Positions 1-64,000 of a DNA stretch of 64,000 nt are shown one piece after another. The notes below the pieces were generated by a model, which saw only the letters and a list, made by a program, of their open reading frames with translations, made no database searches and was not told the DNA's origin. A program made the position numbers and the translations under genes. Position 1 is the first letter of the stretch, and each line of letters starts with the position of its first letter. Origin of the DNA: Geomonas oryzisoli (GTDB taxonomy: Bacteria > Desulfobacterota > Desulfuromonadia > Geobacterales > Geobacteraceae); contig NZ_CP076723.1 in assembly GCF_018986915.1 (NCBI RefSeq), positions 2,947,501-3,011,500 on the forward strand, given 5' to 3'.

Positions 1-1516
1 GCGTCGAAAAGCAGTGCGGACACTGGGTGACGATCTTCCTTACCCCGCGTTGAGCGAAGAGGTCGACGTTCTCCCGCGCGGTGCGGTCGAAGACGTACTC
101 GTTGCCGAGGCGGCGCAGGCTGTCCCCGCAACAGCGCTCGTCCTTGCCCAGCGTTCCCCAGGAGACGCCGGCGGCGTCGAGGATGGAGGCGAGCGCCACC
201 GTCACCTGCTTCTGCCGTGCATCGAAGGCGCCCGCGCAACCGACGTAGAGCAGGTACTCGGTCTGCCCCGCTTCAAACGGCCTGACCTGCATGGTGGCAT
301 GCCACTTGGTCCTCTCGGTGGGGGCGATCCCCCAGGGGTTGCTCCTGGCCTCGATGTTTTCGAAGAAGGTGGCCAGTTCTTCGGGGAATGAGGCCTTCAT
401 CTGCACCAGGTGACGGCGCATCTTGACGATCTTTGGCATGTGCTCGATGAGCACCGGGCACACGTTCATGCAGGCCCCGCAGGTGGTGCAGGCCCAGACG
501 GTCGCTTCGGTCGCGCTCCCCTCCCCTTCCGCTCCGATCAGCGGCACGGCAGGCTTCTCCCCGGCACGCAGCGCGGCGCCGTTGGCCAACAGGTTGGTCT
601 TCACGGCATGGATCACGGCGCGCGGATTCAGGGACTTCCCGGTCGCCGATGCGGGGCAGGCCTCCTGGCAGCGGCCGCACTCTGTGCAGGAAAAGGAATC
701 GAACAGATCCTTCCAGGTGAACTCGTCCACACGCCCGACGCCGAAGCTCATCCCCCTGGCGAACTGTTCGCGCGGCTGCGTGTTCGGTTGTTCGCGGCCG
801 GCCAGGAAGCAGTTGGGGATGGCAGTCAGGATGTGCATGTGCTTGCTCTGGGGAAGATAGGCGAGGAAGGAAAGGAGCGCCAGGGCGTGCAGCCACCAGG
901 ACCAGGTTGCCAGGGCAGCGGGATCGGCGGCCAGCGCGTCCGGCAGGTGCCGCGCGATGAACGCCGACACCGGCATGGCGGCGGGAATCTCGACCCCCAT
1001 GGCGATCCGCGCGGCGTGCAGGCCGAAATAGGCCAGCATGAGCAGGGCGATCAGGGAAAGGATCAGGAACGCCTCCGGGCTGCGCGCCTTGACGTAGTCG
1101 CTGCTCAGGGACGGTTCGGGGAAGAAGAGCCTGCGGGCGCAGGCGATAAGGACGCAGGCGAGCGTCAGCAGGGAGACCAGATCGAAGAGGAGGAGCAGGG
1201 CGTGCTGGAGCGGCGCGGGGAGCGCGGCAAGGGTTACCTGCGGCAGCATGCCGCTCGCCAGGAACTCGGCGTTGGCGGCGGCAAGGATGATGAAGGACCA
1301 GAAGATGACGAAATGGTTCATCCCGAAGGGCTTGCCGAGCACCCGCTGTTGGCCGAAAGCAAGGCGGAGCATGCGCGAGAACCGGGTCCCCGGCGCGTCG
1401 AGGCGGTTCTCGGGGCGGCCGAGGGCGACCAGGCTGAACCGGCGGTAACAGCCGATGACAAAAGCGGAGGCGGAGAGAAGCAGGAGTACGGCAAAGAGTT
1501 TCGGGTTCGGAGACAT
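1..1516 (-). CDS. Membrane Fe-S/heme b oxidoreductase, EMO type (partial, 3' end outside window)
   Basis: Predicted ETF:menaquinone oxidoreductase of the EMO/HdrD-like family, which passes electrons from reduced electron transfer flavoprotein to membrane quinone. About 505 codons are visible; the C-terminus lies beyond position 1. The N-terminal half has several hydrophobic helices (NarI-like heme b domain). Then come two 4Fe-4S motifs, CTECGRCQEACP near residue 275 and CTTCGACMNVCP near 337, followed by the first cysteine-rich CCG motif (ERCCGDSL) near 460. The start at 1516 has AAGGA 8 bases upstream; an in-frame ATG at 1522 is too close to it. It lies downstream of etfB and etfA in the same direction, which fits direct electron transfer from that ETF. 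A complete paralogue sits at 9124-11241. The family is clear; the exact quinone partner is inferred. Confidence 0.85.
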   Translation of the reverse strand, partial: MSPNPKLFAVLLLLSASAFVIGCYRRFSLVALGRPENRLDAPGTRFSRMLRLAFGQQRVLGKPFGMNHFVIFWSFIILAAANAEFLASGMLPQVTLAALPAPLQHALLLLFDLVSLLTLACVLIACARRLFFPEPSLSSDYVKARSPEAFLILSLIALLMLAYFGLHAARIAMGVEIPAAMPVSAFIARHLPDALAADPAALATWSWWLHALALLSFLAYLPQSKHMHILTAIPNCFLAGREQPNTQPREQFARGMSFGVGRVDEFTWKDLFDSFSCTECGRCQEACPASATGKSLNPRAVIHAVKTNLLANGAALRAGEKPAVPLIGAEGEGSATEATVWACTTCGACMNVCPVLIEHMPKIVKMRRHLVQMKASFPEELATFFENIEARSNPWGIAPTERTKWHATMQVRPFEAGQTEYLLYVGCAGAFDARQKQVTVALASILDAAGVSWGTLGKDERCCGDSLRRLGNEYVFDRTARENVDLFAQRGVRKIVTQCPHCFST

Positions 1517-1542
1517 GGTCATTCCTTTAAATGCACAAAGGC

Positions 1543-1655
1543 TTTAACGCAAAGGCGCGGAGGCGCAGAGACGCAAGGTAAAAACGTGTGACGGGTTAAA
1601 CCCCACTGCTTCGTCTTTGCGCCTTCGCGCCTTGGCGCCTTTGCGTTAGGGCTTT
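1543..1655. repeat. Inverted pair of CGCAAAGGCG-type repeats
   Basis: Left arm (1553-1576) reads AACGCAAAGGCGCGGAGGCG and continues; right arm (1611-1650) reads the complement, CTTTGCGCCTTCGCGCCTTG and on. The arms could fold into a long imperfect hairpin in the transcript between ferredoxin-fused etfA and the membrane oxidoreductase gene. Single copies of the same unit occur near 45130 and 46255. It may attenuate or stabilise the operon mRNA; that role is inference. Confidence 0.7.
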
Positions 1656-1663
1656 TACGTCTT

Positions 1664-3010
1664 TTAGCCGTTGCTGCAGACCGCCGTTTCCGGCGCCTTC
1701 TGTTTCAGGCTCCGCAACCGCTCGGTAAGGGCCGGGACGACTTGGAAGAGGTCGCCGACGATGCCAAGATGGGCGACTTCGAAGATGGGTGCCTCGGGAT
1801 CTCGGTTGATGGCGATGATGACGTCGGAGTCCTGCATGCCGACCAGGTGCTGAATGGCGCCGCTGATGCCGCAGGCTATGTAGATCTTGGGACGCACGGT
1901 CTTGCCGGTCTGCCCCACCTGCCGCTCGTGCGGCATCCATCCGGCATCGACCGCGCTGCGCGAGGCGCCGACCACGCCGCCCAACTCGTCGGCCAACTCC
2001 TGCAGCAGCACGAAGTTCTCCTTACCCATCATGCCGCGCCCGCCGGAAACGATGAACTCCGCGCCGGCAACGTCCACCTGGTCCTTGTTCCGGTCCGAAA
2101 CGATCTCCAGCACCTTGGTGAGAATGTCTTCTTCCCGTACTTTGCTGCGCAGGCGGATCACGGTGCCGCTGCTCCCCGCGACGCGCTCGGGAAGCGGCAT
2201 GACGTGGGGACGAACCGTGGCCATCTGGGGACGGAACCTGTCGCACATGATGGTGGCCATGATGTTGCCGCCGAAGGCGGGACGGGTCTGCATCAGGTTG
2301 CGCTTGTCGTCGATGCCGAGCCCGGTACAGTCCGCGGTGAGCCCGGTGCCGACCACGGTCGCCACGGCTCCGGCCAGATCGCGCCCCAGCCCCGTCGCCC
2401 CCATGAGCACGATCTCCGGACGGTAATCGTCGATCATCCGGCAGACCGCCTTCAGGTACGCCTCGGTGCGGTAGTGCCGGAACACCGGCTCATCCACCAG
2501 GTAGGCTTGATCGGCCCCATAGCAGAAGGACTCGTAACAGAGTTCCTCGACCCGCGATCCCACCACGACGGCGGAGAGCGGCACCCCCAGGGTGTCGGCC
2601 AGTTCCCTCCCCTTCCCCATCAGCTCCCAGGAAACCCGGGCCGGCTCCCCTTCGGTCTGCTCAACGAAGACCCACACGCCGCGGTAGGCGGCGAGTTTTT
2701 CCGCGAGCGCCCGCGCCTCGGGATCGGCTTCGGCCTCACCACCGGCCGGATCCGACGCCAGCTGCTCCAGGATGCGCCGCTCTTCCGTCGTGAAGACGAT
2801 CTCCAGCGCCTGGACCGGACAGACCTTGACGCACTTCACGCAGCCGATGCATTTGTCGGCGATGATCTCCGGCTCGCCGCCACCGGTCATCTCGACGGCA
2901 TCGACCGGGCAGGCACTTTGGCAGCGCCCGCCGCAGGCGATACACCTTCCCTCCATAAGCCGCGCCTTCCCGCGCGGCCTTTTTATCTTTCCCTGCACCT
3001 CGCTCATCAC
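1664..3010 (-). CDS. etfA: Electron transfer flavoprotein alpha subunit with N-terminal 2x[4Fe-4S] ferredoxin domain
   Basis: ETF alpha subunit, which binds FAD and accepts electrons from acyl-CoA dehydrogenases. At about 448 residues it is longer than the usual 310-330 because a ferredoxin-like domain is fused at the N-terminus: Cys23/26/30/34 and Cys54/57/60/64 would hold two 4Fe-4S clusters. The FAD-binding part is C-terminal (GGRGMMGK near 320, then SRSAVDAGW, GQTGKTV and [10 protein letters not shown]). Either GTG at 3010 or the next codon ATG (3007) could start it; GGGAG lies 5 or 8 bases upstream, and ATG is preferred. etfB ends 9 bases upstream and the EMO-type gene follows, so the three form one electron-transfer unit. 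The extra clusters may help wire the ETF to the membrane oxidoreductase (inference). Confidence 0.93.
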   Translation of the reverse strand: MMSEVQGKIKRPRGKARLMEGRCIACGGRCQSACPVDAVEMTGGGEPEIIADKCIGCVKCVKVCPVQALEIVFTTEERRILEQLASDPAGGEAEADPEARALAEKLAAYRGVWVFVEQTEGEPARVSWELMGKGRELADTLGVPLSAVVVGSRVEELCYESFCYGADQAYLVDEPVFRHYRTEAYLKAVCRMIDDYRPEIVLMGATGLGRDLAGAVATVVGTGLTADCTGLGIDDKRNLMQTRPAFGGNIMATIMCDRFRPQMATVRPHVMPLPERVAGSSGTVIRLRSKVREEDILTKVLEIVSDRNKDQVDVAGAEFIVSGGRGMMGKENFVLLQELADELGGVVGASRSAVDAGWMPHERQVGQTGKTVRPKIYIACGISGAIQHLVGMQDSDVIIAINRDPEAPIFEVAHLGIVGDLFQVVPALTERLRSLKQKAPETAVCSNG

Positions 3011-3019
3011 CTGGGCTCC

Positions 3020-3832
3020 CTATACGACGAGCAGATCGCTGCTCACAAGTTTGTCGATCAGCAGTTTGGCGGCGCCTGCCGGGTCAGCGGCGCCATCGCC
3101 CACGATCTCCCCTTTCTGCCGCTCGGGCGAAAAGATCCGGCTCACCCAGGTCGGGGAGCCTTTCAGGCCGATCCCCTCCTGGTCCAGTTGCAGCTCCTGG
3201 TTGCTCCAGACCTGCACCGTCGCCTCCTCTGATTCCAGCCGCATAGGGACGGTCGGGTAGCGGGGCCGGTTCAGCTCGCGCACCACGGTTAGCAGCACGG
3301 GCAGAGGTGCATCAACCATCTCGTGGCGCCCTTCCAGCTTGCGCCGCACCGTGATCCGGTCCTGCAGGGGGTCGAGTTTTTCGACCCGATCGACCAGGGT
3401 GAGTTGGGTGTAACCAAGGCGCGTTGCGATGCCGGGGCCGACCTGGGCCGTATCGCCGTCGATGGTCTGCTTGCCGCAAATGACGATGCCGACTTTTTCC
3501 TGCCGGTTGAGCCTCGCGATCGCCTCCGAGAGGACCCGGCTGGTCGCCAGGGTGTCCGCCCCTCCGAAGACGCGATCGGAAAGGAGGATCGCCTGGTCCA
3601 CCCCGAGGGCCAGTGCCTTCTTGAGCGTGGCCTCGGCATTGGGAGGGCCCATGGAAAGCGCGGCGACGCGGAAGCCGAAGCGGTCCTTCAGTCTGAGCGC
3701 CTCTTCCAGGGCATGGGCGTCGTACGGGTTCACGATGAAGGGGATTCCCTCGCGAATCAGGGTGTTGGTGACCGGGTCGATCTGAACCTGGGTGGTGTCC
3801 GGTACCTGTTTGATGCAGACTACGACGAGCAT
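3020..3832 (-). CDS. etfB: Electron transfer flavoprotein beta subunit
   Basis: ETF beta subunit of about 270 residues, partner of the ferredoxin-fused alpha subunit encoded next. The N-terminus MLVVVCIKQVPDT is the family signature (VxxKQVPDT), and DGDTAQVGPGIA near residue 120 matches the nucleotide-binding region. An upstream extension of the frame to 3931 has no ribosome site, whereas ATG 3832 has GGAG 6 bases before it. It is the first gene of its operon. A 16-bp palindrome matching the MerR-regulator sites (3849-3864) lies 17 bases upstream of the start codon, so the unit is probably repressed by that regulator. Confidence 0.94.
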   Translation of the reverse strand: MLVVVCIKQVPDTTQVQIDPVTNTLIREGIPFIVNPYDAHALEEALRLKDRFGFRVAALSMGPPNAEATLKKALALGVDQAILLSDRVFGGADTLATSRVLSEAIARLNRQEKVGIVICGKQTIDGDTAQVGPGIATRLGYTQLTLVDRVEKLDPLQDRITVRRKLEGRHEMVDAPLPVLLTVVRELNRPRYPTVPMRLESEEATVQVWSNQELQLDQEGIGLKGSPTWVSRIFSPERQKGEIVGDGAADPAGAAKLLIDKLVSSDLLVV

Positions 3833-3848
3833 GAACACTCCACTAAAG

Positions 3849-3864
3849 TTGACGTTGACGTAAA
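3849..3864. promoter_or_regulatory. LiuR-like operator upstream of etfB
   Basis: TTGACGTTGACGTAAA; read on the minus strand it is TTTACGTCAACGTCAA, the best palindrome of the four copies in the window (halves TTTACGT and ACGTCAA, spacer 2). It lies just upstream of etfB, between promoter and start codon. Confidence 0.65.
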
Positions 3865-3944
3865 ATGCAAAGTCTTGGCAAAAAAAATTCTTGCTGATGC
3901 CGAAAATCTTGCTACGTTCCCACCTTAGCAAAATCCTCTCTGTC

Positions 3945-4135
3945 TCCCCTTCGCAAAGGGGAGGACGCGAGTTCTCGTGCTGCCCTTCGTGAACAGCAGA
4001 CAGGTGCTCCCGTAATTCTCGGCGGAGTGCGGAGTGTCGACCACTAACAGCGCACGTGCCCTAGAGTCCCCCCTTTGCGAAGGGGGGACAGGGGGGATTT
4101 GCCTCTGGGCAACCCCCCTTCGCAAAGGGGGACTT
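3945..4135. repeat. Cluster of CCCCTTCGCAAAGGGG palindromes
   Basis: Three copies of a short palindrome (3946-3962, 4067-4088, 4114-4132) of the form CCCCTTTGCGAAGGGG or its complement, in the gap between the CoA-transferase operon end and etfB. A weaker relative (CCCCCTTTGACAAGGGGGG) is at 54884-54903. They resemble REP-like elements. No gene is apparent in 3865-4164; one hairpin could serve as terminator for the upstream operon (inference). Confidence 0.7.
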
Positions 4136-4164
4136 ACAAAGCGAAAGGCCCTAAAAATTTCGTG

Positions 4165-4986
4165 CTACGCCCGTTTCACCTTGGGAATGAAGATCTGCTC
4201 CGGGTCGAGCACTTCGTGGATGAAATGCAGCTCCTCCCTGGTGGGAGGGAGGGTTTCGCCGCTAACCCGGGTGATGTCGAGGTCGAACTGACACATCTCC
4301 CGGATCTGCTCGGGCGTGTTGCCGGCATGACAGGTATCGAGGTAGATCCGGCCGGTCTCGTCATCGAAACGGAACACACCCAGCGTGGATATGACCGCCG
4401 AGGGGCCGCCGCGGTAGGCCGCGCCGTAGAGCTCGCGCCGATGCACGGTTTCACCGCCAGGCCACTTGCGCACCCGCCAGCCGGGGCTGGTGATGTAGCT
4501 CACCTGCTCGGTGAAGCGGCGCTTTTCATGCACCATGATGAACACGGTGCGCCTGGCGAAGGAGTTGATGTCGGGGTTGCCGCCGCTGCCGGTCAGGCGC
4601 AGCTCCGGGCTCAGGTAATCGCCGATGCAGGTCGTGTTGACGTTGCCGTACTGGTCCACCTCGGCGCCCCCTAGGAACCCCAGGTCGACGTAGCCGCGCT
4701 GGGCGATGCTGAAGGCGTCGTGCAGGCCCGAGGAGCGCGAGGCGCCCATCTCGCAGCGGGCGTCGCCGACCGAGGTGGGAATCTCCGGCGGCCGGCCGTC
4801 CAGCGTCCCGGCCTCGAAGATCAGCTTGAGGTTGGGCGCGTGGGTCTTCTGCGCCAGCATGATGGCCACCATGGGGAGCCCGGTGCCGGCGAAGACGATT
4901 TCGTGGTCCTGCACCTCGCGGGAGGCGGCGCAGCAGAGGAGATCGGCCAGCCCGTATTCTTCAGGTTTTGCGAACTCTTTGTTCAT
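4165..4986 (-). CDS. CoA-transferase subunit B (glutaconate CoA-transferase-like)
   Basis: Beta subunit (273 residues) of a heterodimeric family I CoA-transferase. FEAGTLDGRPPEIP near residue 58 contains the glutamate expected to form the glutamyl-CoA thioester intermediate. GGAEVDQYGNVNTT is the usual family I motif. ATG at 4986 lies one base after the stop codon of the alpha subunit gene, so the two are translationally coupled. It ends the thiolase-led operon. Substrate specificity is not visible: glutaconate, 3-oxoacid or short-chain acyl-CoA activation are all possible. The beta-oxidation genes in the operon favour activation of a fatty or branched acid. Confidence 0.88.
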   Translation of the reverse strand: MNKEFAKPEEYGLADLLCCAASREVQDHEIVFAGTGLPMVAIMLAQKTHAPNLKLIFEAGTLDGRPPEIPTSVGDARCEMGASRSSGLHDAFSIAQRGYVDLGFLGGAEVDQYGNVNTTCIGDYLSPELRLTGSGGNPDINSFARRTVFIMVHEKRRFTEQVSYITSPGWRVRKWPGGETVHRRELYGAAYRGGPSAVISTLGVFRFDDETGRIYLDTCHAGNTPEQIREMCQFDLDITRVSGETLPPTREELHFIHEVLDPEQIFIPKVKRA

Positions 4987-4987
4987 G

Positions 4988-5953
4988 TCACTGCCCCCTT
5001 TTCACGCCGGTGCTGTACTTGAGCGCTGTATTGGCTTTCAGGTTCAGCATCTTCGGCCAGCCGAGCTTCTCCAGGTAGGCCACGTGGTCCAGACCGTGAA
5101 TCCACTCCTTGGCAAAGGCATCGAACCCTTCCTGGGTCCTGGTCTTGGCGTAGAAGTCCTTCAGGAAAGCGCCATCCACATCGTAGCGGCCGAACATCCC
5201 CGTGGGGTGGGCGCCGAAGGGGACTTCGAGGATGTGATCGACCTCGAAGCTGGTGATGGTATTCAGGTCGCTGTCGCGCCTAAGGTACTCTTCCGGGACG
5301 ATCTCCTCCGCGATGACGATGGTGACGTCGGCCGCCCTGGCCACCTCGGGATCTGAGTAGAACTGGCCGTTCACCCGCACCGTCCCCTCCTCCCCCACCT
5401 GCTGCACGCAGAGGATGGCCACGTCCACCTTGGCCGCCGGGACCAGCACCTGGGCGCCGGCACCGTAGAAGGGATCTTCGGTGAAGCGGTATTTGTGGCT
5501 GGGGATGCGCTTGCCGTCGCGAAGCCCTGCGTTGCCGAGCGTGTCGTAGGCGGGATTGTGGATGTCGGTGCCGAGCGAGGTCTGGGTCACGGCGTAGGGA
5601 GCGCCCGAGGCGGCCGCGCTGAAGCGGAACAGCATCTCGGCGTGGCTGTAATCCTCGACCAGGATCTCCTTGTTGCCGACCTTTCTGGAGAGGTTGGCGC
5701 CGTACTTGCCGTAGAGCTCATGGCCGACCCAGCACGACTCCCAGATGTCGACGCACCCGGCACCGACCAGGAACTCGGTCTGGGGGCCGCCGTTCACCTC
5801 GATGAGGTGGAGTCCCTTCTTCCTTTGCCGGATCAGTTCGTAGACCAGCGCGAAGGGGCGCCGCCAGATGGTGAAGCCGGAAAAGGTCAGGCTGGAGCCG
5901 TTTTTCACGATCTCGGCCGCCTGCTGCAACGTAATCCGCTTGCCGCTACTCAT
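4988..5953 (-). CDS. CoA-transferase subunit A (glutaconate CoA-transferase-like)
   Basis: Alpha subunit (321 residues) of the CoA-transferase. GSSLTFSGFTIWRRPFALVY near residue 18 and the following NGGPQTEFLVGAGCVD region resemble the N-terminal CoA-binding part of glutaconate CoA-transferase alpha chains. AAGGAGGG lies 6 bases before the ATG. It sits between an acyl-CoA dehydrogenase gene and the beta subunit gene, all on the minus strand. It would move CoA from acetyl- or succinyl-CoA to the acid that is then oxidised by the operon's enzymes (inference). Confidence 0.87.
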   Translation of the reverse strand: MSSGKRITLQQAAEIVKNGSSLTFSGFTIWRRPFALVYELIRQRKKGLHLIEVNGGPQTEFLVGAGCVDIWESCWVGHELYGKYGANLSRKVGNKEILVEDYSHAEMLFRFSAAASGAPYAVTQTSLGTDIHNPAYDTLGNAGLRDGKRIPSHKYRFTEDPFYGAGAQVLVPAAKVDVAILCVQQVGEEGTVRVNGQFYSDPEVARAADVTIVIAEEIVPEEYLRRDSDLNTITSFEVDHILEVPFGAHPTGMFGRYDVDGAFLKDFYAKTRTQEGFDAFAKEWIHGLDHVAYLEKLGWPKMLNLKANTALKYSTGVKRGQ

Positions 5954-5993
5954 GCGTCCCTCCTTGAGACGAGGTTAAGGGCTCAACCTGTCT

Positions 5994-7151
5994 TTAGCTG
6001 TGGTTCTTCAGAATCTCGCGGGCGATGATGACGCGCTGGATTTCACTGGTTCCCTCGTAGATGGAGGTGATCCTGACGTCGCGGGCGTAGCGCTCGACCG
6101 GGAAATCGGCGGTGTAGCCGTAGCCACCCAGCATCTGCACGGCGTTGTAGCAGGCACGATTGGCGGCCTCGGTGGCGAAGAGCTTGGCCATGGAGGCTTC
6201 TTTGGCGAAGGGACGGCCGCTCTCTTTGCGGAAGGCGGCGCTCATCAGCAAAAGGCGCGCAGCCTCCAGTTCGGTGTAGCTGTCGGCGATCTTCCACTGG
6301 GTAGCCTGGAAAGCGCTGATCTTCTGCCCGAACTGCACCCGCTCGGTGCTGTACCGGGTGGCGTAGTCCATGGCGGCGAGACCTATGCCGAGCGCCAGGG
6401 AACCGATGCCGATCCTCCCGCCACCCAACTCGGCGACGGCAATCCGGAAACCGTCGTTCAGCTTCCCCATCAGCGCGTCCTTCGGGATGCGGCAGTTGTC
6501 AAAGACCACTTCGTTGGTGGCCGAGGCGTGCTGCCCGGTTTTCTCCTCCTGCTTGCCGATGACGAGCCCCGGCGTCCCCTGCTCCACCAGGAAACAGCTG
6601 ATCCCCTTCCCTTTGGGCGCCTCCTTGTCGGTCACCGCCCAGACCACGAAGACGCCGGCGTAGGGCGCGCTGGTGATGAAGATCTTGGAGCCGTTCAAAA
6701 CCCAGCTGTCGCCGTCGAGAACGGCGGTGGTGGTCATGCCGGCAGGATCGGATCCGGCGCCGGTCTCGGTGAGGGCGAAGCTCCCGGCGGCGTAGGCGCC
6801 GGAACAGATGCGCGGGATATACTTCTCCTTCTGCTCCTGCGAGCCGATCGCCTGGATCACCTCGCACACCATGTTGTTCACCGAGACGGTCACCGCGGTG
6901 GAGGCGCAGGCGCGGGCGATTTCGGTCATGGCGACACTGAAGGCGACCACACCGGCCTCGGAACCGCCATACTCCCCCTGGACGTTCAGCCCCATGAAGC
7001 CCAACTCCGCCAGCTTCTTCAGGTTGGCAAGGAAGGCGGGATGATCCCCCTCACGGTCCAGCTTGGCCGCGAGCGGTTCCAGCACGGAACGGGCGAAGTT
7101 GCGGGCGGTTTCCTGGATCAGCTTCTGTTCTTCGGTAAGTTCGAGAAACAT
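5994..7151 (-). CDS. Acyl-CoA dehydrogenase (first copy)
   Basis: FAD-dependent acyl-CoA dehydrogenase (385 residues), oxidising an acyl-CoA to the 2-enoyl-CoA and reducing ETF. FALTETGAGSDP near residue 128 is the ACAD signature 1. VRITSIYEGTSEIQR near residue 360 holds the catalytic glutamate (YEG). Length and domain order (N-terminal helical, beta, C-terminal helical) are normal. GGGAG precedes the ATG by 8 bases. It lies between the second etfA and the CoA-transferase genes. It differs clearly from the paralogue at 11324-12463, so the two probably act on different acyl chains, one perhaps branched or short; which is which cannot be read here. Confidence 0.93.
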   Translation of the reverse strand: MFLELTEEQKLIQETARNFARSVLEPLAAKLDREGDHPAFLANLKKLAELGFMGLNVQGEYGGSEAGVVAFSVAMTEIARACASTAVTVSVNNMVCEVIQAIGSQEQKEKYIPRICSGAYAAGSFALTETGAGSDPAGMTTTAVLDGDSWVLNGSKIFITSAPYAGVFVVWAVTDKEAPKGKGISCFLVEQGTPGLVIGKQEEKTGQHASATNEVVFDNCRIPKDALMGKLNDGFRIAVAELGGGRIGIGSLALGIGLAAMDYATRYSTERVQFGQKISAFQATQWKIADSYTELEAARLLLMSAAFRKESGRPFAKEASMAKLFATEAANRACYNAVQMLGGYGYTADFPVERYARDVRITSIYEGTSEIQRVIIAREILKNHS

Positions 7152-7206
7152 CGGTGTCTCCCACTTTCAACTCCGGTTGCTGTTCGCCTTCCTGCAGGGG
7201 CCGCTG

Positions 7207-7242
7207 CCCCCTCCCTAACCCTCCCCCTCCGGGGGAGGGGAC
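7207..7242. repeat. CCCTCCCCCTCCGGGGGAGGG palindromic element
   Basis: GC-rich palindrome preceded by CCCTCCCTAAC in the 111-base gap between etfA and acyl-CoA dehydrogenase. Related copies are near 11290, 17520, 21535, 21640 and 56820. Typical of REP-like intergenic elements. Confidence 0.75.
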
Positions 7243-7262
7243 GGACCGGCATCACTACTGTT

Positions 7263-8204
7263 TCATCGTGCGCACTTGGCGGTGAAGGCGGGGACGAACT
7301 GCATCACGTCGGCCACCACCAGGACGTCGGCGATCTCGCCGATGGGGGCGTCCTTGTCCTTGTTGATGGCGACGATGAAGTCGGCCTTCTTCATACCGGC
7401 CAGGTGCTGGATGGCGCCACTGATGCCGCAGGCGACGTACAGCTTCGGGCTCACGGTCTGCCCCGTGGTACCGACCTGGTGGCTGTGATCGATCCAGCCG
7501 GCATCGACCACAGGGCGGCTCGCGCCGAGCTCTCCCCCCAGGGCGCTGGCCAGGGCGGCGATGACGGGGACGTTGTCCTTCTTGCCCACGCCGCGGCCGG
7601 CGCTCACGATCACCTCGGCCCGGGTCAGGTCGACCCCCTTCTGCTCGGCCGCCTCGTAGCCTACGAACTCGATGCCTGAGTCGGCCTGGGACAGCTCCAG
7701 GGGTTCCACCTGCGGCGTCCCCTGCGGTTCACCGGCCAGGGTGAAGGCGCCGGCCTGGATGGTGAGGACCAAAAGGGGACAGGCACCTGACGGAGCCAGT
7801 CCCCTTGCAGGCGTCACGGTCCGGCGCAGCTTGGCGTTGCAGACGTTCACCTCGAAGGCGCCTTCGTTAAGCGCCACGATCTCGGACACCTGCCCCACCT
7901 TCAGGGCCGCGGCGACACGCGGGGCGAGATCCCAGCCGTATGAGGAGTGGACGAAGACGATGCAGTCCGGGTTCTCCCGCTCCACCGCCTGCAGCACCAG
8001 CTTCTTGTGCAGGTCCGGATTGTACTCGCCGTACTTCGCGGCGTCGGCCAGGTACAGCCTGCCGTCGTATTTCGGAAGTTGTGACTGGTTTCCCACCAGC
8101 AGCAGCGCGCTCTCGGCGCCGAGCCGATCGGCGAAGGCCAGAAGTTCGTAGGTGGTGTCGAGGAGCTTGCCCTGCCGGTATTCCCCTATCAGTAACGCTT
8201 TCAT
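7263..8204 (-). CDS. etfA: Electron transfer flavoprotein alpha subunit (second copy, repeat-altered)
   Basis: ETF alpha subunit of 313 residues without a ferredoxin extension. The FAD-binding C-terminal half is intact: [11 protein letters not shown] near 208, [24 protein letters not shown] and [14 protein letters not shown] near 265. The stretch after LRRTVTP, about residues 133-145 ([12 protein letters not shown]), is encoded by a dispersed 33-bp palindromic repeat (7773-7805) that elsewhere lies between genes. The frame stays open across it, so the protein has probably tolerated a changed loop in the N-terminal domain. GGAGGGATCA precedes the start ATG. etfB lies directly upstream (end at 8319). 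Confidence 0.9.
7773..7805 (+). repeat. GGGGACAGGCACC element, copy A (inside etfA)
   Basis: AGGGGACAGGCACCTGACGG followed by AGCCAGTCCCCTT. It is identical in pattern to intergenic copies at 8273-8304, 48895-48926 and 54353-54385. It lies wholly inside the etfA reading frame and is read on the minus strand as protein. Confidence 0.9.
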
Positions 8205-8272
8205 TGATCCCTCCGTTGCAGCGCTATTTTGTCGCCCCGTTGCGGTGGCGGTCGGTTCTCCCTCGTTTAGAG

Positions 8273-8304
8273 AGGGGGACAGGCACCTGCGGAGCCAGTC
8301 CCCT
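8273..8304 (+). repeat. GGGGACAGGCACC element, copy B
   Basis: GGGGGACAGGCACCTGCGG then AGCCAGTCCCCT. It lies in the gap between etfB and etfA (8205-8318), only about 470 bases from copy A. It lacks one base in the centre relative to the other copies. Confidence 0.88.
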
Positions 8305-8318
8305 CCGCCCTGCCCTCG

Positions 8319-9095
8319 CTATCTGAGCACCGCGATCTTTTCCTTCAGTATCCCCATGAGCCGGTCCACCTGGTTGCCCAGTTCCCCTTCCAGCACGATG
8401 CCGCCTCCCTTCTTGGCCGGAGGATAGATCGCGGCGGTGGCGGTCAGTTCCGCTTCCTGGGAGAGTTCGGCCACCGGGAAGGTGGCGATCTCCTTCTTCT
8501 TCGCCTTCATGATGTTGGGAAGCGTCGGGTAACGCGGGGTGTTGAGCCCCAGCTGGCAGGTGACCAGCGCCGGGAGCTTCAGCTTCGCCACGCCTTTGAT
8601 CCCCCCTTCCAGTTCCCGCTTCACGGTCACGGTGCCGCCGTCGTAGCTGAAGCCGACCAGGGTGGTGGCGCAGGAGATACCAAGGAGCTCGGCGACGGTG
8701 ACGCCGACCTGGGCCGAGCCGCGGTCCTGGGACTGCATGCCGGTGAAGATGAGGTCGAAGCCCTGCCCCTTGGCGTAGCTCGCGATGATCGAGGCGATCT
8801 GCCAGGGATCCTTCTGGTAGTAGCGATCGTCCTGGATGTGGACGGCGCGGTCCCCGCCCATGGCGAGCGCCTTCTTGATCGCCTCCACCGTCCGCTCCGG
8901 GCCGATGGAGAGGACCGTGATCTCGGGCTCCCCACCCAGTTGCTCCTTGAGCTGGACCGCCTGCTCGACCGCGTACTCGTCGTATTCGTTCATGCGGAAG
9001 GCGAGGTCGGCCTCGTCGTACCAGGTCTTGTCGCCGTTGGCCCTGAACCGGGACTCCATGTCCGGTACCTGTTTGATGCATACCAGTATCTTCAT
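8319..9095 (-). CDS. etfB: Electron transfer flavoprotein beta subunit (second copy)
   Basis: ETF beta subunit of 258 residues, pairing with the second ETF alpha. MKILVCIKQVPD is the family N-terminus. The motif RYYQKDPWQIAS and the later GMQSQDRGSAQVG (near residue 122) mark the nucleotide-binding region. The start is ATG 9095 with AGGAGG 7 bases upstream; a longer frame to 9137 overlaps the preceding leader and is rejected. It follows the membrane oxidoreductase gene by 28 bases, giving the order oxidoreductase, etfB, etfA. Confidence 0.95.
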   Translation of the reverse strand: MKILVCIKQVPDMESRFRANGDKTWYDEADLAFRMNEYDEYAVEQAVQLKEQLGGEPEITVLSIGPERTVEAIKKALAMGGDRAVHIQDDRYYQKDPWQIASIIASYAKGQGFDLIFTGMQSQDRGSAQVGVTVAELLGISCATTLVGFSYDGGTVTVKRELEGGIKGVAKLKLPALVTCQLGLNTPRYPTLPNIMKAKKKEIATFPVAELSQEAELTATAAIYPPAKKGGGIVLEGELGNQVDRLMGILKEKIAVLR

Positions 9096-9123
9096 AGCTT
9101 CCTCCTCTGAATTCTTTGCGGCG

Positions 9124-11241
9124 TCACGCCGACACACCTTCCGCAGCCGCCAGCCGCTCTTCTTCCGGCGGGGCCTGCTCCTTTCTCCCGGACGCCTCGG
9201 CCAGCGACACCACCGCGGCCAGGCTCAGTTCCTTTTCCGGCGTCCCGAAGTTCACCGGCGTGGCCAGCCGTTCCACCACGACCTCGGCCAGGTCCCGCAC
9301 CGCCAGTTTCCCTTCGCACTCGCCGGTCTTGATGCCGTCCTCGAACATGGTGAGGCAGAAGGGGCAGTTGGAGACGATGAGCGGCGCGCCGGTCGCCTCG
9401 GCCATTTTGACCCGCTGCACGTTGATCCGGTTGCCAAGTTTCTCCTCGGCGAGGATCCGGCCGCCGCCGGCCCCGCAGCAGAAACTCTCCAGCCCGGACC
9501 GCTGCATCTCGTTGATCCTCCCTCCCGCCACGTGCAGCACGTTGCGCGGCTGCTCCATGATTCCCTGGTAGCGCCCCAGGTAGCAGGAGTCGTGGTAGGT
9601 GTAATCGAACTGGTGCGGAGCGAGGGTGAGCGCGCCCTCGCCGATGAGCCGGTCGATGAACACCGTGTAGTGCTCGACCTCGATATCGAGCCCCAGGTCG
9701 CGGTAGTCGCGCCCCAGGGTGTTCAGGCAGTGGGGGCAGGTGGTGACGATCTTCTTCACGCCGTACCCCTTGATCAGCTCGATGTTCTCCTGCGCGGTCA
9801 TCTGGTACAGGTACTCGTTGCCCAGCTTGCGCAGCGGCTCGCCGCAGCAGCGCTCCTCCTTGCCCAGGATGCCGACGCTCACCCCGGCAGCGTCGCAGAT
9901 CTTCACGAAGCTCTTGGCCACCTCCTGGTTTCTCTTGTCAAAGGAGGCGTAGCAGCCGACGAAGTAGAGGATATCGGCCTCCTCCCCGTCGGAGAGATGC
10001 CGCACCGGGAGACCGTCGGCCCACTTGCCGCGTTCGGCGTAGGCCATGCCGAAGGGATTGCCGTTCACCTCGACGTTGTTGGCAGCGACCATGACCTCCT
10101 CGCCGGGAAACTCCCCCTGCATGAGCACCAGGTTGCGCCTCATCTCGATGACCTTGTTGACGTGCTCCACCTGTGCCGGGCAGATCTCCTGGCAGGAACG
10201 GCAGGTGGTGCAGGACCAGAGGGCGTCGCGTCCAACGGTCCCGATCAGGTCCGCCTGCGGCGCCGTGCACGCCGTTTCGCCGATCTGCTGCACCACCTGC
10301 ATGGGCGAAAGCGGTTTCTCCGTGTTGAAGGCGGGACAGCGGTCCTGGCACCTTTTGCAGCTGGTGCAGGCGTCGGCGTCGAAAATGTCCTTCCAGGTGA
10401 GGTCGGCGACCTTGTCCACCCCGAAATGTTCGACCCCTTCGGCCTCGAGATCGATGGTGTCGATGCTCCCCTTCGGCCTCAAATCGACGAAGAGGTAGTT
10501 GGCGGGGGTGGTTAAGAGGTGACGGAACTTGGTCCACGGGATGGCGGCGATGAAGCCGGTCACCAGCAGGAAATGGCACCACCACCAGAGCCGGTGCAGT
10601 TCCTTGAGGGACTGCAGGTCGAGTGCTGCGAACTGGCCGGCGACGAAGAGCCCTATCGGCGAGAAGCGGGCCAGCTCCGGGTTCTGGTTCAGCTCGGTGG
10701 CGGCCATGCGCACGCCTTCGGCCAGGAAGCCGGTGATGATGATGGCGGACAGAAGGCCGTGCATCAGGTAATCGTCGCGGGTGATCTTGAGCCCCTCCGG
10801 ACGGGCCACGAAGCGCCGCAGCGCGAGGCCGAACAGGGTGAAGAGCGCGGCCAGCCCGGCCAGGTCCAGCACCAGCGAGTATCCCTTGTAGAAGCTGCCG
10901 GTGAGAATCCTGACGCCGAAGAGCGGCTGCGAGAAATCGGCCTGCGCCATGACGAAAAGCGTCCCGATGAAGAGGACGACGAAGCCCCAGAAGAACAGTG
11001 CGTGCGGGATCCCGGGGCCGGCGACGCGCAGCACCCTGGTCTGGCCGAACAGGTTCGTCGCCGTCAGCGCGATCCGTTCACGGAGGTTGTCCAGGCGGTT
11101 TACGGGTCTCCCCTGGCGGTAGACCTCGATCCGCTTCCAGCACCCGTAGGCACAGGCGGCGAAGGCCAGCAGCGTCAGCAGGTACATCGGGAGCACCACG
11201 CCGTGCCCTACGTTCCAATAGATTTCCCTGGTAGCTTCCAT
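9124..11241 (-). CDS. Membrane Fe-S/heme b oxidoreductase, EMO type (complete)
   Basis: A 705-residue EMO/HdrD-like protein predicted to take electrons from ETF and reduce menaquinone in the inner membrane. Residues 1-260 contain about five to six hydrophobic helices in a NarI-like heme b domain. CTSCKRCQDRCP near 293 and CTTCRSCQEICP near 344 hold two 4Fe-4S clusters. Two cysteine-rich CCG modules follow: ERCCGEPL near 462 with CPHC near 502, and SFCCGAGGG near 587 with CPFC near 625. These are the sites of the noncubane cluster in heterodisulfide reductase subunits. It is immediately upstream of etfB and etfA. It is the second such gene in the window (see 1-1516). AGGAG precedes the ATG by 7 bases. 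Confidence 0.9.
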   Translation of the reverse strand: MEATREIYWNVGHGVVLPMYLLTLLAFAACAYGCWKRIEVYRQGRPVNRLDNLRERIALTATNLFGQTRVLRVAGPGIPHALFFWGFVVLFIGTLFVMAQADFSQPLFGVRILTGSFYKGYSLVLDLAGLAALFTLFGLALRRFVARPEGLKITRDDYLMHGLLSAIIITGFLAEGVRMAATELNQNPELARFSPIGLFVAGQFAALDLQSLKELHRLWWWCHFLLVTGFIAAIPWTKFRHLLTTPANYLFVDLRPKGSIDTIDLEAEGVEHFGVDKVADLTWKDIFDADACTSCKRCQDRCPAFNTEKPLSPMQVVQQIGETACTAPQADLIGTVGRDALWSCTTCRSCQEICPAQVEHVNKVIEMRRNLVLMQGEFPGEEVMVAANNVEVNGNPFGMAYAERGKWADGLPVRHLSDGEEADILYFVGCYASFDKRNQEVAKSFVKICDAAGVSVGILGKEERCCGEPLRKLGNEYLYQMTAQENIELIKGYGVKKIVTTCPHCLNTLGRDYRDLGLDIEVEHYTVFIDRLIGEGALTLAPHQFDYTYHDSCYLGRYQGIMEQPRNVLHVAGGRINEMQRSGLESFCCGAGGGRILAEEKLGNRINVQRVKMAEATGAPLIVSNCPFCLTMFEDGIKTGECEGKLAVRDLAEVVVERLATPVNFGTPEKELSLAAVVSLAEASGRKEQAPPEEERLAAAEGVSA

Positions 11242-11281
11242 AAATCACTCCTGCGTGTTGACTGATGCCGATTGCCCCTGC

Positions 11282-11325
11282 CCGGCTTCCCCCCACCCAG
11301 CCTCCCCCCTCCTGGGGGAGGAGTT
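11282..11325. repeat. CCTCCCCCCTCCTGGGGGAGGAG palindromic element
   Basis: CCCCACCCAGCCTCCCCCCT followed by CCTGGGGGAGGAG, in the 82-base gap between acyl-CoA dehydrogenase and the membrane oxidoreductase. Nearly identical to the second half of 56870-56912. Confidence 0.75.
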
Positions 11326-12463
11326 ACGCGAGAAGCATCTTCGAGATGACCACGCGCTGCACCTCGTTGGTCCCCTCGTAAATCTCGGTGATCTTGGCGT
11401 CGCGGTACATGCGCTCCACCTCGTAGTCGCAGATGAAGCCGTAGCCGCCGTGGATCTGGATCGCTTCCTTGGTGACGTAGGTGGCGGCCTCGGAGGCGAG
11501 CATCTTGCACATCGCCGACTCCGCCGTGTAGTTCTTCTTGGCGTCCTTGAGGCAGGCCGCCTTGTAGGTCATCAGCTTGCTGGTCTCGATGCGGGTGTAC
11601 ATGTCGGCCAGCTTGAACTGGACCGCCTGCAGCTCGCAGATGGGGTGGTCGAACTGCTTGCGCTCCTTGGAGTAGGAAAGCGCCCGCTCGAAGGCACCCT
11701 CGGCGATGCCCAGCGCCTGCGAGGCGATGCCGATGCGCCCGCCGTTCAGGGTGTCCATGGCGATCTTGAAGCCCTGCCCTTCCTGGCCCAGGAGGTTCTC
11801 GGCCGGGATGCGGACGCCGTCCAGGGCGAAGGCGGTGGTGTAGCTGCCGCGGATGCCCATCTTGTTCTCGTTCTTGAGGATCTCGACGCCCGGGGAGTTG
11901 AGGTCGATGATGAAGGCCGAGACACCCCTGTGTTTGAGGCTCTTGTCTGAGGTGGCGAACAGGACGCCGGTGCCCCGGTAGCCGCCGTTGGTGATGAAGA
12001 TCTTGGAGCCGTTGATGACGAACTCATCGCCCTCGCGGCGGTAGGTCGTGGAGATGGCCCCGGCGTCGCTGCCGGCGTCCGGCTCGGTGAGGAGGAAACA
12101 GCCGATCACCCGGCCGGTGTTGAGCGCCGGGAGCCACTTCTTCTTCTGCGTCTCGGTGCCGAAGGTGTAGATCGGGCCGCAGGCCAGGGAGGTGTGGGCC
12201 GAGATGAGCACGCCGCTGGAGCCGCACGCCTTGGAGACCTCCTCGACCACGATGGCGTAGGAGAGCATGTCGAGGCCGGCCCCGTCGTACTCCTCGGGGA
12301 AGTAGCTCCCCAGAAAGCCCATTTCACCCATCTTTTGCACCAGCGCGTCCGGAATCATGTGCTCCTCGTCGATCTTCATCGCGATCGGCTTGATCTCCTT
12401 CTCCACGAACTCGCGCACCGAATCCCTCAATACCTTGTGGTCCTGGCTCAGTTCGAAATCCAT
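11324..12463 (-). CDS. Acyl-CoA dehydrogenase (second copy, butyryl-CoA dehydrogenase-like)
   Basis: FAD enzyme of 379 residues that oxidises short-chain acyl-CoA and delivers electrons to ETF. FLLTEPDAGSDAGAIS near residue 122 is ACAD signature 1; VERMYRDAKITEIYEGTNEV near 350 carries the catalytic glutamate. The overall sequence is of the short-chain (butyryl/crotonyl) type, judged by eye. GGGGGAGGATGCG precedes the ATG. The operon partners are crotonase and 3-hydroxyacyl-CoA dehydrogenase upstream and the EMO-type oxidoreductase with ETF downstream. Exact chain length is not shown by sequence alone. Confidence 0.93.
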   Translation of the reverse strand: MDFELSQDHKVLRDSVREFVEKEIKPIAMKIDEEHMIPDALVQKMGEMGFLGSYFPEEYDGAGLDMLSYAIVVEEVSKACGSSGVLISAHTSLACGPIYTFGTETQKKKWLPALNTGRVIGCFLLTEPDAGSDAGAISTTYRREGDEFVINGSKIFITNGGYRGTGVLFATSDKSLKHRGVSAFIIDLNSPGVEILKNENKMGIRGSYTTAFALDGVRIPAENLLGQEGQGFKIAMDTLNGGRIGIASQALGIAEGAFERALSYSKERKQFDHPICELQAVQFKLADMYTRIETSKLMTYKAACLKDAKKNYTAESAMCKMLASEAATYVTKEAIQIHGGYGFICDYEVERMYRDAKITEIYEGTNEVQRVVISKMLLA

Positions 12464-12486
12464 CGCATCCTCCCCCTTTTTAGAAG

Positions 12487-12649
12487 ACGTTCTATGTTCT
12501 ACGTTCTAAGTTCTACGTTTACCCCACTAATGCTGGTCAGGTTCTATGTTCTTTGTTCCCTTCCTGATGGCTCCGACGTCAGTGCTAATGCGTCTTTTTG
12601 GAAGCCGCCTCGGTTCTCAACGTAGAACGTAGAACATAGAACGTAGAAC
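12487..12649. repeat. GTTCTAY heptamer arrays in inverted orientation
   Basis: Left arm 12488-12519 is four heptamers of GTTCTAC/GTTCTAT/GTTCTAA. Right arm 12619-12649 is the complement (GTAGAAC, ATAGAAC, GTAGAAC). A further partial copy GTTCTATGTTCTTTG is at 12541-12555. The arms can pair over about 30 bases with a 100-base loop, between the enoyl-CoA hydratase and acyl-CoA dehydrogenase genes. No gene is seen in 12464-12656. Confidence 0.8.
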
Positions 12650-12656
12650 TGCCTTT

Positions 12657-13439
12657 TTATTTGCCCTGGAACTGCGCCTTGCGCTTCTCGACGAAGGCGC
12701 CCATGCCTTCCTTCTGATCCTCGGTGGCGAAGAGGACTCCGAAGAGGGAGCTCTCGTAGCGGAAGCCGTCCTCTTTGGTCATGTTGAGACCGTTGACGAT
12801 GGCGTTCTTGGCGTAGCCGACGCCGAGACTGCCGTTTTTGGCGATCTCCCGCGCCAGATCCAGGGCCTTCGCCGCAAGCTCCGCCTGCGCGACGACTTCG
12901 TTGACGACACCCCAGGCGAGCGCTTTCTGCGCGTTGATCATCCTGCCGCTCAGGACCAGCTCTTTGGCCCGGTTGGGGCCGATGAGCCGGGAGAGGTTCT
13001 GGGTGCCGCCGAAACCGGGGATGATCCCCAAGGTGACTTCGGGGAAGCCGAGCTTGGCGTTGTCGGAGGCGTAGATCACGTCGCAGGCGAGAGCCAGCTC
13101 CAGCCCGCCGCCAAGGGCGTAACCGTTCACGGCGGCGATGACCGGCTTGCTCATCTTCTCGATGAAGAGCATGACCCGCTGCCCCTGGAGGGCGAAACGG
13201 TGCCCCTCGAAGGAGGTCATCTCCGCCATTTCCTTGATGTCCGCGCCGGCGACGAAGGCCTTTTCACCGGCTCCGGTGAGGATGACGACCCGCACGGCGT
13301 TGTCCTGCTCCAGCTTGTAGAGGGTGCACTCCAGCTCCCCGAGAACCTGGCTGTTCAGCGCGTTCAGACTCGCCGGGCGGTTCACCGTGACGGTCGCCAC
13401 TCCCTCGGCGATATCGCAAAGGATGTTCTGGTTTTCCAT
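12657..13439 (-). CDS. Enoyl-CoA hydratase (crotonase family)
   Basis: Hydrates trans-2-enoyl-CoA to 3-hydroxyacyl-CoA. The protein is 260 residues, normal for the family. Both catalytic glutamates of crotonase are present: GGGLELALACD near residue 113 and FPEVTLGIIPGFGGTQ near 133. The oxyanion-hole motif AGADIKEMAE is near 65. The gene is second to last of the thiolase/HBD/ECH set and 18 bases downstream of the dehydrogenase gene. Crotonyl-CoA hydratase activity is the simplest reading. Confidence 0.94.
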   Translation of the reverse strand: MENQNILCDIAEGVATVTVNRPASLNALNSQVLGELECTLYKLEQDNAVRVVILTGAGEKAFVAGADIKEMAEMTSFEGHRFALQGQRVMLFIEKMSKPVIAAVNGYALGGGLELALACDVIYASDNAKLGFPEVTLGIIPGFGGTQNLSRLIGPNRAKELVLSGRMINAQKALAWGVVNEVVAQAELAAKALDLAREIAKNGSLGVGYAKNAIVNGLNMTKEDGFRYESSLFGVLFATEDQKEGMGAFVEKRKAQFQGK

Positions 13440-13457
13440 GATGATCGCTCCCCGGGC

Positions 13458-14309
<852 letters not shown>

Positions 14310-14350
14310 GTGAACCTCCTGTCGAAGTTGGATTTCTGGAAAAGTACGGA

Positions 14351-15526
14351 TCAGACCCGCTCGAATACCACCGCGACCGCCTCGCCGCCGCCGATGCAGA
14401 GCGTGGCCAGGCCGTAGCGGGCCTGGCGCCGGTGCAGTTCACGGACCAGCGTCGCGGCGAGCCTGCCGCCGCTGGCGCCGATGGGATGACCGATGGCGCA
14501 GGCGCCGCCGTTCACGTTCACCTTTTCCGGGTCCAGGGCGAGCTCCTTGATGGCGATCAGCGCCACCGTGGCGAAGGCTTCGTTGATCTCGAAGAGGTCG
14601 ATGTCCGAGGTCTTCAACCCGGCCTTGGCGCAGGCGACCTCGATGGCGCCCACCGGAGCCTCGGTGTAGCGCTCGGGATGGAGGCTGCAGGTGGCGTGGG
14701 CCACGATGCGCGCCCTGGGCTTCAGGTTCAGGCGCTTCACGGCGTCGGCGCCGGCCAGCAGGGAAAACGCGGCGCCGTCGTTGATGGTCGAGGCGTTGGC
14801 GGCTGTGATGGTGCCGTCCTTCCTGAAGACCGGCTTCAGGGTGGGGAGCTTGCCGAAGTCGACCTTGAACGGCTCCTCGTCCTCGGCCACGGTCACCTCG
14901 CCGCCACGCGCCTTTTTCAGCACCGGCACGATTTCGTCCTTTAAGATGCCGCCCCTAACCGCCTCCTGCGCCTTTGCGTAAGAGCGGGTGGCGAACTGGT
15001 CCTGGACCTCGCGGGAAAGGGCGTGCCGCGCGGCGGCCTCTTCGGCGATGTCCCCCATGTGCCGCCCGGAGTACGGGTCCTGCAGGCCGTCGTAGATCAT
15101 GAGGTCGATGAGCTCGCCGTGCCCCATGCGGTAGCCGTAGCGCGCCTTCTTGAGAACGAAGGGGGCGAGCGACATGTTCTCCATCCCCCCCGCGATGACG
15201 ATTTCAGAATCGCCCAACATGATGGAACCGGCGCCGAGCATGATTGACTTCAGGCCGCTGCCGCAGACCTTGTTGATGGTCATGGCGTGCGTCGCGTCGG
15301 GGATGCCCGCGTAGCGCATGGCCTGGCGGGCGGGCGCCTGCCCCACCCCGGCACTGAGCACCTGCCCGGCGATGACCTCGTCAACCTGGGACGGGTTCAG
15401 GTCCGCTCGCTCCAGGAGCGCCTTTATCACGGTCCCCCCCAGCACGGGTGCCTCCACCTCGGAGAGGGAGCCGCCAAAAGAGCCAAAAGGGGTTCTCAGT
15501 GATTCGACAATGAAGACGTCTTGCAT
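14351..15526 (-). CDS. Acetyl-CoA acetyltransferase (thiolase)
   Basis: Thiolase of 391 residues that cleaves 3-oxoacyl-CoA with CoA (or condenses two acetyl-CoA). Cys88 in NKVCGSGLKS is the acylated cysteine. NEAFA near 316, GHPIGASG near 348 (histidine) and LCIGGGEA near 377 (second cysteine) complete the active site. First gene of the operon running to 4165. GGGAGGAAACC precedes the ATG. A promoter with TTGACT and TAAAGT hexamers 17 bases apart and a MerR-type operator between them lies at 15566-15594. Confidence 0.95.
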   Translation of the reverse strand: MQDVFIVESLRTPFGSFGGSLSEVEAPVLGGTVIKALLERADLNPSQVDEVIAGQVLSAGVGQAPARQAMRYAGIPDATHAMTINKVCGSGLKSIMLGAGSIMLGDSEIVIAGGMENMSLAPFVLKKARYGYRMGHGELIDLMIYDGLQDPYSGRHMGDIAEEAAARHALSREVQDQFATRSYAKAQEAVRGGILKDEIVPVLKKARGGEVTVAEDEEPFKVDFGKLPTLKPVFRKDGTITAANASTINDGAAFSLLAGADAVKRLNLKPRARIVAHATCSLHPERYTEAPVGAIEVACAKAGLKTSDIDLFEINEAFATVALIAIKELALDPEKVNVNGGACAIGHPIGASGGRLAATLVRELHRRQARYGLATLCIGGGEAVAVVFERV

Positions 15527-15565
15527 GGTTTCCTCCCGCGGTTGTTTGTGTTGTGTAGAACTTTA

Positions 15566-15594
15566 TCTATCGTTTACGTAAAAGTCAAGCGAAA
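15566..15594 (-). promoter_or_regulatory. Promoter of the thiolase operon with LiuR-like operator
   Basis: On the minus strand TTGACT (-35) and TAAAGT (-10) are 17 bases apart. The operator TTTACGTAAAAGTCAA (plus strand, 15573-15588) fills the spacer, the position expected for a MerR-family regulator or for a repressor that occludes polymerase. The start codon is about 45 bases downstream. Confidence 0.6.
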
Positions 15595-15724
15595 GTATAA
15601 CGTGATTATAAATGCGTGAAATTATTTTACCACACCGGCGGCCACGCCGCAGCACGCCCCGGGTCAAACAAAGACCCAGTGCGCATGTTTACATATCAAA
15701 ACGCACACTTGCAGGCAACAACCA

Positions 15725-15752
15725 CAAAAAAAGGGCCCGCCTTGGCGAGCCC
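15725..15752 (-). terminator. Rho-independent terminator after the M24 peptidase gene
   Basis: On the minus strand GGGCTCGCCAAGGCGGGCCC is followed by seven T residues, 30 bases after the stop codon of the peptidase gene. It separates that gene from the thiolase operon promoter. Confidence 0.85.
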
Positions 15753-15781
15753 AACATTAAAACAAAAATTGTTTTTCGTGT

Positions 15782-16948
15782 TTACAGACAGACGATATTA
15801 TCCGACAAATCCGTCAGTTTCACCCCTCCGTCGGGGGCCACAGCAAACGTGTTTTCGATTCCGATCACGCCGAGACCCGGAAGCACGAATTTTGGCTCGA
15901 TAGCCACCGTCTGCCCTTGCTGCAGGGGAGATTTGAACCCCTGGGCCAGCACGGGGAACTCGTCCAGCTCGAGCCCCACGCCATGCCCTACGAACTTGGC
16001 GTTCTCGCCCGGCGCACCCATGAAGTTGCGGCCGAGCCCCGCACTCTCGGCCAGCTCCGCGGCCTTTGCGAACAGCTCCTCGCAGACCGCCCCCGGCTTC
16101 AGATTTTCGGCCAGGTGCTGCTGGATCTTAAGCGACGTGGCAAAGGCATGCTCCAGCTCGGGTGCGAGCGTTCCCACCACGAACATGCGGGTCATGTCCA
16201 CGATGTAACCGTTGAAGACCCCGGTGTAGTCGACCAGCACCGGGGCATTCGCCTGGATGGCGTCGGTCGAGGCGCCGTGGGGGGAGGCGTTGGAGAGCCC
16301 CCGGCCGGTGACCGCGCCGTCGAAGAAGCCGGGATTGCCGGCGCCGGAGCTGACGGCGAGCCCCTGGAACAGCTCCTGGTTGTAGGCACGCATCCGGACG
16401 TACCCCTCGCCCCCCGCCTTGCGCAGCCGGTATTCGAACTCCGCGGCGAGGTCCAATTCGCGCATCCCCTCCTTCAGGAAACCGGGGATCTCCCGGAACA
16501 CGTCGCAAAGCCGGGCGCCGCTTTCGCGCATCCGCTCCAGCTCCAGTCCCGACTTCACGCTGCGCAACTCCCGGTTCAGCGAGGAGATGTCGACGAACTC
16601 CACCCCCGGCAGGAGCTTGGCGTAGTACTGGTACTGTTGCACCGGCGCCACGTCGAAGGTGAAGCCGATCCGCTTCACCTGGGGCGGGAACAGGGAGGGG
16701 AATTCTTTGCTGGAAGGAAACGGGCGGGTGTCGTCGATGACGCTCTCCCCCTGGGCGCGGAAGTAGCTTTTGCGCACCACGAGGCGCGGCTTCCCTTCTG
16801 CCGGAATAAAGAGCGCGGAGTTCTGGCGCGTGCCGGAAAAGTAATAGATGTCGATGGGATAGATGAAGAGTGCGCCATCCACCTCGCTCTGTTTCAGCCT
16901 TTCCTGCAGCCTCGCTATCCTTTGCTCCGATTCGGTCTTGGTCAGCAT
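15782..16948 (-). CDS. M24 family metallopeptidase (Xaa-Pro aminopeptidase-like)
   Basis: Cytoplasmic peptidase of 388 residues with a creatinase-like N-terminal domain and a C-terminal pita-bread domain. The five metal ligands are visible: Asp in LVDYTGVF, Asp in VDMTRMF, His in GHGVGLELDEFP, Glu in VAIEPKFVLP and Glu in GIENTFAV. It most likely releases N-terminal residues before proline. Its start overlaps the end of the nitroreductase gene by 7 bases, so the pair is coupled. No link to the neighbouring CoA pathway is evident. Confidence 0.88.
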   Translation of the reverse strand: MLTKTESEQRIARLQERLKQSEVDGALFIYPIDIYYFSGTRQNSALFIPAEGKPRLVVRKSYFRAQGESVIDDTRPFPSSKEFPSLFPPQVKRIGFTFDVAPVQQYQYYAKLLPGVEFVDISSLNRELRSVKSGLELERMRESGARLCDVFREIPGFLKEGMRELDLAAEFEYRLRKAGGEGYVRMRAYNQELFQGLAVSSGAGNPGFFDGAVTGRGLSNASPHGASTDAIQANAPVLVDYTGVFNGYIVDMTRMFVVGTLAPELEHAFATSLKIQQHLAENLKPGAVCEELFAKAAELAESAGLGRNFMGAPGENAKFVGHGVGLELDEFPVLAQGFKSPLQQGQTVAIEPKFVLPGLGVIGIENTFAVAPDGGVKLTDLSDNIVCL

Positions 16949-17475
16949 GCTGCCCCCCAGTTGTTGTGATAGGCGATCTCCGCCAGTTCCTTGCGCGGCC
17001 GTGCCTTGGGCTCCTGGTCCGGGTACCCCAGCGGCGTCACACCGACCACCCGTATCCCTGCCGGGATGCCCAGCGCTTTCTTGAGGGTCGGCTCGTCGAA
17101 GAGCCCCATCCAGCAGGTGCCGAGCCCCAGGCCGTGCGCCGCCAGGCAGATGTGCTCGAAGGCGATGGCGGTATCGGCCACGTAATACTCGATGCCGTTC
17201 TCCACGCCGGACTGGGCCGGGTCGGCGCAGACCACGATGACTACCGGCGCCTGAGCCAGCGCCTTTTTCCCGGGGTTGTCATCGGGGAACGCGTCCAGCA
17301 GCGCGCTCCGCTTTCCCGTTGCGGAGAGCACCAGGAAGCGCCAGCACTGCATGTTCTTCCAGGACGGCGCCAGGCGCCCCGCGTCGAGCACCTGGCTCAC
17401 CTTGTCCCACTCTACCGGGGTGTCCCGGTACTTCCGGATGCTTCTTCTGTCGTTTATGGCTTGGAATACGTCCAT
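16942..17475 (-). CDS. Nitroreductase family FMN protein
   Basis: Small FMN-dependent nitroreductase-like oxidoreductase (177 residues). AINDRRSIRKYRDTPV near the N-terminus is the FMN-binding RRSxRxF-type motif. APSWKNMQCWRFLVL and GLGLGTCWMGLFDEP (near 115) are typical. The physiological substrate is unknown for most of this family. AGGAGAACACG precedes the ATG. It overlaps the peptidase gene by 7 bases. Confidence 0.9.
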   Translation of the reverse strand: MDVFQAINDRRSIRKYRDTPVEWDKVSQVLDAGRLAPSWKNMQCWRFLVLSATGKRSALLDAFPDDNPGKKALAQAPVVIVVCADPAQSGVENGIEYYVADTAIAFEHICLAAHGLGLGTCWMGLFDEPTLKKALGIPAGIRVVGVTPLGYPDQEPKARPRKELAEIAYHNNWGAAC

Positions 17476-17518
17476 CGTGTTCTCCTGGTCTCGAATTCGA
17501 AGAGCAAAGGCTTCCCCC

Positions 17519-17551
17519 TCCCTGTCCCTCCCCCTCCGGGGGAGGGAACGT
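17519..17551. repeat. CCCTCCCCCTCCGGGGGAGGG palindromic element
   Basis: Copy of the GC-rich element, preceded by CCCTCCCTGT, in the 97-base gap between IcmF and nitroreductase genes. Confidence 0.75.
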
Positions 17552-17572
17552 TGGGCCTCAAGGCTCCTCCCG

Positions 17573-20500
17573 CTACATGTTGCGCCGATACTCCCCTCCC
17601 ACCTCGTAGAGGGCCCTCGTGATCTGCCCCAGCGAGGCGCACTGCACCGTCTCCATCAGCTCCGCAAAGATGTTGCCGCCTGCCACCGCGGTCTCCTGGA
17701 GCCGCTTCAGGGCGAGTGGCGCCTGGTCCTTGTGCCGCTCCTGGAACGCGCGCAGGTTGCGGATCTGCTGCTCCTTCTCCTCAACGGTGGCGCGGGCCAG
17801 CTCGCCGGGGATCTGGTACCCCTCTTCGCCGGCACGCGGGTTGAGGAAGGTGTTGACGCCGACGATGGGGAGCTCGCCGGAGTGCTTTCTCGCCTCGTAG
17901 AGCATGGACTCGTCCTGGATCCTGCTGCGCTGGTACTGGGTCTCCATGGCGCCTAGGACGCCGCCGCGCTGGTCGATCCGCTCGAACTCGGCGAGAACCG
18001 CCTCCTCCACGAGGTCGGTAAGCTCGTCGATGATGAAGGCGCCCTGGAGCGGGTTCTCGTTCTTGGCGAGCCCGAGCTCCTTGGTGATGATCATCTGCAC
18101 CGCCATGGCGCGCCGCACCGACTCCTCCGACGGCGTGGTCACCGCCTCGTCGTAGGCGTTGGTGTGCAGCGAGTTGCAGTTGTCATAGAGGGCCATCAGG
18201 GCCTGCAGCGTGGTGCGTATGTCGTTGAAATCCATTTCCTGGGCGTGCAGCGACCGGCCGCTGGTCTGGATGTGGTACTTCAATTTCTGGCTGCGGTCGT
18301 TGGCGCCGTACTTCTCGCGCATCACCACAGCCCAGATGCGCCGCGCCACCCGGCCGATCACCGTGTACTCCGGGTCGAGGCCGTTACTGAAGAAGAAGGA
18401 GAGGTTGGGCGCAAAGTCGTCGATATGCATGCCGCGCGACAGGTAGTACTCCACGTAGGTGAAGCCGTTGGACAGGGTGAAGGCGAGCTGCGAGATGGGA
18501 TTGGCCCCGGCTTCGGCGATATGGTAGCCGCTGATGGAGACCGAGTAGTAATTGCGCACCTGCTGCTCGATGAAGTACTGCTGGATGTCCCCCATCATCC
18601 TGAGCGCGAATTCGGTCGAGAAGATGCAGGTGTTCTGCCCCTGGTCCTCCTTGAGGATGTCGGCCTGGACGGTGCCACGCACGGTCTGCAGGGTGCGGGC
18701 CTTAAGCTCCGCATATTCGGCGGGGGACGGTTCGCGCCCCTGTGCGGCCCTGAACTGCTCCAGCTGCTGCCGGATGGCCGCGTTAAAGAAGAAGGCCAGC
18801 ATGATCGGCGCCGGTCCGTTGATGGTGATGGACACGCTGGTCGAGGGGGCGCAGAGGTCGAAGCCGGCGTAGAGCTTCTCCATGTCCTCGACGGTGCAGA
18901 TGGAGACCCCGCTCTCACCCACCTTGCCGTAGATGTCGGGCGGGAAGTCCGGGTCCTCGCCGTAGAGGGTCACGCTGTCGAAGGCCGTGGAGAGGCGCTT
19001 GGCGCCGTCGTCCTGGCACAGGTAATGGAAGCGCCGGTTGGTCCGTTCCGGGGTCCCCTCGCCGGCGAACTGCCGTTTGGGGTCCTCCTCGGCGCGCTTG
19101 AACGGGAAGACGCCGGCCGTGTACGGGAAGAAGCCGGGGAGGTTCTCCTTCATGGACCACTTGACGATCTCCCCCCAGTCCTCGTAGTCGGGGAGACAGA
19201 CCTTCGGGATCCTGGTCCCGGAGAGGGACGTGGTGTAGAGCTCGGTGCGGATCTCCTTGTCGCGCACGCGGGTGACCTGCGCATCCTGGCGGTAGCACTC
19301 CTTGAGACCCTTCCAGCCGTCGATGATGCGCCGCGGCTCTTCCTGCAGTTTGGCGGAGAAGCAACCGATGACCTGGTCCAGCTCGGCGATGGTACCCTCC
19401 CCCTTCACCTCCCTCCTGGCCCCGGAGAGCTGGAACAGGGTCCGTGCCACGGCCGCCTGCTCCTCGACACTCTTACGGTAGCCGCGCACGCTCTGAACGA
19501 TCTCCCCCAGGTAGTGCACCCGGTCCGGCGGGATGATGTACTGCTTCAGGCTCTCGCGCTCGGTGATCTGCAGGCGCGACTGCCACCCCCTCTGCTTCTT
19601 CTCGTTGACCCGGTCCAGGAGGGCCCGGTACAGCACGTTGGTGCCGGGGTCGTTGAACTGGGAGGCGATGGTGCCGTAGACCGGGAGTTCCGCATCCGGG
19701 ATGTCGAAGAGGTTACGGTTGCGACGGTATTGCTTGCGCACGTTTCGTAGCGCGTCCTCTGCCCCCTTGCGCTCGAACTTGTTGAGCGCCACCAGGTCGG
19801 CGAAGTCCAGCATGTCGATCTTCTCGAGCTGGGTGGGAGCACCGAACTCGCAGGTCATCACGTAGAGCGAGACGTCGCAGATATCCACCACCCCGGCGTC
19901 CCCCTGGCCTATCCCCGAGGTCTCCACGATCACGAGATCGAAGCCGGAGGCGCGCACCACGTCGATGGCGTCGCGTATCGCCGCCGAAAGTTCGGAGCGG
20001 GAATCGCGGGTGGCCAGGGAGCGCATGTAGATCCGGTCGGTGTTGATGGAGTTCATCCTGATCCGGTCGCCTAAAAGCGCGCCGCCGGTGCGCTGCCGGG
20101 AGGGGTCCACCGCGAGGATCGCCACGCTCTTCTCGGGGAAATCCCTGACGAAGCGGCGCACCAGCTCATCGGTGAGCGAGCTCTTGCCGGCGCCGCCGGT
20201 CCCGGTGATGCCGACCACGGGTACGTCGCGCCCCATGGACCGGATCCGCTCCCGTACCGCGCCGTACCCCTCGCTTTGGTCGTGCACCGCCTGCTCGGCG
20301 AGGGTGATCAGGGTGTTGACCGCGCGGATGTCCCGCTCCTTGAGCCGCTCGATCTCCCGGTCGGTGTCGCGCTCCGGGCTGAAGTCGCACAGCTCCAGCA
20401 TGTGGTTGATCATCCCCTGCAGCCCCATCCGCCTGCCGTCCTCCGGGGAGAAGATCTTGCTCACCCCGTACGCCTCGATCTCGCGGACCTCGTCGGGGAC

Positions 20501-20821
20501 GATGACGCCGCCCCCCCCTCCGAAGACCCTGATGTGGTCGGCGCCGCGCTCCCTTAGCAGATCGCAGATGTACTTGAAGAACGGGACATGCCCCCCCTGG
20601 TAGCAGCTCACCGCGATGCCCTGGGCGTCCTCCTGGATGGCGGCGGTGACGATGGCGTCCACGGAGCGGTTGTGTCCCAGGTGGATCACCTCCGCGCCCG
20701 AGGACTGGAGCATCCGCCGGATGATGTTGGTGGCGGCATCGTGCCCGTCGAAGAGACTGGTCGCCGTGACGAAACGGATCTTGTGTCTGGAGCGATAAGG
20801 CTCCGCAGCGGCTATGTGCAT
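17573..20821 (-). CDS. icmF: Fused isobutyryl-CoA mutase IcmF (B12 domain, MeaI-type GTPase, mutase)
   Basis: Adenosylcobalamin enzyme interconverting isobutyryl-CoA and n-butyryl-CoA, and in known members isovaleryl-CoA and pivalyl-CoA. At 1082 residues it has the fused IcmF architecture: an N-terminal B12-binding domain (DGHDAATNI at 25, supplying the cobalt-ligand histidine), a chaperone GTPase (Walker [10 protein letters not shown] near 207), then the mutase barrel. In the substrate pocket, FPFKRAEED and QNTCIFS carry Phe and Gln where methylmalonyl-CoA mutases have Tyr and Arg (assignment from memory of the family), favouring IcmF over methylmalonyl-CoA mutase. AAGGAGAAACGAC precedes the ATG. 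In this context it could feed branched acids into the butyryl-CoA oxidation genes at 4165-15526. Confidence 0.92.
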
Positions 20822-20846
20822 GTCGTTTCTCCTTGTAACGTGGTCT

Positions 20847-21431
20847 TTACGGCTGCCCCGAGGTCAGGGTGAACTCCCAGGCGCACCAGAACTCCTCGGG
20901 GTGCGGGTCGGGGGGACAGGCGATGCAGCGGGTCGCGATCCGGGGATCGATGGTCCGGGCGAACTCGGAGTATTCCACGATGCCCACGGACTTGCAGGGG
21001 TGGTCCGGGAGCCCCTTGCGCTTGCGGGCGGACTGCACCCGGCAGTCGATCATCCGGAATACGGCCCGGGTGTCGCTCACCTCGATGCATTCCTGGAGGT
21101 TCAGCCTGGCGTAGAAGCGGTGCTTCAGGCACTCGACCAGTGCCGGGATGCCGCCGCCGGGCTTCATGGAGAGGCGCTCCATGATCCTTTTCGCCTCGAT
21201 GGCCGTGAAGAGCCGCCAGGCGTCGGTGTCGATGTCCACCGCCACGTCCATGCCGTACTTCTTCTCCAGGGACTGGAACCAGACCCCGTCGTGGGCGAGC
21301 CAGTTCTTGGCGTCATCGACGATGATCCTGACCAGTTCCTCTTTGCTGAGGGAGTAGAGGAGCTGAATCCCCTCGTCTCCCTCCGGCTGCGTAGCGGCGG
21401 CTATCTCCTGCAGGTTGTCAGCGTGTGTCAC
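20847..21431 (-). CDS. Conserved protein of unknown function upstream of icmF
   Basis: A soluble 194-residue protein; possibly of the DUF6125 type, from memory and not certain. It contains [17 protein letters not shown] near 45 and a cysteine-rich C-terminal third ([26 protein letters not shown]). These could bind a metal or hydrophobic ligand. GTG start at 21431 with AAGGAGGTGAACCC upstream. Only 25 bases separate it from icmF, so it is in the same operon and may help the mutase or act on the same acyl-CoA pathway (inference). Confidence 0.75.
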
Positions 21432-21534
21432 GGGTTCACCTCCTTGTCGGTTGTGTTTGAAGCTCCCCCCTTGCTGTCCCTCCCGGAGGGGCGCTGCCCT
21501 GCGGCTCTATAGGGTGGAGAGCCGTGGGAAACTT

Positions 21535-21675
21535 TCCCCCTCCCTGTCCCTCCCCCTCCGGGGGCGGGGACGTGTTCGCGCCCGTTCCCCGGAGGCAGAA
21601 GACAACTCGCCTGCCTGGTGAAAGCCAGCGGGGCCCCTCCCCCCGGAGGGGGGAGGTCGGGAGGGGGGCCGTTTT
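21535..21675. repeat. Three GC-rich CCTCCGGGGG-type palindromes
   Basis: Copies at 21536-21570 (CCCTCCCCCTCCGGGGGCGG), at 21636-21671 (CCCCTCCCCCCGGAGGGGGG) and a weak partial one near 21475-21492. They fill the 305-base gap between the symporter gene end and the gene at 20847-21431. I see no gene in this gap. Confidence 0.7.
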
Positions 21676-21736
21676 GGGCAAAAGAGCTGGTGGCCGGCTG
21701 CCTTGGCGATGCCAGGGGCCGGTTTGGTGCAAAGGG

Positions 21737-23746
21737 CTAGTGGTCGGCCGCCTTGGCGATGCCGATGCCGGTATTCTGGCGCACGTCGATCTCGTCGAAC
21801 ATCTCCTCGGCACGGCGCTCCCTGAAGAGCAGACAGCCAAAGAAGGCGGCCATGAAGCCCAGCGGGATCGAGACGATGCCCGGGTTCTTGAGCGGGAAGA
21901 TCGGGGCATCGAGCCCCACCATGGACTTGCCGTCCTTGTTCTTCACGTACTCGGCACGCGATTTCTCGAGGGCCTGCACTTCCTTCTCGGCCAGCACCGC
22001 ACCGCCCGCCTGCTTCTTCTCCAGGGTCTCCACCACCTTCTTGGCGTCGGCCGCGATCTTCTTCGGATAGGTCATCACCGGCGAAACCATCACCAGGGCG
22101 AGTGCTGAGATGGTCCCCACCACCAGCCCGGAAACGATCCCGGCCGTATTGAACTTGCGCCAGAACAAGGAGAACATGATCACCGGGAAGTTGCCCGAAG
22201 CCGCGACCGCGAAGGCGAGCGCCACCAGGGCCACCACGTTCTCCTTCTCGGCCATGAGCCCCATCACGATGGCCGAGGTGCCCACGAAGAGCGAGGTGAT
22301 GCGGGCCACCTTCACCTGCAGCTGCTGATCCGCCTTGCCGTCCTTGATGATGTTGACGTAGACGTCGTGGGCGATGGCGGCGGAGGCTGCCAGCACCAGG
22401 CCGGAGACGACGGCCAGGATGGTCGCGAAGGCGACCGCGCAGATAAAGGCGAGGAAGATGTCGCCGCCGAGGCTCCCCGGGCCGCCGCCCATGTGCTGGG
22501 CCAGGAGCAGGGTCGCCATGTTGCCCCCCTTGTCGACCGCCGAGATCGCCTGCGGGGTGAGGTAGAGCGCGGCGCCGAAGCCGATCACGCTGATCATGAA
22601 GAAGAAGCTGGAGTTGAGGAACAGGGCCACGATGATCGACTTGCGCGCATCCTTCGCGCTGGGAACGGTGAAGAAGCGCATCAGGATGTGGGGGAGCCCT
22701 GCGGCGCCCAACGCCCAGGCGAGGCCGAGCGAGATCTGGTCCAGGGGATTTTTGAGGAACAGGCCGGGCTCGAGGAACCTCTGGCCGTAGTCGACGCCGG
22801 GTTTTGCGATCACGTCCTTTAAGACGTTCATGCGCACGTGCTCCTGGATGGCGCTGTTGCTGACCACGTCCGTGAAGAAGCCGACCGGGTTGAAGCCCGC
22901 CTTGATGGCTACCAGCAGGCACAGGACAGTCGTCGCGCCCATGAGAAGCGATGCCTTGATGATCTGCACCCAGGTGGTCGCCTTCATGCCGCCGAATACC
23001 ACGTAGGCGACCATGAGAGCGCCCACGCCGATGACCGAGACCCGGTACGGGATGTTCAAAAGCATCTGCATCAGCTTGCCCGCGCCCACCATCTGCGCGA
23101 TGAGGTAGAAGATGGAGACCGTCACCGTCGAGAGCGCGGCGACCCCGCGCACCACCTTTGGGGAGCTCCTGAAGGAGAGGATGTCGCCCAACGTGTACTT
23201 GCCCGCGTTTCTGCAGGGCTCGGCGATGACGAGGAGGATGGCGATGAAGGAGAACATCGGCCCCACCGCGTACATGAAGCCGTCGATGCCGTAGAGCGAG
23301 ATGAGGCCGGACATCCCGAGGAAGGACGCGGCGGACATGTAGTCGCCGGCGATGGCCCAGCCGTTCTGGAAGCCGGTGATCCCCCCGCCTGCGGTATAGA
23401 AGTCCGATGCGGTCTGGGTCTTCTTGGCGGCCCAGACCACGACCCCCATGGTGACGGCGATGATGAGCGCGAACATGCCGATGGTTATGCCGCGGTTGGG
23501 GGTGATCTTGGCCGGAGCACCACCCTTGGCCGGCGCCGCCGCGACCTTTGCCGCCGCGTTAGGAGCAGGAGCGGCCTGGGTCGCGCCGGTGGCCTGGGCA
23601 GGTGGGGCGGCGGCCTGGACCGGTGCGGCGGCGGTAGCGGTGGCCTGAGGAGCTGCGGCTGTGGCGGGCGCCTGGGCGCTGACGGCAGCCGCGCCGAACA
23701 TCGATAGCGACAGTGCTACGGTTAAAGCGGCGATCCTCTTTTTCAT
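21737..23746 (-). CDS. actP: Acetate/monocarboxylate:Na+ symporter (ActP-like, SSS family)
   Basis: Sodium:solute symporter for acetate or related monocarboxylates, 669 residues with about 13 membrane helices. DFYTAGGGITGFQNGWAIAG near residue 115 and MSAASFLG match ActP of E. coli. The start is ATG 23746 (MKKRIAALTV), giving a signal peptide like that of E. coli ActP; the frame is open further upstream but covers the next gene. Unlike E. coli, about 75 residues rich in Ala, Pro and Gln separate the signal peptide from the first transport helix. It lies 32 bases downstream of the DUF485 gene, the usual ActP partner. Confidence 0.92.
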   Translation of the reverse strand: MKKRIAALTVALSLSMFGAAAVSAQAPATAAAPQATATAAAPVQAAAPPAQATGATQAAPAPNAAAKVAAAPAKGGAPAKITPNRGITIGMFALIIAVTMGVVVWAAKKTQTASDFYTAGGGITGFQNGWAIAGDYMSAASFLGMSGLISLYGIDGFMYAVGPMFSFIAILLVIAEPCRNAGKYTLGDILSFRSSPKVVRGVAALSTVTVSIFYLIAQMVGAGKLMQMLLNIPYRVSVIGVGALMVAYVVFGGMKATTWVQIIKASLLMGATTVLCLLVAIKAGFNPVGFFTDVVSNSAIQEHVRMNVLKDVIAKPGVDYGQRFLEPGLFLKNPLDQISLGLAWALGAAGLPHILMRFFTVPSAKDARKSIIVALFLNSSFFFMISVIGFGAALYLTPQAISAVDKGGNMATLLLAQHMGGGPGSLGGDIFLAFICAVAFATILAVVSGLVLAASAAIAHDVYVNIIKDGKADQQLQVKVARITSLFVGTSAIVMGLMAEKENVVALVALAFAVAASGNFPVIMFSLFWRKFNTAGIVSGLVVGTISALALVMVSPVMTYPKKIAADAKKVVETLEKKQAGGAVLAEKEVQALEKSRAEYVKNKDGKSMVGLDAPIFPLKNPGIVSIPLGFMAAFFGCLLFRERRAEEMFDEIDVRQNTGIGIAKAADH

Positions 23747-23778
23747 ATCTGGTCCCCCTCTTTGATTGATGGACGAAT

Positions 23779-24084
23779 CTATTGCAAGGCTTCCAGCAGC
23801 TGCTTGGTGAGCCGGTCGAAGGTCTTGTTGGCCACGTGGGCGTAGTAGATCGCCACCCCGATGGCCATGACGAACTGGGACAGGATGAAGAGGTAGCCGA
23901 AGTTGATGGGGCCAATGACCTTGACCCTGAAGGCCTCGGGGAAATAGCCCGAGATGACCGGAAGCAGGAGGTAGTAGATGGTCGAGATGATCCACCAGCT
24001 GAAGAGGAAGTTTCGTTTCTTGCGCTTTAGCTCGATGAACTTGCTGTGGTTGGCGATTGCTTCCCATTGCTGTTTTTCCGACAT
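23779..24084 (-). CDS. DUF485 membrane protein (YjcH-like)
   Basis: A 101-residue inner membrane protein with two hydrophobic helices (FSWWIISTIYYLLLPVISG and FGYLFILSQFVMAIGVAIYY). In enterobacteria the homologue yjcH sits between acs and actP. ATG 24084 has AAGGAG 8 bases upstream; a GTG at 24093 overlaps that site and is rejected. It precedes the symporter gene and is probably an accessory or stabilising subunit. Confidence 0.88.
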   Translation of the reverse strand: MSEKQQWEAIANHSKFIELKRKKRNFLFSWWIISTIYYLLLPVISGYFPEAFRVKVIGPINFGYLFILSQFVMAIGVAIYYAHVANKTFDRLTKQLLEALQ

Positions 24085-24199
24085 GGCCGTCACTCCTTCT
24101 GTTAGGGTTACCAGTGTCTGAAAGCGGCGCCGCCGCTTCCGTCCTCATCCCCCCGCCTGCGCCGGGGGAGCCAATAGCTCCAGGAAAGGGTCGCGTGCT

Positions 24200-25039
24200 T
24201 CAGGGTGGGGCATAGCCGAACCGCGCGGAGAGGAGTTCGGCGCTCAGGCGCAGGGAGGGGATGATCTCCTGCTCCAGCCGATCTCCCAGCAGTCGAAACG
24301 ACGGGCCGAAAAGCATCAGGGCGCCCACCACCTTGCCGGCGTAATCCCTGACCGCCACCGCCACGGTGACCACCCCGTCCCCCATGCCGCTGCATTCCAC
24401 CGCGACCCCGTTCACCCGGATCTTTTCCAGTTCGACCCGCAAGGCAGCCAGGTCCGGACACCCGCCCCGGCTGCCGCGCCACCTCCTCCCGATCTGCTCC
24501 AAGAGGTCCCACGAATCGATGGCCCGCATCACCTTGCCGGCGGCGTTGGCGAAAAAGGGGAAGCGCCTTCCCACCAGCGGCTCTCCCCTCCCCTGCTGCA
24601 GGGGATCCACCAGGTCCAGCAGCAGCACCTCGTCCCCCTTGGGGATCGCCATGCAGATCGCCTCGTTGTGGCGGCGGGCCAGTGCCTCCAGCACCGGCCG
24701 GGCGTCCTTCAGGATGGTCACCTTCAGGTCGTCGTCGTGCTCGGACAGGACCGAGCGCACCAGCGGGCCGAGAAGCCGGTTGTCGCGGGCATTGTGCAGC
24801 AGGGACCGGGCGAGTTTCCTGGCCCGGCTTTCGTCGTACTTCCCGCTTTGCACCGCGCACGCCACCAGCCCCTTGTCCTCCAAAAGCGCCAGGAGAAGCC
24901 GTGCCCGGTACGGGGTGATGGCGGCCTGGCGCGCCAGCGCCGTCAGGGAACAGCGCGCACCCTGCGCCGCCACGATTTCGAGGAGCTCGACCGCCTTTTG
25001 CAACTCGTCGCGCGAAAGCTCACCTTTCTGCGTTTCCAT
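24200..25039 (-). CDS. IclR family transcriptional regulator
   Basis: DNA-binding regulator of 279 residues: an N-terminal winged helix (residues 10-70, SLTALARQAAITPYRARLLL) and a C-terminal effector domain (EAICMAIPKGDEVLLLDLVD, then PFFANAAGKVMRA near 165). GAGGTGGACGG precedes the ATG. It lies between the acetate permease genes and the CoA-transferase gene, 23 bases from the latter, so it probably controls acetate or acyl-CoA uptake and activation. The ligand is unknown. Confidence 0.88.
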   Translation of the reverse strand: METQKGELSRDELQKAVELLEIVAAQGARCSLTALARQAAITPYRARLLLALLEDKGLVACAVQSGKYDESRARKLARSLLHNARDNRLLGPLVRSVLSEHDDDLKVTILKDARPVLEALARRHNEAICMAIPKGDEVLLLDLVDPLQQGRGEPLVGRRFPFFANAAGKVMRAIDSWDLLEQIGRRWRGSRGGCPDLAALRVELEKIRVNGVAVECSGMGDGVVTVAVAVRDYAGKVVGALMLFGPSFRLLGDRLEQEIIPSLRLSAELLSARFGYAPP

Positions 25040-25062
25040 CCGTCCACCTCAAAAGATGCCGG

Positions 25063-26622
25063 TTAGTTCCAGTTGTCGATCTTCATGGTCCCTTTTTCCG
25101 CCAGGTGCTGCTGCATCTTGAACACCTTGAAGAGCATGTGCGGCTCATGCCCCACGTTCAACTCGCAGCATTCCCGCTTCGCCCGCTCGTAGTACTCCTG
25201 CATCAGCGGCTTGTAGTCGGGATGGACGCATTTGGTGATGATGGTCCTGGCGCGCTCCTGGGGGGAGAGGCCGCGCAGGTCCGCGAGCCCCTGCTCGGTG
25301 ACCAGGACATCCAGGTCGTGCTCGGTGTGGTCGACGTGGGGCGCCATGGGGACCACGCAGGTGATGCCGGTGGGGTCGGTCTTTGATGGGCGCGTCGACG
25401 GGGTGTGCATGATGGAGAGGTATGCGTTTCTCAGGAAGTCGCCGGAGCCGCCGATGCCGTTGATCATGCGGGTCCCCCCGACCAGGGTCGAGTTGGCGTG
25501 GCCGTAGATGTCGAACTCGACCGGCGTGTTCATGGCGATCACCCCCAGGCGCCGGATCGGCTCGGGGTTGTTGCTGATCTGCATGGGGCGCAAAACGACC
25601 TTCTGTACGTAGAAATCCCAGTTGTCGTAGAGCCGTTTGAAGCCGTTTTCGGAGAGGGAGAGCGAGGTGGAGGAGGCGAAATCGAGCTTGCCGGAGTCGA
25701 AGAAGTCCAGCATGGTGTCCTGGATTACCTCGGTCCAGACCTTCACGTTGGAGAAGGGTCCCTTGACCATGCCCCCCACCACCGCGTTGGCGATGTTGCC
25801 CACGCCGGACTGCAGCGGCAGGAGGTTTTTCGGCAGGCGGCCCGCCTTCACCTCGAACTGGAAGAAGTCGAGGATGTGGGCGGCGATCTGCTCGGAGGTC
25901 TCGTCGGGGTCGGATAAGGCGCGCCCCTTGTCAGGCAGGCGTGACTCCACGATGGCGAGGATCTTGTCCGGGTCGCAGGGGACGTAGGGGGAACCGATCC
26001 GGTCGTCCACCCTGCTGATCAGGTACGGTTTCTTGTAGGGAGGACGCTCGGTCATGACGATGTCATGGATCCCCTCGAAGGAGGGAATGGCGGTGTTGAT
26101 CTCGATGATGAGCTTGTCGGAGTGCTGGATCACCTCGGTGGCGCAGCCGATGGAGCCCCCGAGGATGATGTGGCCTTCCTCGGTGATGCCGCTCGCCTCG
26201 ATGAGCCCCAGGTCGAAGCCGCCCCCCCGCTCCTTGGTGTAGAACCCGTAGGCCAGGTCCTGGGCGTAGACGGAGAGGTGCTTGTCCCCCATGCGAACCG
26301 TGCCGTTGTTCACCTGCTTTTGCACCACCTTACCGGTCTGGTAGGGCCAGCGTTTGTCGGTCATCAGAAGCGAAGCCCAGCGGTCCTCGATCTCCGCGCC
26401 GATGGAGGCGCCGATGAAGAGGTTGAAGCGCATCTTCCCCTGGAGGTTGTGTTTCTCGACGTAATCGGCCAGGGCCGCCGGCACCACCTTCGGGTAGCCG
26501 ACCGGGGTGAAGCCGGACCAGCCGAGGTCCATGCCGTTGCGGAAGAAAGGGATGGTATCCTCGGCAGTCATGATTCTCGAATGCAGGCTCGTCTTTCTGA
26601 TCCTCTTGCGCAACTCGCTCAT
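25063..26622 (-). CDS. Acetyl-CoA hydrolase/transferase family (succinyl-CoA:acetate CoA-transferase)
   Basis: Family I CoA-transferase of 519 residues in one chain. In Geobacter such enzymes activate acetate with succinyl-CoA and so join acetate uptake to the TCA cycle. KVWTEVIQDTMLDF near residue 295 contains the probable catalytic glutamate, and GIGGSGDFLRNAY near 388 is the CoA-binding motif. Length is typical for Cat1/AarC enzymes. ACGGAGGTTGAA precedes the ATG. A MerR-type operator (26966-26981) is 344 bases upstream in the shared divergent region. Confidence 0.9.
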   Translation of the reverse strand: MSELRKRIRKTSLHSRIMTAEDTIPFFRNGMDLGWSGFTPVGYPKVVPAALADYVEKHNLQGKMRFNLFIGASIGAEIEDRWASLLMTDKRWPYQTGKVVQKQVNNGTVRMGDKHLSVYAQDLAYGFYTKERGGGFDLGLIEASGITEEGHIILGGSIGCATEVIQHSDKLIIEINTAIPSFEGIHDIVMTERPPYKKPYLISRVDDRIGSPYVPCDPDKILAIVESRLPDKGRALSDPDETSEQIAAHILDFFQFEVKAGRLPKNLLPLQSGVGNIANAVVGGMVKGPFSNVKVWTEVIQDTMLDFFDSGKLDFASSTSLSLSENGFKRLYDNWDFYVQKVVLRPMQISNNPEPIRRLGVIAMNTPVEFDIYGHANSTLVGGTRMINGIGGSGDFLRNAYLSIMHTPSTRPSKTDPTGITCVVPMAPHVDHTEHDLDVLVTEQGLADLRGLSPQERARTIITKCVHPDYKPLMQEYYERAKRECCELNVGHEPHMLFKVFKMQQHLAEKGTMKIDNWN

Positions 26623-26965
26623 TTCAACCTCCGTTATTTAATGAATGAGACACAAACTATTTTCAACACGGTCACTTCCGCTAGCCGCTGGATTTATTGT
26701 GCTTTAACGCGGACCAGATTCTGCAAAACATAGGTTTGAATAACGTGAACAAACCTGGCAAGACGGGCATCGCACACCTCGTCCACGACACCTAAAAGTC
26801 CCAACCAACCTACGATACCGCCCACCACCGTCAGCGCAAATTTGACGCCTAAGGCAACTCTACAATCGAGTTGCAAATTACAACGAAGCACCTACACGTT
26901 CAAAATACTGTTTTTACGCAGATATATTCGCACAAGCCGCGACTGCGGTAAAAATGTACCAATCG

Positions 26966-26981
26966 TTTACGTTAATGTCAA
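26966..26981. promoter_or_regulatory. LiuR-like operator in the CoA-transferase/merR gap
   Basis: TTTACGTTAATGTCAA, matching the sites at 3849, 15573 and 27103 in both half-sites and spacing. Confidence 0.6.
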
Positions 26982-27066
26982 CCATAAATAAAACGGAATT
27001 CTACGTTGAACATATTTTTCTTTCTCGCCGGCAGCTTCCGCACGGATTCCGGACATGGAGTATTGG

Positions 27067-27118
27067 TTGACAAAACCCGGGGCTTCCTTGAGAATGTCTC
27101 AATTTACGTAAAGGTGAA
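27067..27118 (+). promoter_or_regulatory. merR promoter and autoregulatory operator
   Basis: TTGACA (27067-27072), a 17-base spacer and GAGAAT (27090-27095) form a sigma-70-like promoter. TTTACGTAAAGGTGAA (27103-27118) lies at the expected transcription start and overlaps the ribosome site AAGGTG of the regulator gene. This suggests autorepression. Confidence 0.6.
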
Positions 27119-27122
27119 GCGG

Positions 27123-27539
27123 ATGACGAATGGGCAGAAGGAAGGCGAGAACATCGTCTCTATCAGCGACTTGGCGAAGGAGTTGGGACTGACAACGAGG
27201 ACCCTGCGTTACTGGGAAGAGGTAGGGATAATTGACTCGGTGGAGCGGCAGGACGGCGCCACCAGGGGGTACACCCCCTACTATGTCAGAAGAATACGAT
27301 TCATCATGAAGCTCAAAGAGTTGGGGCTGACCATCAGGGAGATGCAGGATCTCTATACCGCCTACGGCGACGCAAAGCAGACCGAGAAGATGATCCCGCG
27401 TCTCATCGAGACTCTCGACCAGCATGTCGCCAAGGTGGATGAAAAGATGGCGCAGCTCGCGTCGCTGCGACAGGATATCGTGGGGTATCGACAGAAGATG
27501 ATGAAGCAGTTCGCGCTGGCCAAGGAAGCCGAGCAGTAA
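27123..27539 (+). CDS. MerR family regulator (LiuR-like)
   Basis: A 138-residue MerR-type activator/repressor. An N-terminal winged helix (ISDLAKELGLTTRTLRYWEE, residues 13-32) is followed by the wing (RGYTPYYVRRIRFI) and a long helical dimerisation segment (residues 85-130). There are no cysteines for metal sensing, as in LiuR and other fatty-acid or amino-acid pathway members. ATG 27123 has AAGGTG upstream; an earlier in-frame ATG at 27006 would cover the promoter and operator, so it is rejected. The identical 16-bp site before three catabolic units and its own gene points to control of acyl-CoA breakdown. Confidence 0.88.
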   Translation: MTNGQKEGENIVSISDLAKELGLTTRTLRYWEEVGIIDSVERQDGATRGYTPYYVRRIRFIMKLKELGLTIREMQDLYTAYGDAKQTEKMIPRLIETLDQHVAKVDEKMAQLASLRQDIVGYRQKMMKQFALAKEAEQ

Positions 27540-27565
27540 GGTAAATACAGGCTATGGGGCACCGG

Positions 27566-30136
27566 CTACCGGTCCTGCAGTGTTTCCTTCAGTTTCCGGC
27601 CCAGCGACTGCAGGTCGAACGGCTTCTGGATGAAATGCCGTCCCTCGTCCACGACACCGCGCTGGGCCACTAGATCCCTCGTGTACCCCGACATGAAGAG
27701 CACCTTCAGACCGGGACGGAACGACTCGATGACGTCGACCATCTCCTTGCCGTTCATCCCCGGCATGACCACGTCGGTGAGGATCACGTCGATGCGCGTG
27801 CCGCCGTCCCTGCAGATGGCGATGGCGTCGTCGGCGCCCGAGGCATGGATCACGGTGTATCCCAGGTCTCTCAGGGCGCGCAGCGTCATCTTGCGGACCA
27901 GGGCGTCGTCTTCGACCAGCAGCACGGTACCCGAACCTGCCGGCGCGGCGTCGTGGGCCGCGTTCTCCCCGACCGCGGCGCCCCCGGCAAACCTGGGGAA
28001 GTTGATCTGGAAGATGGTCCCCTGCCCCGGTTCGCTGTACACGTTGATGAAGCCGTTGTGCTGCCGCACGATGCCGTACACCGTCGCGAGCCCCAGCCCC
28101 GTCCCCTTCCCCACCTCCTTGGTCGTGAAAAAAGGTTCGAAGATGCGGTCGATGGTGTCGCGGTCCATGCCGCAGCCGGTATCGCTCACCGAAAGCTGCA
28201 CGTAATCCCCCGGTGAGGCGTCCAGGTGGTATTGGCTGTAACTGCTGTCCACCGTGACGTTGGCGGTCGCCACGGTGAGTACCCCGCCGTTTTCCATGGC
28301 GTCGCGGGCGTTGACGGCCAGGTTGACCAGGATCTGGTCCAGTTGGGTCGTGTCGGCGTTGACCGGCCAGAGCTCGGGGTCGGGCTGGAAGGTCATCTTG
28401 ATGTCTTCGCCGATCAGCCGCCCCAGCGTCTTCTGCATCTCGGCGAAGTGCTCGTTGAGGTTCACCTCCCGCGGCGCGATCACCTCGTTGCGCGAGAAGG
28501 CCAGCAGCTGCCGGGTGATGTCACTGGAGCGCTTGGCGGCGTGGATGATCTGGTCCAGGTCCTGCCACAGGGGGGTTCCCTCCTGGGCGTCGCGCAGCGC
28601 CAACTGGGCACACCCCAGGATGACGCTCAGCATGTTGTTGAAGTCATGGGCCACCCCGCCGGCAAGGCGCCCGATCGACTCCATCTTCTGCGACTGGAAC
28701 AGCTGGGTTTCCAGCAGCTTGCGCTCGGTGATGTCCTCCTTCACCGCCAGGTAGTGCGTGACCATCCCCTTTTTGTTCCGGATCGGTGAAATGGTGGCGT
28801 GCTCGGAGAAAAGCTCCCCGTTTTTCTTCTTGTTGAGGAACTCCCCTTCCCATACCTTGCCGCTGGTGATGGTCTGCCAGAGCCTTTCGGATTCCTCCGG
28901 GGCGCCCTTCCCCGACTTCAGAAAGCGCGGATTCCTCCCCATCACCTCTTCCAGCGTGTACCCCGTCAACTGGACGAACTTGGGGTTTACGAACTCGATG
29001 CGGCCTGAGGTGTCGGTGATGACGATCGAGACCGGGCTTTGCTCGACCACCTGGGAGAGCTTGCGTAAGGCATCCTCGTCCCGCTTGCGCTCGGTGATAT
29101 CCTGCATGATTCCGTCGATGTAGGCGAGCAAACCGCTGTCGTCGAAGGTGGGCCGGGTGCTCAGGTTGACCCAGATCCTGCTGCCGTCGTTGCGGTAGAA
29201 TTCCACCTCGAAGTTCTTCACGTTTTGCCGCTGGCTCATCAGTGCGTACAGCTCGTCGCGCCGTTTCGGGTCGACGTAGAGCTGCGGCCCGATATCCACC
29301 ACGTTTTCCAGCACCTCCTCCGGGGTCTGATAGCCGAGGATGGCGGCGGTGGCGAAGTTGCAGCTGAGAAACTTCCCCTCCGGCGTGGTCTGGAAGATCC
29401 CCTCCATGGCGTTTTCGAAGATGCCGCGGTACTTCGCCTCGGCAAGCCGCTCCTGCTCCAGCGCCTTCTTCATGCCGGCATAGTGGATCAGGTTCTCGAT
29501 CGCCGAGGAGAGCAGCCCCACGAAGTTCCCGATGCCGAAGAGGGCCTCCTCGCTGTCGCTGACCCTGCGGTTGAACTCGGCGTTCTCCTCGGAGTTTCCT
29601 ACCGCGACCAGCACGGGGGGGTCGGAGGGGTTTCCCAGCGCGCAAAGGAGGTATTCGTTCATCAACAGCTTGGCGCGGTACTCGGAGAGCGCGTGCTGCC
29701 GGGAGCCTTCGGTGCAGATGCGGTAGGTCTCGCCGCTGAAAAGCGGCGCAAGAAACGGGGCCTTGCGGGGGATGCTCAGGGAGGAAACGGCGCTTTCTTC
29801 CTCGTGGTCATAATAGCCGTCGCAGGCGCAGACCGCATAGGCGGCGCCGTCGTCGCTTTTGTGGAAGAAGAGCACGCGTTCATAGTTGAGGCTGTTGGTG
29901 ACGTAGCCGGTGGCAAGTTCGAAGATGGCCGGGAGCTCGGTACAGGTCGACAGCTTCCGGCTCAGGTCGTAGAGTTCGCTGTACTCCTTGACCTGGGCGT
30001 CCAGCTTCTCCTGGTAGTCGTAGAGCCTGCTCTCGGCCTTGACCAGCCTTTTCACCTGCTCCGACAGGATCTCGTTCTCCCGGCGCAGCTTCTCCAGCTC
30101 GGCTGCCTGGGTCATGTCTTTTCCCGATTCGCTCAT
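27566..30136 (-). CDS. Hybrid sensor histidine kinase (coiled coil, GAF-like, PAS, PAS, HisKA, HATPase, REC)
   Basis: Soluble 856-residue kinase with no membrane helix. An N-terminal coiled coil (residues 8-60) leads to a GAF-like sensor region (70-220). Two PAS domains follow (about 235-350 and 360-480, each ending in a DITERK-type linker). The phosphorylated histidine is in LAGGVAHDFNN near 500; the ATP site has NLAVNARDAM and GKGTGLGLATVYGI. A C-terminal receiver domain carries LLVEDD and the aspartate in ILTDVVMPGMNG. It lies 19 bases downstream of a FIST protein gene, so the FIST protein probably supplies or binds the signal. The start at 30136 has a weak ribosome site. Confidence 0.92.
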   Translation of the reverse strand: MSESGKDMTQAAELEKLRRENEILSEQVKRLVKAESRLYDYQEKLDAQVKEYSELYDLSRKLSTCTELPAIFELATGYVTNSLNYERVLFFHKSDDGAAYAVCACDGYYDHEEESAVSSLSIPRKAPFLAPLFSGETYRICTEGSRQHALSEYRAKLLMNEYLLCALGNPSDPPVLVAVGNSEENAEFNRRVSDSEEALFGIGNFVGLLSSAIENLIHYAGMKKALEQERLAEAKYRGIFENAMEGIFQTTPEGKFLSCNFATAAILGYQTPEEVLENVVDIGPQLYVDPKRRDELYALMSQRQNVKNFEVEFYRNDGSRIWVNLSTRPTFDDSGLLAYIDGIMQDITERKRDEDALRKLSQVVEQSPVSIVITDTSGRIEFVNPKFVQLTGYTLEEVMGRNPRFLKSGKGAPEESERLWQTITSGKVWEGEFLNKKKNGELFSEHATISPIRNKKGMVTHYLAVKEDITERKLLETQLFQSQKMESIGRLAGGVAHDFNNMLSVILGCAQLALRDAQEGTPLWQDLDQIIHAAKRSSDITRQLLAFSRNEVIAPREVNLNEHFAEMQKTLGRLIGEDIKMTFQPDPELWPVNADTTQLDQILVNLAVNARDAMENGGVLTVATANVTVDSSYSQYHLDASPGDYVQLSVSDTGCGMDRDTIDRIFEPFFTTKEVGKGTGLGLATVYGIVRQHNGFINVYSEPGQGTIFQINFPRFAGGAAVGENAAHDAAPAGSGTVLLVEDDALVRKMTLRALRDLGYTVIHASGADDAIAICRDGGTRIDVILTDVVMPGMNGKEMVDVIESFRPGLKVLFMSGYTRDLVAQRGVVDEGRHFIQKPFDLQSLGRKLKETLQDR

Positions 30137-30155
30137 ACGCTACGTTCTTTCAGCT

Positions 30156-31340
30156 TCAGTACACCGCGGTAACGACTGAGGTGAAGTTGTGGAAACAGTT
30201 GTACTTCCGGATCGGACCGATCTCGCCATAGGTGTACAACCCCAGCCAGGGCACCTTTTCGCCCAAGTCGCGCTGCAGGGACTTGACCAGCTCCATCCGT
30301 TCCTGCTCCTTGAAGACCACCCTCCCCCGCCCCATGCATTCGAACTGCAGCACGAACTTGGGCGGGTCGCCGCAGAGCTGTTCCTTGATCTGGCGCGGTA
30401 TCGAGCGCAGGCCGTTCATCATCAGTTCCTTGTCGCGACGCACGATCCAGAGCTCGGTCCCCTCGCTCACGTCGGACTGGATGGTCACCGAACCTTCACG
30501 CTCGTCCTTGTCCGTTATGTACCGGATGAAGTACTCCTCGTACCCCTGGCGCAGGTGTTCGGGAGTCTTGAAGCCCAGGCAGAGGTTCAGGGTCGCCTTG
30601 TTCCACTTGATGGACCACTCCTCGTCGAGGTACTCCTTGAGGACCTCGAGTGCCGGCACCCCGTCGATCTCGTAGATGATGTTCCCCTTGCTGCGGGTTA
30701 TGGTCCGCTTGGTCCCCACCGGAACGCAGCCGTGGTTGATCCCCCACGCGACCTGCCCCTGGCCCGACATGACCACGCAGCAGGCCCCGTCGCTGAGCAC
30801 CTCGTCGTCGTGGTACTGGTAGGTCTTACGGGAGGCCCAGTTGTCCGCCGCGAGTCCGCCGAAGATCGGGAGCCGCGCCGACGGGGAGAGGACCCCTTCG
30901 AAGGCCGCGACGAAGGGATCGAAGTCGAAGTCCAGCCCGTCCGCCAGCAGGAAAAAGGCACGGCTGTCGGATGCCACAAGGGGCGCGACCTTTTCCGCCA
31001 GCCGCTCGCCGGCCAGGGCACCCCCTATCCCCGCTATCGAGGCGATGCCGAAGCGGAGTTCGTCGGAGGCGATCACCATGACACCGACGGCGAAATTGGT
31101 CTCGGCGACATCATCCTGTGCGATGATGCCTTCGCCCGAGCAGCCGCACAACGGCGCCCCGGAGGTCGCCTCACGGATGGACGCGATCAGCCTCTGCTGA
31201 TGGTATCCCACCGTGGCGAACACCAAGACGAAATCAGGCTTGGCGATCCCCGCCCGCTCCAGCGCGGTCCGGGCCGCCTCGTGACCCGCCTCGACCGGGT
31301 TCTTGCGCATACTGAACCCTATTCCTACCGACGTCCCCAT
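30156..31340 (-). CDS. FIST N/C domain sensory protein
   Basis: A 394-residue protein with FIST N-terminal (about 20-215; PLCGCSGEGII, FFLLADGLDFD) and C-terminal (220-375; ALEVLKEYL, NGLRSIPRQIKEQL, YTYGEIGPI) domains. FIST domains are thought to bind small ligands such as amino acids and occur with signalling modules. AGGAGG lies 5 bases before ATG 31340 (a GTG at 31343 is less likely). It is co-transcribed with the hybrid kinase downstream. Confidence 0.88.
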   Translation of the reverse strand: MGTSVGIGFSMRKNPVEAGHEAARTALERAGIAKPDFVLVFATVGYHQQRLIASIREATSGAPLCGCSGEGIIAQDDVAETNFAVGVMVIASDELRFGIASIAGIGGALAGERLAEKVAPLVASDSRAFFLLADGLDFDFDPFVAAFEGVLSPSARLPIFGGLAADNWASRKTYQYHDDEVLSDGACCVVMSGQGQVAWGINHGCVPVGTKRTITRSKGNIIYEIDGVPALEVLKEYLDEEWSIKWNKATLNLCLGFKTPEHLRQGYEEYFIRYITDKDEREGSVTIQSDVSEGTELWIVRRDKELMMNGLRSIPRQIKEQLCGDPPKFVLQFECMGRGRVVFKEQERMELVKSLQRDLGEKVPWLGLYTYGEIGPIRKYNCFHNFTSVVTAVY

Positions 31341-31378
31341 CACATCCTCCTACCACAGGGGTAAAGACGAAAAACGTT

Positions 31379-32428
31379 TCAGAACCGGTGCCCCAAGCCC
31401 AGGTGCAGCGCGACGTCCGGTGAGGCGCCGACGGTGACGTCCTCGGAGAGGGCGATGTCCAGGGTGGTGCGCGGCGAGAACGCGACGGTCCCGCCGAAGA
31501 TGAGCTGCATGGCCCCGGAGCTGAGCTCCGAGAATTCGCTGTCCCGGTAGAAGGCGCTGTGCCCGGAGAGCTGCGCCTTCAACGCGAAAGATTGTGCGGG
31601 CGACCAGCCAAGGCCCAGGGTGCCGAAGCCGACCAGGTTCTGCTGCTGCTCCTTCAGCACCTCTCCGTCGGACATGGCCAGGGCGCCGCCCGCGGCGAAT
31701 ACGGTAGCGTGCCCCCATCTGCCGGGCAAGGCGTAGTCGCTGCTGCCGGTGAGCCACAGGGCGAAGTCGGTGCTGCCGCTGCCGGTGAGGCGGGAACTGC
31801 TTCCCGTGGGAAGCTTGAGGCTCGCTCTCAGCGCCAGCGCCACGGGGTTGTCGCCGCCGCCGTGGTAGAGCTGCCAGGCGCCGTTCAACCTCACATCACC
31901 CAGCCTCACTCCCGCTTCATCCATCTCCAGGCGCTGCCGGCCGTCCTTCGCGTAGGCGAAGCGGAGCTCCCCCTTGGGCGCACCGGGCCGTTGTCCCTGG
32001 GGGAGGCCGAAGAACTCGTGCCAGTCCTCGATGAAGCCGTCGAAGATGCCGCCGTTGTAGGCCACCAGCGGCACATCCATCCCCAACTCCAGATTCGGTA
32101 CGACGCCGTAGCGAAGGGCGAGGGTGATCCGTTCCCCCTCGCCGTCGACAAGGAGCGTCTCGCGCATCGTTTCCCGCTTCAGATAGCTGTTCGCCACATC
32201 GACGGCGAGGAGCGTCCAGGCCTTCCCTGCCGGCTGCACCACGGCGTTTTCGGCGGCAGGAAGACCGTAGATCTGAACCAGGGGACTCTGATTGAAGGTG
32301 TAAAAAGGGGTGATCGCCAGCGGCTCCCCGTGGCAGGGGCCAACGGACAGCGCCACCAGTACCACCGCCGTGAACAACATTCTCTGTATCGACAGCTCGC
32401 GGGTCAGGAAGAAGGATCGGCTAGTCAT
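31379..32428 (-). CDS. DUF3187 outer membrane protein
   Basis: A probable outer membrane beta-barrel of about 349 residues. A signal peptide (FTAVVLVALSVGPCHG) is followed by SPLVQIYGLP, a hallmark of DUF3187, and alternating amphipathic strands that end in aromatic Phe (LHLGLGHRF), as in barrels inserted by BamA. The start is uncertain: ATG 32428 gives a charged leader before the hydrophobic core, and ATG 32380 would give a shorter one; neither has a strong ribosome site. Function unknown. Confidence 0.8.
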   Translation of the reverse strand: MTSRSFFLTRELSIQRMLFTAVVLVALSVGPCHGEPLAITPFYTFNQSPLVQIYGLPAAENAVVQPAGKAWTLLAVDVANSYLKRETMRETLLVDGEGERITLALRYGVVPNLELGMDVPLVAYNGGIFDGFIEDWHEFFGLPQGQRPGAPKGELRFAYAKDGRQRLEMDEAGVRLGDVRLNGAWQLYHGGGDNPVALALRASLKLPTGSSSRLTGSGSTDFALWLTGSSDYALPGRWGHATVFAAGGALAMSDGEVLKEQQQNLVGFGTLGLGWSPAQSFALKAQLSGHSAFYRDSEFSELSSGAMQLIFGGTVAFSPRTTLDIALSEDVTVGASPDVALHLGLGHRF

Positions 32429-32569
32429 AGAAGGTCCGGTCAACGGGTAGATACGTATACAGTTCCACAGATGGTACATGAGCTTTGAGGCAATGGCAAA
32501 CTAATGTGTCACAGCTCTACCATCTCCGTCAACCGTTGCGCTTTTTGCCGATGCCGGTCACAGAGACGC

Positions 32570-32597
32570 AAAAAAGGCTGTCCGCTGCCGGACAGCC
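32570..32597 (-). terminator. Terminator of the YtxH/DUF3618/holin-X operon
   Basis: On the minus strand GGCTGTCCGGCAGCGGACAG and CC form a hairpin followed by six T residues, 33 bases after the YtxH stop codon. Confidence 0.85.
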
Positions 32598-32630
32598 CTC
32601 TTCGATGCTTACCCGCGCCAGGGGTGGGGA

Positions 32631-32906
32631 TTAGTGATACTGTTCCCTTTCCTCAATATTTGACGATAACTCCGACACTTTTTCCTCAGCGTAGTCGCGC
32701 CCTCTGCGCAGGTTTCTGTTCAGCTTGTCCTGTACGTCCTCGGTCAGGCCTTTCATCTTGGCGATGGCATCGCCGGTCACGTCGGAGACTTTCTCCCTCA
32801 TCTCATGCCCGGTCTTCGGGGCGTAGAGCAGGGCGAGTCCGGCACCTACCAATGCCCCTGCCGAAAAACTGACTACCTCAGCCGTCGTGCTCGCATGTCT
32901 TCTCAT
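32631..32906 (-). CDS. YtxH domain protein
   Basis: A 91-residue YtxH-like (gas vesicle/general stress type) protein. One glycine-rich membrane helix (VVSFSAGALVGAGLALLYAP) with the family motif LLYAPKTGHEMR is followed by a charged helical tail. CAAAGGAGGACATC precedes the ATG. It is the last of three small membrane protein genes read together. Confidence 0.9.
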   Translation of the reverse strand: MRRHASTTAEVVSFSAGALVGAGLALLYAPKTGHEMREKVSDVTGDAIAKMKGLTEDVQDKLNRNLRRGRDYAEEKVSELSSNIEEREQYH

Positions 32907-32930
32907 GATGTCCTCCTTTGCTACCGCCCG

Positions 32931-33527
32931 CTACACTCTGCGGGTCCTGTGGGTGTACCAGTAGTTACCCAGCGCCGCTCCGATGGTTGTCGCCAGCCCG
33001 TGCCAGGCGACCTTCTTACCTTCCCTTGGGGAGCCGCTTTTTTCCGAGGCCCTTTTGCCTCCCAGGAACGCCTTGGCGGCAGAGAGTGCCAGCCCCAGCC
33101 CCGATACCGACACCTTCCCGGCTTGTCCTTTACCACTGCCACCGCCGAACTTGCGCATCAGCAGCCACATCGCGCCGGCACCGACCGCGCGGACCGCGGC
33201 CGGAACCGGATGCACCTCCACGACGTGCTTCCTGCCCGGCCTGATGTTCATCCGCTCCCGCACCCGGCTGTTCCCCAACAACATCAGCAGTGCGCTCCCC
33301 CCCACCAGCGACGCCTGCACCGTCGTCCGCTGGGCCAGGTCGAGTGCTTTGGCGATACCCTGCCAGGCGAAGAGTTTCGCCTTGCGCAGCCCCTGCCGTT
33401 TCAGGTAACGCGGGGAGAGTCTCTCTTCGAGGCTGTGCACCGTGTGCGTTATATCGCTTTCCGTATGCCGGATTTGCTCGCGGATCCTCTCCGGCGACTG
33501 TTCGTCAACCTTAACGTTTTCGCCCAT
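32931..33527 (-). CDS. DUF3618 domain protein
   Basis: A 198-residue protein whose N-terminus (ERIREQIRHTESDITHTVHS then LEERLSP, residues 12-40) matches the DUF3618 pattern. It has two weakly hydrophobic segments (about 72-85 and 110-125) and a basic tail. Its start lies 79 bases inside the upstream holin-X gene, in another frame, so translation is probably coupled. AAGGAGACGGTACA precedes the ATG. Probably a membrane-associated stress or envelope protein; function unknown. Confidence 0.82.
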   Translation of the reverse strand: MGENVKVDEQSPERIREQIRHTESDITHTVHSLEERLSPRYLKRQGLRKAKLFAWQGIAKALDLAQRTTVQASLVGGSALLMLLGNSRVRERMNIRPGRKHVVEVHPVPAAVRAVGAGAMWLLMRKFGGGSGKGQAGKVSVSGLGLALSAAKAFLGGKRASEKSGSPREGKKVAWHGLATTIGAALGNYWYTHRTRRV

Positions 33528-33892
33528 TGTACCGTCTCCTTCAAAGCCCCCACCGTCTGCTCGGGCTTCGCATCCATCTCCTTGACGTCCTTGCCGGCTT
33601 TAAGAACCAGAACCGCTCCGATGGCGATCAACCCCACAGCCACCAGGAGCGCTGCCCCCCACGCGGGCATCACCGTAGCCAGCCCCAGCACGATCGCCGC
33701 CACGAGCACCAGGAACCCCGTATAGAGGAGTACCCCGCCTACCCCGACCGCGGCGGCGTCCTTCGCCACAGCCACCACCTTCTCCTTCATCTCCGCCGTG
33801 AACAGGTCCAGTTCCTGCCGGAAAAGCAGACGCACCTCGCCGGTCAGTTCTGACACCAGTTCGCCAATGCTCTTTTCACCTTTATCCGCCAT
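33449..33892 (-). CDS. Holin-X/DUF1469 family membrane protein
   Basis: A 147-residue protein with an N-terminal amphipathic helix (ELVSELTGEVRLLFRQELDL) and two membrane helices (GVGGVLLYTGFLVLVAAIVL and WGAALLVAVGLIAIGAVLVL), the layout of the 'phage holin' (Holin-X) family. Despite the family name nothing phage-like is nearby; the YtxH/DUF3618 partners suggest an envelope stress role. AAAGGAGGCGGCC precedes the ATG. Confidence 0.88.
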   Translation of the reverse strand: MADKGEKSIGELVSELTGEVRLLFRQELDLFTAEMKEKVVAVAKDAAAVGVGGVLLYTGFLVLVAAIVLGLATVMPAWGAALLVAVGLIAIGAVLVLKAGKDVKEMDAKPEQTVGALKETVQWAKTLRLTNSRRRGSASKSGIRKAI

Positions 33893-34247
33893 GGCCGCCT
33901 CCTTTCGCCGCAGGAAGATCTCGTTTTCGCCACAACAATGATTGGTACAAATTAATGTTAAGGAATTTGCTTTTTAATTGCAAGTTCATTGGCGGGAAGC
34001 CCAGTGGAAGAGGCGGGCCGTTCGCCGCGCGGGAATGGAGCGGGCAAGGTGAGCCTGCGGGACGGCTCGCTGCGGCCGGCGGTCATGGTAGTCCATGGAA
34101 AATGGAGAGAAATTGTGTTACTGTCGCACCCCTCCGACCGTATACACAATTTGCTGGAATATTTTTGCCGGCGAGTCCACAATTAAAAAAACTCAACCGG
34201 CTCTACTGCCGCAACTTTTATTGTTATGTAAGGAGAAGGAGCGTGTC
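33893..34247. other. Intergenic region between holin-X operon and DUF3135-like gene
   Basis: 355 bases without a convincing gene, presumably holding divergent promoters. A sequence ATTGGTACAAATTAATGT at 33941-33958 resembles ATTGGTGCAAAATAATGT at 51059-51076. I recognise no known regulator site. Confidence 0.4.
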
Positions 34248-34616
34248 ATGAGTACCAAAAAGGAGTTCACCGCGTATACCCCCGATGAATTAAGAGAGCT
34301 CTACCAGGAGAATCCCGCACTGTTCGACCAGTTGGCTGATCAAGCACTGAAAAACGCCTGCCGGGCGAGGACCCCGGAGAAGACCCTGAAACTCCAGCAG
34401 ATGCAGTGGTCGATGACCATGCAGATGCGCCGGGCAAGCAGCAACCTCGGGCGGATGCACATCATGGAAAACATCTTTTACACCCAGGTCTACGGCAAAA
34501 ACGGGCAGTTGGAGCAGCTGGTCGACAGTTGCAACACCCTGTTGCGGGCCATAGGCAAAAAACAGCAGATCATGGGGAAGGAAGAAGAGGAGAGCGTCAA
34601 GCTACGCAGGGTTTAA
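34248..34616 (+). CDS. Small helical protein, DUF3135-like
   Basis: A 122-residue, charged, mainly helical cytoplasmic protein. The N-terminal segment YTPDELRELYQENPALFDQL resembles DUF3135 proteins (assignment by eye, not certain). AAGGAG lies 7 bases before ATG 34248; the frame is open upstream to 34095 but without a ribosome site. A strong hairpin terminator follows at 34661. No function known. Confidence 0.75.
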   Translation: MSTKKEFTAYTPDELRELYQENPALFDQLADQALKNACRARTPEKTLKLQQMQWSMTMQMRRASSNLGRMHIMENIFYTQVYGKNGQLEQLVDSCNTLLRAIGKKQQIMGKEEEESVKLRRV

Positions 34617-34660
34617 ACGGTGCAGCGTAGCGCCGCCCCCCTACCAACTTCAAAAACAAA

Positions 34661-34711
34661 AGGAGCCGCAGAGCAGCATGCATATCAGTACATGCTGCTC
34701 CAGCGGCTCCT
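34661..34711. terminator. Bidirectional terminator
   Basis: Long hairpin: AGGAGCCGC and GAGCAGCATG pair with CATGCTGCTC and GCGGCTCCT around a short loop. It lies between the convergent DUF3135-like and adenine deaminase genes. Confidence 0.85.
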
Positions 34712-34734
34712 TGCCTTTCCATCTGCGGCTTACA

Positions 34735-35784
34735 TCACCTTCCGGCGCAGCAGTCGGCGAAGAATGAATCAAGGGCGGCGATCCACTTCTTCCTGGTGTC
34801 ATCCGCCACGAAGCTCGCCTCGAAGCTGTTTCGCGCCAGCAGGTATGCCTCCCTCGCGCCTAGTTCGGGGAGCGCCGCGAAGGTCGCCGCGTAGTTATCG
34901 TTGAGATAGCCGCCGAAGTAGGCGGGATCATCCGAGTTGATGGTGGCGACGATCCCCTCGGTGAGCAGGCGGCCCAAGTTGTGCCGCGCCAGTTCCGGAA
35001 ACACCGCCAGCTTCACGTTGGACAGCGGGCACACCGTCAGCGCGACCCGCTCCGCCGCGAGCCGGGTGACCAGTTCCGGGTCTTCCAGGCAGCGCACCCC
35101 GTGGTCGATCCTTTCCGCATGCAACAGGTCCAGGGCGTCGCGGATGTACTGCGCCGGCCCCTCCTCACCGGCGTGGGCCACCAGCCTAAGTCCCAACTCC
35201 CGGCAACGGCCGAATACGGCGGCGAATTTCTCCGGCGGGTTGCCGCGCTCGCCGCTGTCCAGGCCGACGCCGATGAACTTGTCCCGAAACGGCAGCGCCT
35301 GCTCGAGGGTCTCAAACGCGTCCTCCTCGCTCAGGTGGCGCAAAAAGCAGAGGATCAGGGATGCGGAAAGCCCCAGTTCCTCGCGCCCCCGCTGGACGGC
35401 CCGGTCCAGTCCGTTGATGACCGCCGCCATGGGCACCCCCCTGGCCGTATGGGTCTGCGGATCGAAGAAGATCTCGGTGTGCACCACGTTGTCGGCCTTG
35501 GCCCGGACAAGGTAGCTCCACGCCATAGCGGAGAAATCTTCTTCCGTCTGCAGCACCCCGGCTCCGGCGTAGTAGATGTCGAGAAAACTCTGCAGGTCGG
35601 TGAAGGCATAGGCGGCACGCAGCGCCTCGACCGACGGATACGGGAGATCGACACCGTTTTTTTGGGCCAGTGCGAAGATCAGCTCGGGCTCCAGGGAGCC
35701 TTCGATGTGGATGTGCAGTTCCGCCTTAGGCATGCGGCGCAGGATGGAGGCCAGCTCCTGACGGGGGATCGTTTCCAGGTTCAT
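34735..35784 (-). CDS. Adenine deaminase (adenosine deaminase family)
   Basis: Zinc hydrolase of 349 residues converting adenine to hypoxanthine in purine salvage. His24 and His26 (ELHIHIEGSLEPEL), the histidine in LVAHAGEEGP with its adjoining glutamates, HGVRC and SDDPAYFGGY supply the metal and catalytic residues. EGSLEPEL, YYAGAGVL and DPQTHTARG follow the bacterial adenine deaminase (Aah1-like) subgroup rather than true adenosine deaminases, as I recall it. GGAGTAGAGT precedes the ATG. Stands alone between terminator and a long leader gap. Confidence 0.88.
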   Translation of the reverse strand: MNLETIPRQELASILRRMPKAELHIHIEGSLEPELIFALAQKNGVDLPYPSVEALRAAYAFTDLQSFLDIYYAGAGVLQTEEDFSAMAWSYLVRAKADNVVHTEIFFDPQTHTARGVPMAAVINGLDRAVQRGREELGLSASLILCFLRHLSEEDAFETLEQALPFRDKFIGVGLDSGERGNPPEKFAAVFGRCRELGLRLVAHAGEEGPAQYIRDALDLLHAERIDHGVRCLEDPELVTRLAAERVALTVCPLSNVKLAVFPELARHNLGRLLTEGIVATINSDDPAYFGGYLNDNYAATFAALPELGAREAYLLARNSFEASFVADDTRKKWIAALDSFFADCCAGR

Positions 35785-36282
35785 ACTCTACTCCGTGTTG
35801 GTTCGGTTTGCTGCGTCCGAAGGCGCGGACGGGGATAGTGCCACAACCGTCCCGACACGACAAACACCTTTCGCGCCGGAGAGCATTATAAAAATTCAAC
35901 CCTCTCTATCTACATCGGACGACTGATACCTTTATCAGCGACGGCCACTGATCCGGTAGAAGGTCGGGGTTGAGGTCCATAGTCCTTTGACAGGCATTTT
36001 TTTGTAGTATACATTGCGCGTCAATTTGGAAGCGCAATTCACCGCCGCCATGAGCACGGATTACACCTCGTCTTCCAGGTTACACCGGGTTTTCCAGCCG
36101 GGCAACCTTGTCATAGAGTAATCCCGCGGGCGCCGCCGTGCACATAGCCGCTTCGATGCCCACTCCTCTCTCAAGTGTCGCCGCATTGTGCCGAAACAAT
36201 TGATACAGGCGCAGATTTTGGCCGTTGCGGCTCCGTTACAGGGCCACAACGGAAGCGAAAATGGTTCCGCATGGAGAAAACG
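35785..36282. other. Intergenic region upstream of the periplasmic sensor gene
   Basis: About 500 bases without a supported gene. An inverted repeat ATTGCGC (36013-36019) / GCGCAAT (36032-36038) with a 12-base spacer could be an operator. I see no riboswitch or RNA gene. Confidence 0.4.
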
Positions 36283-37650
36283 ATGCCCAGGATTTGGTTC
36301 CTTAACAGCCTGCTATGCCTACTGGTCCTGGTCTGCCTGCTGGGGACGGTGACCGATGCCGCCTGCACCGAGACGAAGCCCGCGAAGAAAATCCTGATCC
36401 TCAACTCGTACCACTCGGGGTACAAGGGGTCCGACGACGCCGTCCAGGGCTTTACCGAGACACTGCTTCGGTCGCTGCCGGAAACCGAGATCCAGATCGA
36501 ATACCTGGACTCCAAAAACAACAGCGGCAAGGAGTACGACGCACGCGTCCTCGATCTGCTCAAGTTCAAATACCAGCAGCACCGCTTCGACCTCATCCTC
36601 TCCACCGACGACTATGCCTTCAACATCATCGAGCGGTACAGGGAAGCCCTCTTTGACTCCACCCCCGTGGTCTTTTGCGGCACCAACTCCTTCGACCGAT
36701 CCAGGCTTTCCGGCAAGAGCGGCATCATCGGCATCGACGAGCGTCCCAGTTTTGACGCAACCCTTGCCCTCATCTTCTCCCTCCATCCCGGAACCAGCAA
36801 CATCGTTGTCATCCGCGACGATTCCGTCACCGGGCAACTGAACGACATGGAGTTCAAGAAGGCAGCCTCGCAACTGCCGGGCAAAGCCACCTTCTCCGAC
36901 TGGGCCGGAATGCAGCTGGACGAGCTCACCGGTCGTGTCATGCAGCTTAAACCCGGCAGCGTCATCGTCTATTTCGCGTCCTTCGTGCCGGACAGAAACG
37001 GCGACCGGGTCTCCAGCAACGAGGCGTTGCGCCGAATTTCCGCCGTGAGTCCCGTCCCCGTGTACGGCGGGTGGGAGTTCAACCTCGGCAAAGGCATCGT
37101 TGGCGGCAGGCTGTTAAACCTTCACGAACACGGGGCCGCAGCGGCGGCACTGGCGGTGCGGGTGCTCAAAGGAGAGTCCATAGACCGCCTCCCCCCGGTT
37201 TCGCCGAGCCCGAACAAAGACATGTTCGACTACAACGAGCTGCGCCGCTTCGGGATTCCCCAGGCGAAGCTGCCAGCGGACAGCATCGTGGTCAACAGGC
37301 CGCCCGGATACCTCTGGAGCCATCGCGTCGACATACTGGCGACGATATCCGTGCTGCTTTTACTGGCGCTGGTCACGAGCTTCGTCAAGCTGATCAACAG
37401 CCGGAAGAACCTGAAGGTACACCGGGACGCCCTGATGCAGCGCAACGTGGAGCTCGAACAGGCCCTTTCAAAGGTAAAGGTATTGGAGGGGATCATCCCG
37501 GTCTGCATGTACTGCAAGAAAGTAAGGAAGGACGAAGAGAGCTGGCAACAGATGGAATCGTACATATCCCAGCATACCGAGGCCCAGTTCAGCCACGGTA
37601 TCTGCCCGAGTTGCTTCGACGACAATTTCTCGAGCAAAAAAAAGAAGTAG
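36283..37650 (+). CDS. Periplasmic ABC-type binding-domain sensor with cytoplasmic Cys-rich tail
   Basis: About 455 residues: signal peptide (FLNSLLCLLVLVCLLGTVTD), a periplasmic substrate-binding-like domain of the ABC_sub_bind type (KKILILNSYHSGYKG, then two alpha/beta lobes to about residue 340), one membrane helix (ILATISVLLLLALVTSFVKL), a short coiled coil, and a C-terminal motif IPVCMYCKKVRKDEESW ending GICPSCFDD. That tail is common at the ends of sensor kinases and GGDEF proteins in deltaproteobacteria and likely binds metal or a redox signal. No kinase, GGDEF or other output domain is present. ATG 36283 has GGAG 6 bases upstream; ATG 36271 is possible. Confidence 0.8.
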   Translation: MPRIWFLNSLLCLLVLVCLLGTVTDAACTETKPAKKILILNSYHSGYKGSDDAVQGFTETLLRSLPETEIQIEYLDSKNNSGKEYDARVLDLLKFKYQQHRFDLILSTDDYAFNIIERYREALFDSTPVVFCGTNSFDRSRLSGKSGIIGIDERPSFDATLALIFSLHPGTSNIVVIRDDSVTGQLNDMEFKKAASQLPGKATFSDWAGMQLDELTGRVMQLKPGSVIVYFASFVPDRNGDRVSSNEALRRISAVSPVPVYGGWEFNLGKGIVGGRLLNLHEHGAAAAALAVRVLKGESIDRLPPVSPSPNKDMFDYNELRRFGIPQAKLPADSIVVNRPPGYLWSHRVDILATISVLLLLALVTSFVKLINSRKNLKVHRDALMQRNVELEQALSKVKVLEGIIPVCMYCKKVRKDEESWQQMESYISQHTEAQFSHGICPSCFDDNFSSKKKK

Positions 37651-37659
37651 CAGGATCCA

Positions 37660-38406
37660 TCACCGCGGCATCAGCGCGAAGACACCCCACCCCAAGTATT
37701 CACGCGTGTAAGCGGCGTAGCGCTCGGGTTCCGAGGTCAGTGCGGCTCGGACTTCTTTCGCGAAGTCGTCATCGGGATTGGCTTCGAGCCATCGGCGCAT
37801 GGTGAGCCACTTGGCCGCCTCGTATCGATCCCAGCTGTCCTGGTCCGCCAGAACCATTTCCACGACATCGTAGCCGAGGCCGCCGAAAGACGCCAGAAGT
37901 TCTGGCAGCAGAAGAAAGTCGGAGATCGAGCCGGCGTGACACTCTTTAGCGACATCTTCGGTCGGCGGTAACTGCCGCCAGTAAGGTTCGCCGACAAGGA
38001 TGATCCCCCCCGCGCCCAGGCTCTGTGCCAGAAGCGCGATGGTACCGACGACTCCCCCGCCGATCCAGGTGGCACCGATACAGGCCGCCACCCCGACCTT
38101 CTCGACAGAGACGTATCCCGCAGCATCGCCATGGATGAAGTTGACTCGATCGGCGACGCCGAGCTCTTCGGCACGGAGTTTGGCTTGCTCGGAGAACAAC
38201 CGGCTCATGTCGATGCCGGTGCCGACGACTCCGTAATCGCGCGCCCAGGTACACAGCATCTCCCCCGAACCGCTGCCAAGGTCGAGCACTCGGGTCTCCG
38301 GTTCCAGACGCAGTGCCGCGCCGAGAGTGGCAAGCTTTTCGGGCGTGAACGGGTTATGGACGCGGTGAGCACTTTCGGTGATGTTGAAGATCCGTGGAAT
38401 GTCCAT
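37660..38406 (-). CDS. SAM-dependent methyltransferase (class I)
   Basis: A 248-residue methyltransferase. VLDLGSGSGEML near residue 40 is SAM motif I, GTGIDMSRLF near 63 motif II, and NFIHGDAAGY near 88 motif III. It converges on the sensor gene with 9 bases between stop codons. AAAGGAGGAGGAACCAC precedes the ATG. The substrate cannot be read from the sequence. Confidence 0.88.
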   Translation of the reverse strand: MDIPRIFNITESAHRVHNPFTPEKLATLGAALRLEPETRVLDLGSGSGEMLCTWARDYGVVGTGIDMSRLFSEQAKLRAEELGVADRVNFIHGDAAGYVSVEKVGVAACIGATWIGGGVVGTIALLAQSLGAGGIILVGEPYWRQLPPTEDVAKECHAGSISDFLLLPELLASFGGLGYDVVEMVLADQDSWDRYEAAKWLTMRRWLEANPDDDFAKEVRAALTSEPERYAAYTREYLGWGVFALMPR

Positions 38407-38519
38407 GTGGTTCCTCCTCCTTTATTCGTTCCCAGCCACCTTCCCTCCACCTTCTCCAGCACCACCTTCCCCTTCATAGATGATCATCAGCCGGAAACAA
38501 AGCACGAAGATGCCCGCCG

Positions 38520-38887
38520 CTAGGGATATTTGCCGTCAAATTCACGAACCATTTCCTTTATAGGCTCCAAGGTGTATGGCGCAATCTCTTTTAGTTCTCG
38601 CGGTGGGCTGGTGGCGCCATACGGATGGAAATCAGAGTCGGGGGTGAATATGATGACGCTTTTCACAAGCCTTTGTCTTTTCGTGCCGTCGTAGTAAAAC
38701 TCGAATGCTATGCCTGATCTGGGATCTACCCAATAAACCAACTCACGATCTCCAGCGGTCTTGCTATGTCCGCTGCCGAGTAAGACGTATGCTTTTTCCA
38801 GATGAGGGAAGTGCTTTCGCACCTGCTTGGGGGAACTACCTTGCGTAATGCCCTCCGGTGTAGGGGGGCGTGCCGAGAGTTGGACAT
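38520..38887 (-). pseudogene. Hypothetical protein, probably frameshifted near its start
   Basis: The continuous frame 38520-38822 (100 residues, GTG start) lacks a ribosome site, but its reading frame stays open upstream with coherent residues (PTPEGITQGSSPKQVRKHFP). An ATG at 38887 preceded by AGGGGAAGCG is in a different frame; one extra base in the run of six G at 38863-38868 would join it to the body. So the gene is either a recent frameshift, a phase-variable gene or carries a sequencing error. The body (FEFYYDGTKRQRLVKSVIIF) looks like a small beta-rich protein; the QGSSPKQV segment recalls SmpA-like repeats. Function unknown. Confidence 0.5.
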
Positions 38888-38940
38888 CGCTTCCCCTGAT
38901 TATCTCCCCTGTAAGAGTCCGGCCGTTTTGTCCTGCCCTT

Positions 38941-40785
38941 TCAATGAACGTTGATCGCGACTATCGGCGCCGTGGAGCCTTGTGTGCCGTATCCCTCAAT
39001 ATAGAGGATGCCTTTGGGAGACAACGCAAGATTCCCCGCCATCGGGTAGCTCCACACCACGTGGTGCGTGGACCGGTCTATCGCGTAGGTCGAGAGATTC
39101 GTACTCAAGATCACGACGTTCTGCGTGAGCAGGACCTCGCTCACGAATCTGGTATCACCCGATGCCGGAGGCGTCCAAGACCAGATCAGCTTACCGTCAG
39201 CCTCGGAGCGCGCCTCCAAGCGCAGCGGATTGTTGTTAGCCGCGTATACGACTCCGTTGTCGTAAGCAGGCGTCGTCGGGTAGACGCCTTTGATAGTCCA
39301 GTCCACCGTGTTCGATAGTAGATTGAAGTGCACGAGCGAGTTGCCTATCGCGCCGCCGTTAAGGATGCTGTTGCCGTATGCCGCGGCGAACACCGAGTTG
39401 GCCGCCCCCAGCACGGCCGATCCGCCGATTTCGTAAATGTAGTTCGTGAAGGTCGGGTCGGTGATGCTCGTCTTGAGCGTCCCCTGGACCGGATCGAACA
39501 CACGCAGGGCATCACCCGTATAGGCATACACCGAAGTGGAATCAACCGCTGGGGTCCACGCGGACTGCTGTGCGGTCCCCGCGAAATACAGCTGGCTTCC
39601 CTGGGAATTGAACGCATACATCCCGCCGTACATGCCAGCATTGGTATAGACTCCCGATGGTCCCACGGTGGGGGCGAGGTAGTTTTCCCACTGGGAAGAC
39701 ATGGCGGATTGGAACAACTTGGAGCCGGTCATCGCATCTAAGGCGAACATGTAGGTCGATGACTGTTGTCCGGCCGCCACGTAGACGATCCCGTCGCTGA
39801 CTGCGGGCGGGTTCACAGACGGGAAAGGCAACCCGCTGAAGCTGTAGCTCCACAGGGTGGATCCGTCGTACTCGTTGCGGGCGGTGACGGCATTGGCACC
39901 TGCCGTGTAGAATTTTCCGCCTGCCGTGGACACCGTGGCCAGATTGAACCTGCTGTTGAAATAGAGGAACGCAGGGACCGATATTTGCCAGCGCGTGTCG
40001 AACCTGTTGGGATCGAGCGTGACCGGCACGTATCCCGTATGGGCAGCGTTACCCTGGAATGTGGCCCATTCCGGGGCACCTTGGATGGACGACAGGGCAG
40101 TCAAATGATTGCCTGGCCACGCACCGCCCGGGGCGAGGACATTGACCGTATAGTTTACCCACACACTCGGCATCGCCTGAGAGGTTGTGCAACCCGGGTC
40201 AGTGTAAAGGTTCACAACAGCTCGTCCGGTATGGAGGCCGGTGCTCGCGGAACTCAGCGTTGAGAGTTCGAGCACGCAGTTACCCGCGCTGGCGTTCACC
40301 GCAACCGGCGTGCTGAAAACGCCGCCTGCGTCACTGGCCTTGGCGTACACGGTGCCACTGAGGCCCGTGGCTGCGGCATTGAGCGTCACGAGCGGAGAAA
40401 CAGACGTACTGGCCACAACCATCCTGGAAACGGAGACCACCGGCACTACGGCGAGGCGTAAGTTGGCCGTTGTGGAACCGCCCGGTCCCGTAACGGTAAT
40501 CGTATAATCAGCGGTTGCCGCGGTTGCGACAGGCGTACCTGAAATGGCCCCCGTAGCGGCATCCAGAACCAGACCGGCAGGCAGCGAAGGGGTAACCCTG
40601 TACGACGTCGCCGTACCGGAGATGGTCGGCACCAACGGCGAGATAGGTTCGTTCTCTCCGTAAACCTGGGGCGACATATACGACGCTTGCGGCGCTGCAG
40701 GATTGCTTAAAGAACCGCCTCCACCGCCACACCCAGCTAAAATAACAACACAAATGATTGCCGCCCAAAGGATGATCGCTTTCAC
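38941..40785 (-). CDS. PQQ-type beta-propeller lipoprotein with Ig-like domain
   Basis: A 614-residue exported lipoprotein: lipobox VVILAGC near residue 18, a glycine-rich linker, a putative-Ig (He_PIG-like) domain (PSLPAGLVLDAATGAISGTP near 70), a second beta-sandwich, and a C-terminal eight-bladed-type propeller of PQQ-like repeats (ATFQGNAAHTGY, ALDAMTGSKLF, IDRSTHHVVWSY). GTG start with GGAGGGCAGGT upstream. It probably acts at the outer membrane or cell surface in binding; no enzyme residues are evident. The downstream frame-shifted gene starts next to its stop codon. Confidence 0.85.
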   Translation of the reverse strand: MKAIILWAAIICVVILAGCGGGGGSLSNPAAPQASYMSPQVYGENEPISPLVPTISGTATSYRVTPSLPAGLVLDAATGAISGTPVATAATADYTITVTGPGGSTTANLRLAVVPVVSVSRMVVASTSVSPLVTLNAAATGLSGTVYAKASDAGGVFSTPVAVNASAGNCVLELSTLSSASTGLHTGRAVVNLYTDPGCTTSQAMPSVWVNYTVNVLAPGGAWPGNHLTALSSIQGAPEWATFQGNAAHTGYVPVTLDPNRFDTRWQISVPAFLYFNSRFNLATVSTAGGKFYTAGANAVTARNEYDGSTLWSYSFSGLPFPSVNPPAVSDGIVYVAAGQQSSTYMFALDAMTGSKLFQSAMSSQWENYLAPTVGPSGVYTNAGMYGGMYAFNSQGSQLYFAGTAQQSAWTPAVDSTSVYAYTGDALRVFDPVQGTLKTSITDPTFTNYIYEIGGSAVLGAANSVFAAAYGNSILNGGAIGNSLVHFNLLSNTVDWTIKGVYPTTPAYDNGVVYAANNNPLRLEARSEADGKLIWSWTPPASGDTRFVSEVLLTQNVVILSTNLSTYAIDRSTHHVVWSYPMAGNLALSPKGILYIEGYGTQGSTAPIVAINVH

Positions 40786-40908
40786 ACCTGCCCTCCAGTT
40801 TTCATTTCACTAAATATGTCCGTGTCTGTACCAAATCAGTCCACCTTCACTTGCATTGGTCTATCGCCTGTGCGAAGGTATCAATAAATCAATTCCATAA
40901 GCGTCCCC

Positions 40909-41448
40909 CTACTTTGCAAACTCCAGGAAAGTAAATCCGTAAGATAAAAAGCCGGCGATTATACCCGCAGCAACGATAACGGAAATAGACCACTGAGCCT
41001 TAACGTCTTTATTCGCATCTAGAAATGATGAGTGAGCAGCGGCAATCATCGAGCCGGTAATTGCTCCAATAGGTCCTCCCACAACAACAAAGAAGATTCG
41101 ACCATGGGGAATAGGAAGTCCGACTTTCTCAGACAGAGTCCCAAACATAAAGGCAAGGATGAAAGTGGCAAATGGCCATACAAAAGCTGCTACTGTATTA
41201 AAGACCAGCCATTCCAGCCTTTTCGTTACCATAGACCGCAGGGCCGCCAATTGGATTAGTGATATCAGCGCAGCAGTGACCGGCATCGCCCAAATCCAGC
41301 GCAGTTCATGTGAAGTTGTCGCTAGTCGTGAAAATATCCCATAGGCGACAGCGGAGGCGATAAGAGTCGCAATGGCATTCAATACCAAGTAGAATGTTAC
41401 GCCCATTCCAAATGACAGCACATCAGTTGGCTTTTGTTGTAAATTCAT
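40909..41448 (-). CDS. Hypothetical integral membrane protein
   Basis: A 179-residue protein with five hydrophobic segments (starting near 15, 45, 80, 115 and 155). Lower GC and different codon use from the surrounding genes suggest recent acquisition. ATG 41448 has GGAAG at proper distance; GTG 41454 is the alternative. I do not recognise a family. Confidence 0.7.
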   Translation of the reverse strand: MNLQQKPTDVLSFGMGVTFYLVLNAIATLIASAVAYGIFSRLATTSHELRWIWAMPVTAALISLIQLAALRSMVTKRLEWLVFNTVAAFVWPFATFILAFMFGTLSEKVGLPIPHGRIFFVVVGGPIGAITGSMIAAAHSSFLDANKDVKAQWSISVIVAAGIIAGFLSYGFTFLEFAK

Positions 41449-41508
41449 CGACACTTCCAGTTAGGATTTAAACGTGCCAGCCCCCCTATCCCCCGCTAGT
41501 TGCCCGCA

Positions 41509-41730
41509 TCAATGTTGAAACCACACGTAATACCAGACGAAAGACCATGTTCCGCTGAGGCCAAGAGGTAAGAGGCAGGTTGCCAACGCGAAAAAAAACA
41601 GGACAATCGCGGAGGATTTTTCATCGAGTTCGCCAAGACCTGCTGTGGCGGATGCAACGGAAGGGGCTACGGCAAGAAAGAGAGCGAGCAGCGCCCCTGG
41701 CATCAGGTTCTTTGACGTTATGTTTTGCAT
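41509..41730 (-). CDS. Small membrane protein with signal peptide
   Basis: A 73-residue protein: an N-terminal signal-like segment (ALLALFLAVAPSVASA), a short acidic stretch and one hydrophobic helix (SAIVLFFFALATCLLPLGL), ending in aromatic residues (WSFVWYYVWFQH). GGAGATAT precedes the ATG. No family recognised; same direction as the neighbouring membrane protein gene. Confidence 0.6.
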   Translation of the reverse strand: MQNITSKNLMPGALLALFLAVAPSVASATAGLGELDEKSSAIVLFFFALATCLLPLGLSGTWSFVWYYVWFQH

Positions 41731-41909
41731 ATATCTCCGTCAATATTGTAACGGGGGCGCCCTTGACCGGCGGCGTCAGCCGTCCGCGTCTAAGGACGTG
41801 GGTGGGTGTTGTTCTTCAATAGCAGCGTGTCTGGCGCCTTTTTTGACATCCCGAGCGACTTGTGTGATAATCCATCTGCCTTCAAACCAGGCTCACGGGG
41901 TGGTCATTC

Positions 41910-42092
41910 ATGCCACAGACAACGGCAAAGGATTTCGTTAAAGTTCCCAAGCAGGAATACGCCCTGCTCAAAGAGGTCTACCGCACCGTGCAGCGGCAGG
42001 CTTTTCTTGTACGCATCGGGGAGGCCGAAAAAAATCTGGCCGAGGGCAAGACCAAGAAGGTCTCTGTCGATGATCTGATCGGCGCCCTGTAG
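41910..42092 (+). CDS. Putative antitoxin of a RelE-type toxin-antitoxin pair
   Basis: A 60-residue protein (MPQTTAKDFVKVPKQEY...), charged and helical, with a C-terminal VSVDDLIGAL of the kind seen in small antitoxins. It precedes a RelE-like toxin frame by 8 bases, the standard antitoxin-first order. No clear DNA-binding domain is visible in this short protein. The toxin is broken, so the antitoxin may now be an orphan. Confidence 0.65.
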   Translation: MPQTTAKDFVKVPKQEYALLKEVYRTVQRQAFLVRIGEAEKNLAEGKTKKVSVDDLIGAL

Positions 42093-42100
42093 CTCCGGGT

Positions 42101-42366
42101 ATGAGACCAAAGGCCATCAATTACGATGCGAGTGGCTCAAGTATCTGCGAAAGCTCTCCGCCAGAGAGAAAGAACAACTGTAGGAGCGCTTTTCGGTTTT
42201 CAAGGAAGATGTCTTCGACAAGCGTCTCAAGACCCACCGTTTAAAAGGCAACCTAAAGGAATACCACGCCTTTTCCATTTCCTATTCAGATAGAATTGTG
42301 TTCAGGCTCCTTGACGAGGAAGAAGCGCTCTTCATTCAAATCGGCAGCCATGATATCTGCTATTGA
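42101..42366 (+). pseudogene. RelE/ParE-type toxin, decayed
   Basis: The frame from CGA 42124 reads WLKYLRKLSAREKEQL, then TAG at 42181, then ERFSVFKEDVFDKRLKTH, RLKGNLKEYHAFSISYSD, RIVFRLLDEEEALFIQIGSH, DICY, stop at 42366. This is an entire RelE-superfamily fold with conserved RLKG and YSDRIVFR positions. The only start codon (ATG 42101, MRPKAINYD) is in another frame, so there is both a frameshift near 42124-42130 and an internal stop. The toxin is almost certainly inactive. Confidence 0.8.
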
Positions 42367-42421
42367 CCCCGCCCTTTCATACACTTTTCCGCTCTTTTTT
42401 TTCTCTTTCCTTCTTTCGCCT

Positions 42422-42484
42422 CGTCCAACGGTTGGAGGCTGACCCACGGAGCGTAGCGGAGATGGGTCTAGCCTTGTGGTTGGG
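42422..42484 (-). other. attC site 1 (integron recombination site)
   Basis: Read on the minus strand it begins GCCCAAC (R'') and ends GTTGGAC (R'), with inner arms AGGCT and AGCCT and GACCCA/TGGGTC; 63 bases. It lies directly after the stop codon of the DUF3592-like cassette gene. Confidence 0.8.
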
Positions 42485-42486
42485 CA

Positions 42487-42975
42487 TCATTGCAGCGCAA
42501 CTACAGCAAACGACAAGATGATGCCAATGACCATTACCGCGGCTACTGTTGCATAGTGTCTTCTCTCGTTTACTATGCCTGGGACGAGGACCGCAACCGA
42601 TGGCACAAGCGGCCAATATCGCACCGTGAAGTTATTACTTTTAAGTTGTCTCGTTAGTTCATCATTTTCGAGTTCTTGCGGTGTTCGGTAAAGTCCTTGC
42701 TCAGTTAAATAGTACTTGTCGACTCCGAAGTTAAACCTCTTGCTTCTGTAGACTTTCCCTCCCACTTCATAGGAATAGGTCACGTCTAGGAGGCACTGCA
42801 CGGAGTCTCCCTGTATCGATGGGAATTTCGATGTAGCTGTCCACGTCCTAGAGCGGAATTTTTCGAGATTGCCTCTGGCTGTTGGCCAGCGTTCTGCCGC
42901 CTTTCCCAACAAGATCTGAACGATCAGATAAAGGGCTATAGCAATCGTAATTACTGAAATTCCTAGGAGCAGCAT
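42487..42975 (-). CDS. DUF3592-like membrane protein (integron cassette)
   Basis: A 162-residue protein with N- and C-terminal membrane helices (LLLGISVITIAIALYLIVQI and ATVAAVMVIGIILSFAVVAL) flanking a soluble beta-rich domain. The motif DVTYSYEVGGKVYRSKRFNF is typical of DUF3592. ATG 42975 has GGGGAC upstream; a longer frame from a TTG at 43005 runs into attC site 2 and is rejected. Sits between attC sites 1 and 2, so it is a mobile cassette gene. Confidence 0.78.
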   Translation of the reverse strand: MLLLGISVITIAIALYLIVQILLGKAAERWPTARGNLEKFRSRTWTATSKFPSIQGDSVQCLLDVTYSYEVGGKVYRSKRFNFGVDKYYLTEQGLYRTPQELENDELTRQLKSNNFTVRYWPLVPSVAVLVPGIVNERRHYATVAAVMVIGIILSFAVVALQ

Positions 42976-42999
42976 TTGTCCCCTGTCTTGTCGCTCTTT

Positions 43000-43101
43000 G
43001 GCCAACGGATCGGCGGGTGAGCGGCGAAGCGACCTTCCTTTTTAGGCTACTATCAACTTTCATTGGCACGCGGAGTCCGTCTCCACCCGTTCTGGTTGGC
43101 A
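43000..43101 (-). other. attC site 2
   Basis: Minus strand: TGCCAAC ... GTTGGCC, 102 bases, with inner arms GGGTGGAG and CTCACCC that pair with a bulged base, as in attC site 4. R'' is degenerate by one base. Confidence 0.7.
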
Positions 43102-43149
43102 TCCTTCAGATATAAAAGGTGCCTGCCTTTTAAGGTCCTGTATCTACCA

Positions 43150-43608
43150 CTATCCTTCGTCTTCCTTCGCTCCATGGGCTTTTAATAAGTCAACAATTTC
43201 TGAATGCCCAAAATGTCGTGCATATCCCAACGGTGTGCCACCGAAGTAGCTACGTGCATTAACATCTGCACCAGCTTCTAAAAGTAGTTCAACGACTTCT
43301 TTTGATCCGATGACACATGCTGCTTCGAGGGCCGATCCACTTACTTCGCACTGGTGGTTAACGTCAGCACCATGATCGAGCAGCAACTTGACCATCTCAA
43401 GATTTCCATTATCAGCGGCGTACAATAAAGCAGCGCCGTCACCACTTGGCGGAGCATTTGGATCAACCCCCATCTCAAGTAAAAGACGCACTTTGGCAAG
43501 GTTGTTGTCACCAGCGACCTGAACTAATCGCTCTTCCTCCACCGTTAGCTTCCGGCGAGGCTTGAATTGCGGCAAAACCGTACGAAGAAAGCGCTTGAGG
43601 TTTTCCAT
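43150..43608 (-). CDS. Ankyrin repeat protein (integron cassette)
   Basis: A 152-residue cytoplasmic protein with about three to four ankyrin repeats: NNLAKVRLLLEMGVDPNAP, NGNLEMVKLLLDHGADVNHQ, GSKEVVELLLEAGADVNARS and a last HFGHSEIVDLLKAHGA. These bind partner proteins; the partner is unknown. ATG 43608 follows GGAAGAAGATCGAC; the frame from 43662 crosses attC site 3 and is rejected. Confidence 0.85.
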   Translation of the reverse strand: MENLKRFLRTVLPQFKPRRKLTVEEERLVQVAGDNNLAKVRLLLEMGVDPNAPPSGDGAALLYAADNGNLEMVKLLLDHGADVNHQCEVSGSALEAACVIGSKEVVELLLEAGADVNARSYFGGTPLGYARHFGHSEIVDLLKAHGAKEDEG

Positions 43609-43631
43609 GTCGATCTTCTTCCGTCCAATCT

Positions 43632-43695
43632 GGCCAACGGGACTGAGGCTGACCAACTGCATTTTTCAGCGGTTTCGTCCTGTCGATTGTTGGAT
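43632..43695 (-). other. attC site 3
   Basis: Minus strand: ATCCAAC ... GTTGGCC, 64 bases, with a right half (GTCAGCCTCAGTCCCGTTGG) close to that of site 1. It overlaps the last nine codons of the preceding cassette gene. The inner stem is weaker than in sites 1 and 4. Confidence 0.6.
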
Positions 43696-44340
43696 CTCAG
43701 GCAACAAAGTCAGTATCTCTTCGCGATAACCATCTGTAGTCTGGAAACTGGCAAGTCGAATCCGTCCCGCGACATCAGCAGAGATAACACCTACGATGAC
43801 TAGCCATTCCAAAATCGCCTCTATACCTCTTGGGCAAGTCGATAACCACTCGCGGATCTTCTCGTAAAAAGCGTCAGTGCCGTATATCTCCAGGTACTCC
43901 CTAAAGAACGAGTATTCTCCATAAGTCTCCATTCGCCATTCGAGCGCTCCAACTTTGTTCCACACTCTTTCAAACCAAGGAATAGCATTTTTTTGTAGCA
44001 GTTTTTTAATTTCTTTCATTGCTGCTTCGAGTTCAGTTTCATTATTAACAGACCACCACGCATCACCAGTCATTTTGTCAGAAAGGCGCGTGTAAAAGGT
44101 CTCAATCTCTCCGCATCGACCAGACCCGATGCTTGGCACGCTCCAGCGGTGTCCGTTCCAAAGGTTGATCGCAAACTTACCGCCTGCCGTGTCCCAGTAC
44201 TTATCTACCTGCAGTTCAATTCCTTGGACATGCTCAGGTGTTCGTTGCCAGTACTCACGTGGCTTCTCTTTTGCCCAGCCGCGGAAATAACCTTGGGAAG
44301 AAATGGCTTCTTGAAAGGATCTGTTTAATTTTTTTATCAT
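43666..44340 (-). CDS. Hypothetical protein (integron cassette), possibly DUF4304-like
   Basis: A 224-residue soluble protein (MIKKLNRSFQEAISSQGYFR...). The early part, with GWAKEKPREYWQRTPEHVQG and ELQVDKYWDTAGGKFAINLW, has the layout of DUF4304 proteins, but I am not sure. Low GC relative to the core genome. ATG 44340 is 9 bases downstream of attC site 4, the normal cassette arrangement; a start at 44394 would read through the attC. Confidence 0.7.
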   Translation of the reverse strand: MIKKLNRSFQEAISSQGYFRGWAKEKPREYWQRTPEHVQGIELQVDKYWDTAGGKFAINLWNGHRWSVPSIGSGRCGEIETFYTRLSDKMTGDAWWSVNNETELEAAMKEIKKLLQKNAIPWFERVWNKVGALEWRMETYGEYSFFREYLEIYGTDAFYEKIREWLSTCPRGIEAILEWLVIVGVISADVAGRIRLASFQTTDGYREEILTLLPEIQQSTGRNR

Positions 44341-44348
44341 CTTAGTTG

Positions 44349-44408
44349 GTCCAACGTCTTCAGGGTGAGCGGCGGCGGAGCCGTCCAGCTCCACCCGTCT
44401 TGTTGGGC
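44349..44408 (-). other. attC site 4
   Basis: Minus strand: GCCCAAC ... GTTGGAC, 60 bases. Inner arms GGGTGGAGC and GCTCACCC pair with one extrahelical G, the classic attC feature that sets strand choice. Best of the sites. Confidence 0.82.
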
Positions 44409-44409
44409 A

Positions 44410-44823
44410 TCAATCATGTGCAATGCAGAATGGTACCCCATCCTTGATTAGCTTCTCGAACGAGAGAACAAACTGACTTAAAAATTCGCCTTCGATCTCA
44501 AAGTGCCCTTCAATGGTGAGACGACCTGGGAACGAAGGCTCCCAGTCGTTGAGTGTGAACGAAATTTTCATCCCACCGTGGGACGTCATCTTAAAAAGAA
44601 ATTTTATGCGAAGGCCGCCATCTAATAGAGCTTCACCCTTTCGGGTCACCTCTAAAACTTTCAACCTTGCCAGGAAGTCATCAGGTTTATCGAAATAGAT
44701 ATCTTCAAAACTAACACTGATGCCGCAATAGGAAACTTCTACTGGGAAATGAGGAGTGGAGGTAACGTCTAAATAAGATACCTTGCTGATCCGTAGTGAT
44801 TTTGCCCTTTTGGCTATTCCCAT
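44410..44823 (-). CDS. Hypothetical protein (integron cassette)
   Basis: A 137-residue soluble protein predicted to be beta-rich (VEVSYCGISVSFEDIYF, GLRIKFLFKMTSHGGMKISF, RLTIEGHFEIEGEF). No family recognised. Its stop codon lies 1 base from attC site 4 and its start is 26 bases from possible site 5, so it fills one cassette. The small size resembles immunity or antitoxin-like cassette proteins, but this is inference. Confidence 0.65.
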   Translation of the reverse strand: MGIAKRAKSLRISKVSYLDVTSTPHFPVEVSYCGISVSFEDIYFDKPDDFLARLKVLEVTRKGEALLDGGLRIKFLFKMTSHGGMKISFTLNDWEPSFPGRLTIEGHFEIEGEFLSQFVLSFEKLIKDGVPFCIAHD

Positions 44824-44848
44824 TCAGTGTAGGTCCTCGAATGTTTTC

Positions 44849-44915
44849 GCCCAACTACCTATTAGTGGGAAATTGCCGCCATCCCGCCACGCGGGACGGC
44901 AGTATCAAGTTATAC
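44849..44915 (-). other. Possible attC site 5 or array boundary
   Basis: Minus strand: GTATAAC ... GTTGGGC, 67 bases around a strong hairpin (TGCCGTCCCGC / GCGGGATGGCGG). R' is perfect, R'' degenerate. It could be the attC of a lost cassette or the first junction of the array. Confidence 0.5.
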
Positions 44916-45523
44916 ACATAAACAACATTGACGTAAGGATGGCACACTGTGAAGGTCGGAATTCGTGCAAATTGGGGGATGGCCAGAAAACTGGCCATCC
45001 TCCCGCCCCCTTCCTGCAGCGGAAGACGCACCACCTATAACAACTTTCATTTGCCAGAACAAATCCATCGTAATATATAGAGATCCTCTATACATGTCAA
45101 AGGCGAAGTGATGAATGGTAGGGGTTTCAACGCAAAGCCGCAATGTCGCAAAGAGTTTCCTATTTTGACACTGCGTTTTCTGATTTCAGACGGACGTTTA
45201 TCGATTTTGAAGGGGCATTTTATGCTTTTATCGGAACGTTTTTCGATTTTGTGGGAACGTTTTCCGATTTTAGGAGGACGTTTTCCTATTTTAGCGGAAC
45301 GTTTTCGGATTTGAGGGAGACATTTTCTTAACTTAGGGTGACGTTTCCCGATTTCAGCGGCGAGGGTGCTGATTCTAGAGGGGCGGTTTCCGATTTCGTC
45401 TCGCCATTTGCAGTTTTGCCGACAAACGGTACCTGGAAGGTGGGAGGATGGGGGGGAGTGCCACCACCGGCCGTCACGGAAACTCGTAACGGTGCGATGG
45501 TGGCACCATAGATTCGTTCTGTT
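44916..45523. other. Gene-poor region holding a tandem repeat block
   Basis: About 600 bases without a supported protein gene. It contains one CGCAAAGCCG-type short repeat (45130-45152) and then the 21-bp tandem repeats (45160-45412). A possible 62-residue frame inside the repeats (45143-45331) is discussed with that repeat. Confidence 0.5.
45160..45412 (+). repeat. 21-bp tandem repeat, about 12 diverged units
   Basis: Units of the form TTTTCCGATTTTAGNGGNAC followed by G, diverged but in constant 21-base phase, so in one frame they encode heptads like TFSDFRR or TFSDFSG. A frame from ATG 45143 reads eight units before TAA at 45329; the repeat pattern continues past the stop for several more units, so it may be noncoding or a decayed coding repeat. 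Not CRISPR: no unique spacers. Confidence 0.8.
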
Positions 45524-46150
45524 CTAGATCGCCATCATGCTGATGAAGTTGGACCAAGGACCTGAGTCATTTGCCCCGACAGCCCTGATCCTGAAATAGT
45601 AAAGCCTACCGGGTGTGAGACCGGTTATCTCAATCCGGTTGATCTTGCCTGAGGTCGCGTGGTGCCTCCAGTTGGCCTCCGTGAAGGGGTCGCCTTCACA
45701 AACCCAGATCTCGTAGCTTCTAGCACCCTTCACAGCGGATCCGCGGGCGATGATCATGCGCCCTTCGTATACCATCCTGAAATTCTCCGGCACTGAGAGG
45801 CCCCCAGCCGGCGAACGCTTCCCGGTGAGTGGGTGCACCAGGCCCAGTTTCTGCGGAATGGTCGGGTCGTGCTTTCCGGTGAGGGTCGCCATGCCGGTGA
45901 CGAGGTTCATCTTGGCGACGTGGTCATTACGGGCCGCCTCCAGTTCCGGCTCCTTGTCATGGGCGCCGTCCACAACCTGGTGGAAGAGACTGCGGTGCCG
46001 GTCACGGGCCTCTTGTAACTTCTCCTGGTTCGGCAAGACATCATAGATGCTTTGCATGATGGTGGGATCCTTGCTCAAGCTGGTGAGGAGATCGTCGGAT
46101 GCGCGGATGATTTCGTCGTCCTTCCCCCCGCCGTCACGATTTTTACTCAT
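45524..46150 (-). CDS. Fibronectin type III domain protein
   Basis: A 208-residue protein. Residues 1-105 are helical and charged (SDDLLTSLSKDPTIMQSIYD); residues 115-208 form one FN3 domain (PENFRMVYEGRMIIARGSAV, SYEIWVCEGDPF, EITGLTPGRLYYFRIRAVGA, GPWSNFISMM). No signal peptide is seen from ATG 46150, which has GGAGG 8 bases upstream. Related 'fibronectin III' proteins occur in many environmental bacteria without known function. Confidence 0.8.
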   Translation of the reverse strand: MSKNRDGGGKDDEIIRASDDLLTSLSKDPTIMQSIYDVLPNQEKLQEARDRHRSLFHQVVDGAHDKEPELEAARNDHVAKMNLVTGMATLTGKHDPTIPQKLGLVHPLTGKRSPAGGLSVPENFRMVYEGRMIIARGSAVKGARSYEIWVCEGDPFTEANWRHHATSGKINRIEITGLTPGRLYYFRIRAVGANDSGPWSNFISMMAI

Positions 46151-46668
46151 GTCTTTGGCCTCCGTTAGATAAATTAGAATACTCCAATACACTAGCATGC
46201 GAAACGGTCATTTCAAGAGCAAAATTTAGGGGGGGGAGGACGAAAGGCATCATTAACGCAAAGGCGCGAAGGCGCAAAGAACGGCCACAGCTTCAGGATT
46301 ACATGGCGGCGTATGGGGGAGGGCCGGTGACGCTACTGCTACTGCGCGCTTTTGCCCGACACTTTCGGAGATACGGTATGATCGGGCTATGCGCCACCGC
46401 CTGGTCGACAATGCTGATAGTTACAGGTCCCCTTTGCTACCTGTGGCTGGACCAGCCCCCTATCCACATCCATCTTTCGCGAAAAGACCGTATTACACAG
46501 TCAAATAACAGATGTACGAGGTCCAATCGCCGTTTCCACTGCGCGTCAGGCAGACAGGAGAACGACTTCATGCCGCTTTGAAGGGCTGCAGGTGGCGGCA
46601 CTGTTCTTGCTCCTAATGAAGAGCTGCACAGTGTGGTATTCAGTTATGTGCGGCTCGGAGGAGGTTGT
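46151..46668. other. Intergenic region before the exosortase substrate gene
   Basis: About 520 bases. It has a copy of the AACGCAAAGGCGCGAAGGCG repeat (46255-46281). A 92-codon frame at 46303-46581 has no ribosome site or recognisable domain and I do not call it. The rest shows nothing I recognise. Confidence 0.4.
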
Positions 46669-47775
46669 ATGAAGTATCGGATTCTTGTTCCGGCCCTGCT
46701 CTTTTACCTCGCACTTGCCCTTCCTGCCTGGGCAGTCTGCCCGGAAGGTTCCAACTGGACCTCATCGTGGACCGACAGCTTCGGACAGACCACATACTCC
46801 GTCACGGCGCCCTGTGTGGTCTACCTCGGCATTCCGTTCACCATCACGGCAAATGTGCATGACGTGTATTATGCCAACACCGCTGTCGGCTGGAACTGGG
46901 CCATCACCGACAACGGCACAACCCTTCTCGCAAACCAGGACCCACTGGGCATAACCACCGACGCCGGCGGAAACTGGCAGAGATCGGTGCAGCAGACCTA
47001 CAGCGGCATCGCGACGGACCACAACCTGACCTTTTCCTTCACCGACTTCGGGAAAGGCCTCGGGTTCGTGAGGGCGGCAGGCTCATCGGTCGGCGGCCTG
47101 ACGGTGGACCCGTTTTTCATTACCCTTACCTCTTCTTTCACCCTGTCCGCGGCCGACCAGGGCGCCACCACGATCCCCGCCACGGTCTTCAACCCGACAG
47201 GGGGAAATCCCTTGAGTTACCGGTGGCTCGACGCGGGCACGGTGGTCCAGGATTACCAGGCGGTGATCGGCACAGGCACGGTGAGCATCCCTCTCAACCT
47301 CTCCGCGTTGCCGCCGCTTTCCATCGGCACCCACAGCTACACCGTGGAGGTCACCGACGGCACGCAAACCGGCTCCAAAAAAACGGACGTCACGGTTACC
47401 CTGCCCCCCCCGACCATCTCGGGTTCCCCGGCCGGGGCAATTGTCATCGGCACGGCCTACAACTTCACCCCGACTTCCGCCTACGCCTCCAGTTTCAGCA
47501 TCAGCAACAAGCCGGCGTGGGCCAGTTTCAACGCCTCGACCGGAGCCCTCACCGGCACGCCCTCCAATTCCGATGCGGGCACCTATGCCGGCATCACGAT
47601 CACTGCCAGCAACAGTGCGGGCTCTGCGTCCCTCACCCCCTTTTCAGTCGTCGTCTCCGCCTCGGGAAGCGGCGGGCAGGGAGGCCCCACACCGGTTCCG
47701 GTGCTGAACGGCTGGTGGCTTCTTCCCGGGATGCTCGCGGGGTTGGGATTATTAGCGCGGAAAAAAGAGAAGTGA
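46669..47775 (+). CDS. Exosortase H substrate, IPTL-CTERM-like secreted protein
   Basis: A 368-residue exported protein: signal peptide (ILVPALLFYLALALPAWA), beta-rich domains, a cadherin/He_PIG-like Ig domain near residue 270 (KPAWASFNASTGALTGTPSN), a Gly/Ser linker, and a C-terminal sorting signal: VPVLNGWW, hydrophobic helix (LLPGMLAGLGLLA), RKKEK. The VPVLNGWW motif is a variant of IPTLxxWG. The exosortase gene follows 10 bases later. GGAGGAGG precedes the ATG. It is likely cleaved and anchored or released by that exosortase. Confidence 0.83.
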   Translation: MKYRILVPALLFYLALALPAWAVCPEGSNWTSSWTDSFGQTTYSVTAPCVVYLGIPFTITANVHDVYYANTAVGWNWAITDNGTTLLANQDPLGITTDAGGNWQRSVQQTYSGIATDHNLTFSFTDFGKGLGFVRAAGSSVGGLTVDPFFITLTSSFTLSAADQGATTIPATVFNPTGGNPLSYRWLDAGTVVQDYQAVIGTGTVSIPLNLSALPPLSIGTHSYTVEVTDGTQTGSKKTDVTVTLPPPTISGSPAGAIVIGTAYNFTPTSAYASSFSISNKPAWASFNASTGALTGTPSNSDAGTYAGITITASNSAGSASLTPFSVVVSASGSGGQGGPTPVPVLNGWWLLPGMLAGLGLLARKKEK

Positions 47776-47785
47776 ACCGGCGGCG

Positions 47786-48370
47786 ATGCTGAAGAAACCA
47801 GGAAAACCGCGGCCGCTGGCACCAGAGAGGGATGCGGAGGAGCGCAGAGGTGACGTCAGCCGTGCCGTCTCGCCGCTGTTGAAGACCTCGCTCCTGTTCG
47901 TGGCGTTCATGGCGGCCATGAACGGGATGCTGTGGTTTCTGGAGTTCCAGGGGATAGAGCCCTTGACCCGGCAGACGACCCGGACCGTATCGTGGCTTCT
48001 CAACGCGGCGGGTTGCGCCAACGAGGTCGCGCAGGGAAACCATATCTTCCTGGGGACGGCGCACTGGATCATCACCCCCGAGTGCAGTGCCGTCACCGCC
48101 GGGGTCCTCTTCCTTTCTTTCGTTCTCGCCTACCCCGCTTCCCGGAAGGCAAAAGCCGTGGCGGTGGCAGCAGGCGTTCCGCTCATTCTGATCGTGAACG
48201 TGGTGCGGCTCGTCCTTCTTGGGCTCATTACCCGGTGGAACGCGCAATATGCCCGTATGAGCCACGACTACCTGTGGCACGTGCTTTTCGCGGCGTTCGT
48301 CGTTACTCTATGGCTGGTCTGGATCGAACTGGTGGTAAAGCGTGAAGGCGATCGCCCTCTTCCTCGTTAG
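47786..48370 (+). CDS. xrtH: Exosortase H (XrtH)
   Basis: Integral membrane transpeptidase-like sorting enzyme, 194 residues with about five helices. The catalytic set is visible: Cys100 in ITPECSAVTAG, Arg141 in IVNVVRLVLLG and His160/His165 in MSHDYLWHVLF. Short N-terminal charged tail. It matches the IPTLxxWG-specific exosortase H group by residues, by the substrate upstream and by the partner protein downstream. The next gene overlaps its 3' end by 29 bases. Confidence 0.87.
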   Translation: MLKKPGKPRPLAPERDAEERRGDVSRAVSPLLKTSLLFVAFMAAMNGMLWFLEFQGIEPLTRQTTRTVSWLLNAAGCANEVAQGNHIFLGTAHWIITPECSAVTAGVLFLSFVLAYPASRKAKAVAVAAGVPLILIVNVVRLVLLGLITRWNAQYARMSHDYLWHVLFAAFVVTLWLVWIELVVKREGDRPLPR

Positions 48371-48836
48371 GTTAATCCTCTGCTCCTTCCCCGTGATATG
48401 GATCATGCCGAGGCTGGATTTCGCTTTCCGGTATCTCCAGGTCCTGCTGACCTCTCACCTGCATCCCGACTACGCGTCGATGAGTCAGCTCTTCTTCGTC
48501 AGCGCCAGCAAGCTCACCCCCTTTTTCCTCCTCGTCCTCGCTACTCCCCGGGTGAGCGCCGCTCGCCGCGCAGTAGGCTTTGCGGCTGCCATCGTCTTCT
48601 ACTTCTCCATGGACATGGCCATGGCCGCGATGTGGCACGTCCCGCCGTTTCTGGTGCCGGAACCTACGACTCTGCACATCGTCAGTTGCTATGCATGGGA
48701 CATGCTGGGGCGGTGGCTGATGCCTTACCTGTTGTGGCTTTTGCTGGCGGGTCGGCAGATTCCGGCGCTGGCTGCCATTTGGCCTCAAGCTGGTGGGGGG
48801 CGGGGGGGCGGGGGCAGAAGGGACTGGCTCCGCTAG
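48342..48836 (+). CDS. Exosortase H-associated membrane protein
   Basis: A 164-residue membrane protein with about four helices (ALFLVRLILCSFPVIWI, TPFFLLVLATPRVS, AVGFAAAIVFYFSMDMAMAA, WLMPYLLWLLLAG) that lies directly after xrtH, the usual place of the XrtH-associated protein. GTG start 48342 overlaps xrtH. The last residues (RRDWLR and stop) are encoded by a dispersed palindromic repeat (48819-48849), so the native C-terminus has been replaced or extended. Confidence 0.78.
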   Translation: MKAIALFLVRLILCSFPVIWIMPRLDFAFRYLQVLLTSHLHPDYASMSQLFFVSASKLTPFFLLVLATPRVSAARRAVGFAAAIVFYFSMDMAMAAMWHVPPFLVPEPTTLHIVSCYAWDMLGRWLMPYLLWLLLAGRQIPALAAIWPQAGGGRGGGGRRDWLR

Positions 48837-48849
48837 GTGCCTGTCCCTC
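48819..48849 (-). repeat. GGGGACAGGCACC element, copy C
   Basis: Inverted copy: AGGGACTGGCTCCGCTAGGT then GCCTGTCCCT. It overlaps the end of the exosortase partner gene and supplies its stop codon (TAG 48834-48836). Confidence 0.88.
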
Positions 48850-48894
48850 TAGCGGAACGCTCCTTTCAGCTCAGCCACCTCCCTCAAGCACTAA

Positions 48895-48926
48895 GGGGAC
48901 AGGCACCTGACGGAGCCAGTCCCCTC
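48895..48926 (+). repeat. GGGGACAGGCACC element, copy D
   Basis: AGGGGACAGGCACCTGACGG then AGCCAGTCCCCT; pairs with copy C as a large inverted repeat with a 45-base loop. Confidence 0.9.
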
Positions 48927-48996
48927 CTCCGGTTGTGGGAGCGCTAAAGGTGAAAAACGGTCGCGGTTTTGAGGTGACGGCTGATCTGCGGACCAT

Positions 48997-49032
48997 AAAA
49001 AAGGGGGGCGAATATCATTCGCCCCCCTTTTC
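48997..49032. terminator. Bidirectional terminator
   Basis: AAAAGGGGGGCGAATATCAT then TCGCCCCCCTTTT: a GC-rich stem with A and T runs on both sides, between the exosortase genes and the chemoreceptor gene. Works as a terminator on either strand. Confidence 0.88.
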
Positions 49033-49059
49033 ACGCCATGTTTGCTGCCGGCCGCTCCC

Positions 49060-50958
49060 TCAGAGCTTGAATTTGCCGACGATACGCTGCAATTCGCCGG
49101 ACAATTCGGAAAGCCGGGAGGCGGACTGGGCGGAGTCCTGAGCACCGCTGGCGGTCTCCTGGACCACGGCGGTCACCTGCTGGATGTTGTTGGTGATCTC
49201 ACCGGTCGTGGCCCCCTGCTCCTCGGCGGCGGTGGCGATCTGACTCACCTGGGCGGTCACGTCGTTCACCTGCTCCAGAATCCTCTGCAGCGCCCCCTCC
49301 AACTGCTCGGCCTCGATCGCCCCCTGCTCGGTCCCACGCACCCCCTCCTCCATGGAGGTAATGGCATCCCTGGTCTCCTGCTGGATCGCCTTGATCATGT
49401 CGCCGATCTCCTTGGTTGCGCGGGTGGTGCGCTCGGCAAGGGCACGCACCTCATCGGCAACGACAGCGAAACCGCGCCCCTGCTCCCCGGCCCGGGCGGC
49501 TTCGATGGCGGCGTTGAGCGCCAGCAGATTGGTCTGGTCGGCGATATCCTCGATGGTCGCCACGATGGCGCCGATCTGCTCGGACCGCTCGCCCAGGGAG
49601 GATATCCGGTCGGCGTTCTGACGGGTCTGCCGGCCACGGTAACGGATCCCTTCCACTGTGCTGCTGACCACCTTGAACCCCTCCTGGGTGGTGTCGGCGG
49701 CGTGCTGCGCGCTGTCCGCGGCGCGATGACAGTTGTTGGCGATATCGGCAGCGGTGGCGGCCATCTCCTCGCTTGCGGTGGCCACGGTGGCGGTCTGTCC
49801 TGCCACCGACTCGGCGCCAACCGAAATCGACATGGAGGTGGAGGTGAGCGTGTTGGACTCGGAGGCAAGCGACCTGGAGGCGGAGGCGATCTGGGAGATG
49901 ATGCTCCCCATGTTCTCCACGAAGGTGTTCAGCTTCTCGGCCAAAAGCCCGATCTCGTCGTGGCGGTCCCCCACGTCGACCCGCTTGGTCAGATCCCCCT
50001 CCCCTTCGGCGAGGTCGGCTACGCGGTTACAGAGCACTCCAAGCGGGCTCAAGAGCCGTCTCACGATGAAGAAGATCACCGCGATCCCCGCGGCGAGGAA
50101 GATGGCGCCGATGGCCAGGAGCGCCTGCACCTGCTTGTTAACCGGTGCGAAGACCTCGGCCTTGTCCGCGGTGACGCAGAGATACCAGTCCGCCGCCGGG
50201 ATCCGGGCGTAGGAAGCCATCTTCTCGACGTCACCCATCTTGTAGTCGAGACTGCCGTTGGGTTGGGCGGCAAGTTGGGCGCTCAGGTCGGACAGGCCGG
50301 TGGTGACATCCTGGAACTTCTTCTTGAGCACGAGCTCCTTGTTCGGGTGCACCAGGATCTTGCCGCTCTTGTCCATGATGAAGGCGTACCCGCTGCGGCC
50401 GACCTTCACGTTCAGCACCTGCTTGATCACGTCGTCGAGCATGATGTCGGAGCTGAGCACGCCGGTGAAGCTCCCGCCCGCGGTGATAGGCGCGATGAAG
50501 GAGATGATGGTCTTGCCGGTCTGGGCATCCACGTACGGCTCGGTCTGGGACACCTTCATCTCCGTCTTTGCCTTCTCGTACCAGGGCCTCTTGCGATGAT
50601 CCCAGGTGGCCTCGGGAACCCAGCCGTCGGAGGAGACGAAGAGGCCGTTCTCGTAACCGGGATAGACGGTGGAGAAGCCTCCGGCACCGGCCAGGAGCTT
50701 GATCAGGCCGGTGAGGTACTCCTTGGACTGGCCCGACTCCTTGGACAGCTCCTTGGCACCCGCAGCTATGATCCCCTGCTTGCTCAACAGCCACGCGTTG
50801 ACACTTTCAGCGTTGTCGTTGGCCAACGACAGCTGCGAGCTGTGCACCATGCTCCCCATGATGTTGCGGGAACTGGAGGAGGCCGTAACGATGAGGGCAA
50901 CAATTGCTATGGCGAATGCTATCACAACCGTCACGTTGACCTTGTTTCTGAGATTCAT
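49060..50958 (-). CDS. Methyl-accepting chemotaxis protein with dCache sensor
   Basis: A 632-residue chemoreceptor. Membrane helix 1 ([19 protein letters not shown]) is followed by a periplasmic double-Cache domain (residues 35-280; [32 protein letters not shown]). Then come helix 2 ([20 protein letters not shown]), HAMP (near 310-360) and a signalling hairpin whose tip has [20 protein letters not shown] near 475. No C-terminal CheR-tethering pentapeptide (ends VGKFKL). GAGAGGTGACAT precedes the ATG. The ligand is unknown; dCache domains often bind amino or organic acids. Confidence 0.93.
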
Positions 50959-51152
50959 ATGTCACCTCTCATAATTTCGCCCAAAAGACTTTTTCATCGT
51001 TGTTGTTTCGGTGCAAAGAGGAACAAACTTGAGGACTTTAAGGGACAAGGCCAGCAACATTGGTGCAAAATAATGTAACAGCGGGCGTGTTAACCAGTCC
51101 GCTGCGTCAGATCAATCTTGCAAGCGGCGAATTTGATAGATAAGCTGCATCC
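50959..51152. other. Divergent promoter region, chemoreceptor / kinase
   Basis: A 194-base AT-richer gap without a gene. ATTGGTGCAAAATAATGT (51059-51076) matches ATTGGTACAAATTAATGT (33941-33958) upstream of another divergent pair. Possibly a shared regulator or promoter element. Confidence 0.35.
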
Positions 51153-52925
51153 ATGCCATCAGCGAGCGCCATTCAGCAGCAACGTCACCGCACCCGGCCC
51201 GTGAGCCTTATCGTCGCCGCGATCCTCTCCATCTGCACGGTTCTTTGCGCGCAGACGGCCCTGGGCGCCGATGCCGCTCCGGCACTGGTCATCGTCGGCG
51301 GCGACCGCAGCTATCCTCCCTACGAATTCCTGGACAAGGACAACAAGCCAAGCGGCTACAACGTGGAGCTCACCCGCGCCGTGGCCCGGGTGATGGGGCT
51401 CAAGGTCGAAATCCGGCTGGGGGCGTGGTCGGAGCGGCGCCAGGACCTGCTCAGGGGGGACGTCGACCTGCTGGAGGGGATGTCCTACTCGGACGAGCGC
51501 GCCAAAACGGTAGACTTCTCGCCGCCGCACACCATCGTGCACCACTCGATTTTCGCCCGCAGAGGGGGCAACCGGCACCCGACCCTGGCCGACCTGCGCG
51601 GCAAGGAGGTCCTGGTGCTGAACGACGGGATCATGCAGGAGTTCCTGGCGGCCAAAGGCGTCGGCGCCAAGGTGGTGCCGGTCCCGACCCACGCCGACGT
51701 GCTGCGCTCGCTGGCGTCGGGCAAGCACGACTACGCGGTCATGGCCAAGCTCCCCGGACTGTACCTGATCCGGGAGCTGGGACTCTCCAACCTGGAGGCG
51801 GTCGGAGACCCGGTATCGGCGCAGCAGTACTGCTTCGCGGTGAAAAAGGGGAACGCGGCGCTTCTGGCCCGCTTCAACGAGGGACTCGCCATCCTGAAGA
51901 ACACCGGGGAGTACCAGATGATCTACAACCGGTGGCTCGGGGTCCTGGAACCGCCGGGGCTCTCCTGGAGCGAGGTCTTCAGGTACGGGGCGGTCGTTGT
52001 GCTGCCGCTCATCCTGCTGGCCGGGGGGGCCGTACTCTGGTCGCGGATGCTGCGGCGCGAGGTGGCGACCCGCACGGCCGAACTGACCCGCGAGGTGGAG
52101 GAGCGCCGCCACGCCGAGGAGGAGCTGATAAACCGGCAGCAGCAACTGGTCCAGGCGGACAAGATGGCGGCGCTCGGCATCCTCGTGTCCGGGGTGGCCC
52201 ACGAGATCAACAACCCCAACGGCCTGATCCTTCTGAACCTGCCGGTGATGATGGAGGCCTTCCGCGACGCGGAGCCTATCCTCGAGGAGTACTACGAGAA
52301 GAACGGGGATTTCGAGTTCGGCGGGCTCGCCTACTCCCGGATGCGCGAGGCGCTTCCCAGGCTGATGCAGCAGATGCAGGAAGGGTCGCGGCGGGTGAAG
52401 CTGATCGTCGAGGACCTGAAGGATTTCGCGAGACAGCAGGAACCGGGACAGGCGGCGGAATTCGACCTGAACGAGACGGTACAGGCGGCGCTGCGCCTTC
52501 TCACCAACCTGGTGGAGAAGAGCACGGAACATTTCAGCGTGAGCCTCGGGGAAGACATACCGAGACTCAACGGCAGCGCCCAGCGCATCGAACAGGTGGT
52601 GGTGAACCTTCTGGTGAACGCCTGCCAGGCGCTTCCCTCGCCGGACCGGGGCATCGAGCTGGTCACCTGGTTCGACGGGCAGCAGAGGCAGGTGGTTCTG
52701 GAGGTGCGGGACCAGGGGACGGGGATCGCGCCGGAACATCTCTCCCGTCTCACCGACCCCTTCTTCACCACCAAGCGCGAGAGCGGCGGCACCGGGCTCG
52801 GGCTGTCGGTATCGAGCGGCATCGTCAAGGAACACGGCGGCGAGCTCTCCTTCAGCTCCGCACCCGGCGCAGGCACCACGGCGCGCCTCACCTTCGCCGT
52901 GCCCGACAAGGAGTCATCACCATGA
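51153..52925 (+). CDS. Histidine kinase with periplasmic substrate-binding (SBP_bac_3) sensor
   Basis: A 590-residue membrane kinase. Signal/anchor near residue 20, a solute-binding family 3 domain (48-265; GGDRSYPPYEFLDKDNKPSG, RWLGVLEPPG), a membrane helix (GAVVVLPLILLAGGAVLWS), coiled coil, HisKA with the histidine in LVSGVAHEINNPN near 352, and HATPase (NLLVNACQAL, GGTGLGLSVSSGIV). No receiver. The sigma-54 regulator gene overlaps its stop codon (ATGA), so the pair is a two-component system. The sensor domain suggests an amino or organic acid ligand. The start has a weak ribosome site. Confidence 0.9.
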   Translation: MPSASAIQQQRHRTRPVSLIVAAILSICTVLCAQTALGADAAPALVIVGGDRSYPPYEFLDKDNKPSGYNVELTRAVARVMGLKVEIRLGAWSERRQDLLRGDVDLLEGMSYSDERAKTVDFSPPHTIVHHSIFARRGGNRHPTLADLRGKEVLVLNDGIMQEFLAAKGVGAKVVPVPTHADVLRSLASGKHDYAVMAKLPGLYLIRELGLSNLEAVGDPVSAQQYCFAVKKGNAALLARFNEGLAILKNTGEYQMIYNRWLGVLEPPGLSWSEVFRYGAVVVLPLILLAGGAVLWSRMLRREVATRTAELTREVEERRHAEEELINRQQQLVQADKMAALGILVSGVAHEINNPNGLILLNLPVMMEAFRDAEPILEEYYEKNGDFEFGGLAYSRMREALPRLMQQMQEGSRRVKLIVEDLKDFARQQEPGQAAEFDLNETVQAALRLLTNLVEKSTEHFSVSLGEDIPRLNGSAQRIEQVVVNLLVNACQALPSPDRGIELVTWFDGQQRQVVLEVRDQGTGIAPEHLSRLTDPFFTTKRESGGTGLGLSVSSGIVKEHGGELSFSSAPGAGTTARLTFAVPDKESSP

Positions 52926-54337
52926 CCACGACCCTCTACCCCGCCTTCAGCATCCTGCTGGTGGACGACGAACCGGACTGGCTCTACTCCATGAGCATCA
53001 CCCTGGAACGCGCCGGTCTCAGCAATATACTCACCTGCTCGGACAGCCGCGAGGCGCTGAAGATGATGGCGGAGCACGCGGTGGGCGTGGTGCTGCTCGA
53101 TCTGACCATGCCGCACCTTTCCGGGGAGGAGCTCCTGGAGCGGATCGCCGAGGAACACCCCGAGGTGACGGTGATCATCGTGAGCGGTCTGAACCAGCTG
53201 GAGACCGCGGTGAACTGCATGCGTAGCGGCGCCTTCGACTACTACGTGAAGACATCCGAGGAGGGGCGCATCGTCAAGGGGGTGAAGCGGGCGGTCCGTG
53301 AGAAGGAGCTGCAGCTGGAGAACCGGGAACTGAGAAACCGCTTCCTCTACGACCGGCTGGAGCACCCGGAGGCGTTTGACAACATCGTCACCGGCGACAA
53401 GGGGATGCGTTCCATCTTCCAGTACGTCGAGGCGGTGGCGCTTTCTTCCCAGCCCATCCTGGTAACCGGGGAGAGCGGCGTCGGCAAGGAGCTGATCGTC
53501 TCCGCCCTGCACCGGCTCTCGGGGCGCAAGGGGGAGCTGGTGGCGGTGAACGTGGCGGGGCTGGACGACGCGATGGTTTCGGACACCCTGTTCGGGCACG
53601 TGAAGGGTGCCTACACCGGCGCGGGCGAGGCCAGAAAGGGGATGATCGAACAGGCCGCCGACGGGACCCTTTTCCTGGACGAGATAGGGGACCTGAGCCT
53701 TTCCTCGCAGGTGAAACTGTTGCGGCTTTTGCAGGAGGGTGAGTACTACCCGATCGGGAGCGACCGTCCCCGGCGCATCCGGGCGCGGGTCGTGGTGGCG
53801 ACGCACCAGGACCTGGCCGCGCGGCAGGCGGCGGGGGAGTTCAGAAAGGACCTCTACTACCGGCTGCGGGCGCACCACCTGCACATCCCCCCCTTGAGAA
53901 AGAGGAAGGAGGACATCCCGCTTTTGCTGGATCACTTCCTGGAACTGGCGGCGCGGGAATTCGGCAAGAAGAAGCCGACGCTTCCCAAGGAGCTCGCCGT
54001 GCTCCTGGCCACCTACGATTTTCCCGGCAACGTGCGCGAGCTGAAGGCGATGGTCTACGACGCGGTGAGCCTGCACCAGGGGGGCGTCCTCTCGATGGAG
54101 GCGTTCGTGCGCGCCATCGGCGAGCGGCCGATAGCGTCGGCGGCGGAGCAGCCGGCGGAGCCTTCGGACAACCCCTTCTTCGGCATGGACCGGCTACCGG
54201 GATTCACCGAGGCGATCGATCTGCTGGTGGCGGAGGCGATGAGGCGGGCGGAGGGGAACCAGTCCATCGCGGCGAGGCTTTTAGGTGTGTCGCAACCGAC
54301 CTTGAGCAAGAGGTTGAAGCAGCAGCGGGGAGAATGA
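52922..54337 (+). CDS. Sigma-54-dependent response regulator (NtrC family)
   Basis: A 471-residue regulator: receiver domain (LVDDEPD, phosphorylated Asp in VVLLDLTMPHLSGEE near 60), AAA+ ATPase (Walker A TGESGVGKE near 187, Walker B GTLFLDEIGDL near 248, loop GAYTGA instead of the usual GAFTGA), arginine-finger region (RKDLYYRL), and C-terminal Fis-type helix-turn-helix (NQSIAARLLGVSQPTLSKRL). ATG 52922 overlaps the kinase stop codon. AAGGAG precedes it. Expected to activate sigma-54 promoters; no such promoter was found in the window. Confidence 0.93.
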   Translation: MTTTLYPAFSILLVDDEPDWLYSMSITLERAGLSNILTCSDSREALKMMAEHAVGVVLLDLTMPHLSGEELLERIAEEHPEVTVIIVSGLNQLETAVNCMRSGAFDYYVKTSEEGRIVKGVKRAVREKELQLENRELRNRFLYDRLEHPEAFDNIVTGDKGMRSIFQYVEAVALSSQPILVTGESGVGKELIVSALHRLSGRKGELVAVNVAGLDDAMVSDTLFGHVKGAYTGAGEARKGMIEQAADGTLFLDEIGDLSLSSQVKLLRLLQEGEYYPIGSDRPRRIRARVVVATHQDLAARQAAGEFRKDLYYRLRAHHLHIPPLRKRKEDIPLLLDHFLELAAREFGKKKPTLPKELAVLLATYDFPGNVRELKAMVYDAVSLHQGGVLSMEAFVRAIGERPIASAAEQPAEPSDNPFFGMDRLPGFTEAIDLLVAEAMRRAEGNQSIAARLLGVSQPTLSKRLKQQRGE

Positions 54338-54352
54338 ATTTCCTGGGGGCCT

Positions 54353-54385
54353 AAGGGGACAGGCACCTGGCGGAGCCAGTCCCCT
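54353..54385 (+). repeat. GGGGACAGGCACC element, copy E
   Basis: AAGGGGACAGGCACCTGGCG then GAGCCAGTCCCCT, in the short gap between the response regulator and the selenoprotein-like gene. Confidence 0.9.
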
Positions 54386-54417
54386 CCTTCGGTCGGAACA
54401 ACAAGGGAGAAGACGCG

Positions 54418-54846
54418 ATGAAGCACGGTTTCAATCCACGCCGCATTCCGGCACGAGCGCAACGAGGCAACCTGCTGGCGGGCTCGCTCGCTTTCTTGCT
54501 GCTCGCGCTCTCCGTCCTTGGCTGCGCGACGACTTATTCGTCTCCTCTGCCGACATCCCCCCTCCAGCCAGCCATCACCATCTACGTCGGCAGCGGCTGA
54601 AGCTACTGCGCCGAGGTGGAAAGTTTTTTCACCGAGAGAAAGATACCCTACACCACCCGCGACATCCGCAAGGACCGCGCCGCACACCAGGAGTGGCGCG
54701 AGCGCTATCACGGCGATATCGTCCCGCTCATCGTCTTCGACAACGGCAAGCGGATCGTCGATGGATGCGATGTGCGCGCCATCGAACGGGCGCTAAGGGA
54801 GCTTGGGTATGGGGGGGGCGGGACGGGGATTGGAGTAATCAGGTAA
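54418..54846 (+). CDS. Glutaredoxin-like lipoprotein, probable selenoprotein (UGA = Sec at codon 61)
   Basis: One frame of 142 codons runs from ATG 54418 to TAA 54846, interrupted only by TGA at 54598-54600. The TGA falls exactly at the first active-site position of a thioredoxin/glutaredoxin fold: TIYVGSG-U-SYCAEVESFF, giving UxxC. The continuation (IPYTTRDIRKDRAAHQEWRE, DIVPLIVFDNG with the cis-Pro) is a typical glutaredoxin. A hairpin GGTGGAAAG TTTTTTCACC (54615-54633) with a GU-starting loop lies 15 bases after the TGA, as expected of a bacterial SECIS. The N-terminus (LAFLLLALSVLGC near residue 36) is a lipobox, so the protein would be exported. GGGAGAAGACGCG precedes the ATG. A nonsense mutation of TGC is the alternative. 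Confidence 0.72.
54615..54633 (+). promoter_or_regulatory. Candidate SECIS hairpin
   Basis: GGTGGAAAG/TTTTTTCACC forms an 8-bp stem with a GTT loop whose tip is about 23 bases after the UGA, within the range reported for bacterial SECIS elements; G and U lead the loop. Confidence 0.55.
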
Positions 54847-54872
54847 GGTAAGGTAAGGCAAGGTAAGGCAAA
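54841..54872 (+). repeat. Pentanucleotide tandem repeat (GGTAA/GGCAA)
   Basis: Six copies of AGGTA/AGGCA-type pentamers (AGGTAAGGTAAGGTAAGGCA then AGGTAAGGCAA) begin at the stop codon of the selenoprotein-like gene. Slippage could move the 3' end of that gene by little, since the stop lies in the first unit. Confidence 0.7.
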
Positions 54873-55169
54873 TCCCCCCTGGCCCCCCTTTGACAAGGGG
54901 GGGACGTGAGGCCACAGGGGTATTCCCTTGGGCATACTATGCCGATTGTCATACATCGCCCTAACTGACCGTAGTTTCATATCATTTCTCGCTTACACCT
55001 CCCTCACTATTCCCTGCGGCATACCCCTCATGTTGATCTGCCCCTTCAAACTCCTCGCTAACATGCCGATTTTATAACACTTCATTCTCTGACCTCCTCT
55101 TGGCATCGCCGATGCTATGTACCGGTCATGGGCGTACCTCGCCTGATTACCTCAAAGGGGAGAAAGATC
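54847..55169. other. Intergenic region upstream of the Dcu-type carrier
   Basis: About 320 bases. It holds the pentamer repeat and a CCCCCTTTGACAAGGGGGG palindrome (54884-54903). I see no gene; the carrier's promoter must lie here but no clear sigma-70 or sigma-54 motif was found. Confidence 0.45.
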
Positions 55170-56810
55170 ATGTTCTGGCTAGAGTTCGTAGTGGTACTGG
55201 CAGCTATCTTCGTCGGAGCCCGCTTGGGCGGTATCGGCCTCGGGGTCATGGGCGGCCTCGGCCTCGCCGTGCTCACCTTCCTGTTCCACCTGCAACCGAC
55301 CGCTCCACCCATCGACGTGATGCTGATGATCGCCGCGGTGGTCACCGCTGCGGGCGTCCTGCAGGCAGCCGGCGGGCTCGACTACCTGGTCTCCCTGGCG
55401 GAAAGGATTCTCAGAAACAACCCGGACCGGATCACCTTCCTCGGTCCTATGGTCACCTACTTCTTCACCCTATTCGCCGGCACCGGCCACGTCGCCTACT
55501 CGGTACTGCCGGTGATCGCCGAGGTGGCCCGGGAAACCGGCGTCCGCCCGGAACGCCCCATGTCCATCTCGGTCATCGCCTCGCAACAGGCCATTACGGC
55601 AAGCCCCATCGCCGCCGCGACGGTCGCTCTTCTCGGCCTCTTGGGCGGCACGACCGCGAAGCTCGGCTTCAACGTGGAACTGATCGACATCCTCAAGGTC
55701 TGTATCCCCTCCACCCTCATCGGCGTCATCCTCGCCGCTTTCGTCTCCAACAAGCTCGGCAAGGACCTCGACAAGGACCCGGAATACCAGAAACGCCTGC
55801 AGGAAGGGCTGGTCCCCCCGCCGCGTAACGCGGGCGCGGACAGCGCCAAGGTGAACGAGACGCTCCGTAACACGCCGGCGAGCGCCAAGGTGGCGGTCGC
55901 CCTGTTCCTGGTGGGAACTATCCTCGTGGTCCTCTTCGGTTCCTTCCCGCAACTGCGCCCGGAGTGGAGCGTCGGTAGCGACACCCGCATCAGCCACATC
56001 GTGGTGAAGAGCGAGACCGAGGCGAAGCAGGTCCTCGCACAGCTAAAATCCGGCGGCAACTTCTCGGAGGTCGCCAAACAGTGCTCCATCGACGCCACTG
56101 CGACAACCGGCGGCGACCTCGGCTGGCAGGCCAAAGGGAAGATGATCCCCGACTTCGAAAAGGCCTGCGCGAAGCTCAAGAAGCCGGGCGACCTGACCGA
56201 GGTGATCAAGACCCCGTTCGGCTACCACATCGTGAAGTTCGACGACAAGCGTCCCGCCCAGAACAAGGAGAAGATGGGGATGCCGCACGTGATCGAGATC
56301 GTCATGCTGACCATCGCGGCGCTCATGCTGCTCCTTTGCAAGGTGAAGGTCTCCCGCGTGGTCGAGGGGAGCGTCTTCATCGCCGGCATCCAGGCGGTCA
56401 TCGCCATCTTCGGCATCGCCTGGATGGGCGACACCTTCTTCCAGGGGAACATGGAACTTCTGAGCGGTTCGATCAAGGGGATGGTCACCACCGCCCCCTG
56501 GCTCTTCGCCTTCGCCCTCTTCGTCCTCTCCATCCTGCTCTACAGCCAGGCCGCGACGGTACGTGCCCTCATGCCGCTGGGGATCAGCCTGGGCATCCCC
56601 GCCCCGTTCCTGATCGCCATGTTCCCGGCGGTGAACGGCTACTTCTTCATCCCGAACTACCCGACCGTGGTGGCCGCGATCAACTTCGACCGCACCGGCA
56701 CCACCGGCATCGGCCGCTACGTCCTGAACCACAGCTTCATGATCCCGGGGCTCGTCGCCACCTTCTCCTCCATCGGGGTCGGATTCCTCCTGGTGAAGCT
56801 CATGTTCTAG
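55170..56810 (+). CDS. Dcu-type C4-dicarboxylate carrier with inserted parvulin (PpiC) domain
   Basis: A 546-residue inner membrane antiporter of the DcuA/DcuB family (fumarate/succinate/malate exchange). N-terminal half: FWLEFVVVLAAIFVGARLGG, TLFAGTGHVAYSVLPVIAEV, RPERPMSISVIASQQAITAS. C-terminal half: FPAVNGYFFIPNYPTVVAAI, NHSFMIPG. Between them, about residues 272-362, lies a complete parvulin prolyl isomerase: ISHIVVKSETEAKQVLAQL, GGNFSEVAKQCS, TGGDLGWQAKGKMIPDFEKA, TPFGYHIVKFDDKRPA. It occupies the central loop between the two helix bundles. ATG 55170 has GGGGAG 8 bases upstream. Glutamate dehydrogenase follows. Confidence 0.9.
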   Translation: MFWLEFVVVLAAIFVGARLGGIGLGVMGGLGLAVLTFLFHLQPTAPPIDVMLMIAAVVTAAGVLQAAGGLDYLVSLAERILRNNPDRITFLGPMVTYFFTLFAGTGHVAYSVLPVIAEVARETGVRPERPMSISVIASQQAITASPIAAATVALLGLLGGTTAKLGFNVELIDILKVCIPSTLIGVILAAFVSNKLGKDLDKDPEYQKRLQEGLVPPPRNAGADSAKVNETLRNTPASAKVAVALFLVGTILVVLFGSFPQLRPEWSVGSDTRISHIVVKSETEAKQVLAQLKSGGNFSEVAKQCSIDATATTGGDLGWQAKGKMIPDFEKACAKLKKPGDLTEVIKTPFGYHIVKFDDKRPAQNKEKMGMPHVIEIVMLTIAALMLLLCKVKVSRVVEGSVFIAGIQAVIAIFGIAWMGDTFFQGNMELLSGSIKGMVTTAPWLFAFALFVLSILLYSQAATVRALMPLGISLGIPAPFLIAMFPAVNGYFFIPNYPTVVAAINFDRTGTTGIGRYVLNHSFMIPGLVATFSSIGVGFLLVKLMF

Positions 56811-56818
56811 CCACGTAA

Positions 56819-56915
56819 GCTCCCTCCCCCGGAGGGGGAGGGTCGGGGAGGGGGAAGCATGAAAAGAGCCCTGCCTCCCCCCTCCCAGCCTCCCCCCTCC
56901 GGGGGGAGGAGTAGC
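56819..56915. repeat. Two tandem GC-rich CCTCCGGGGG-type palindromes
   Basis: First copy 56821-56856 (CTCCCTCCCCCGGAGGGGGA and on), second 56872-56912 (CCTCCCAGCCTCCCCCCTCC then GGGGGGAGGAG). They fill the gap between the carrier and glutamate dehydrogenase genes. Confidence 0.75.
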
Positions 56916-56954
56916 GTCATACACCGCCAACATTCCATTGAGGAGTCACGAGCA

Positions 56955-59918
56955 ATGAAAACCACTACCGCCGAATTAAAGAGACTGAGCGCCGCTACCA
57001 TGGAAAACCGCAGCTGGCTCATGGAACAGTTCCCCCCCTATTTCTTCATCGCCATGAAGGACGAGCCCGAGGCGATGGCCATGCTGGAGCGCGAAATGGC
57101 AAGCCTCGCGCACAACCGCCGGCTGGTCCTCTCCGACCGGGAGAAGTGCCTGATCCAGGCGCTCCCCAACGTGCCGGGTTCGCTCTACGACACGCTGCGC
57201 CGCATCCCGGAGAGGGAGATATCCTACGCCATGATCGCCCACTCGGAAAGCCCGCTCCCAGGCAGCGACCGCACCCTCGAAATCCAGCGCTTCGAGTTCG
57301 ATAGAAAGAGCAACAAGGAGATCCAGGACGGCGGGGACGTGGTCATCCCGGCGGGAATCCGCGCCAAGGTCGCCGCCTCGCTGCGCCAAAGCTACCCGGA
57401 CTTCGTCATGGGCGAGTTGGACCGCCTGCTGCGCATGCTCTGGCTCAACAACGAGAAGTACGTGCGCATGGCCTGGCCGGAGCGGGTGGCCCAGGTGGTC
57501 AACCTGTACCAGAAAGGGGTCAAGGCCGGGGGACTCTACCTGGACGTCGAGGAGATGGAGGGGGGGCGTGAATCGCGCATCCACTTCGCGGTGGGCAACC
57601 CGCCGCAAAAAGACTTCCTGCTCCAGGTGATGGAGGTGTTCAACCGACTGGATCTCGGCGTGAACCGCGCCTACTGCCTCACCATCTCCAACGGCACCCA
57701 CCCCTATTTCCTGGGGACCTTCTACGTGCGCCGCCGCGACGGCGAGGTGCTCTCCCGCGGCAGCGAGCTCTTCAGCCGCCTGCAGGATGAACTGTGCAAC
57801 ACCCAGATCCTCGCCACCACCTCCATCGCCTACCGCGACTTCGTCACCAAGGGGACCTTCAGCGGCAGGGAGGGGTCGCTCATCAACGCCTTCATCGCCT
57901 TCTGCCACACGAACCTGGCGCACAACCAGCCGGACCGCTTCGGCCTGGATGACGTGAAGAGCGCCTTCTTCTCGCACCCCGAGATCACCCTGCAGTTGGC
58001 GGAACTCTTCGCGGTCCGCTTCGATCCCGCGGTCGCCGGGCGCGAGGCCGAGTACGCGGCCAAGCTCGAGGAGGCCGAGAGGATGGTGGGCGACTACAAC
58101 ACGGGGCACCGCTACCTGGACGAGGTGCGCCGCGCCATCTTCCGCTGCTGCCTCATCTTCATCAAGCACACCCTGAAGACCAACTTCTACGTCCTGGAGA
58201 AGCAGGCGCTCGCCTTCCGGCTGGACCCCGCCTACCTGACGGAGCTGGGCGCCGAGTTCACCTCGGATCTCCCCTCCGCCCTCCCCTTCCGGGTCACCTT
58301 CTTCTTCAGCCGCTTCGGCTTCGGCTACCACATCGGCTTCTCCGACATCGCCCGCGGCGGCTGGCGCACCGTCATCGCCAGAAACGGCGACGACTTCATC
58401 ACCAACGCCAACACGATCTTCCGGGAGAACTTCGTCCTCGCCCACACCCAGCACCTGAAGAACAAGGACATCTACGAGGGGGGCTCCAAGCTGGTGCTGA
58501 TCCTCGACGCCGGGGACCTGCAAAGAAGCGGCGAGCGCGACCAGGAGGTCTTGCGTCTTTACAAGCTGCAGTACGGGGTGGCCAACGCCTTTTTGGACAT
58601 CTTCGTGACCGAAAACGGCGTGGCGAAACTGCCGGCGGTGGTGGACTACTACCGCGAGGACGAGCCGATCGAGCTCGGGCCGGACGAGAACATGCACGAC
58701 TCCATGATCGAGAGCATCGCCCGCATCTCCAAGACGCGCGGCTACCTCCTGGGCATCGGCATCATGTCCAGCAAGAAGGTCGGCATCAACCACAAGGAGT
58801 TCGGGGTCACCTCGACCGGCGTGGTCCGCTTCGCGGAGATCACCATGGCGGATCTCGGCATCGATATGGTGAACGATCCCTTCAGCGTGAAGTTCACCGG
58901 CGGCCCCAACGGTGACGTGGCCGGCAACGCCATGCGCATCATGCTGGAGCGCTACCCGAGGATGCAGATCCGCCTCATCCTGGACGGTACCGCCGCGCTG
59001 TTCGATCCGCAGGGGGCGCGCCACGGCGAGCTGTCACGCATGCTCCTCAAGGAGGATCTGGATGGCTTCAACCCGCAGGCGCTGCACGAAGGGGGCTTCA
59101 TGCTCTTTAGAAGCGGCAGCAGGACCGAGGGGCTGAAGACCCTGTACCGCAAGGTGACCATGGGGGCCGACGGCATCAGCGAGCAGTGGATTTCCATCGA
59201 TGAGTTCTCCCGCGAGTTCGGCGACCTGGTCTTCACCACGGAGGCCGATCTGTTCATCCCCGGCGGCGGGCGCCCGGAAACCATCGACGCCGGCAACTGG
59301 GAGCGCTTCTTCCTCCCCGACGGCACCCCCTCGGCGCGCGCCATCATCGAAGGGGCGAACTCCTTCATCACCCCGGAGGCCAGGGCCCAGCTGCAAAAAC
59401 GAGGCGTCATCATCATGCGCGACGCCTCCGCCAACAAGTGCGGCGTGATCTCCTCCTCCTACGAGATCATCGCCAACCTGCTCATGAAGGACGGCGAGTT
59501 CCTGGCCGAGAAGGAGGAGTACGTGGCCGGGGTCATCTCCATCCTGGAGAAGAGGGCCGCCGACGAGGCGCGGCTCATCCTCAAGCGCCACCGCGAGCGT
59601 CCGACCGCTCCCTGCACCGAGATCTCCGACGCCATCAGCACCGAGATCAACGGACACTACGCGCGCCTGTTCCGCTTCTTCCAGGGGCGGCCGGAGCTTT
59701 TGGGGCAGGCCCCGTTCCGCCGGGTGATCCTGGCGCACCTGCCGGCCCTGGTGGCCGAAAAGGCGCTCTACCGCCGCAGGATCGCCACCCTCCCCCAGAA
59801 GTACCTCTGCGCCATCCTGGCGGCCGAACTGGGCTCCTCGATGGTGTACCGCGGCGACCAGGAGACCGAGTTCGAGGATATCCTGAGGCTGCACATCGAC
59901 CGCAACTTCGCCGCCTGA
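56955..59918 (+). CDS. Large NAD-specific glutamate dehydrogenase
   Basis: A 987-residue NAD-glutamate dehydrogenase of the large (GDH2-like, about 115 kDa) class, catalysing glutamate to 2-oxoglutarate plus ammonia. The N-terminal 450 residues are a regulatory/ACT-like region; the catalytic part has GFSDIARGGWRTVIARNGDD near 490, GGSKLVLILDAGD near 535, the Rossmann segment FTGGPNGDVAGNAMRIM near 650 and EGANSFITPEA near 800. ATG 56955 follows GAGGAGTCACGAGCA; the longer frame from 56859 reads through palindromic repeats. Located after a dicarboxylate carrier; joint use in fumarate/glutamate metabolism is possible. Confidence 0.9.
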   Translation: MKTTTAELKRLSAATMENRSWLMEQFPPYFFIAMKDEPEAMAMLEREMASLAHNRRLVLSDREKCLIQALPNVPGSLYDTLRRIPEREISYAMIAHSESPLPGSDRTLEIQRFEFDRKSNKEIQDGGDVVIPAGIRAKVAASLRQSYPDFVMGELDRLLRMLWLNNEKYVRMAWPERVAQVVNLYQKGVKAGGLYLDVEEMEGGRESRIHFAVGNPPQKDFLLQVMEVFNRLDLGVNRAYCLTISNGTHPYFLGTFYVRRRDGEVLSRGSELFSRLQDELCNTQILATTSIAYRDFVTKGTFSGREGSLINAFIAFCHTNLAHNQPDRFGLDDVKSAFFSHPEITLQLAELFAVRFDPAVAGREAEYAAKLEEAERMVGDYNTGHRYLDEVRRAIFRCCLIFIKHTLKTNFYVLEKQALAFRLDPAYLTELGAEFTSDLPSALPFRVTFFFSRFGFGYHIGFSDIARGGWRTVIARNGDDFITNANTIFRENFVLAHTQHLKNKDIYEGGSKLVLILDAGDLQRSGERDQEVLRLYKLQYGVANAFLDIFVTENGVAKLPAVVDYYREDEPIELGPDENMHDSMIESIARISKTRGYLLGIGIMSSKKVGINHKEFGVTSTGVVRFAEITMADLGIDMVNDPFSVKFTGGPNGDVAGNAMRIMLERYPRMQIRLILDGTAALFDPQGARHGELSRMLLKEDLDGFNPQALHEGGFMLFRSGSRTEGLKTLYRKVTMGADGISEQWISIDEFSREFGDLVFTTEADLFIPGGGRPETIDAGNWERFFLPDGTPSARAIIEGANSFITPEARAQLQKRGVIIMRDASANKCGVISSSYEIIANLLMKDGEFLAEKEEYVAGVISILEKRAADEARLILKRHRERPTAPCTEISDAISTEINGHYARLFRFFQGRPELLGQAPFRRVILAHLPALVAEKALYRRRIATLPQKYLCAILAAELGSSMVYRGDQETEFEDILRLHIDRNFAA

Positions 59919-59953
59919 TCGCCAGGCGCCGCGAATTAGAACGTAAAACCCAT

Positions 59954-59977
59954 GAGCCCGCCGGCAACGGCGGGCTC
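59954..59977. terminator. Hairpin after glutamate dehydrogenase
   Basis: GAGCCCGCCGGCAACGGCGG then GCTC: a 10-bp stem 35 bases after the stop codon, but without a following T run, so termination is only probable. Confidence 0.5.
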
Positions 59978-60107
59978 AGCCGTTTGAGGAAGTTGGTTTT
60001 GCTGCTATTATCATTAAGTTGCCCGCCTTGGGGGTAATCCCGCGCTCAACATTTCCTGCCCCATGCCGATGAGGAGCAGGTCGTCACGAATCCTGTCGGA
60101 GGAAGTA

Positions 60108-62645
60108 GTGCCCCACCTCAAAGGTCCACATCCGCATCCCCGCAGCCGCTCGGCGGCCCTGCGCTACAGCGCCATCCTGTTCGCCGCCTTCCTGGTGGTG
60201 TTCGGGCTGATCGTCTGGTTCACCGAAGGGAACAACCTGAGGGCGAAGCAGAACGACTTAAGCAGCAGGGCCAGGACCCTCAGCGGTTCGCTGCAGCTTA
60301 CCCTGGAAGGCGATGCCAGCTACCTGCAACTGCTGGCCCTGGACCGGGCCTCGGGAAAACTCACCGCGCAACTGTTCCAGGAGCGTGCCGGCCAGTACGT
60401 GCAGGCGCACCCACAGCTGATCAATATCACCTGGGTCGACGCCGACTTCCGTATCACCGACGTCTCACCGCTGGCGCCGAACCGGCAGATCGTCGGACTC
60501 CAGTTGAACCTGCCGGAGCCGAAACGGGTTTCCGCCCTGGCCCGGGAACGGCGCAAGCCGGTGTACACCCACCCCTTCGAGGCCATCCAGGGACGGCCCT
60601 CCTTCGAGATCTGGGTCCCCGTGTTCCGGGGCGACACCTTCCTCGGGCTCTTCGGGGGCGTCTACTCGTGCGACAAGCTCCTACAGCAGCTCGCCGCGCA
60701 GACCCAGCCGCACCTGTACCACCTGAGCCTCAACGACAGCAGCGGCGGCCTGCTGGCCACCATGCCGCAGATGCAGCTCCTGGACCGTGATTTCTACAAA
60801 GAGATGCCGGTCACCGACCCGGAGAGCGGGGTGATGCTGCGGGTAACCCGCTACCAGGTGCGCAGCGACTGGCGCCTGTACCTGTTGAAGGCGGTCTCGC
60901 TTTTGCTGATCATGGGGATGTCCTACACGCTCTGGACCCTGAAGCTCGAGATCGACGAACGCAAGCGCGCCGAGGAGGAGATCAAGAAACAGGCCGCCCT
61001 TTTGGAGGAAGAAATCACGGAGCGCCAGGCGGCCCAGGAATCGCTGCAGGAGCAGGCGGCGCTGCTGGAGGAAGAGGTTTCCGAGCGCTGGCAGGCGGAG
61101 GAGGCGCTCAGGGAGAGCGAGGAGCGGCTGCGCCTGTTGCTCGATTCCACCGGCGAGGCGATCTACGGCGTCGACATCGACGGGAAGTGCACCTTCTGCA
61201 ACCGCGCCTGCCTGCGCATGCTCGGCTACCAGAACGAGGGCGACCTCCTGGGAAAGAACATCCACGACATCATGCACCACAGCTACCCCGACGGCCGGCA
61301 CATGCCTCAGGAAGAGTGCAGCGCCCACACAGCGATGCTGCAGGGCAAGGGGAGCCACGTGGATGACGAGGTGTTCTGGGGCGCGGACGGCAGCAGTTTC
61401 CCGGTGGAGTACTGGTCCTATCCCCAGGTGAAGGATGACAAGGTGGTGGGGGCAGTGGTCGCCTTCATCAACACCACCGAGCGCAGGCACCTTGAGGAGC
61501 AGTTCCGCCAGTCGCAGAAAATGGAGTCCATCGGCCGGCTGGCCGGCGGCGTGGCGCACGACTTCAACAACATGCTGAGCGTCATCTCCGGCGCCGCCGA
61601 ACTGTCCAAGCGCAAACTCGAGGACGGCGAGCCGATCGGGCAGTACCTGGAACTGATCATCAACGCCGCCAGGCGCTCCAGCGACATCACCCGCCAGCTC
61701 CTCGCCTTCTCCCGCAAGGAAGTGGTATCCCCCAAGCCGGTGCAGTTGAACCGGCTCATCGAAGACTCACTGAAGATCCTGACCCGGCTGATCAGCGAGG
61801 ATGTGAAACTCTCCTTTCATCCCGCGCCGGAGCTCTGGAGCATCATGATCGCCCCTTCGCAGGTGGACCAGATCCTGATGAACCTGGCCGTGAACGCCCG
61901 CGACGCCATGCCGGAAGGGGGCAGCCTCGCCATCGAGACGGCCAACGTCCAGATCGCCAGCCACTATGCCTACCTCCATCCCGATGCGAGACCGGGGGAG
62001 TACGTGCTGCTTTCGGTGAGCGATACCGGCCACGGCATGGACAAGATGACCGCCGCCCACATCTTCGAGCCGTTCTTCACCACCAAGGGGCAGGGTAAGG
62101 GAACCGGCCTGGGCCTTTCCACGGTGTACGGCATCGTCACGCAAAACGGCGGGTTCATCAACGTCTACAGCGAGCCGGGCCAGGGTGCCGTGTTCAAGAT
62201 CTACCTGCCCCGCCTCCAGGAGAGCGAGGCGACGCCGCAGGGGCCCCTCCCGGCGGAGCGACGGATTTCCGGGACGGTGCTGCTGGTGGAGGACGAGGAG
62301 ATGCTGCTATGGCTCACGACGAGGCTTCTGGAGGAGATGGGACTCACGGTGATCCAGGCGCAGAGTCCCTTGGAGGCCCTCGAGATCAGCCGGCAGCGGG
62401 GAGCGGAGATCGACCTGCTCCTGACCGACGTGGTGATGCCGGAGATGAACGGCAGGGAACTGGCGGAGCGGGTCAAGGAGAGCCTGCCGGAGATGAATGT
62501 GCTCTTCATGTCGGGGCACACCTCGGACAACGTGTTGCAGCGCGGAGTCATTGAAGCGGGCATGCACTACATCCAGAAGCCGCTGGAAATGGAGAAGCTG
62601 AACCGGAAGATATCGGAGATGCTGGCGCAGCGGCAAAAGCCCTGA
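60108..62645 (+). CDS. Membrane hybrid sensor histidine kinase (CHASE/Cache-like, PAS, HisKA, HATPase, REC)
   Basis: About 845 residues. Membrane helix (YSAILFAAFLVVFGLIVWF), a periplasmic sensor of CHASE/Cache type (residues 45-260; WVDADFRITDVSPLAP, RPSFEIWVPVF), helix 2 (AVSLLLIMGMSYTLWTL), a coiled coil with a nearly exact 20-residue duplication, PAS (near 345-460), the histidine in LAGGVAHDFNN near 480, HATPase (NLAVNARDAM, GKGTGLGLSTVYGI) and a receiver domain (VLLVEDEE, LLTDVVMPEMNG). GTG 60108 has GGAGG 5 bases upstream; ATG 60063 has none, so GTG is the likely start. CheD follows. Confidence 0.9.
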   Translation: MPHLKGPHPHPRSRSAALRYSAILFAAFLVVFGLIVWFTEGNNLRAKQNDLSSRARTLSGSLQLTLEGDASYLQLLALDRASGKLTAQLFQERAGQYVQAHPQLINITWVDADFRITDVSPLAPNRQIVGLQLNLPEPKRVSALARERRKPVYTHPFEAIQGRPSFEIWVPVFRGDTFLGLFGGVYSCDKLLQQLAAQTQPHLYHLSLNDSSGGLLATMPQMQLLDRDFYKEMPVTDPESGVMLRVTRYQVRSDWRLYLLKAVSLLLIMGMSYTLWTLKLEIDERKRAEEEIKKQAALLEEEITERQAAQESLQEQAALLEEEVSERWQAEEALRESEERLRLLLDSTGEAIYGVDIDGKCTFCNRACLRMLGYQNEGDLLGKNIHDIMHHSYPDGRHMPQEECSAHTAMLQGKGSHVDDEVFWGADGSSFPVEYWSYPQVKDDKVVGAVVAFINTTERRHLEEQFRQSQKMESIGRLAGGVAHDFNNMLSVISGAAELSKRKLEDGEPIGQYLELIINAARRSSDITRQLLAFSRKEVVSPKPVQLNRLIEDSLKILTRLISEDVKLSFHPAPELWSIMIAPSQVDQILMNLAVNARDAMPEGGSLAIETANVQIASHYAYLHPDARPGEYVLLSVSDTGHGMDKMTAAHIFEPFFTTKGQGKGTGLGLSTVYGIVTQNGGFINVYSEPGQGAVFKIYLPRLQESEATPQGPLPAERRISGTVLLVEDEEMLLWLTTRLLEEMGLTVIQAQSPLEALEISRQRGAEIDLLLTDVVMPEMNGRELAERVKESLPEMNVLFMSGHTSDNVLQRGVIEAGMHYIQKPLEMEKLNRKISEMLAQRQKP

Positions 62646-62682
62646 GCCCGACTGAGATGCCCGAAAGCGCGGCAGGTGCGGG

Positions 62683-63279
62683 ATGAAGATAGAGACATAC
62701 CAAAAGGGTGAGCGGGTCACCATAGCGCCGGGGGAGTTCTACGTCACCGGCAAGCCCGGCGTAATCACCACCCTGCTCGGCTCCTGCATCGCCGCCTGTC
62801 TGTACGACCGCAGCCGCCGCATCATCGGGATGAACCATTTCATGCTGAGCAACCCGCGCTACTCCAAGGAGCTCCCGCTCAACATCACCGACGCGGGGCG
62901 CTACGGCATCCATGCCATGGACCTGCTCATCAACGCCATGATGGCCCAGGGAACCGACCGCTCCCGGCTCAGGGCCAAAATCTTCGGCGGGGCCACCATC
63001 ATCAACCCCGAAAGCAACACGGACAACTTCTTCTGCGTCGGGCAGGTCAACTGCAGGTTTATCCTGCAATACCTGGAGCAGGAGCGGATCCCCATAGATG
63101 CCATGGACATCGGCGGCGACTTCGGGAGGGTGATCCACTTCTCCAACGGCGACTTCGCCGTACACCGCAGGAAGGTGGACTCAAGCCGCAGCAGCAAGCT
63201 GGCCCAGCGCGACCGCTACTGCTGGCAAAGGGCGATCGAGCAGCAGCAGGCGGCCCTCACCGAGGTCGAGCTCTGGTAA
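62683..63279 (+). CDS. cheD: Chemoreceptor glutamine deamidase CheD
   Basis: A 198-residue CheD that deamidates (or demethylates) receptor glutamines and interacts with CheC/CheY in some species. Cys35 in LLGSCIAAC and His52 in GMNHFMLS are the catalytic pair; KIFGGATII near 105 is the third family motif. Length and motifs are complete. It follows the hybrid kinase by 37 bases, so it may be co-transcribed. A chemoreceptor gene lies at 49060. Confidence 0.92.
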   Translation: MKIETYQKGERVTIAPGEFYVTGKPGVITTLLGSCIAACLYDRSRRIIGMNHFMLSNPRYSKELPLNITDAGRYGIHAMDLLINAMMAQGTDRSRLRAKIFGGATIINPESNTDNFFCVGQVNCRFILQYLEQERIPIDAMDIGGDFGRVIHFSNGDFAVHRRKVDSSRSSKLAQRDRYCWQRAIEQQQAALTEVELW

Positions 63280-63299
63280 CGGGAAAGGGCGGATTCGTC

Positions 63300-63770
63300 A
63301 TGAAGATGCACCTACTGAAGCAGGAACAACTGATACCGCTGCCGCTGGAACAGGCGTGGGGATTCTTCGTGCACCCGGGGAACCTGCCGCGCATAACGCC
63401 GCCCGACCTGGGCTTCAGGATCACGGGGGAGCTCCCCGAAAAGATGCACGCCGGGATGATCGTGAGCTACACCGTGACCCCGTTCCTGGGCTGGCCGGTC
63501 AAGTGGGTCACCGAGATCACCCACATGCGGGAGCCTTATTTCTTCGTGGACGAACAGCGCTTCGGCCCGTACCGGATGTGGCATCACCAGCACATCTTCC
63601 AGGAAACGCCCCAGGGAACGCTGATGACCGACCTGGTGCACTACGTCCTTCCTTTCGGCCCCTTCGGGGAGCTCGCCGCCCCCTTCGTGGCGCGCCGGGT
63701 ACGCGACATCTTCGAGTACCGACGGCAGGCGCTGGCCGGTGAGCTGGGCTTTGCGCTCCGGCCAGGATAG
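63300..63770 (+). CDS. SRPBCC (START-like) ligand-binding protein
   Basis: A 156-residue protein with the SRPBCC/cyclase fold: QEQLIPLPLEQAWGFFVHPG at the N-terminus, GMIVSYTVTPFLGWPVKWVT, ITHMREPYFFVDEQRFGPYR, and the C-terminal helix APFVARRVRDIFEYRRQAL. Such proteins bind hydrophobic ligands; the ligand is unknown. It lies 20 bases after cheD in the same direction. Confidence 0.88.
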   Translation: MKMHLLKQEQLIPLPLEQAWGFFVHPGNLPRITPPDLGFRITGELPEKMHAGMIVSYTVTPFLGWPVKWVTEITHMREPYFFVDEQRFGPYRMWHHQHIFQETPQGTLMTDLVHYVLPFGPFGELAAPFVARRVRDIFEYRRQALAGELGFALRPG

Positions 63771-64000
63771 GGGATCGGGTAGCGGCACCGGTGCAACGGC
63801 ACCAGCGTGCACATTTTTTAGGCAAAAAGGTAGAAAACCATGATCTTTGAGGGGAAACCGGCGCAATCCCGAAAGTTATCCACAGCGTTTTCCACGAAAC
63901 TGTGTACAGCGAAGCCGCGCCCAGCAGGGACTTAGGGTATCGGCGCGGTTTTTATGCACTTTTCACCTCTTTCACCGCTCCCTGACACATTATTGACGAA
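63771..64000. other. Non-coding window end with DnaA-box-like sequence
   Basis: No gene is visible. TTATCCACA (63876-63884) is a perfect consensus DnaA box; TTTTCCACG (63889-63897) is a weaker neighbour. A single strong box is not enough to call a replication origin. Confidence 0.45.

What the first reader, a model, noticed from the sequence alone, without database searches (positions are those of the whole stretch)
3849..27118. One MerR/LiuR-like regulon inferred from four identical-pattern operators
Seen: 16-bp sites TTGACGTTGACGTAAA (3849), TTTACGTAAAAGTCAA (15573), TTTACGTTAATGTCAA (26966) and TTTACGTAAAGGTGAA (27103) share half-sites TTTACGT and (A)NGTNAA with a 2-base spacer. They lie before etfB, the thiolase operon, the CoA-transferase gene and the merR gene itself; the thiolase copy sits between -35 and -10. 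Known: LiuR is a MerR-type regulator of branched-chain amino acid and fatty acid catabolism with a similar palindrome (from memory). Inference: this regulator controls the whole acyl-CoA to quinone route and itself.
Basis: partly seen in the sequence, partly recalled or inferred. Interest (0 to 1): 0.75.

Follow-up and report, generated by a model that had tools for sequence, protein, structure and literature searches.

The report
MerR switch for acyl-CoA oxidation
Four near-identical short DNA sites mark genes for burning short fatty acids in a Geobacter-type bacterium, and comparison with many relatives suggests that they are real switches read by a small regulator gene beside them, which resembles the known LiuR regulators but was not shown to be one.

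Summary
The four sites are present as described. The tight form YTTACGTNNAHGTCAA occurs 3 times in the 4.85-Mb genome, each time at a window site; the merR copy is weaker. In 39 genomes it gives 62 hits against 1 for the reversed pattern; of 53 placed, 50 lie near homologues of the window's acyl-CoA, ETF or merR genes. Across 195 genomes of the class, 63 of 68 with a close MerR carry the box; in the five exceptions the best match is a paralogue beside a different box. At the thiolase and CoA-transferase promoters the box contains the -35 hexamer of a 17-bp-spaced promoter, so repression is likeliest. The regulon is well supported; LiuR identity is not shown: the protein lies outside the LiuR-like proteins I could collect (that label is recalled), although some carry the same box. 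New here: a second element, TANAANNNNGTTNTA, 7 bp upstream of the box at 41 of the 62 places. The loose one-mismatch pattern is at chance level (67 against 60). Binding, ligand and expression are untested.

The parts
3849..3864 (-). operator before etfB, 14 of 14, reversed relative to the other two pathway promoters
   Evidence: an equivalent lies before etfB in six other fetched same-genus genomes
15573..15588 (-). operator over -35 and spacer of the thiolase promoter, 13 of 14
   Evidence: a site at -56 to -67 in 24 of 31 thiolase upstream regions
26966..26981 (-). operator over -35 and spacer of the CoA-transferase promoter, 13 of 14
   Evidence: a distal site upstream of merR in 48 of 54 non-MerR2 named loci
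27103..27118 (+). weaker autoregulatory operator 4 bp before the merR ATG, 12 of 14, overlaps the Shine-Dalgarno region
   Evidence: proximal site in 16 of 54 non-MerR2 named loci
27123..27539 (+). merR: 138-aa MerR-family regulator without cysteine
27067..27095 (+). predicted merR promoter TTGACA-17-GAGAAT
26953..26981 (-). predicted CoA-transferase promoter TTGACA-17-TACATT; -35 lies inside the operator
15560..15588 (-). predicted thiolase promoter TTGACT-17-TAAAGT; -35 lies inside the operator
15589..15610 (-). upstream element (X box) TANAANNNNGTTNTA plus 7 bp, thiolase promoter
26982..27003 (-). upstream element (X box) TANAANNNNGTTNTA plus 7 bp, CoA-transferase promoter
14351..15526 (-). 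thiolase
13458..14309 (-). 3-hydroxyacyl-CoA dehydrogenase
12657..13439 (-). enoyl-CoA hydratase
11324..12463 (-). acyl-CoA dehydrogenase
9124..11241 (-). membrane Fe-S protein, taken as ETF:quinone oxidoreductase (EMO type; the name is inference)
7263..9081 (-). etfB-etfA pair (8224-9081, 7263-8204); the first has no Pfam hit, called EtfB from its position
5994..7151 (-). second acyl-CoA dehydrogenase
4165..5953 (-). two-subunit CoA-transferase
3020..3832 (-). etfB under the 3849 operator
1664..3010 (-). etfA with an N-terminal ferredoxin domain
25063..26622 (-). CoA-transferase, over the ScpC cut-off (succinyl-CoA:acetate type)
24200..25039 (-). IclR-type protein, downstream in the same run
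21737..24148 (-). SSF transporter, downstream in the same run
17573..20821 (-). IcmF fused isobutyryl-CoA mutase; no box of its own in this genome

Best explanation
The four sites are operators of one small regulon read by the MerR-family protein encoded at 27123-27539. By inference, a dimer binds TTKACGTNNACGTMAA. At the thiolase and CoA-transferase promoters the box contains the -35 hexamer and much of the 17-bp spacer; at merR it lies just after the predicted -10; at etfB it lies just upstream of the Shine-Dalgarno. In each place bound protein would hinder RNA polymerase, so repression is the likely default. A pathway acyl-CoA (butyryl- or isobutyryl-CoA type) probably releases it and switches on CoA activation, beta-oxidation, ETF and the membrane ETF:quinone step together, while the merR site limits the regulator. 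Shown by computation: the sites, their conservation, gene context and co-occurrence with the regulator. Inferred: binding by this protein, repression and the ligand.
For: Tight box: 3 of 3 hits in the genome are window sites. 62 hits in 39 genomes against 1 reversed; 50 of the 53 placed are near homologues of window pathway genes or merR, five of these by 34-36% homologues only. ACGTAAAC is the top 8-mer of thiolase upstream regions without prior motif, in 20 of 31, against a maximum of 5 in 20 shuffled sets. Box within 350 bp upstream of merR in 48 of 54 loci (distal site), 0 of 9 MerR2 loci; 0.004 expected per 350 bp from the reversed control. Class: 63 of 68 genomes with a MerR at E<=1e-40 have the box, 30 of 127 of the others. 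In three distant merR loci (G060, G067, G072) fetched without a listed tight box at merR, a 12-13 of 14 box lies upstream of merR. Promoter geometry.
Against: No binding, expression or ligand data. The co-occurrence test ignores relatedness. At E<=1e-25, 8 genomes have the box without a MerR and 19 have a MerR without it. 7 of 31 thiolase upstream regions and 6 of 54 merR loci lack a 12 of 14 site. G003 has boxes at thiolase and CoA-transferase (C3) far from its closest MerR (C15). No promoter matching the scan was found at etfB. Loose pattern at chance level.
Confidence: 0.78

Rival explanations
1. The box is real but is read by another regulator, and the neighbouring MerR is a bystander.
For: Binding is untested. 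Eight genomes have the box without a MerR at E<=1e-25. A full palindrome of the same type before a thioesterase gene is kept in three genomes whose close MerR is only MerR2, so another protein may read such sequences.
Against: The box sits beside merR itself in most relatives and box and MerR co-occur. The genome has only four proteins matched by the MerR_1 family.
Confidence: 0.1
2. MerR-style activator: the protein untwists a badly spaced promoter when the ligand is bound.
For: It is a MerR-family protein, and the box overlaps the spacer of two promoters.
Against: The spacers are 17 bp, not the 19-20 bp of classic MerR activators (recalled); the box covers the -35 itself; no cysteine.
Confidence: 0.12
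3. It is LiuR proper, a branched-chain amino acid repressor.
For: Same box before LiuR-like genes of Azospirillum and Tistrella, 14 of 14; IcmF nearby fits isobutyryl-CoA.
Against: Separate clade in three trees; none of the 20 window neighbours scanned (one of them MerR) was a biotin-dependent carboxylase. My LiuR reference set is unverified.
Confidence: 0.1
4. The conserved sequence is a strong promoter (-35, spacer, UP element) and not an operator; the merR copy is a Shine-Dalgarno.
For: TTGACA is a -35; the upstream element is AT-rich; the merR copy ends in AGGTG before the ATG.
Against: ACGTAAAC in the spacer has no promoter role; the etfB copies are reversed and close to the ATG; hits concentrate at one set of genes; co-occurrence with MerR.
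Confidence: 0.05

Closest known systems
LiuR (MerR-family repressor of Ile/Leu/Val degradation in proteobacteria; PMC3223726 passages, PMC5343134 passages)
   Same: MerR family, acyl-CoA catabolic targets, autoregulation, and a box that also precedes LiuR-like genes of Azospirillum and Tistrella (14 of 14) and a Novosphingobium thiolase (13 of 14).
   Different: 25-41% identity to the LiuR-like set and a separate clade; targets here are short-chain beta-oxidation, ETF and the membrane oxidoreductase of an anaerobe. Three of six LiuR-like loci had no box above 11 of 14.
Metal-responsive MerR proteins (CueR, CadR, MerR)
   Same: Fold family; nearest solved structures by sequence are CueR and CadR.
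   Different: Below every NCBIfam cut-off; no cysteine in the window protein.
MerR2 paralogue of the same genome (C1:3076109)
   Same: 71% identical.
   Different: Lacks the TTTACGT box; sits beside AAAAACRNYGTTTTGTAAA, once in each of 17 genomes, each time next to it.

Membership tests
MerR family | N-terminal MerR HTH domain over Pfam cut-off | tested here: met
   MerR_1 58 bits against 21.6; MerR-DNA-bind 50.8 against 25.4
LiuR | Groups with LiuR proteins in a tree | tested here: inconclusive
   Outside a six-member LiuR-like clade supported 100/99, 100/97 and 100/99, but that set's label is recalled and not verified
LiuR | Palindromic box of the LiuR type before targets and own gene | tested here: inconclusive
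   Box shared with some LiuR-like loci; the published LiuR motif was not seen
LiuR | Regulates branched-chain amino acid degradation genes | tested here: inconclusive
   IcmF nearby, no biotin carboxylase among the proteins scanned; regulation was not testable
LiuR | Acts as repressor, released by a pathway metabolite | not testable with these tools
   Only promoter geometry
Metal-sensing MerR | Cysteine ligands and NCBIfam equivalog cut-off | tested here: not met
   No cysteine; 67 bits against 151 for CadR-PbrR, the best match
Classic MerR activator promoter | Operator inside an overlong 19-20-bp spacer | tested here: not met
   17-bp spacers; the 19-20-bp rule is recalled

The most novel reading that the evidence does not exclude
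The regulon uses a composite promoter: a second near-palindrome, TANAANNNNGTTNTA, lies 7 bp upstream of the operator (centres 22.5 bp apart, two helical turns) and is read either by the same MerR protein through a second recognition mode or by a dedicated partner, so that one small regulator, or a pair, both represses and drives the acyl-CoA to quinone genes across a bacterial class.
Probability: 0.3. Interest if true: 0.65.

Novelty: new variant of a known kind. Interest (0 to 1): 0.5.

Why it matters
It gives a testable control circuit for how Geobacter-type bacteria, important in metal reduction and bioremediation, may switch on short-chain fatty acid oxidation together with the ETF-to-quinone step; [quoted passage not shown] metallireducens during carbon limitation (PMC7324539, passages). 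It also offers a natural pair of paralogues, 71% identical, beside different boxes, for studying how a MerR protein changes its target.

Tried and rejected
LiuR membership: not shown; kept as 'works like'. The plasmid hits to the window protein whose neighbourhoods I opened were mostly metal regulators or unannotated; a LiuR-like set came only through the Alloyangia protein. I had taken the Aeromonas protein for LiuR from remembered sequence features; a check of its neighbours found a thiolase, FadL-type proteins, a symporter and serine deaminase, not a liu operon, so I lowered that claim. MerR2 as reader of the TTTACGT box: rejected, since the five genomes whose best match is MerR2 have no tight box. 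MerR2 as reader of the X box: unlikely, since G020, G027 and G030 have one MerR match each and X boxes. X box as a global regulator's site: alone not enriched in this genome (7 against 5). Thioesterase palindrome as a fifth member: left open. Other looser genome matches (L121 to L127) were fetched but not annotated in depth. Literature searches listed no paper that I recognised as describing a MerR regulator of acyl-CoA genes in Geobacter; listings were capped. The founding LiuR paper (Kazakov 2009) is not held and RegPrecise could not be searched, so a prior entry is not excluded.
Full report
What was checked. All four 16-mers are at the stated places. The window is bases 2,947,501-3,011,500 of a single 4.85-Mb contig; the nearest named relatives by MerR are Geomonas species (88-92%). 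Reading the membrane Fe-S protein as an ETF:quinone oxidoreductase is inference.

Chance. The tight form YTTACGTNNAHGTCAA is different: three hits in the genome, each a window site (etfB, thiolase, CoA-transferase), control zero. I chose this form after seeing sites in relatives, so the relatives are not wholly independent of it. The merR site is a weaker fourth (12 of 14).

Comparative evidence. In 39 genomes the tight form gives 62 hits in 23 genomes against one reversed. I placed 53 of the 62 in fetched DNA: 50 have a homologue of a window pathway gene or merR starting within about 420 bp on either side, five of them by 34-36% homologues only; the other three are L182:4052 (none found), L185:4011 (570 bp before an SSF gene) and L195 (contig end). 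The remaining nine are the three window sites and six in loci from other calls. Thiolase upstream regions gave ACGTAAAC as the top 8-mer, in 20 of 31 non-redundant regions (maximum 5 in 20 shuffled sets); 24 of 31 have a site of at least 12 of 14, all at -56 to -67, and seven do not. Of 63 named merR loci, nine are MerR2 type and none of these has the box within 350 bp; of the other 54, 48 have a distal site, 16 a proximal one and six neither. In four of those six (L076, L107, L108, L111) I see by eye a half-site, (T)TTACGTAAAAGG or TTAACGTAAA(A)GG, just before the ATG.

Class-wide. In 195 genomes of the class (a sample), 93 have the box (194 hits) and 104 a MerR at E<=1e-25: both 85, MerR only 19, box only 8, neither 83. 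At E<=1e-40: 63, 5, 30, 97. The five are G001, G007, G009, G011 and G015, whose best match lies beside the MerR2 box; G007 and G015 also have a 45% relative. These tests ignore relatedness. Ten merR loci at 40-76% identity were then fetched, seven partly because a tight box was already listed on the same contig stretch and three (G060, G067, G072) not: all ten hold a box of at least 12 of 14, in nine beside ETF, membrane Fe-S, acyl-CoA dehydrogenase, thiolase or CoA-transferase genes. In L283 the box is 1.6 kb from merR and 52 bp before the membrane Fe-S gene; in L288 no other window homologue was found.

Mechanism. In the thiolase and CoA-transferase promoters the box starts with the -35 hexamer and the spacer is 17 bp: an ordinary promoter that a bound protein would block. 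The merR box follows the predicted -10. The etfB box lies 16 bp before the ATG in reverse orientation, and the scan found no promoter there. I favour repression, released by a pathway acyl-CoA. Binding, repression and ligand are inferred.

Second element. I aligned 76 non-redundant promoters chosen by the operator, so only their flanks are informative. They show TANAA....GTTNTA at a fixed distance upstream (T-22 84%, A-21 88%, A-19 99%, A-18 93%, G-13 82%, T-12 96%, T-11 89%, T-9 89%, A-8 79%) and a C at +16 (93%). Element plus TTGACWT gives 42 hits in 39 genomes, control zero; 41 coincide with operators, so 41 of those 62 places have the exact composite, and the other hit (G003:C16:39193) lies before an IclR-type gene and a thiolase without the right half of the box. 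Alone it is not enriched here (7 against 5). In the most distant loci it looks A-tract-like by eye (L109, L114-L116), which fits an UP element; the conserved G argues for a protein. Unexplained.

Paralogue. MerR2 (71% identical, C1:3076109) sits beside AAAAACRNYGTTTTGTAAA, once in each of 17 of 39 genomes, all of the own genus and each next to a MerR2 gene (the pattern was drawn from such loci). By eye it fills the spacer of a divergent promoter. MerR2 branches inside the clade of the window protein, so it appears to have changed its operator.

Comparison with the known. LiuR is described as a MerR-family repressor of branched-chain amino acid use (PMC3223726, passages), with 103 regulons in a table and 104 in the text (PMC5343134, passages); which regulators are in deltaproteobacteria was not stated in the passages that I saw. 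In R. rubrum a LiuR homologue was linked to butyrate growth (PMC7238569, passages). Two of six LiuR-like loci have a 14 of 14 box upstream of merR, one a 13 of 14 box before a thiolase; the other three have none above 11. The window protein lies outside the LiuR-like clade in three trees; one 30-row tree puts both clades together against three metal-type proteins (95/87), so sisterhood is unsettled. The LiuR-like label is mine, recalled, and the Aeromonas neighbourhood does not confirm it. The term MerR does not occur in the main texts of the G. metallireducens and G. bemidjiensis genome papers (term counts).

Noticed in passing
15589-15610 and 26982-27003 (minus strand): A second conserved element, TANAANNNNGTTNTA, lies 7 bp upstream of the operator at both -35-type promoters and at 41 of 62 operator places in relatives. 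Its reader is unknown.
   Followed up: partly
G000:C1:3075959-3076492 (L118/L119), outside the window: A 71% identical paralogue, MerR2, beside its own box AAAAACRNYGTTTTGTAAA; one box in each of 17 genomes, each next to MerR2. In some relatives (L075, L077, L079, L099) a homologue of the window's nitroreductase gene lies divergently beside it.
   Followed up: partly
G000:C1:1496637-1496652 (L120:9938), outside the window: A full palindrome TTTACGTGCACGTAAA just before a 4HBT thioesterase gene, kept across the genus, also (as TTTACGTATACGTAAA) in G001, G009 and G011, which lack the close MerR.
   Followed up: partly
L254 (G003:C16:39193): X box plus TTGACAT without the right half of the operator, before an IclR-type gene and a thiolase.
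   Followed up: no
3940-4135: Several GC-rich inverted units of the type CCCCTTTGCGAAGGGG between the CoA-transferase and etfB genes, seen by eye.
   Followed up: no
24200-25039: IclR-type protein for which Pfam reports only the C-terminal domain, with no HTH hit at E<=0.001.
   Followed up: no
21737-24148: SSF transporter of 803 aa whose SSF domain match starts only at residue 250.
   Followed up: no
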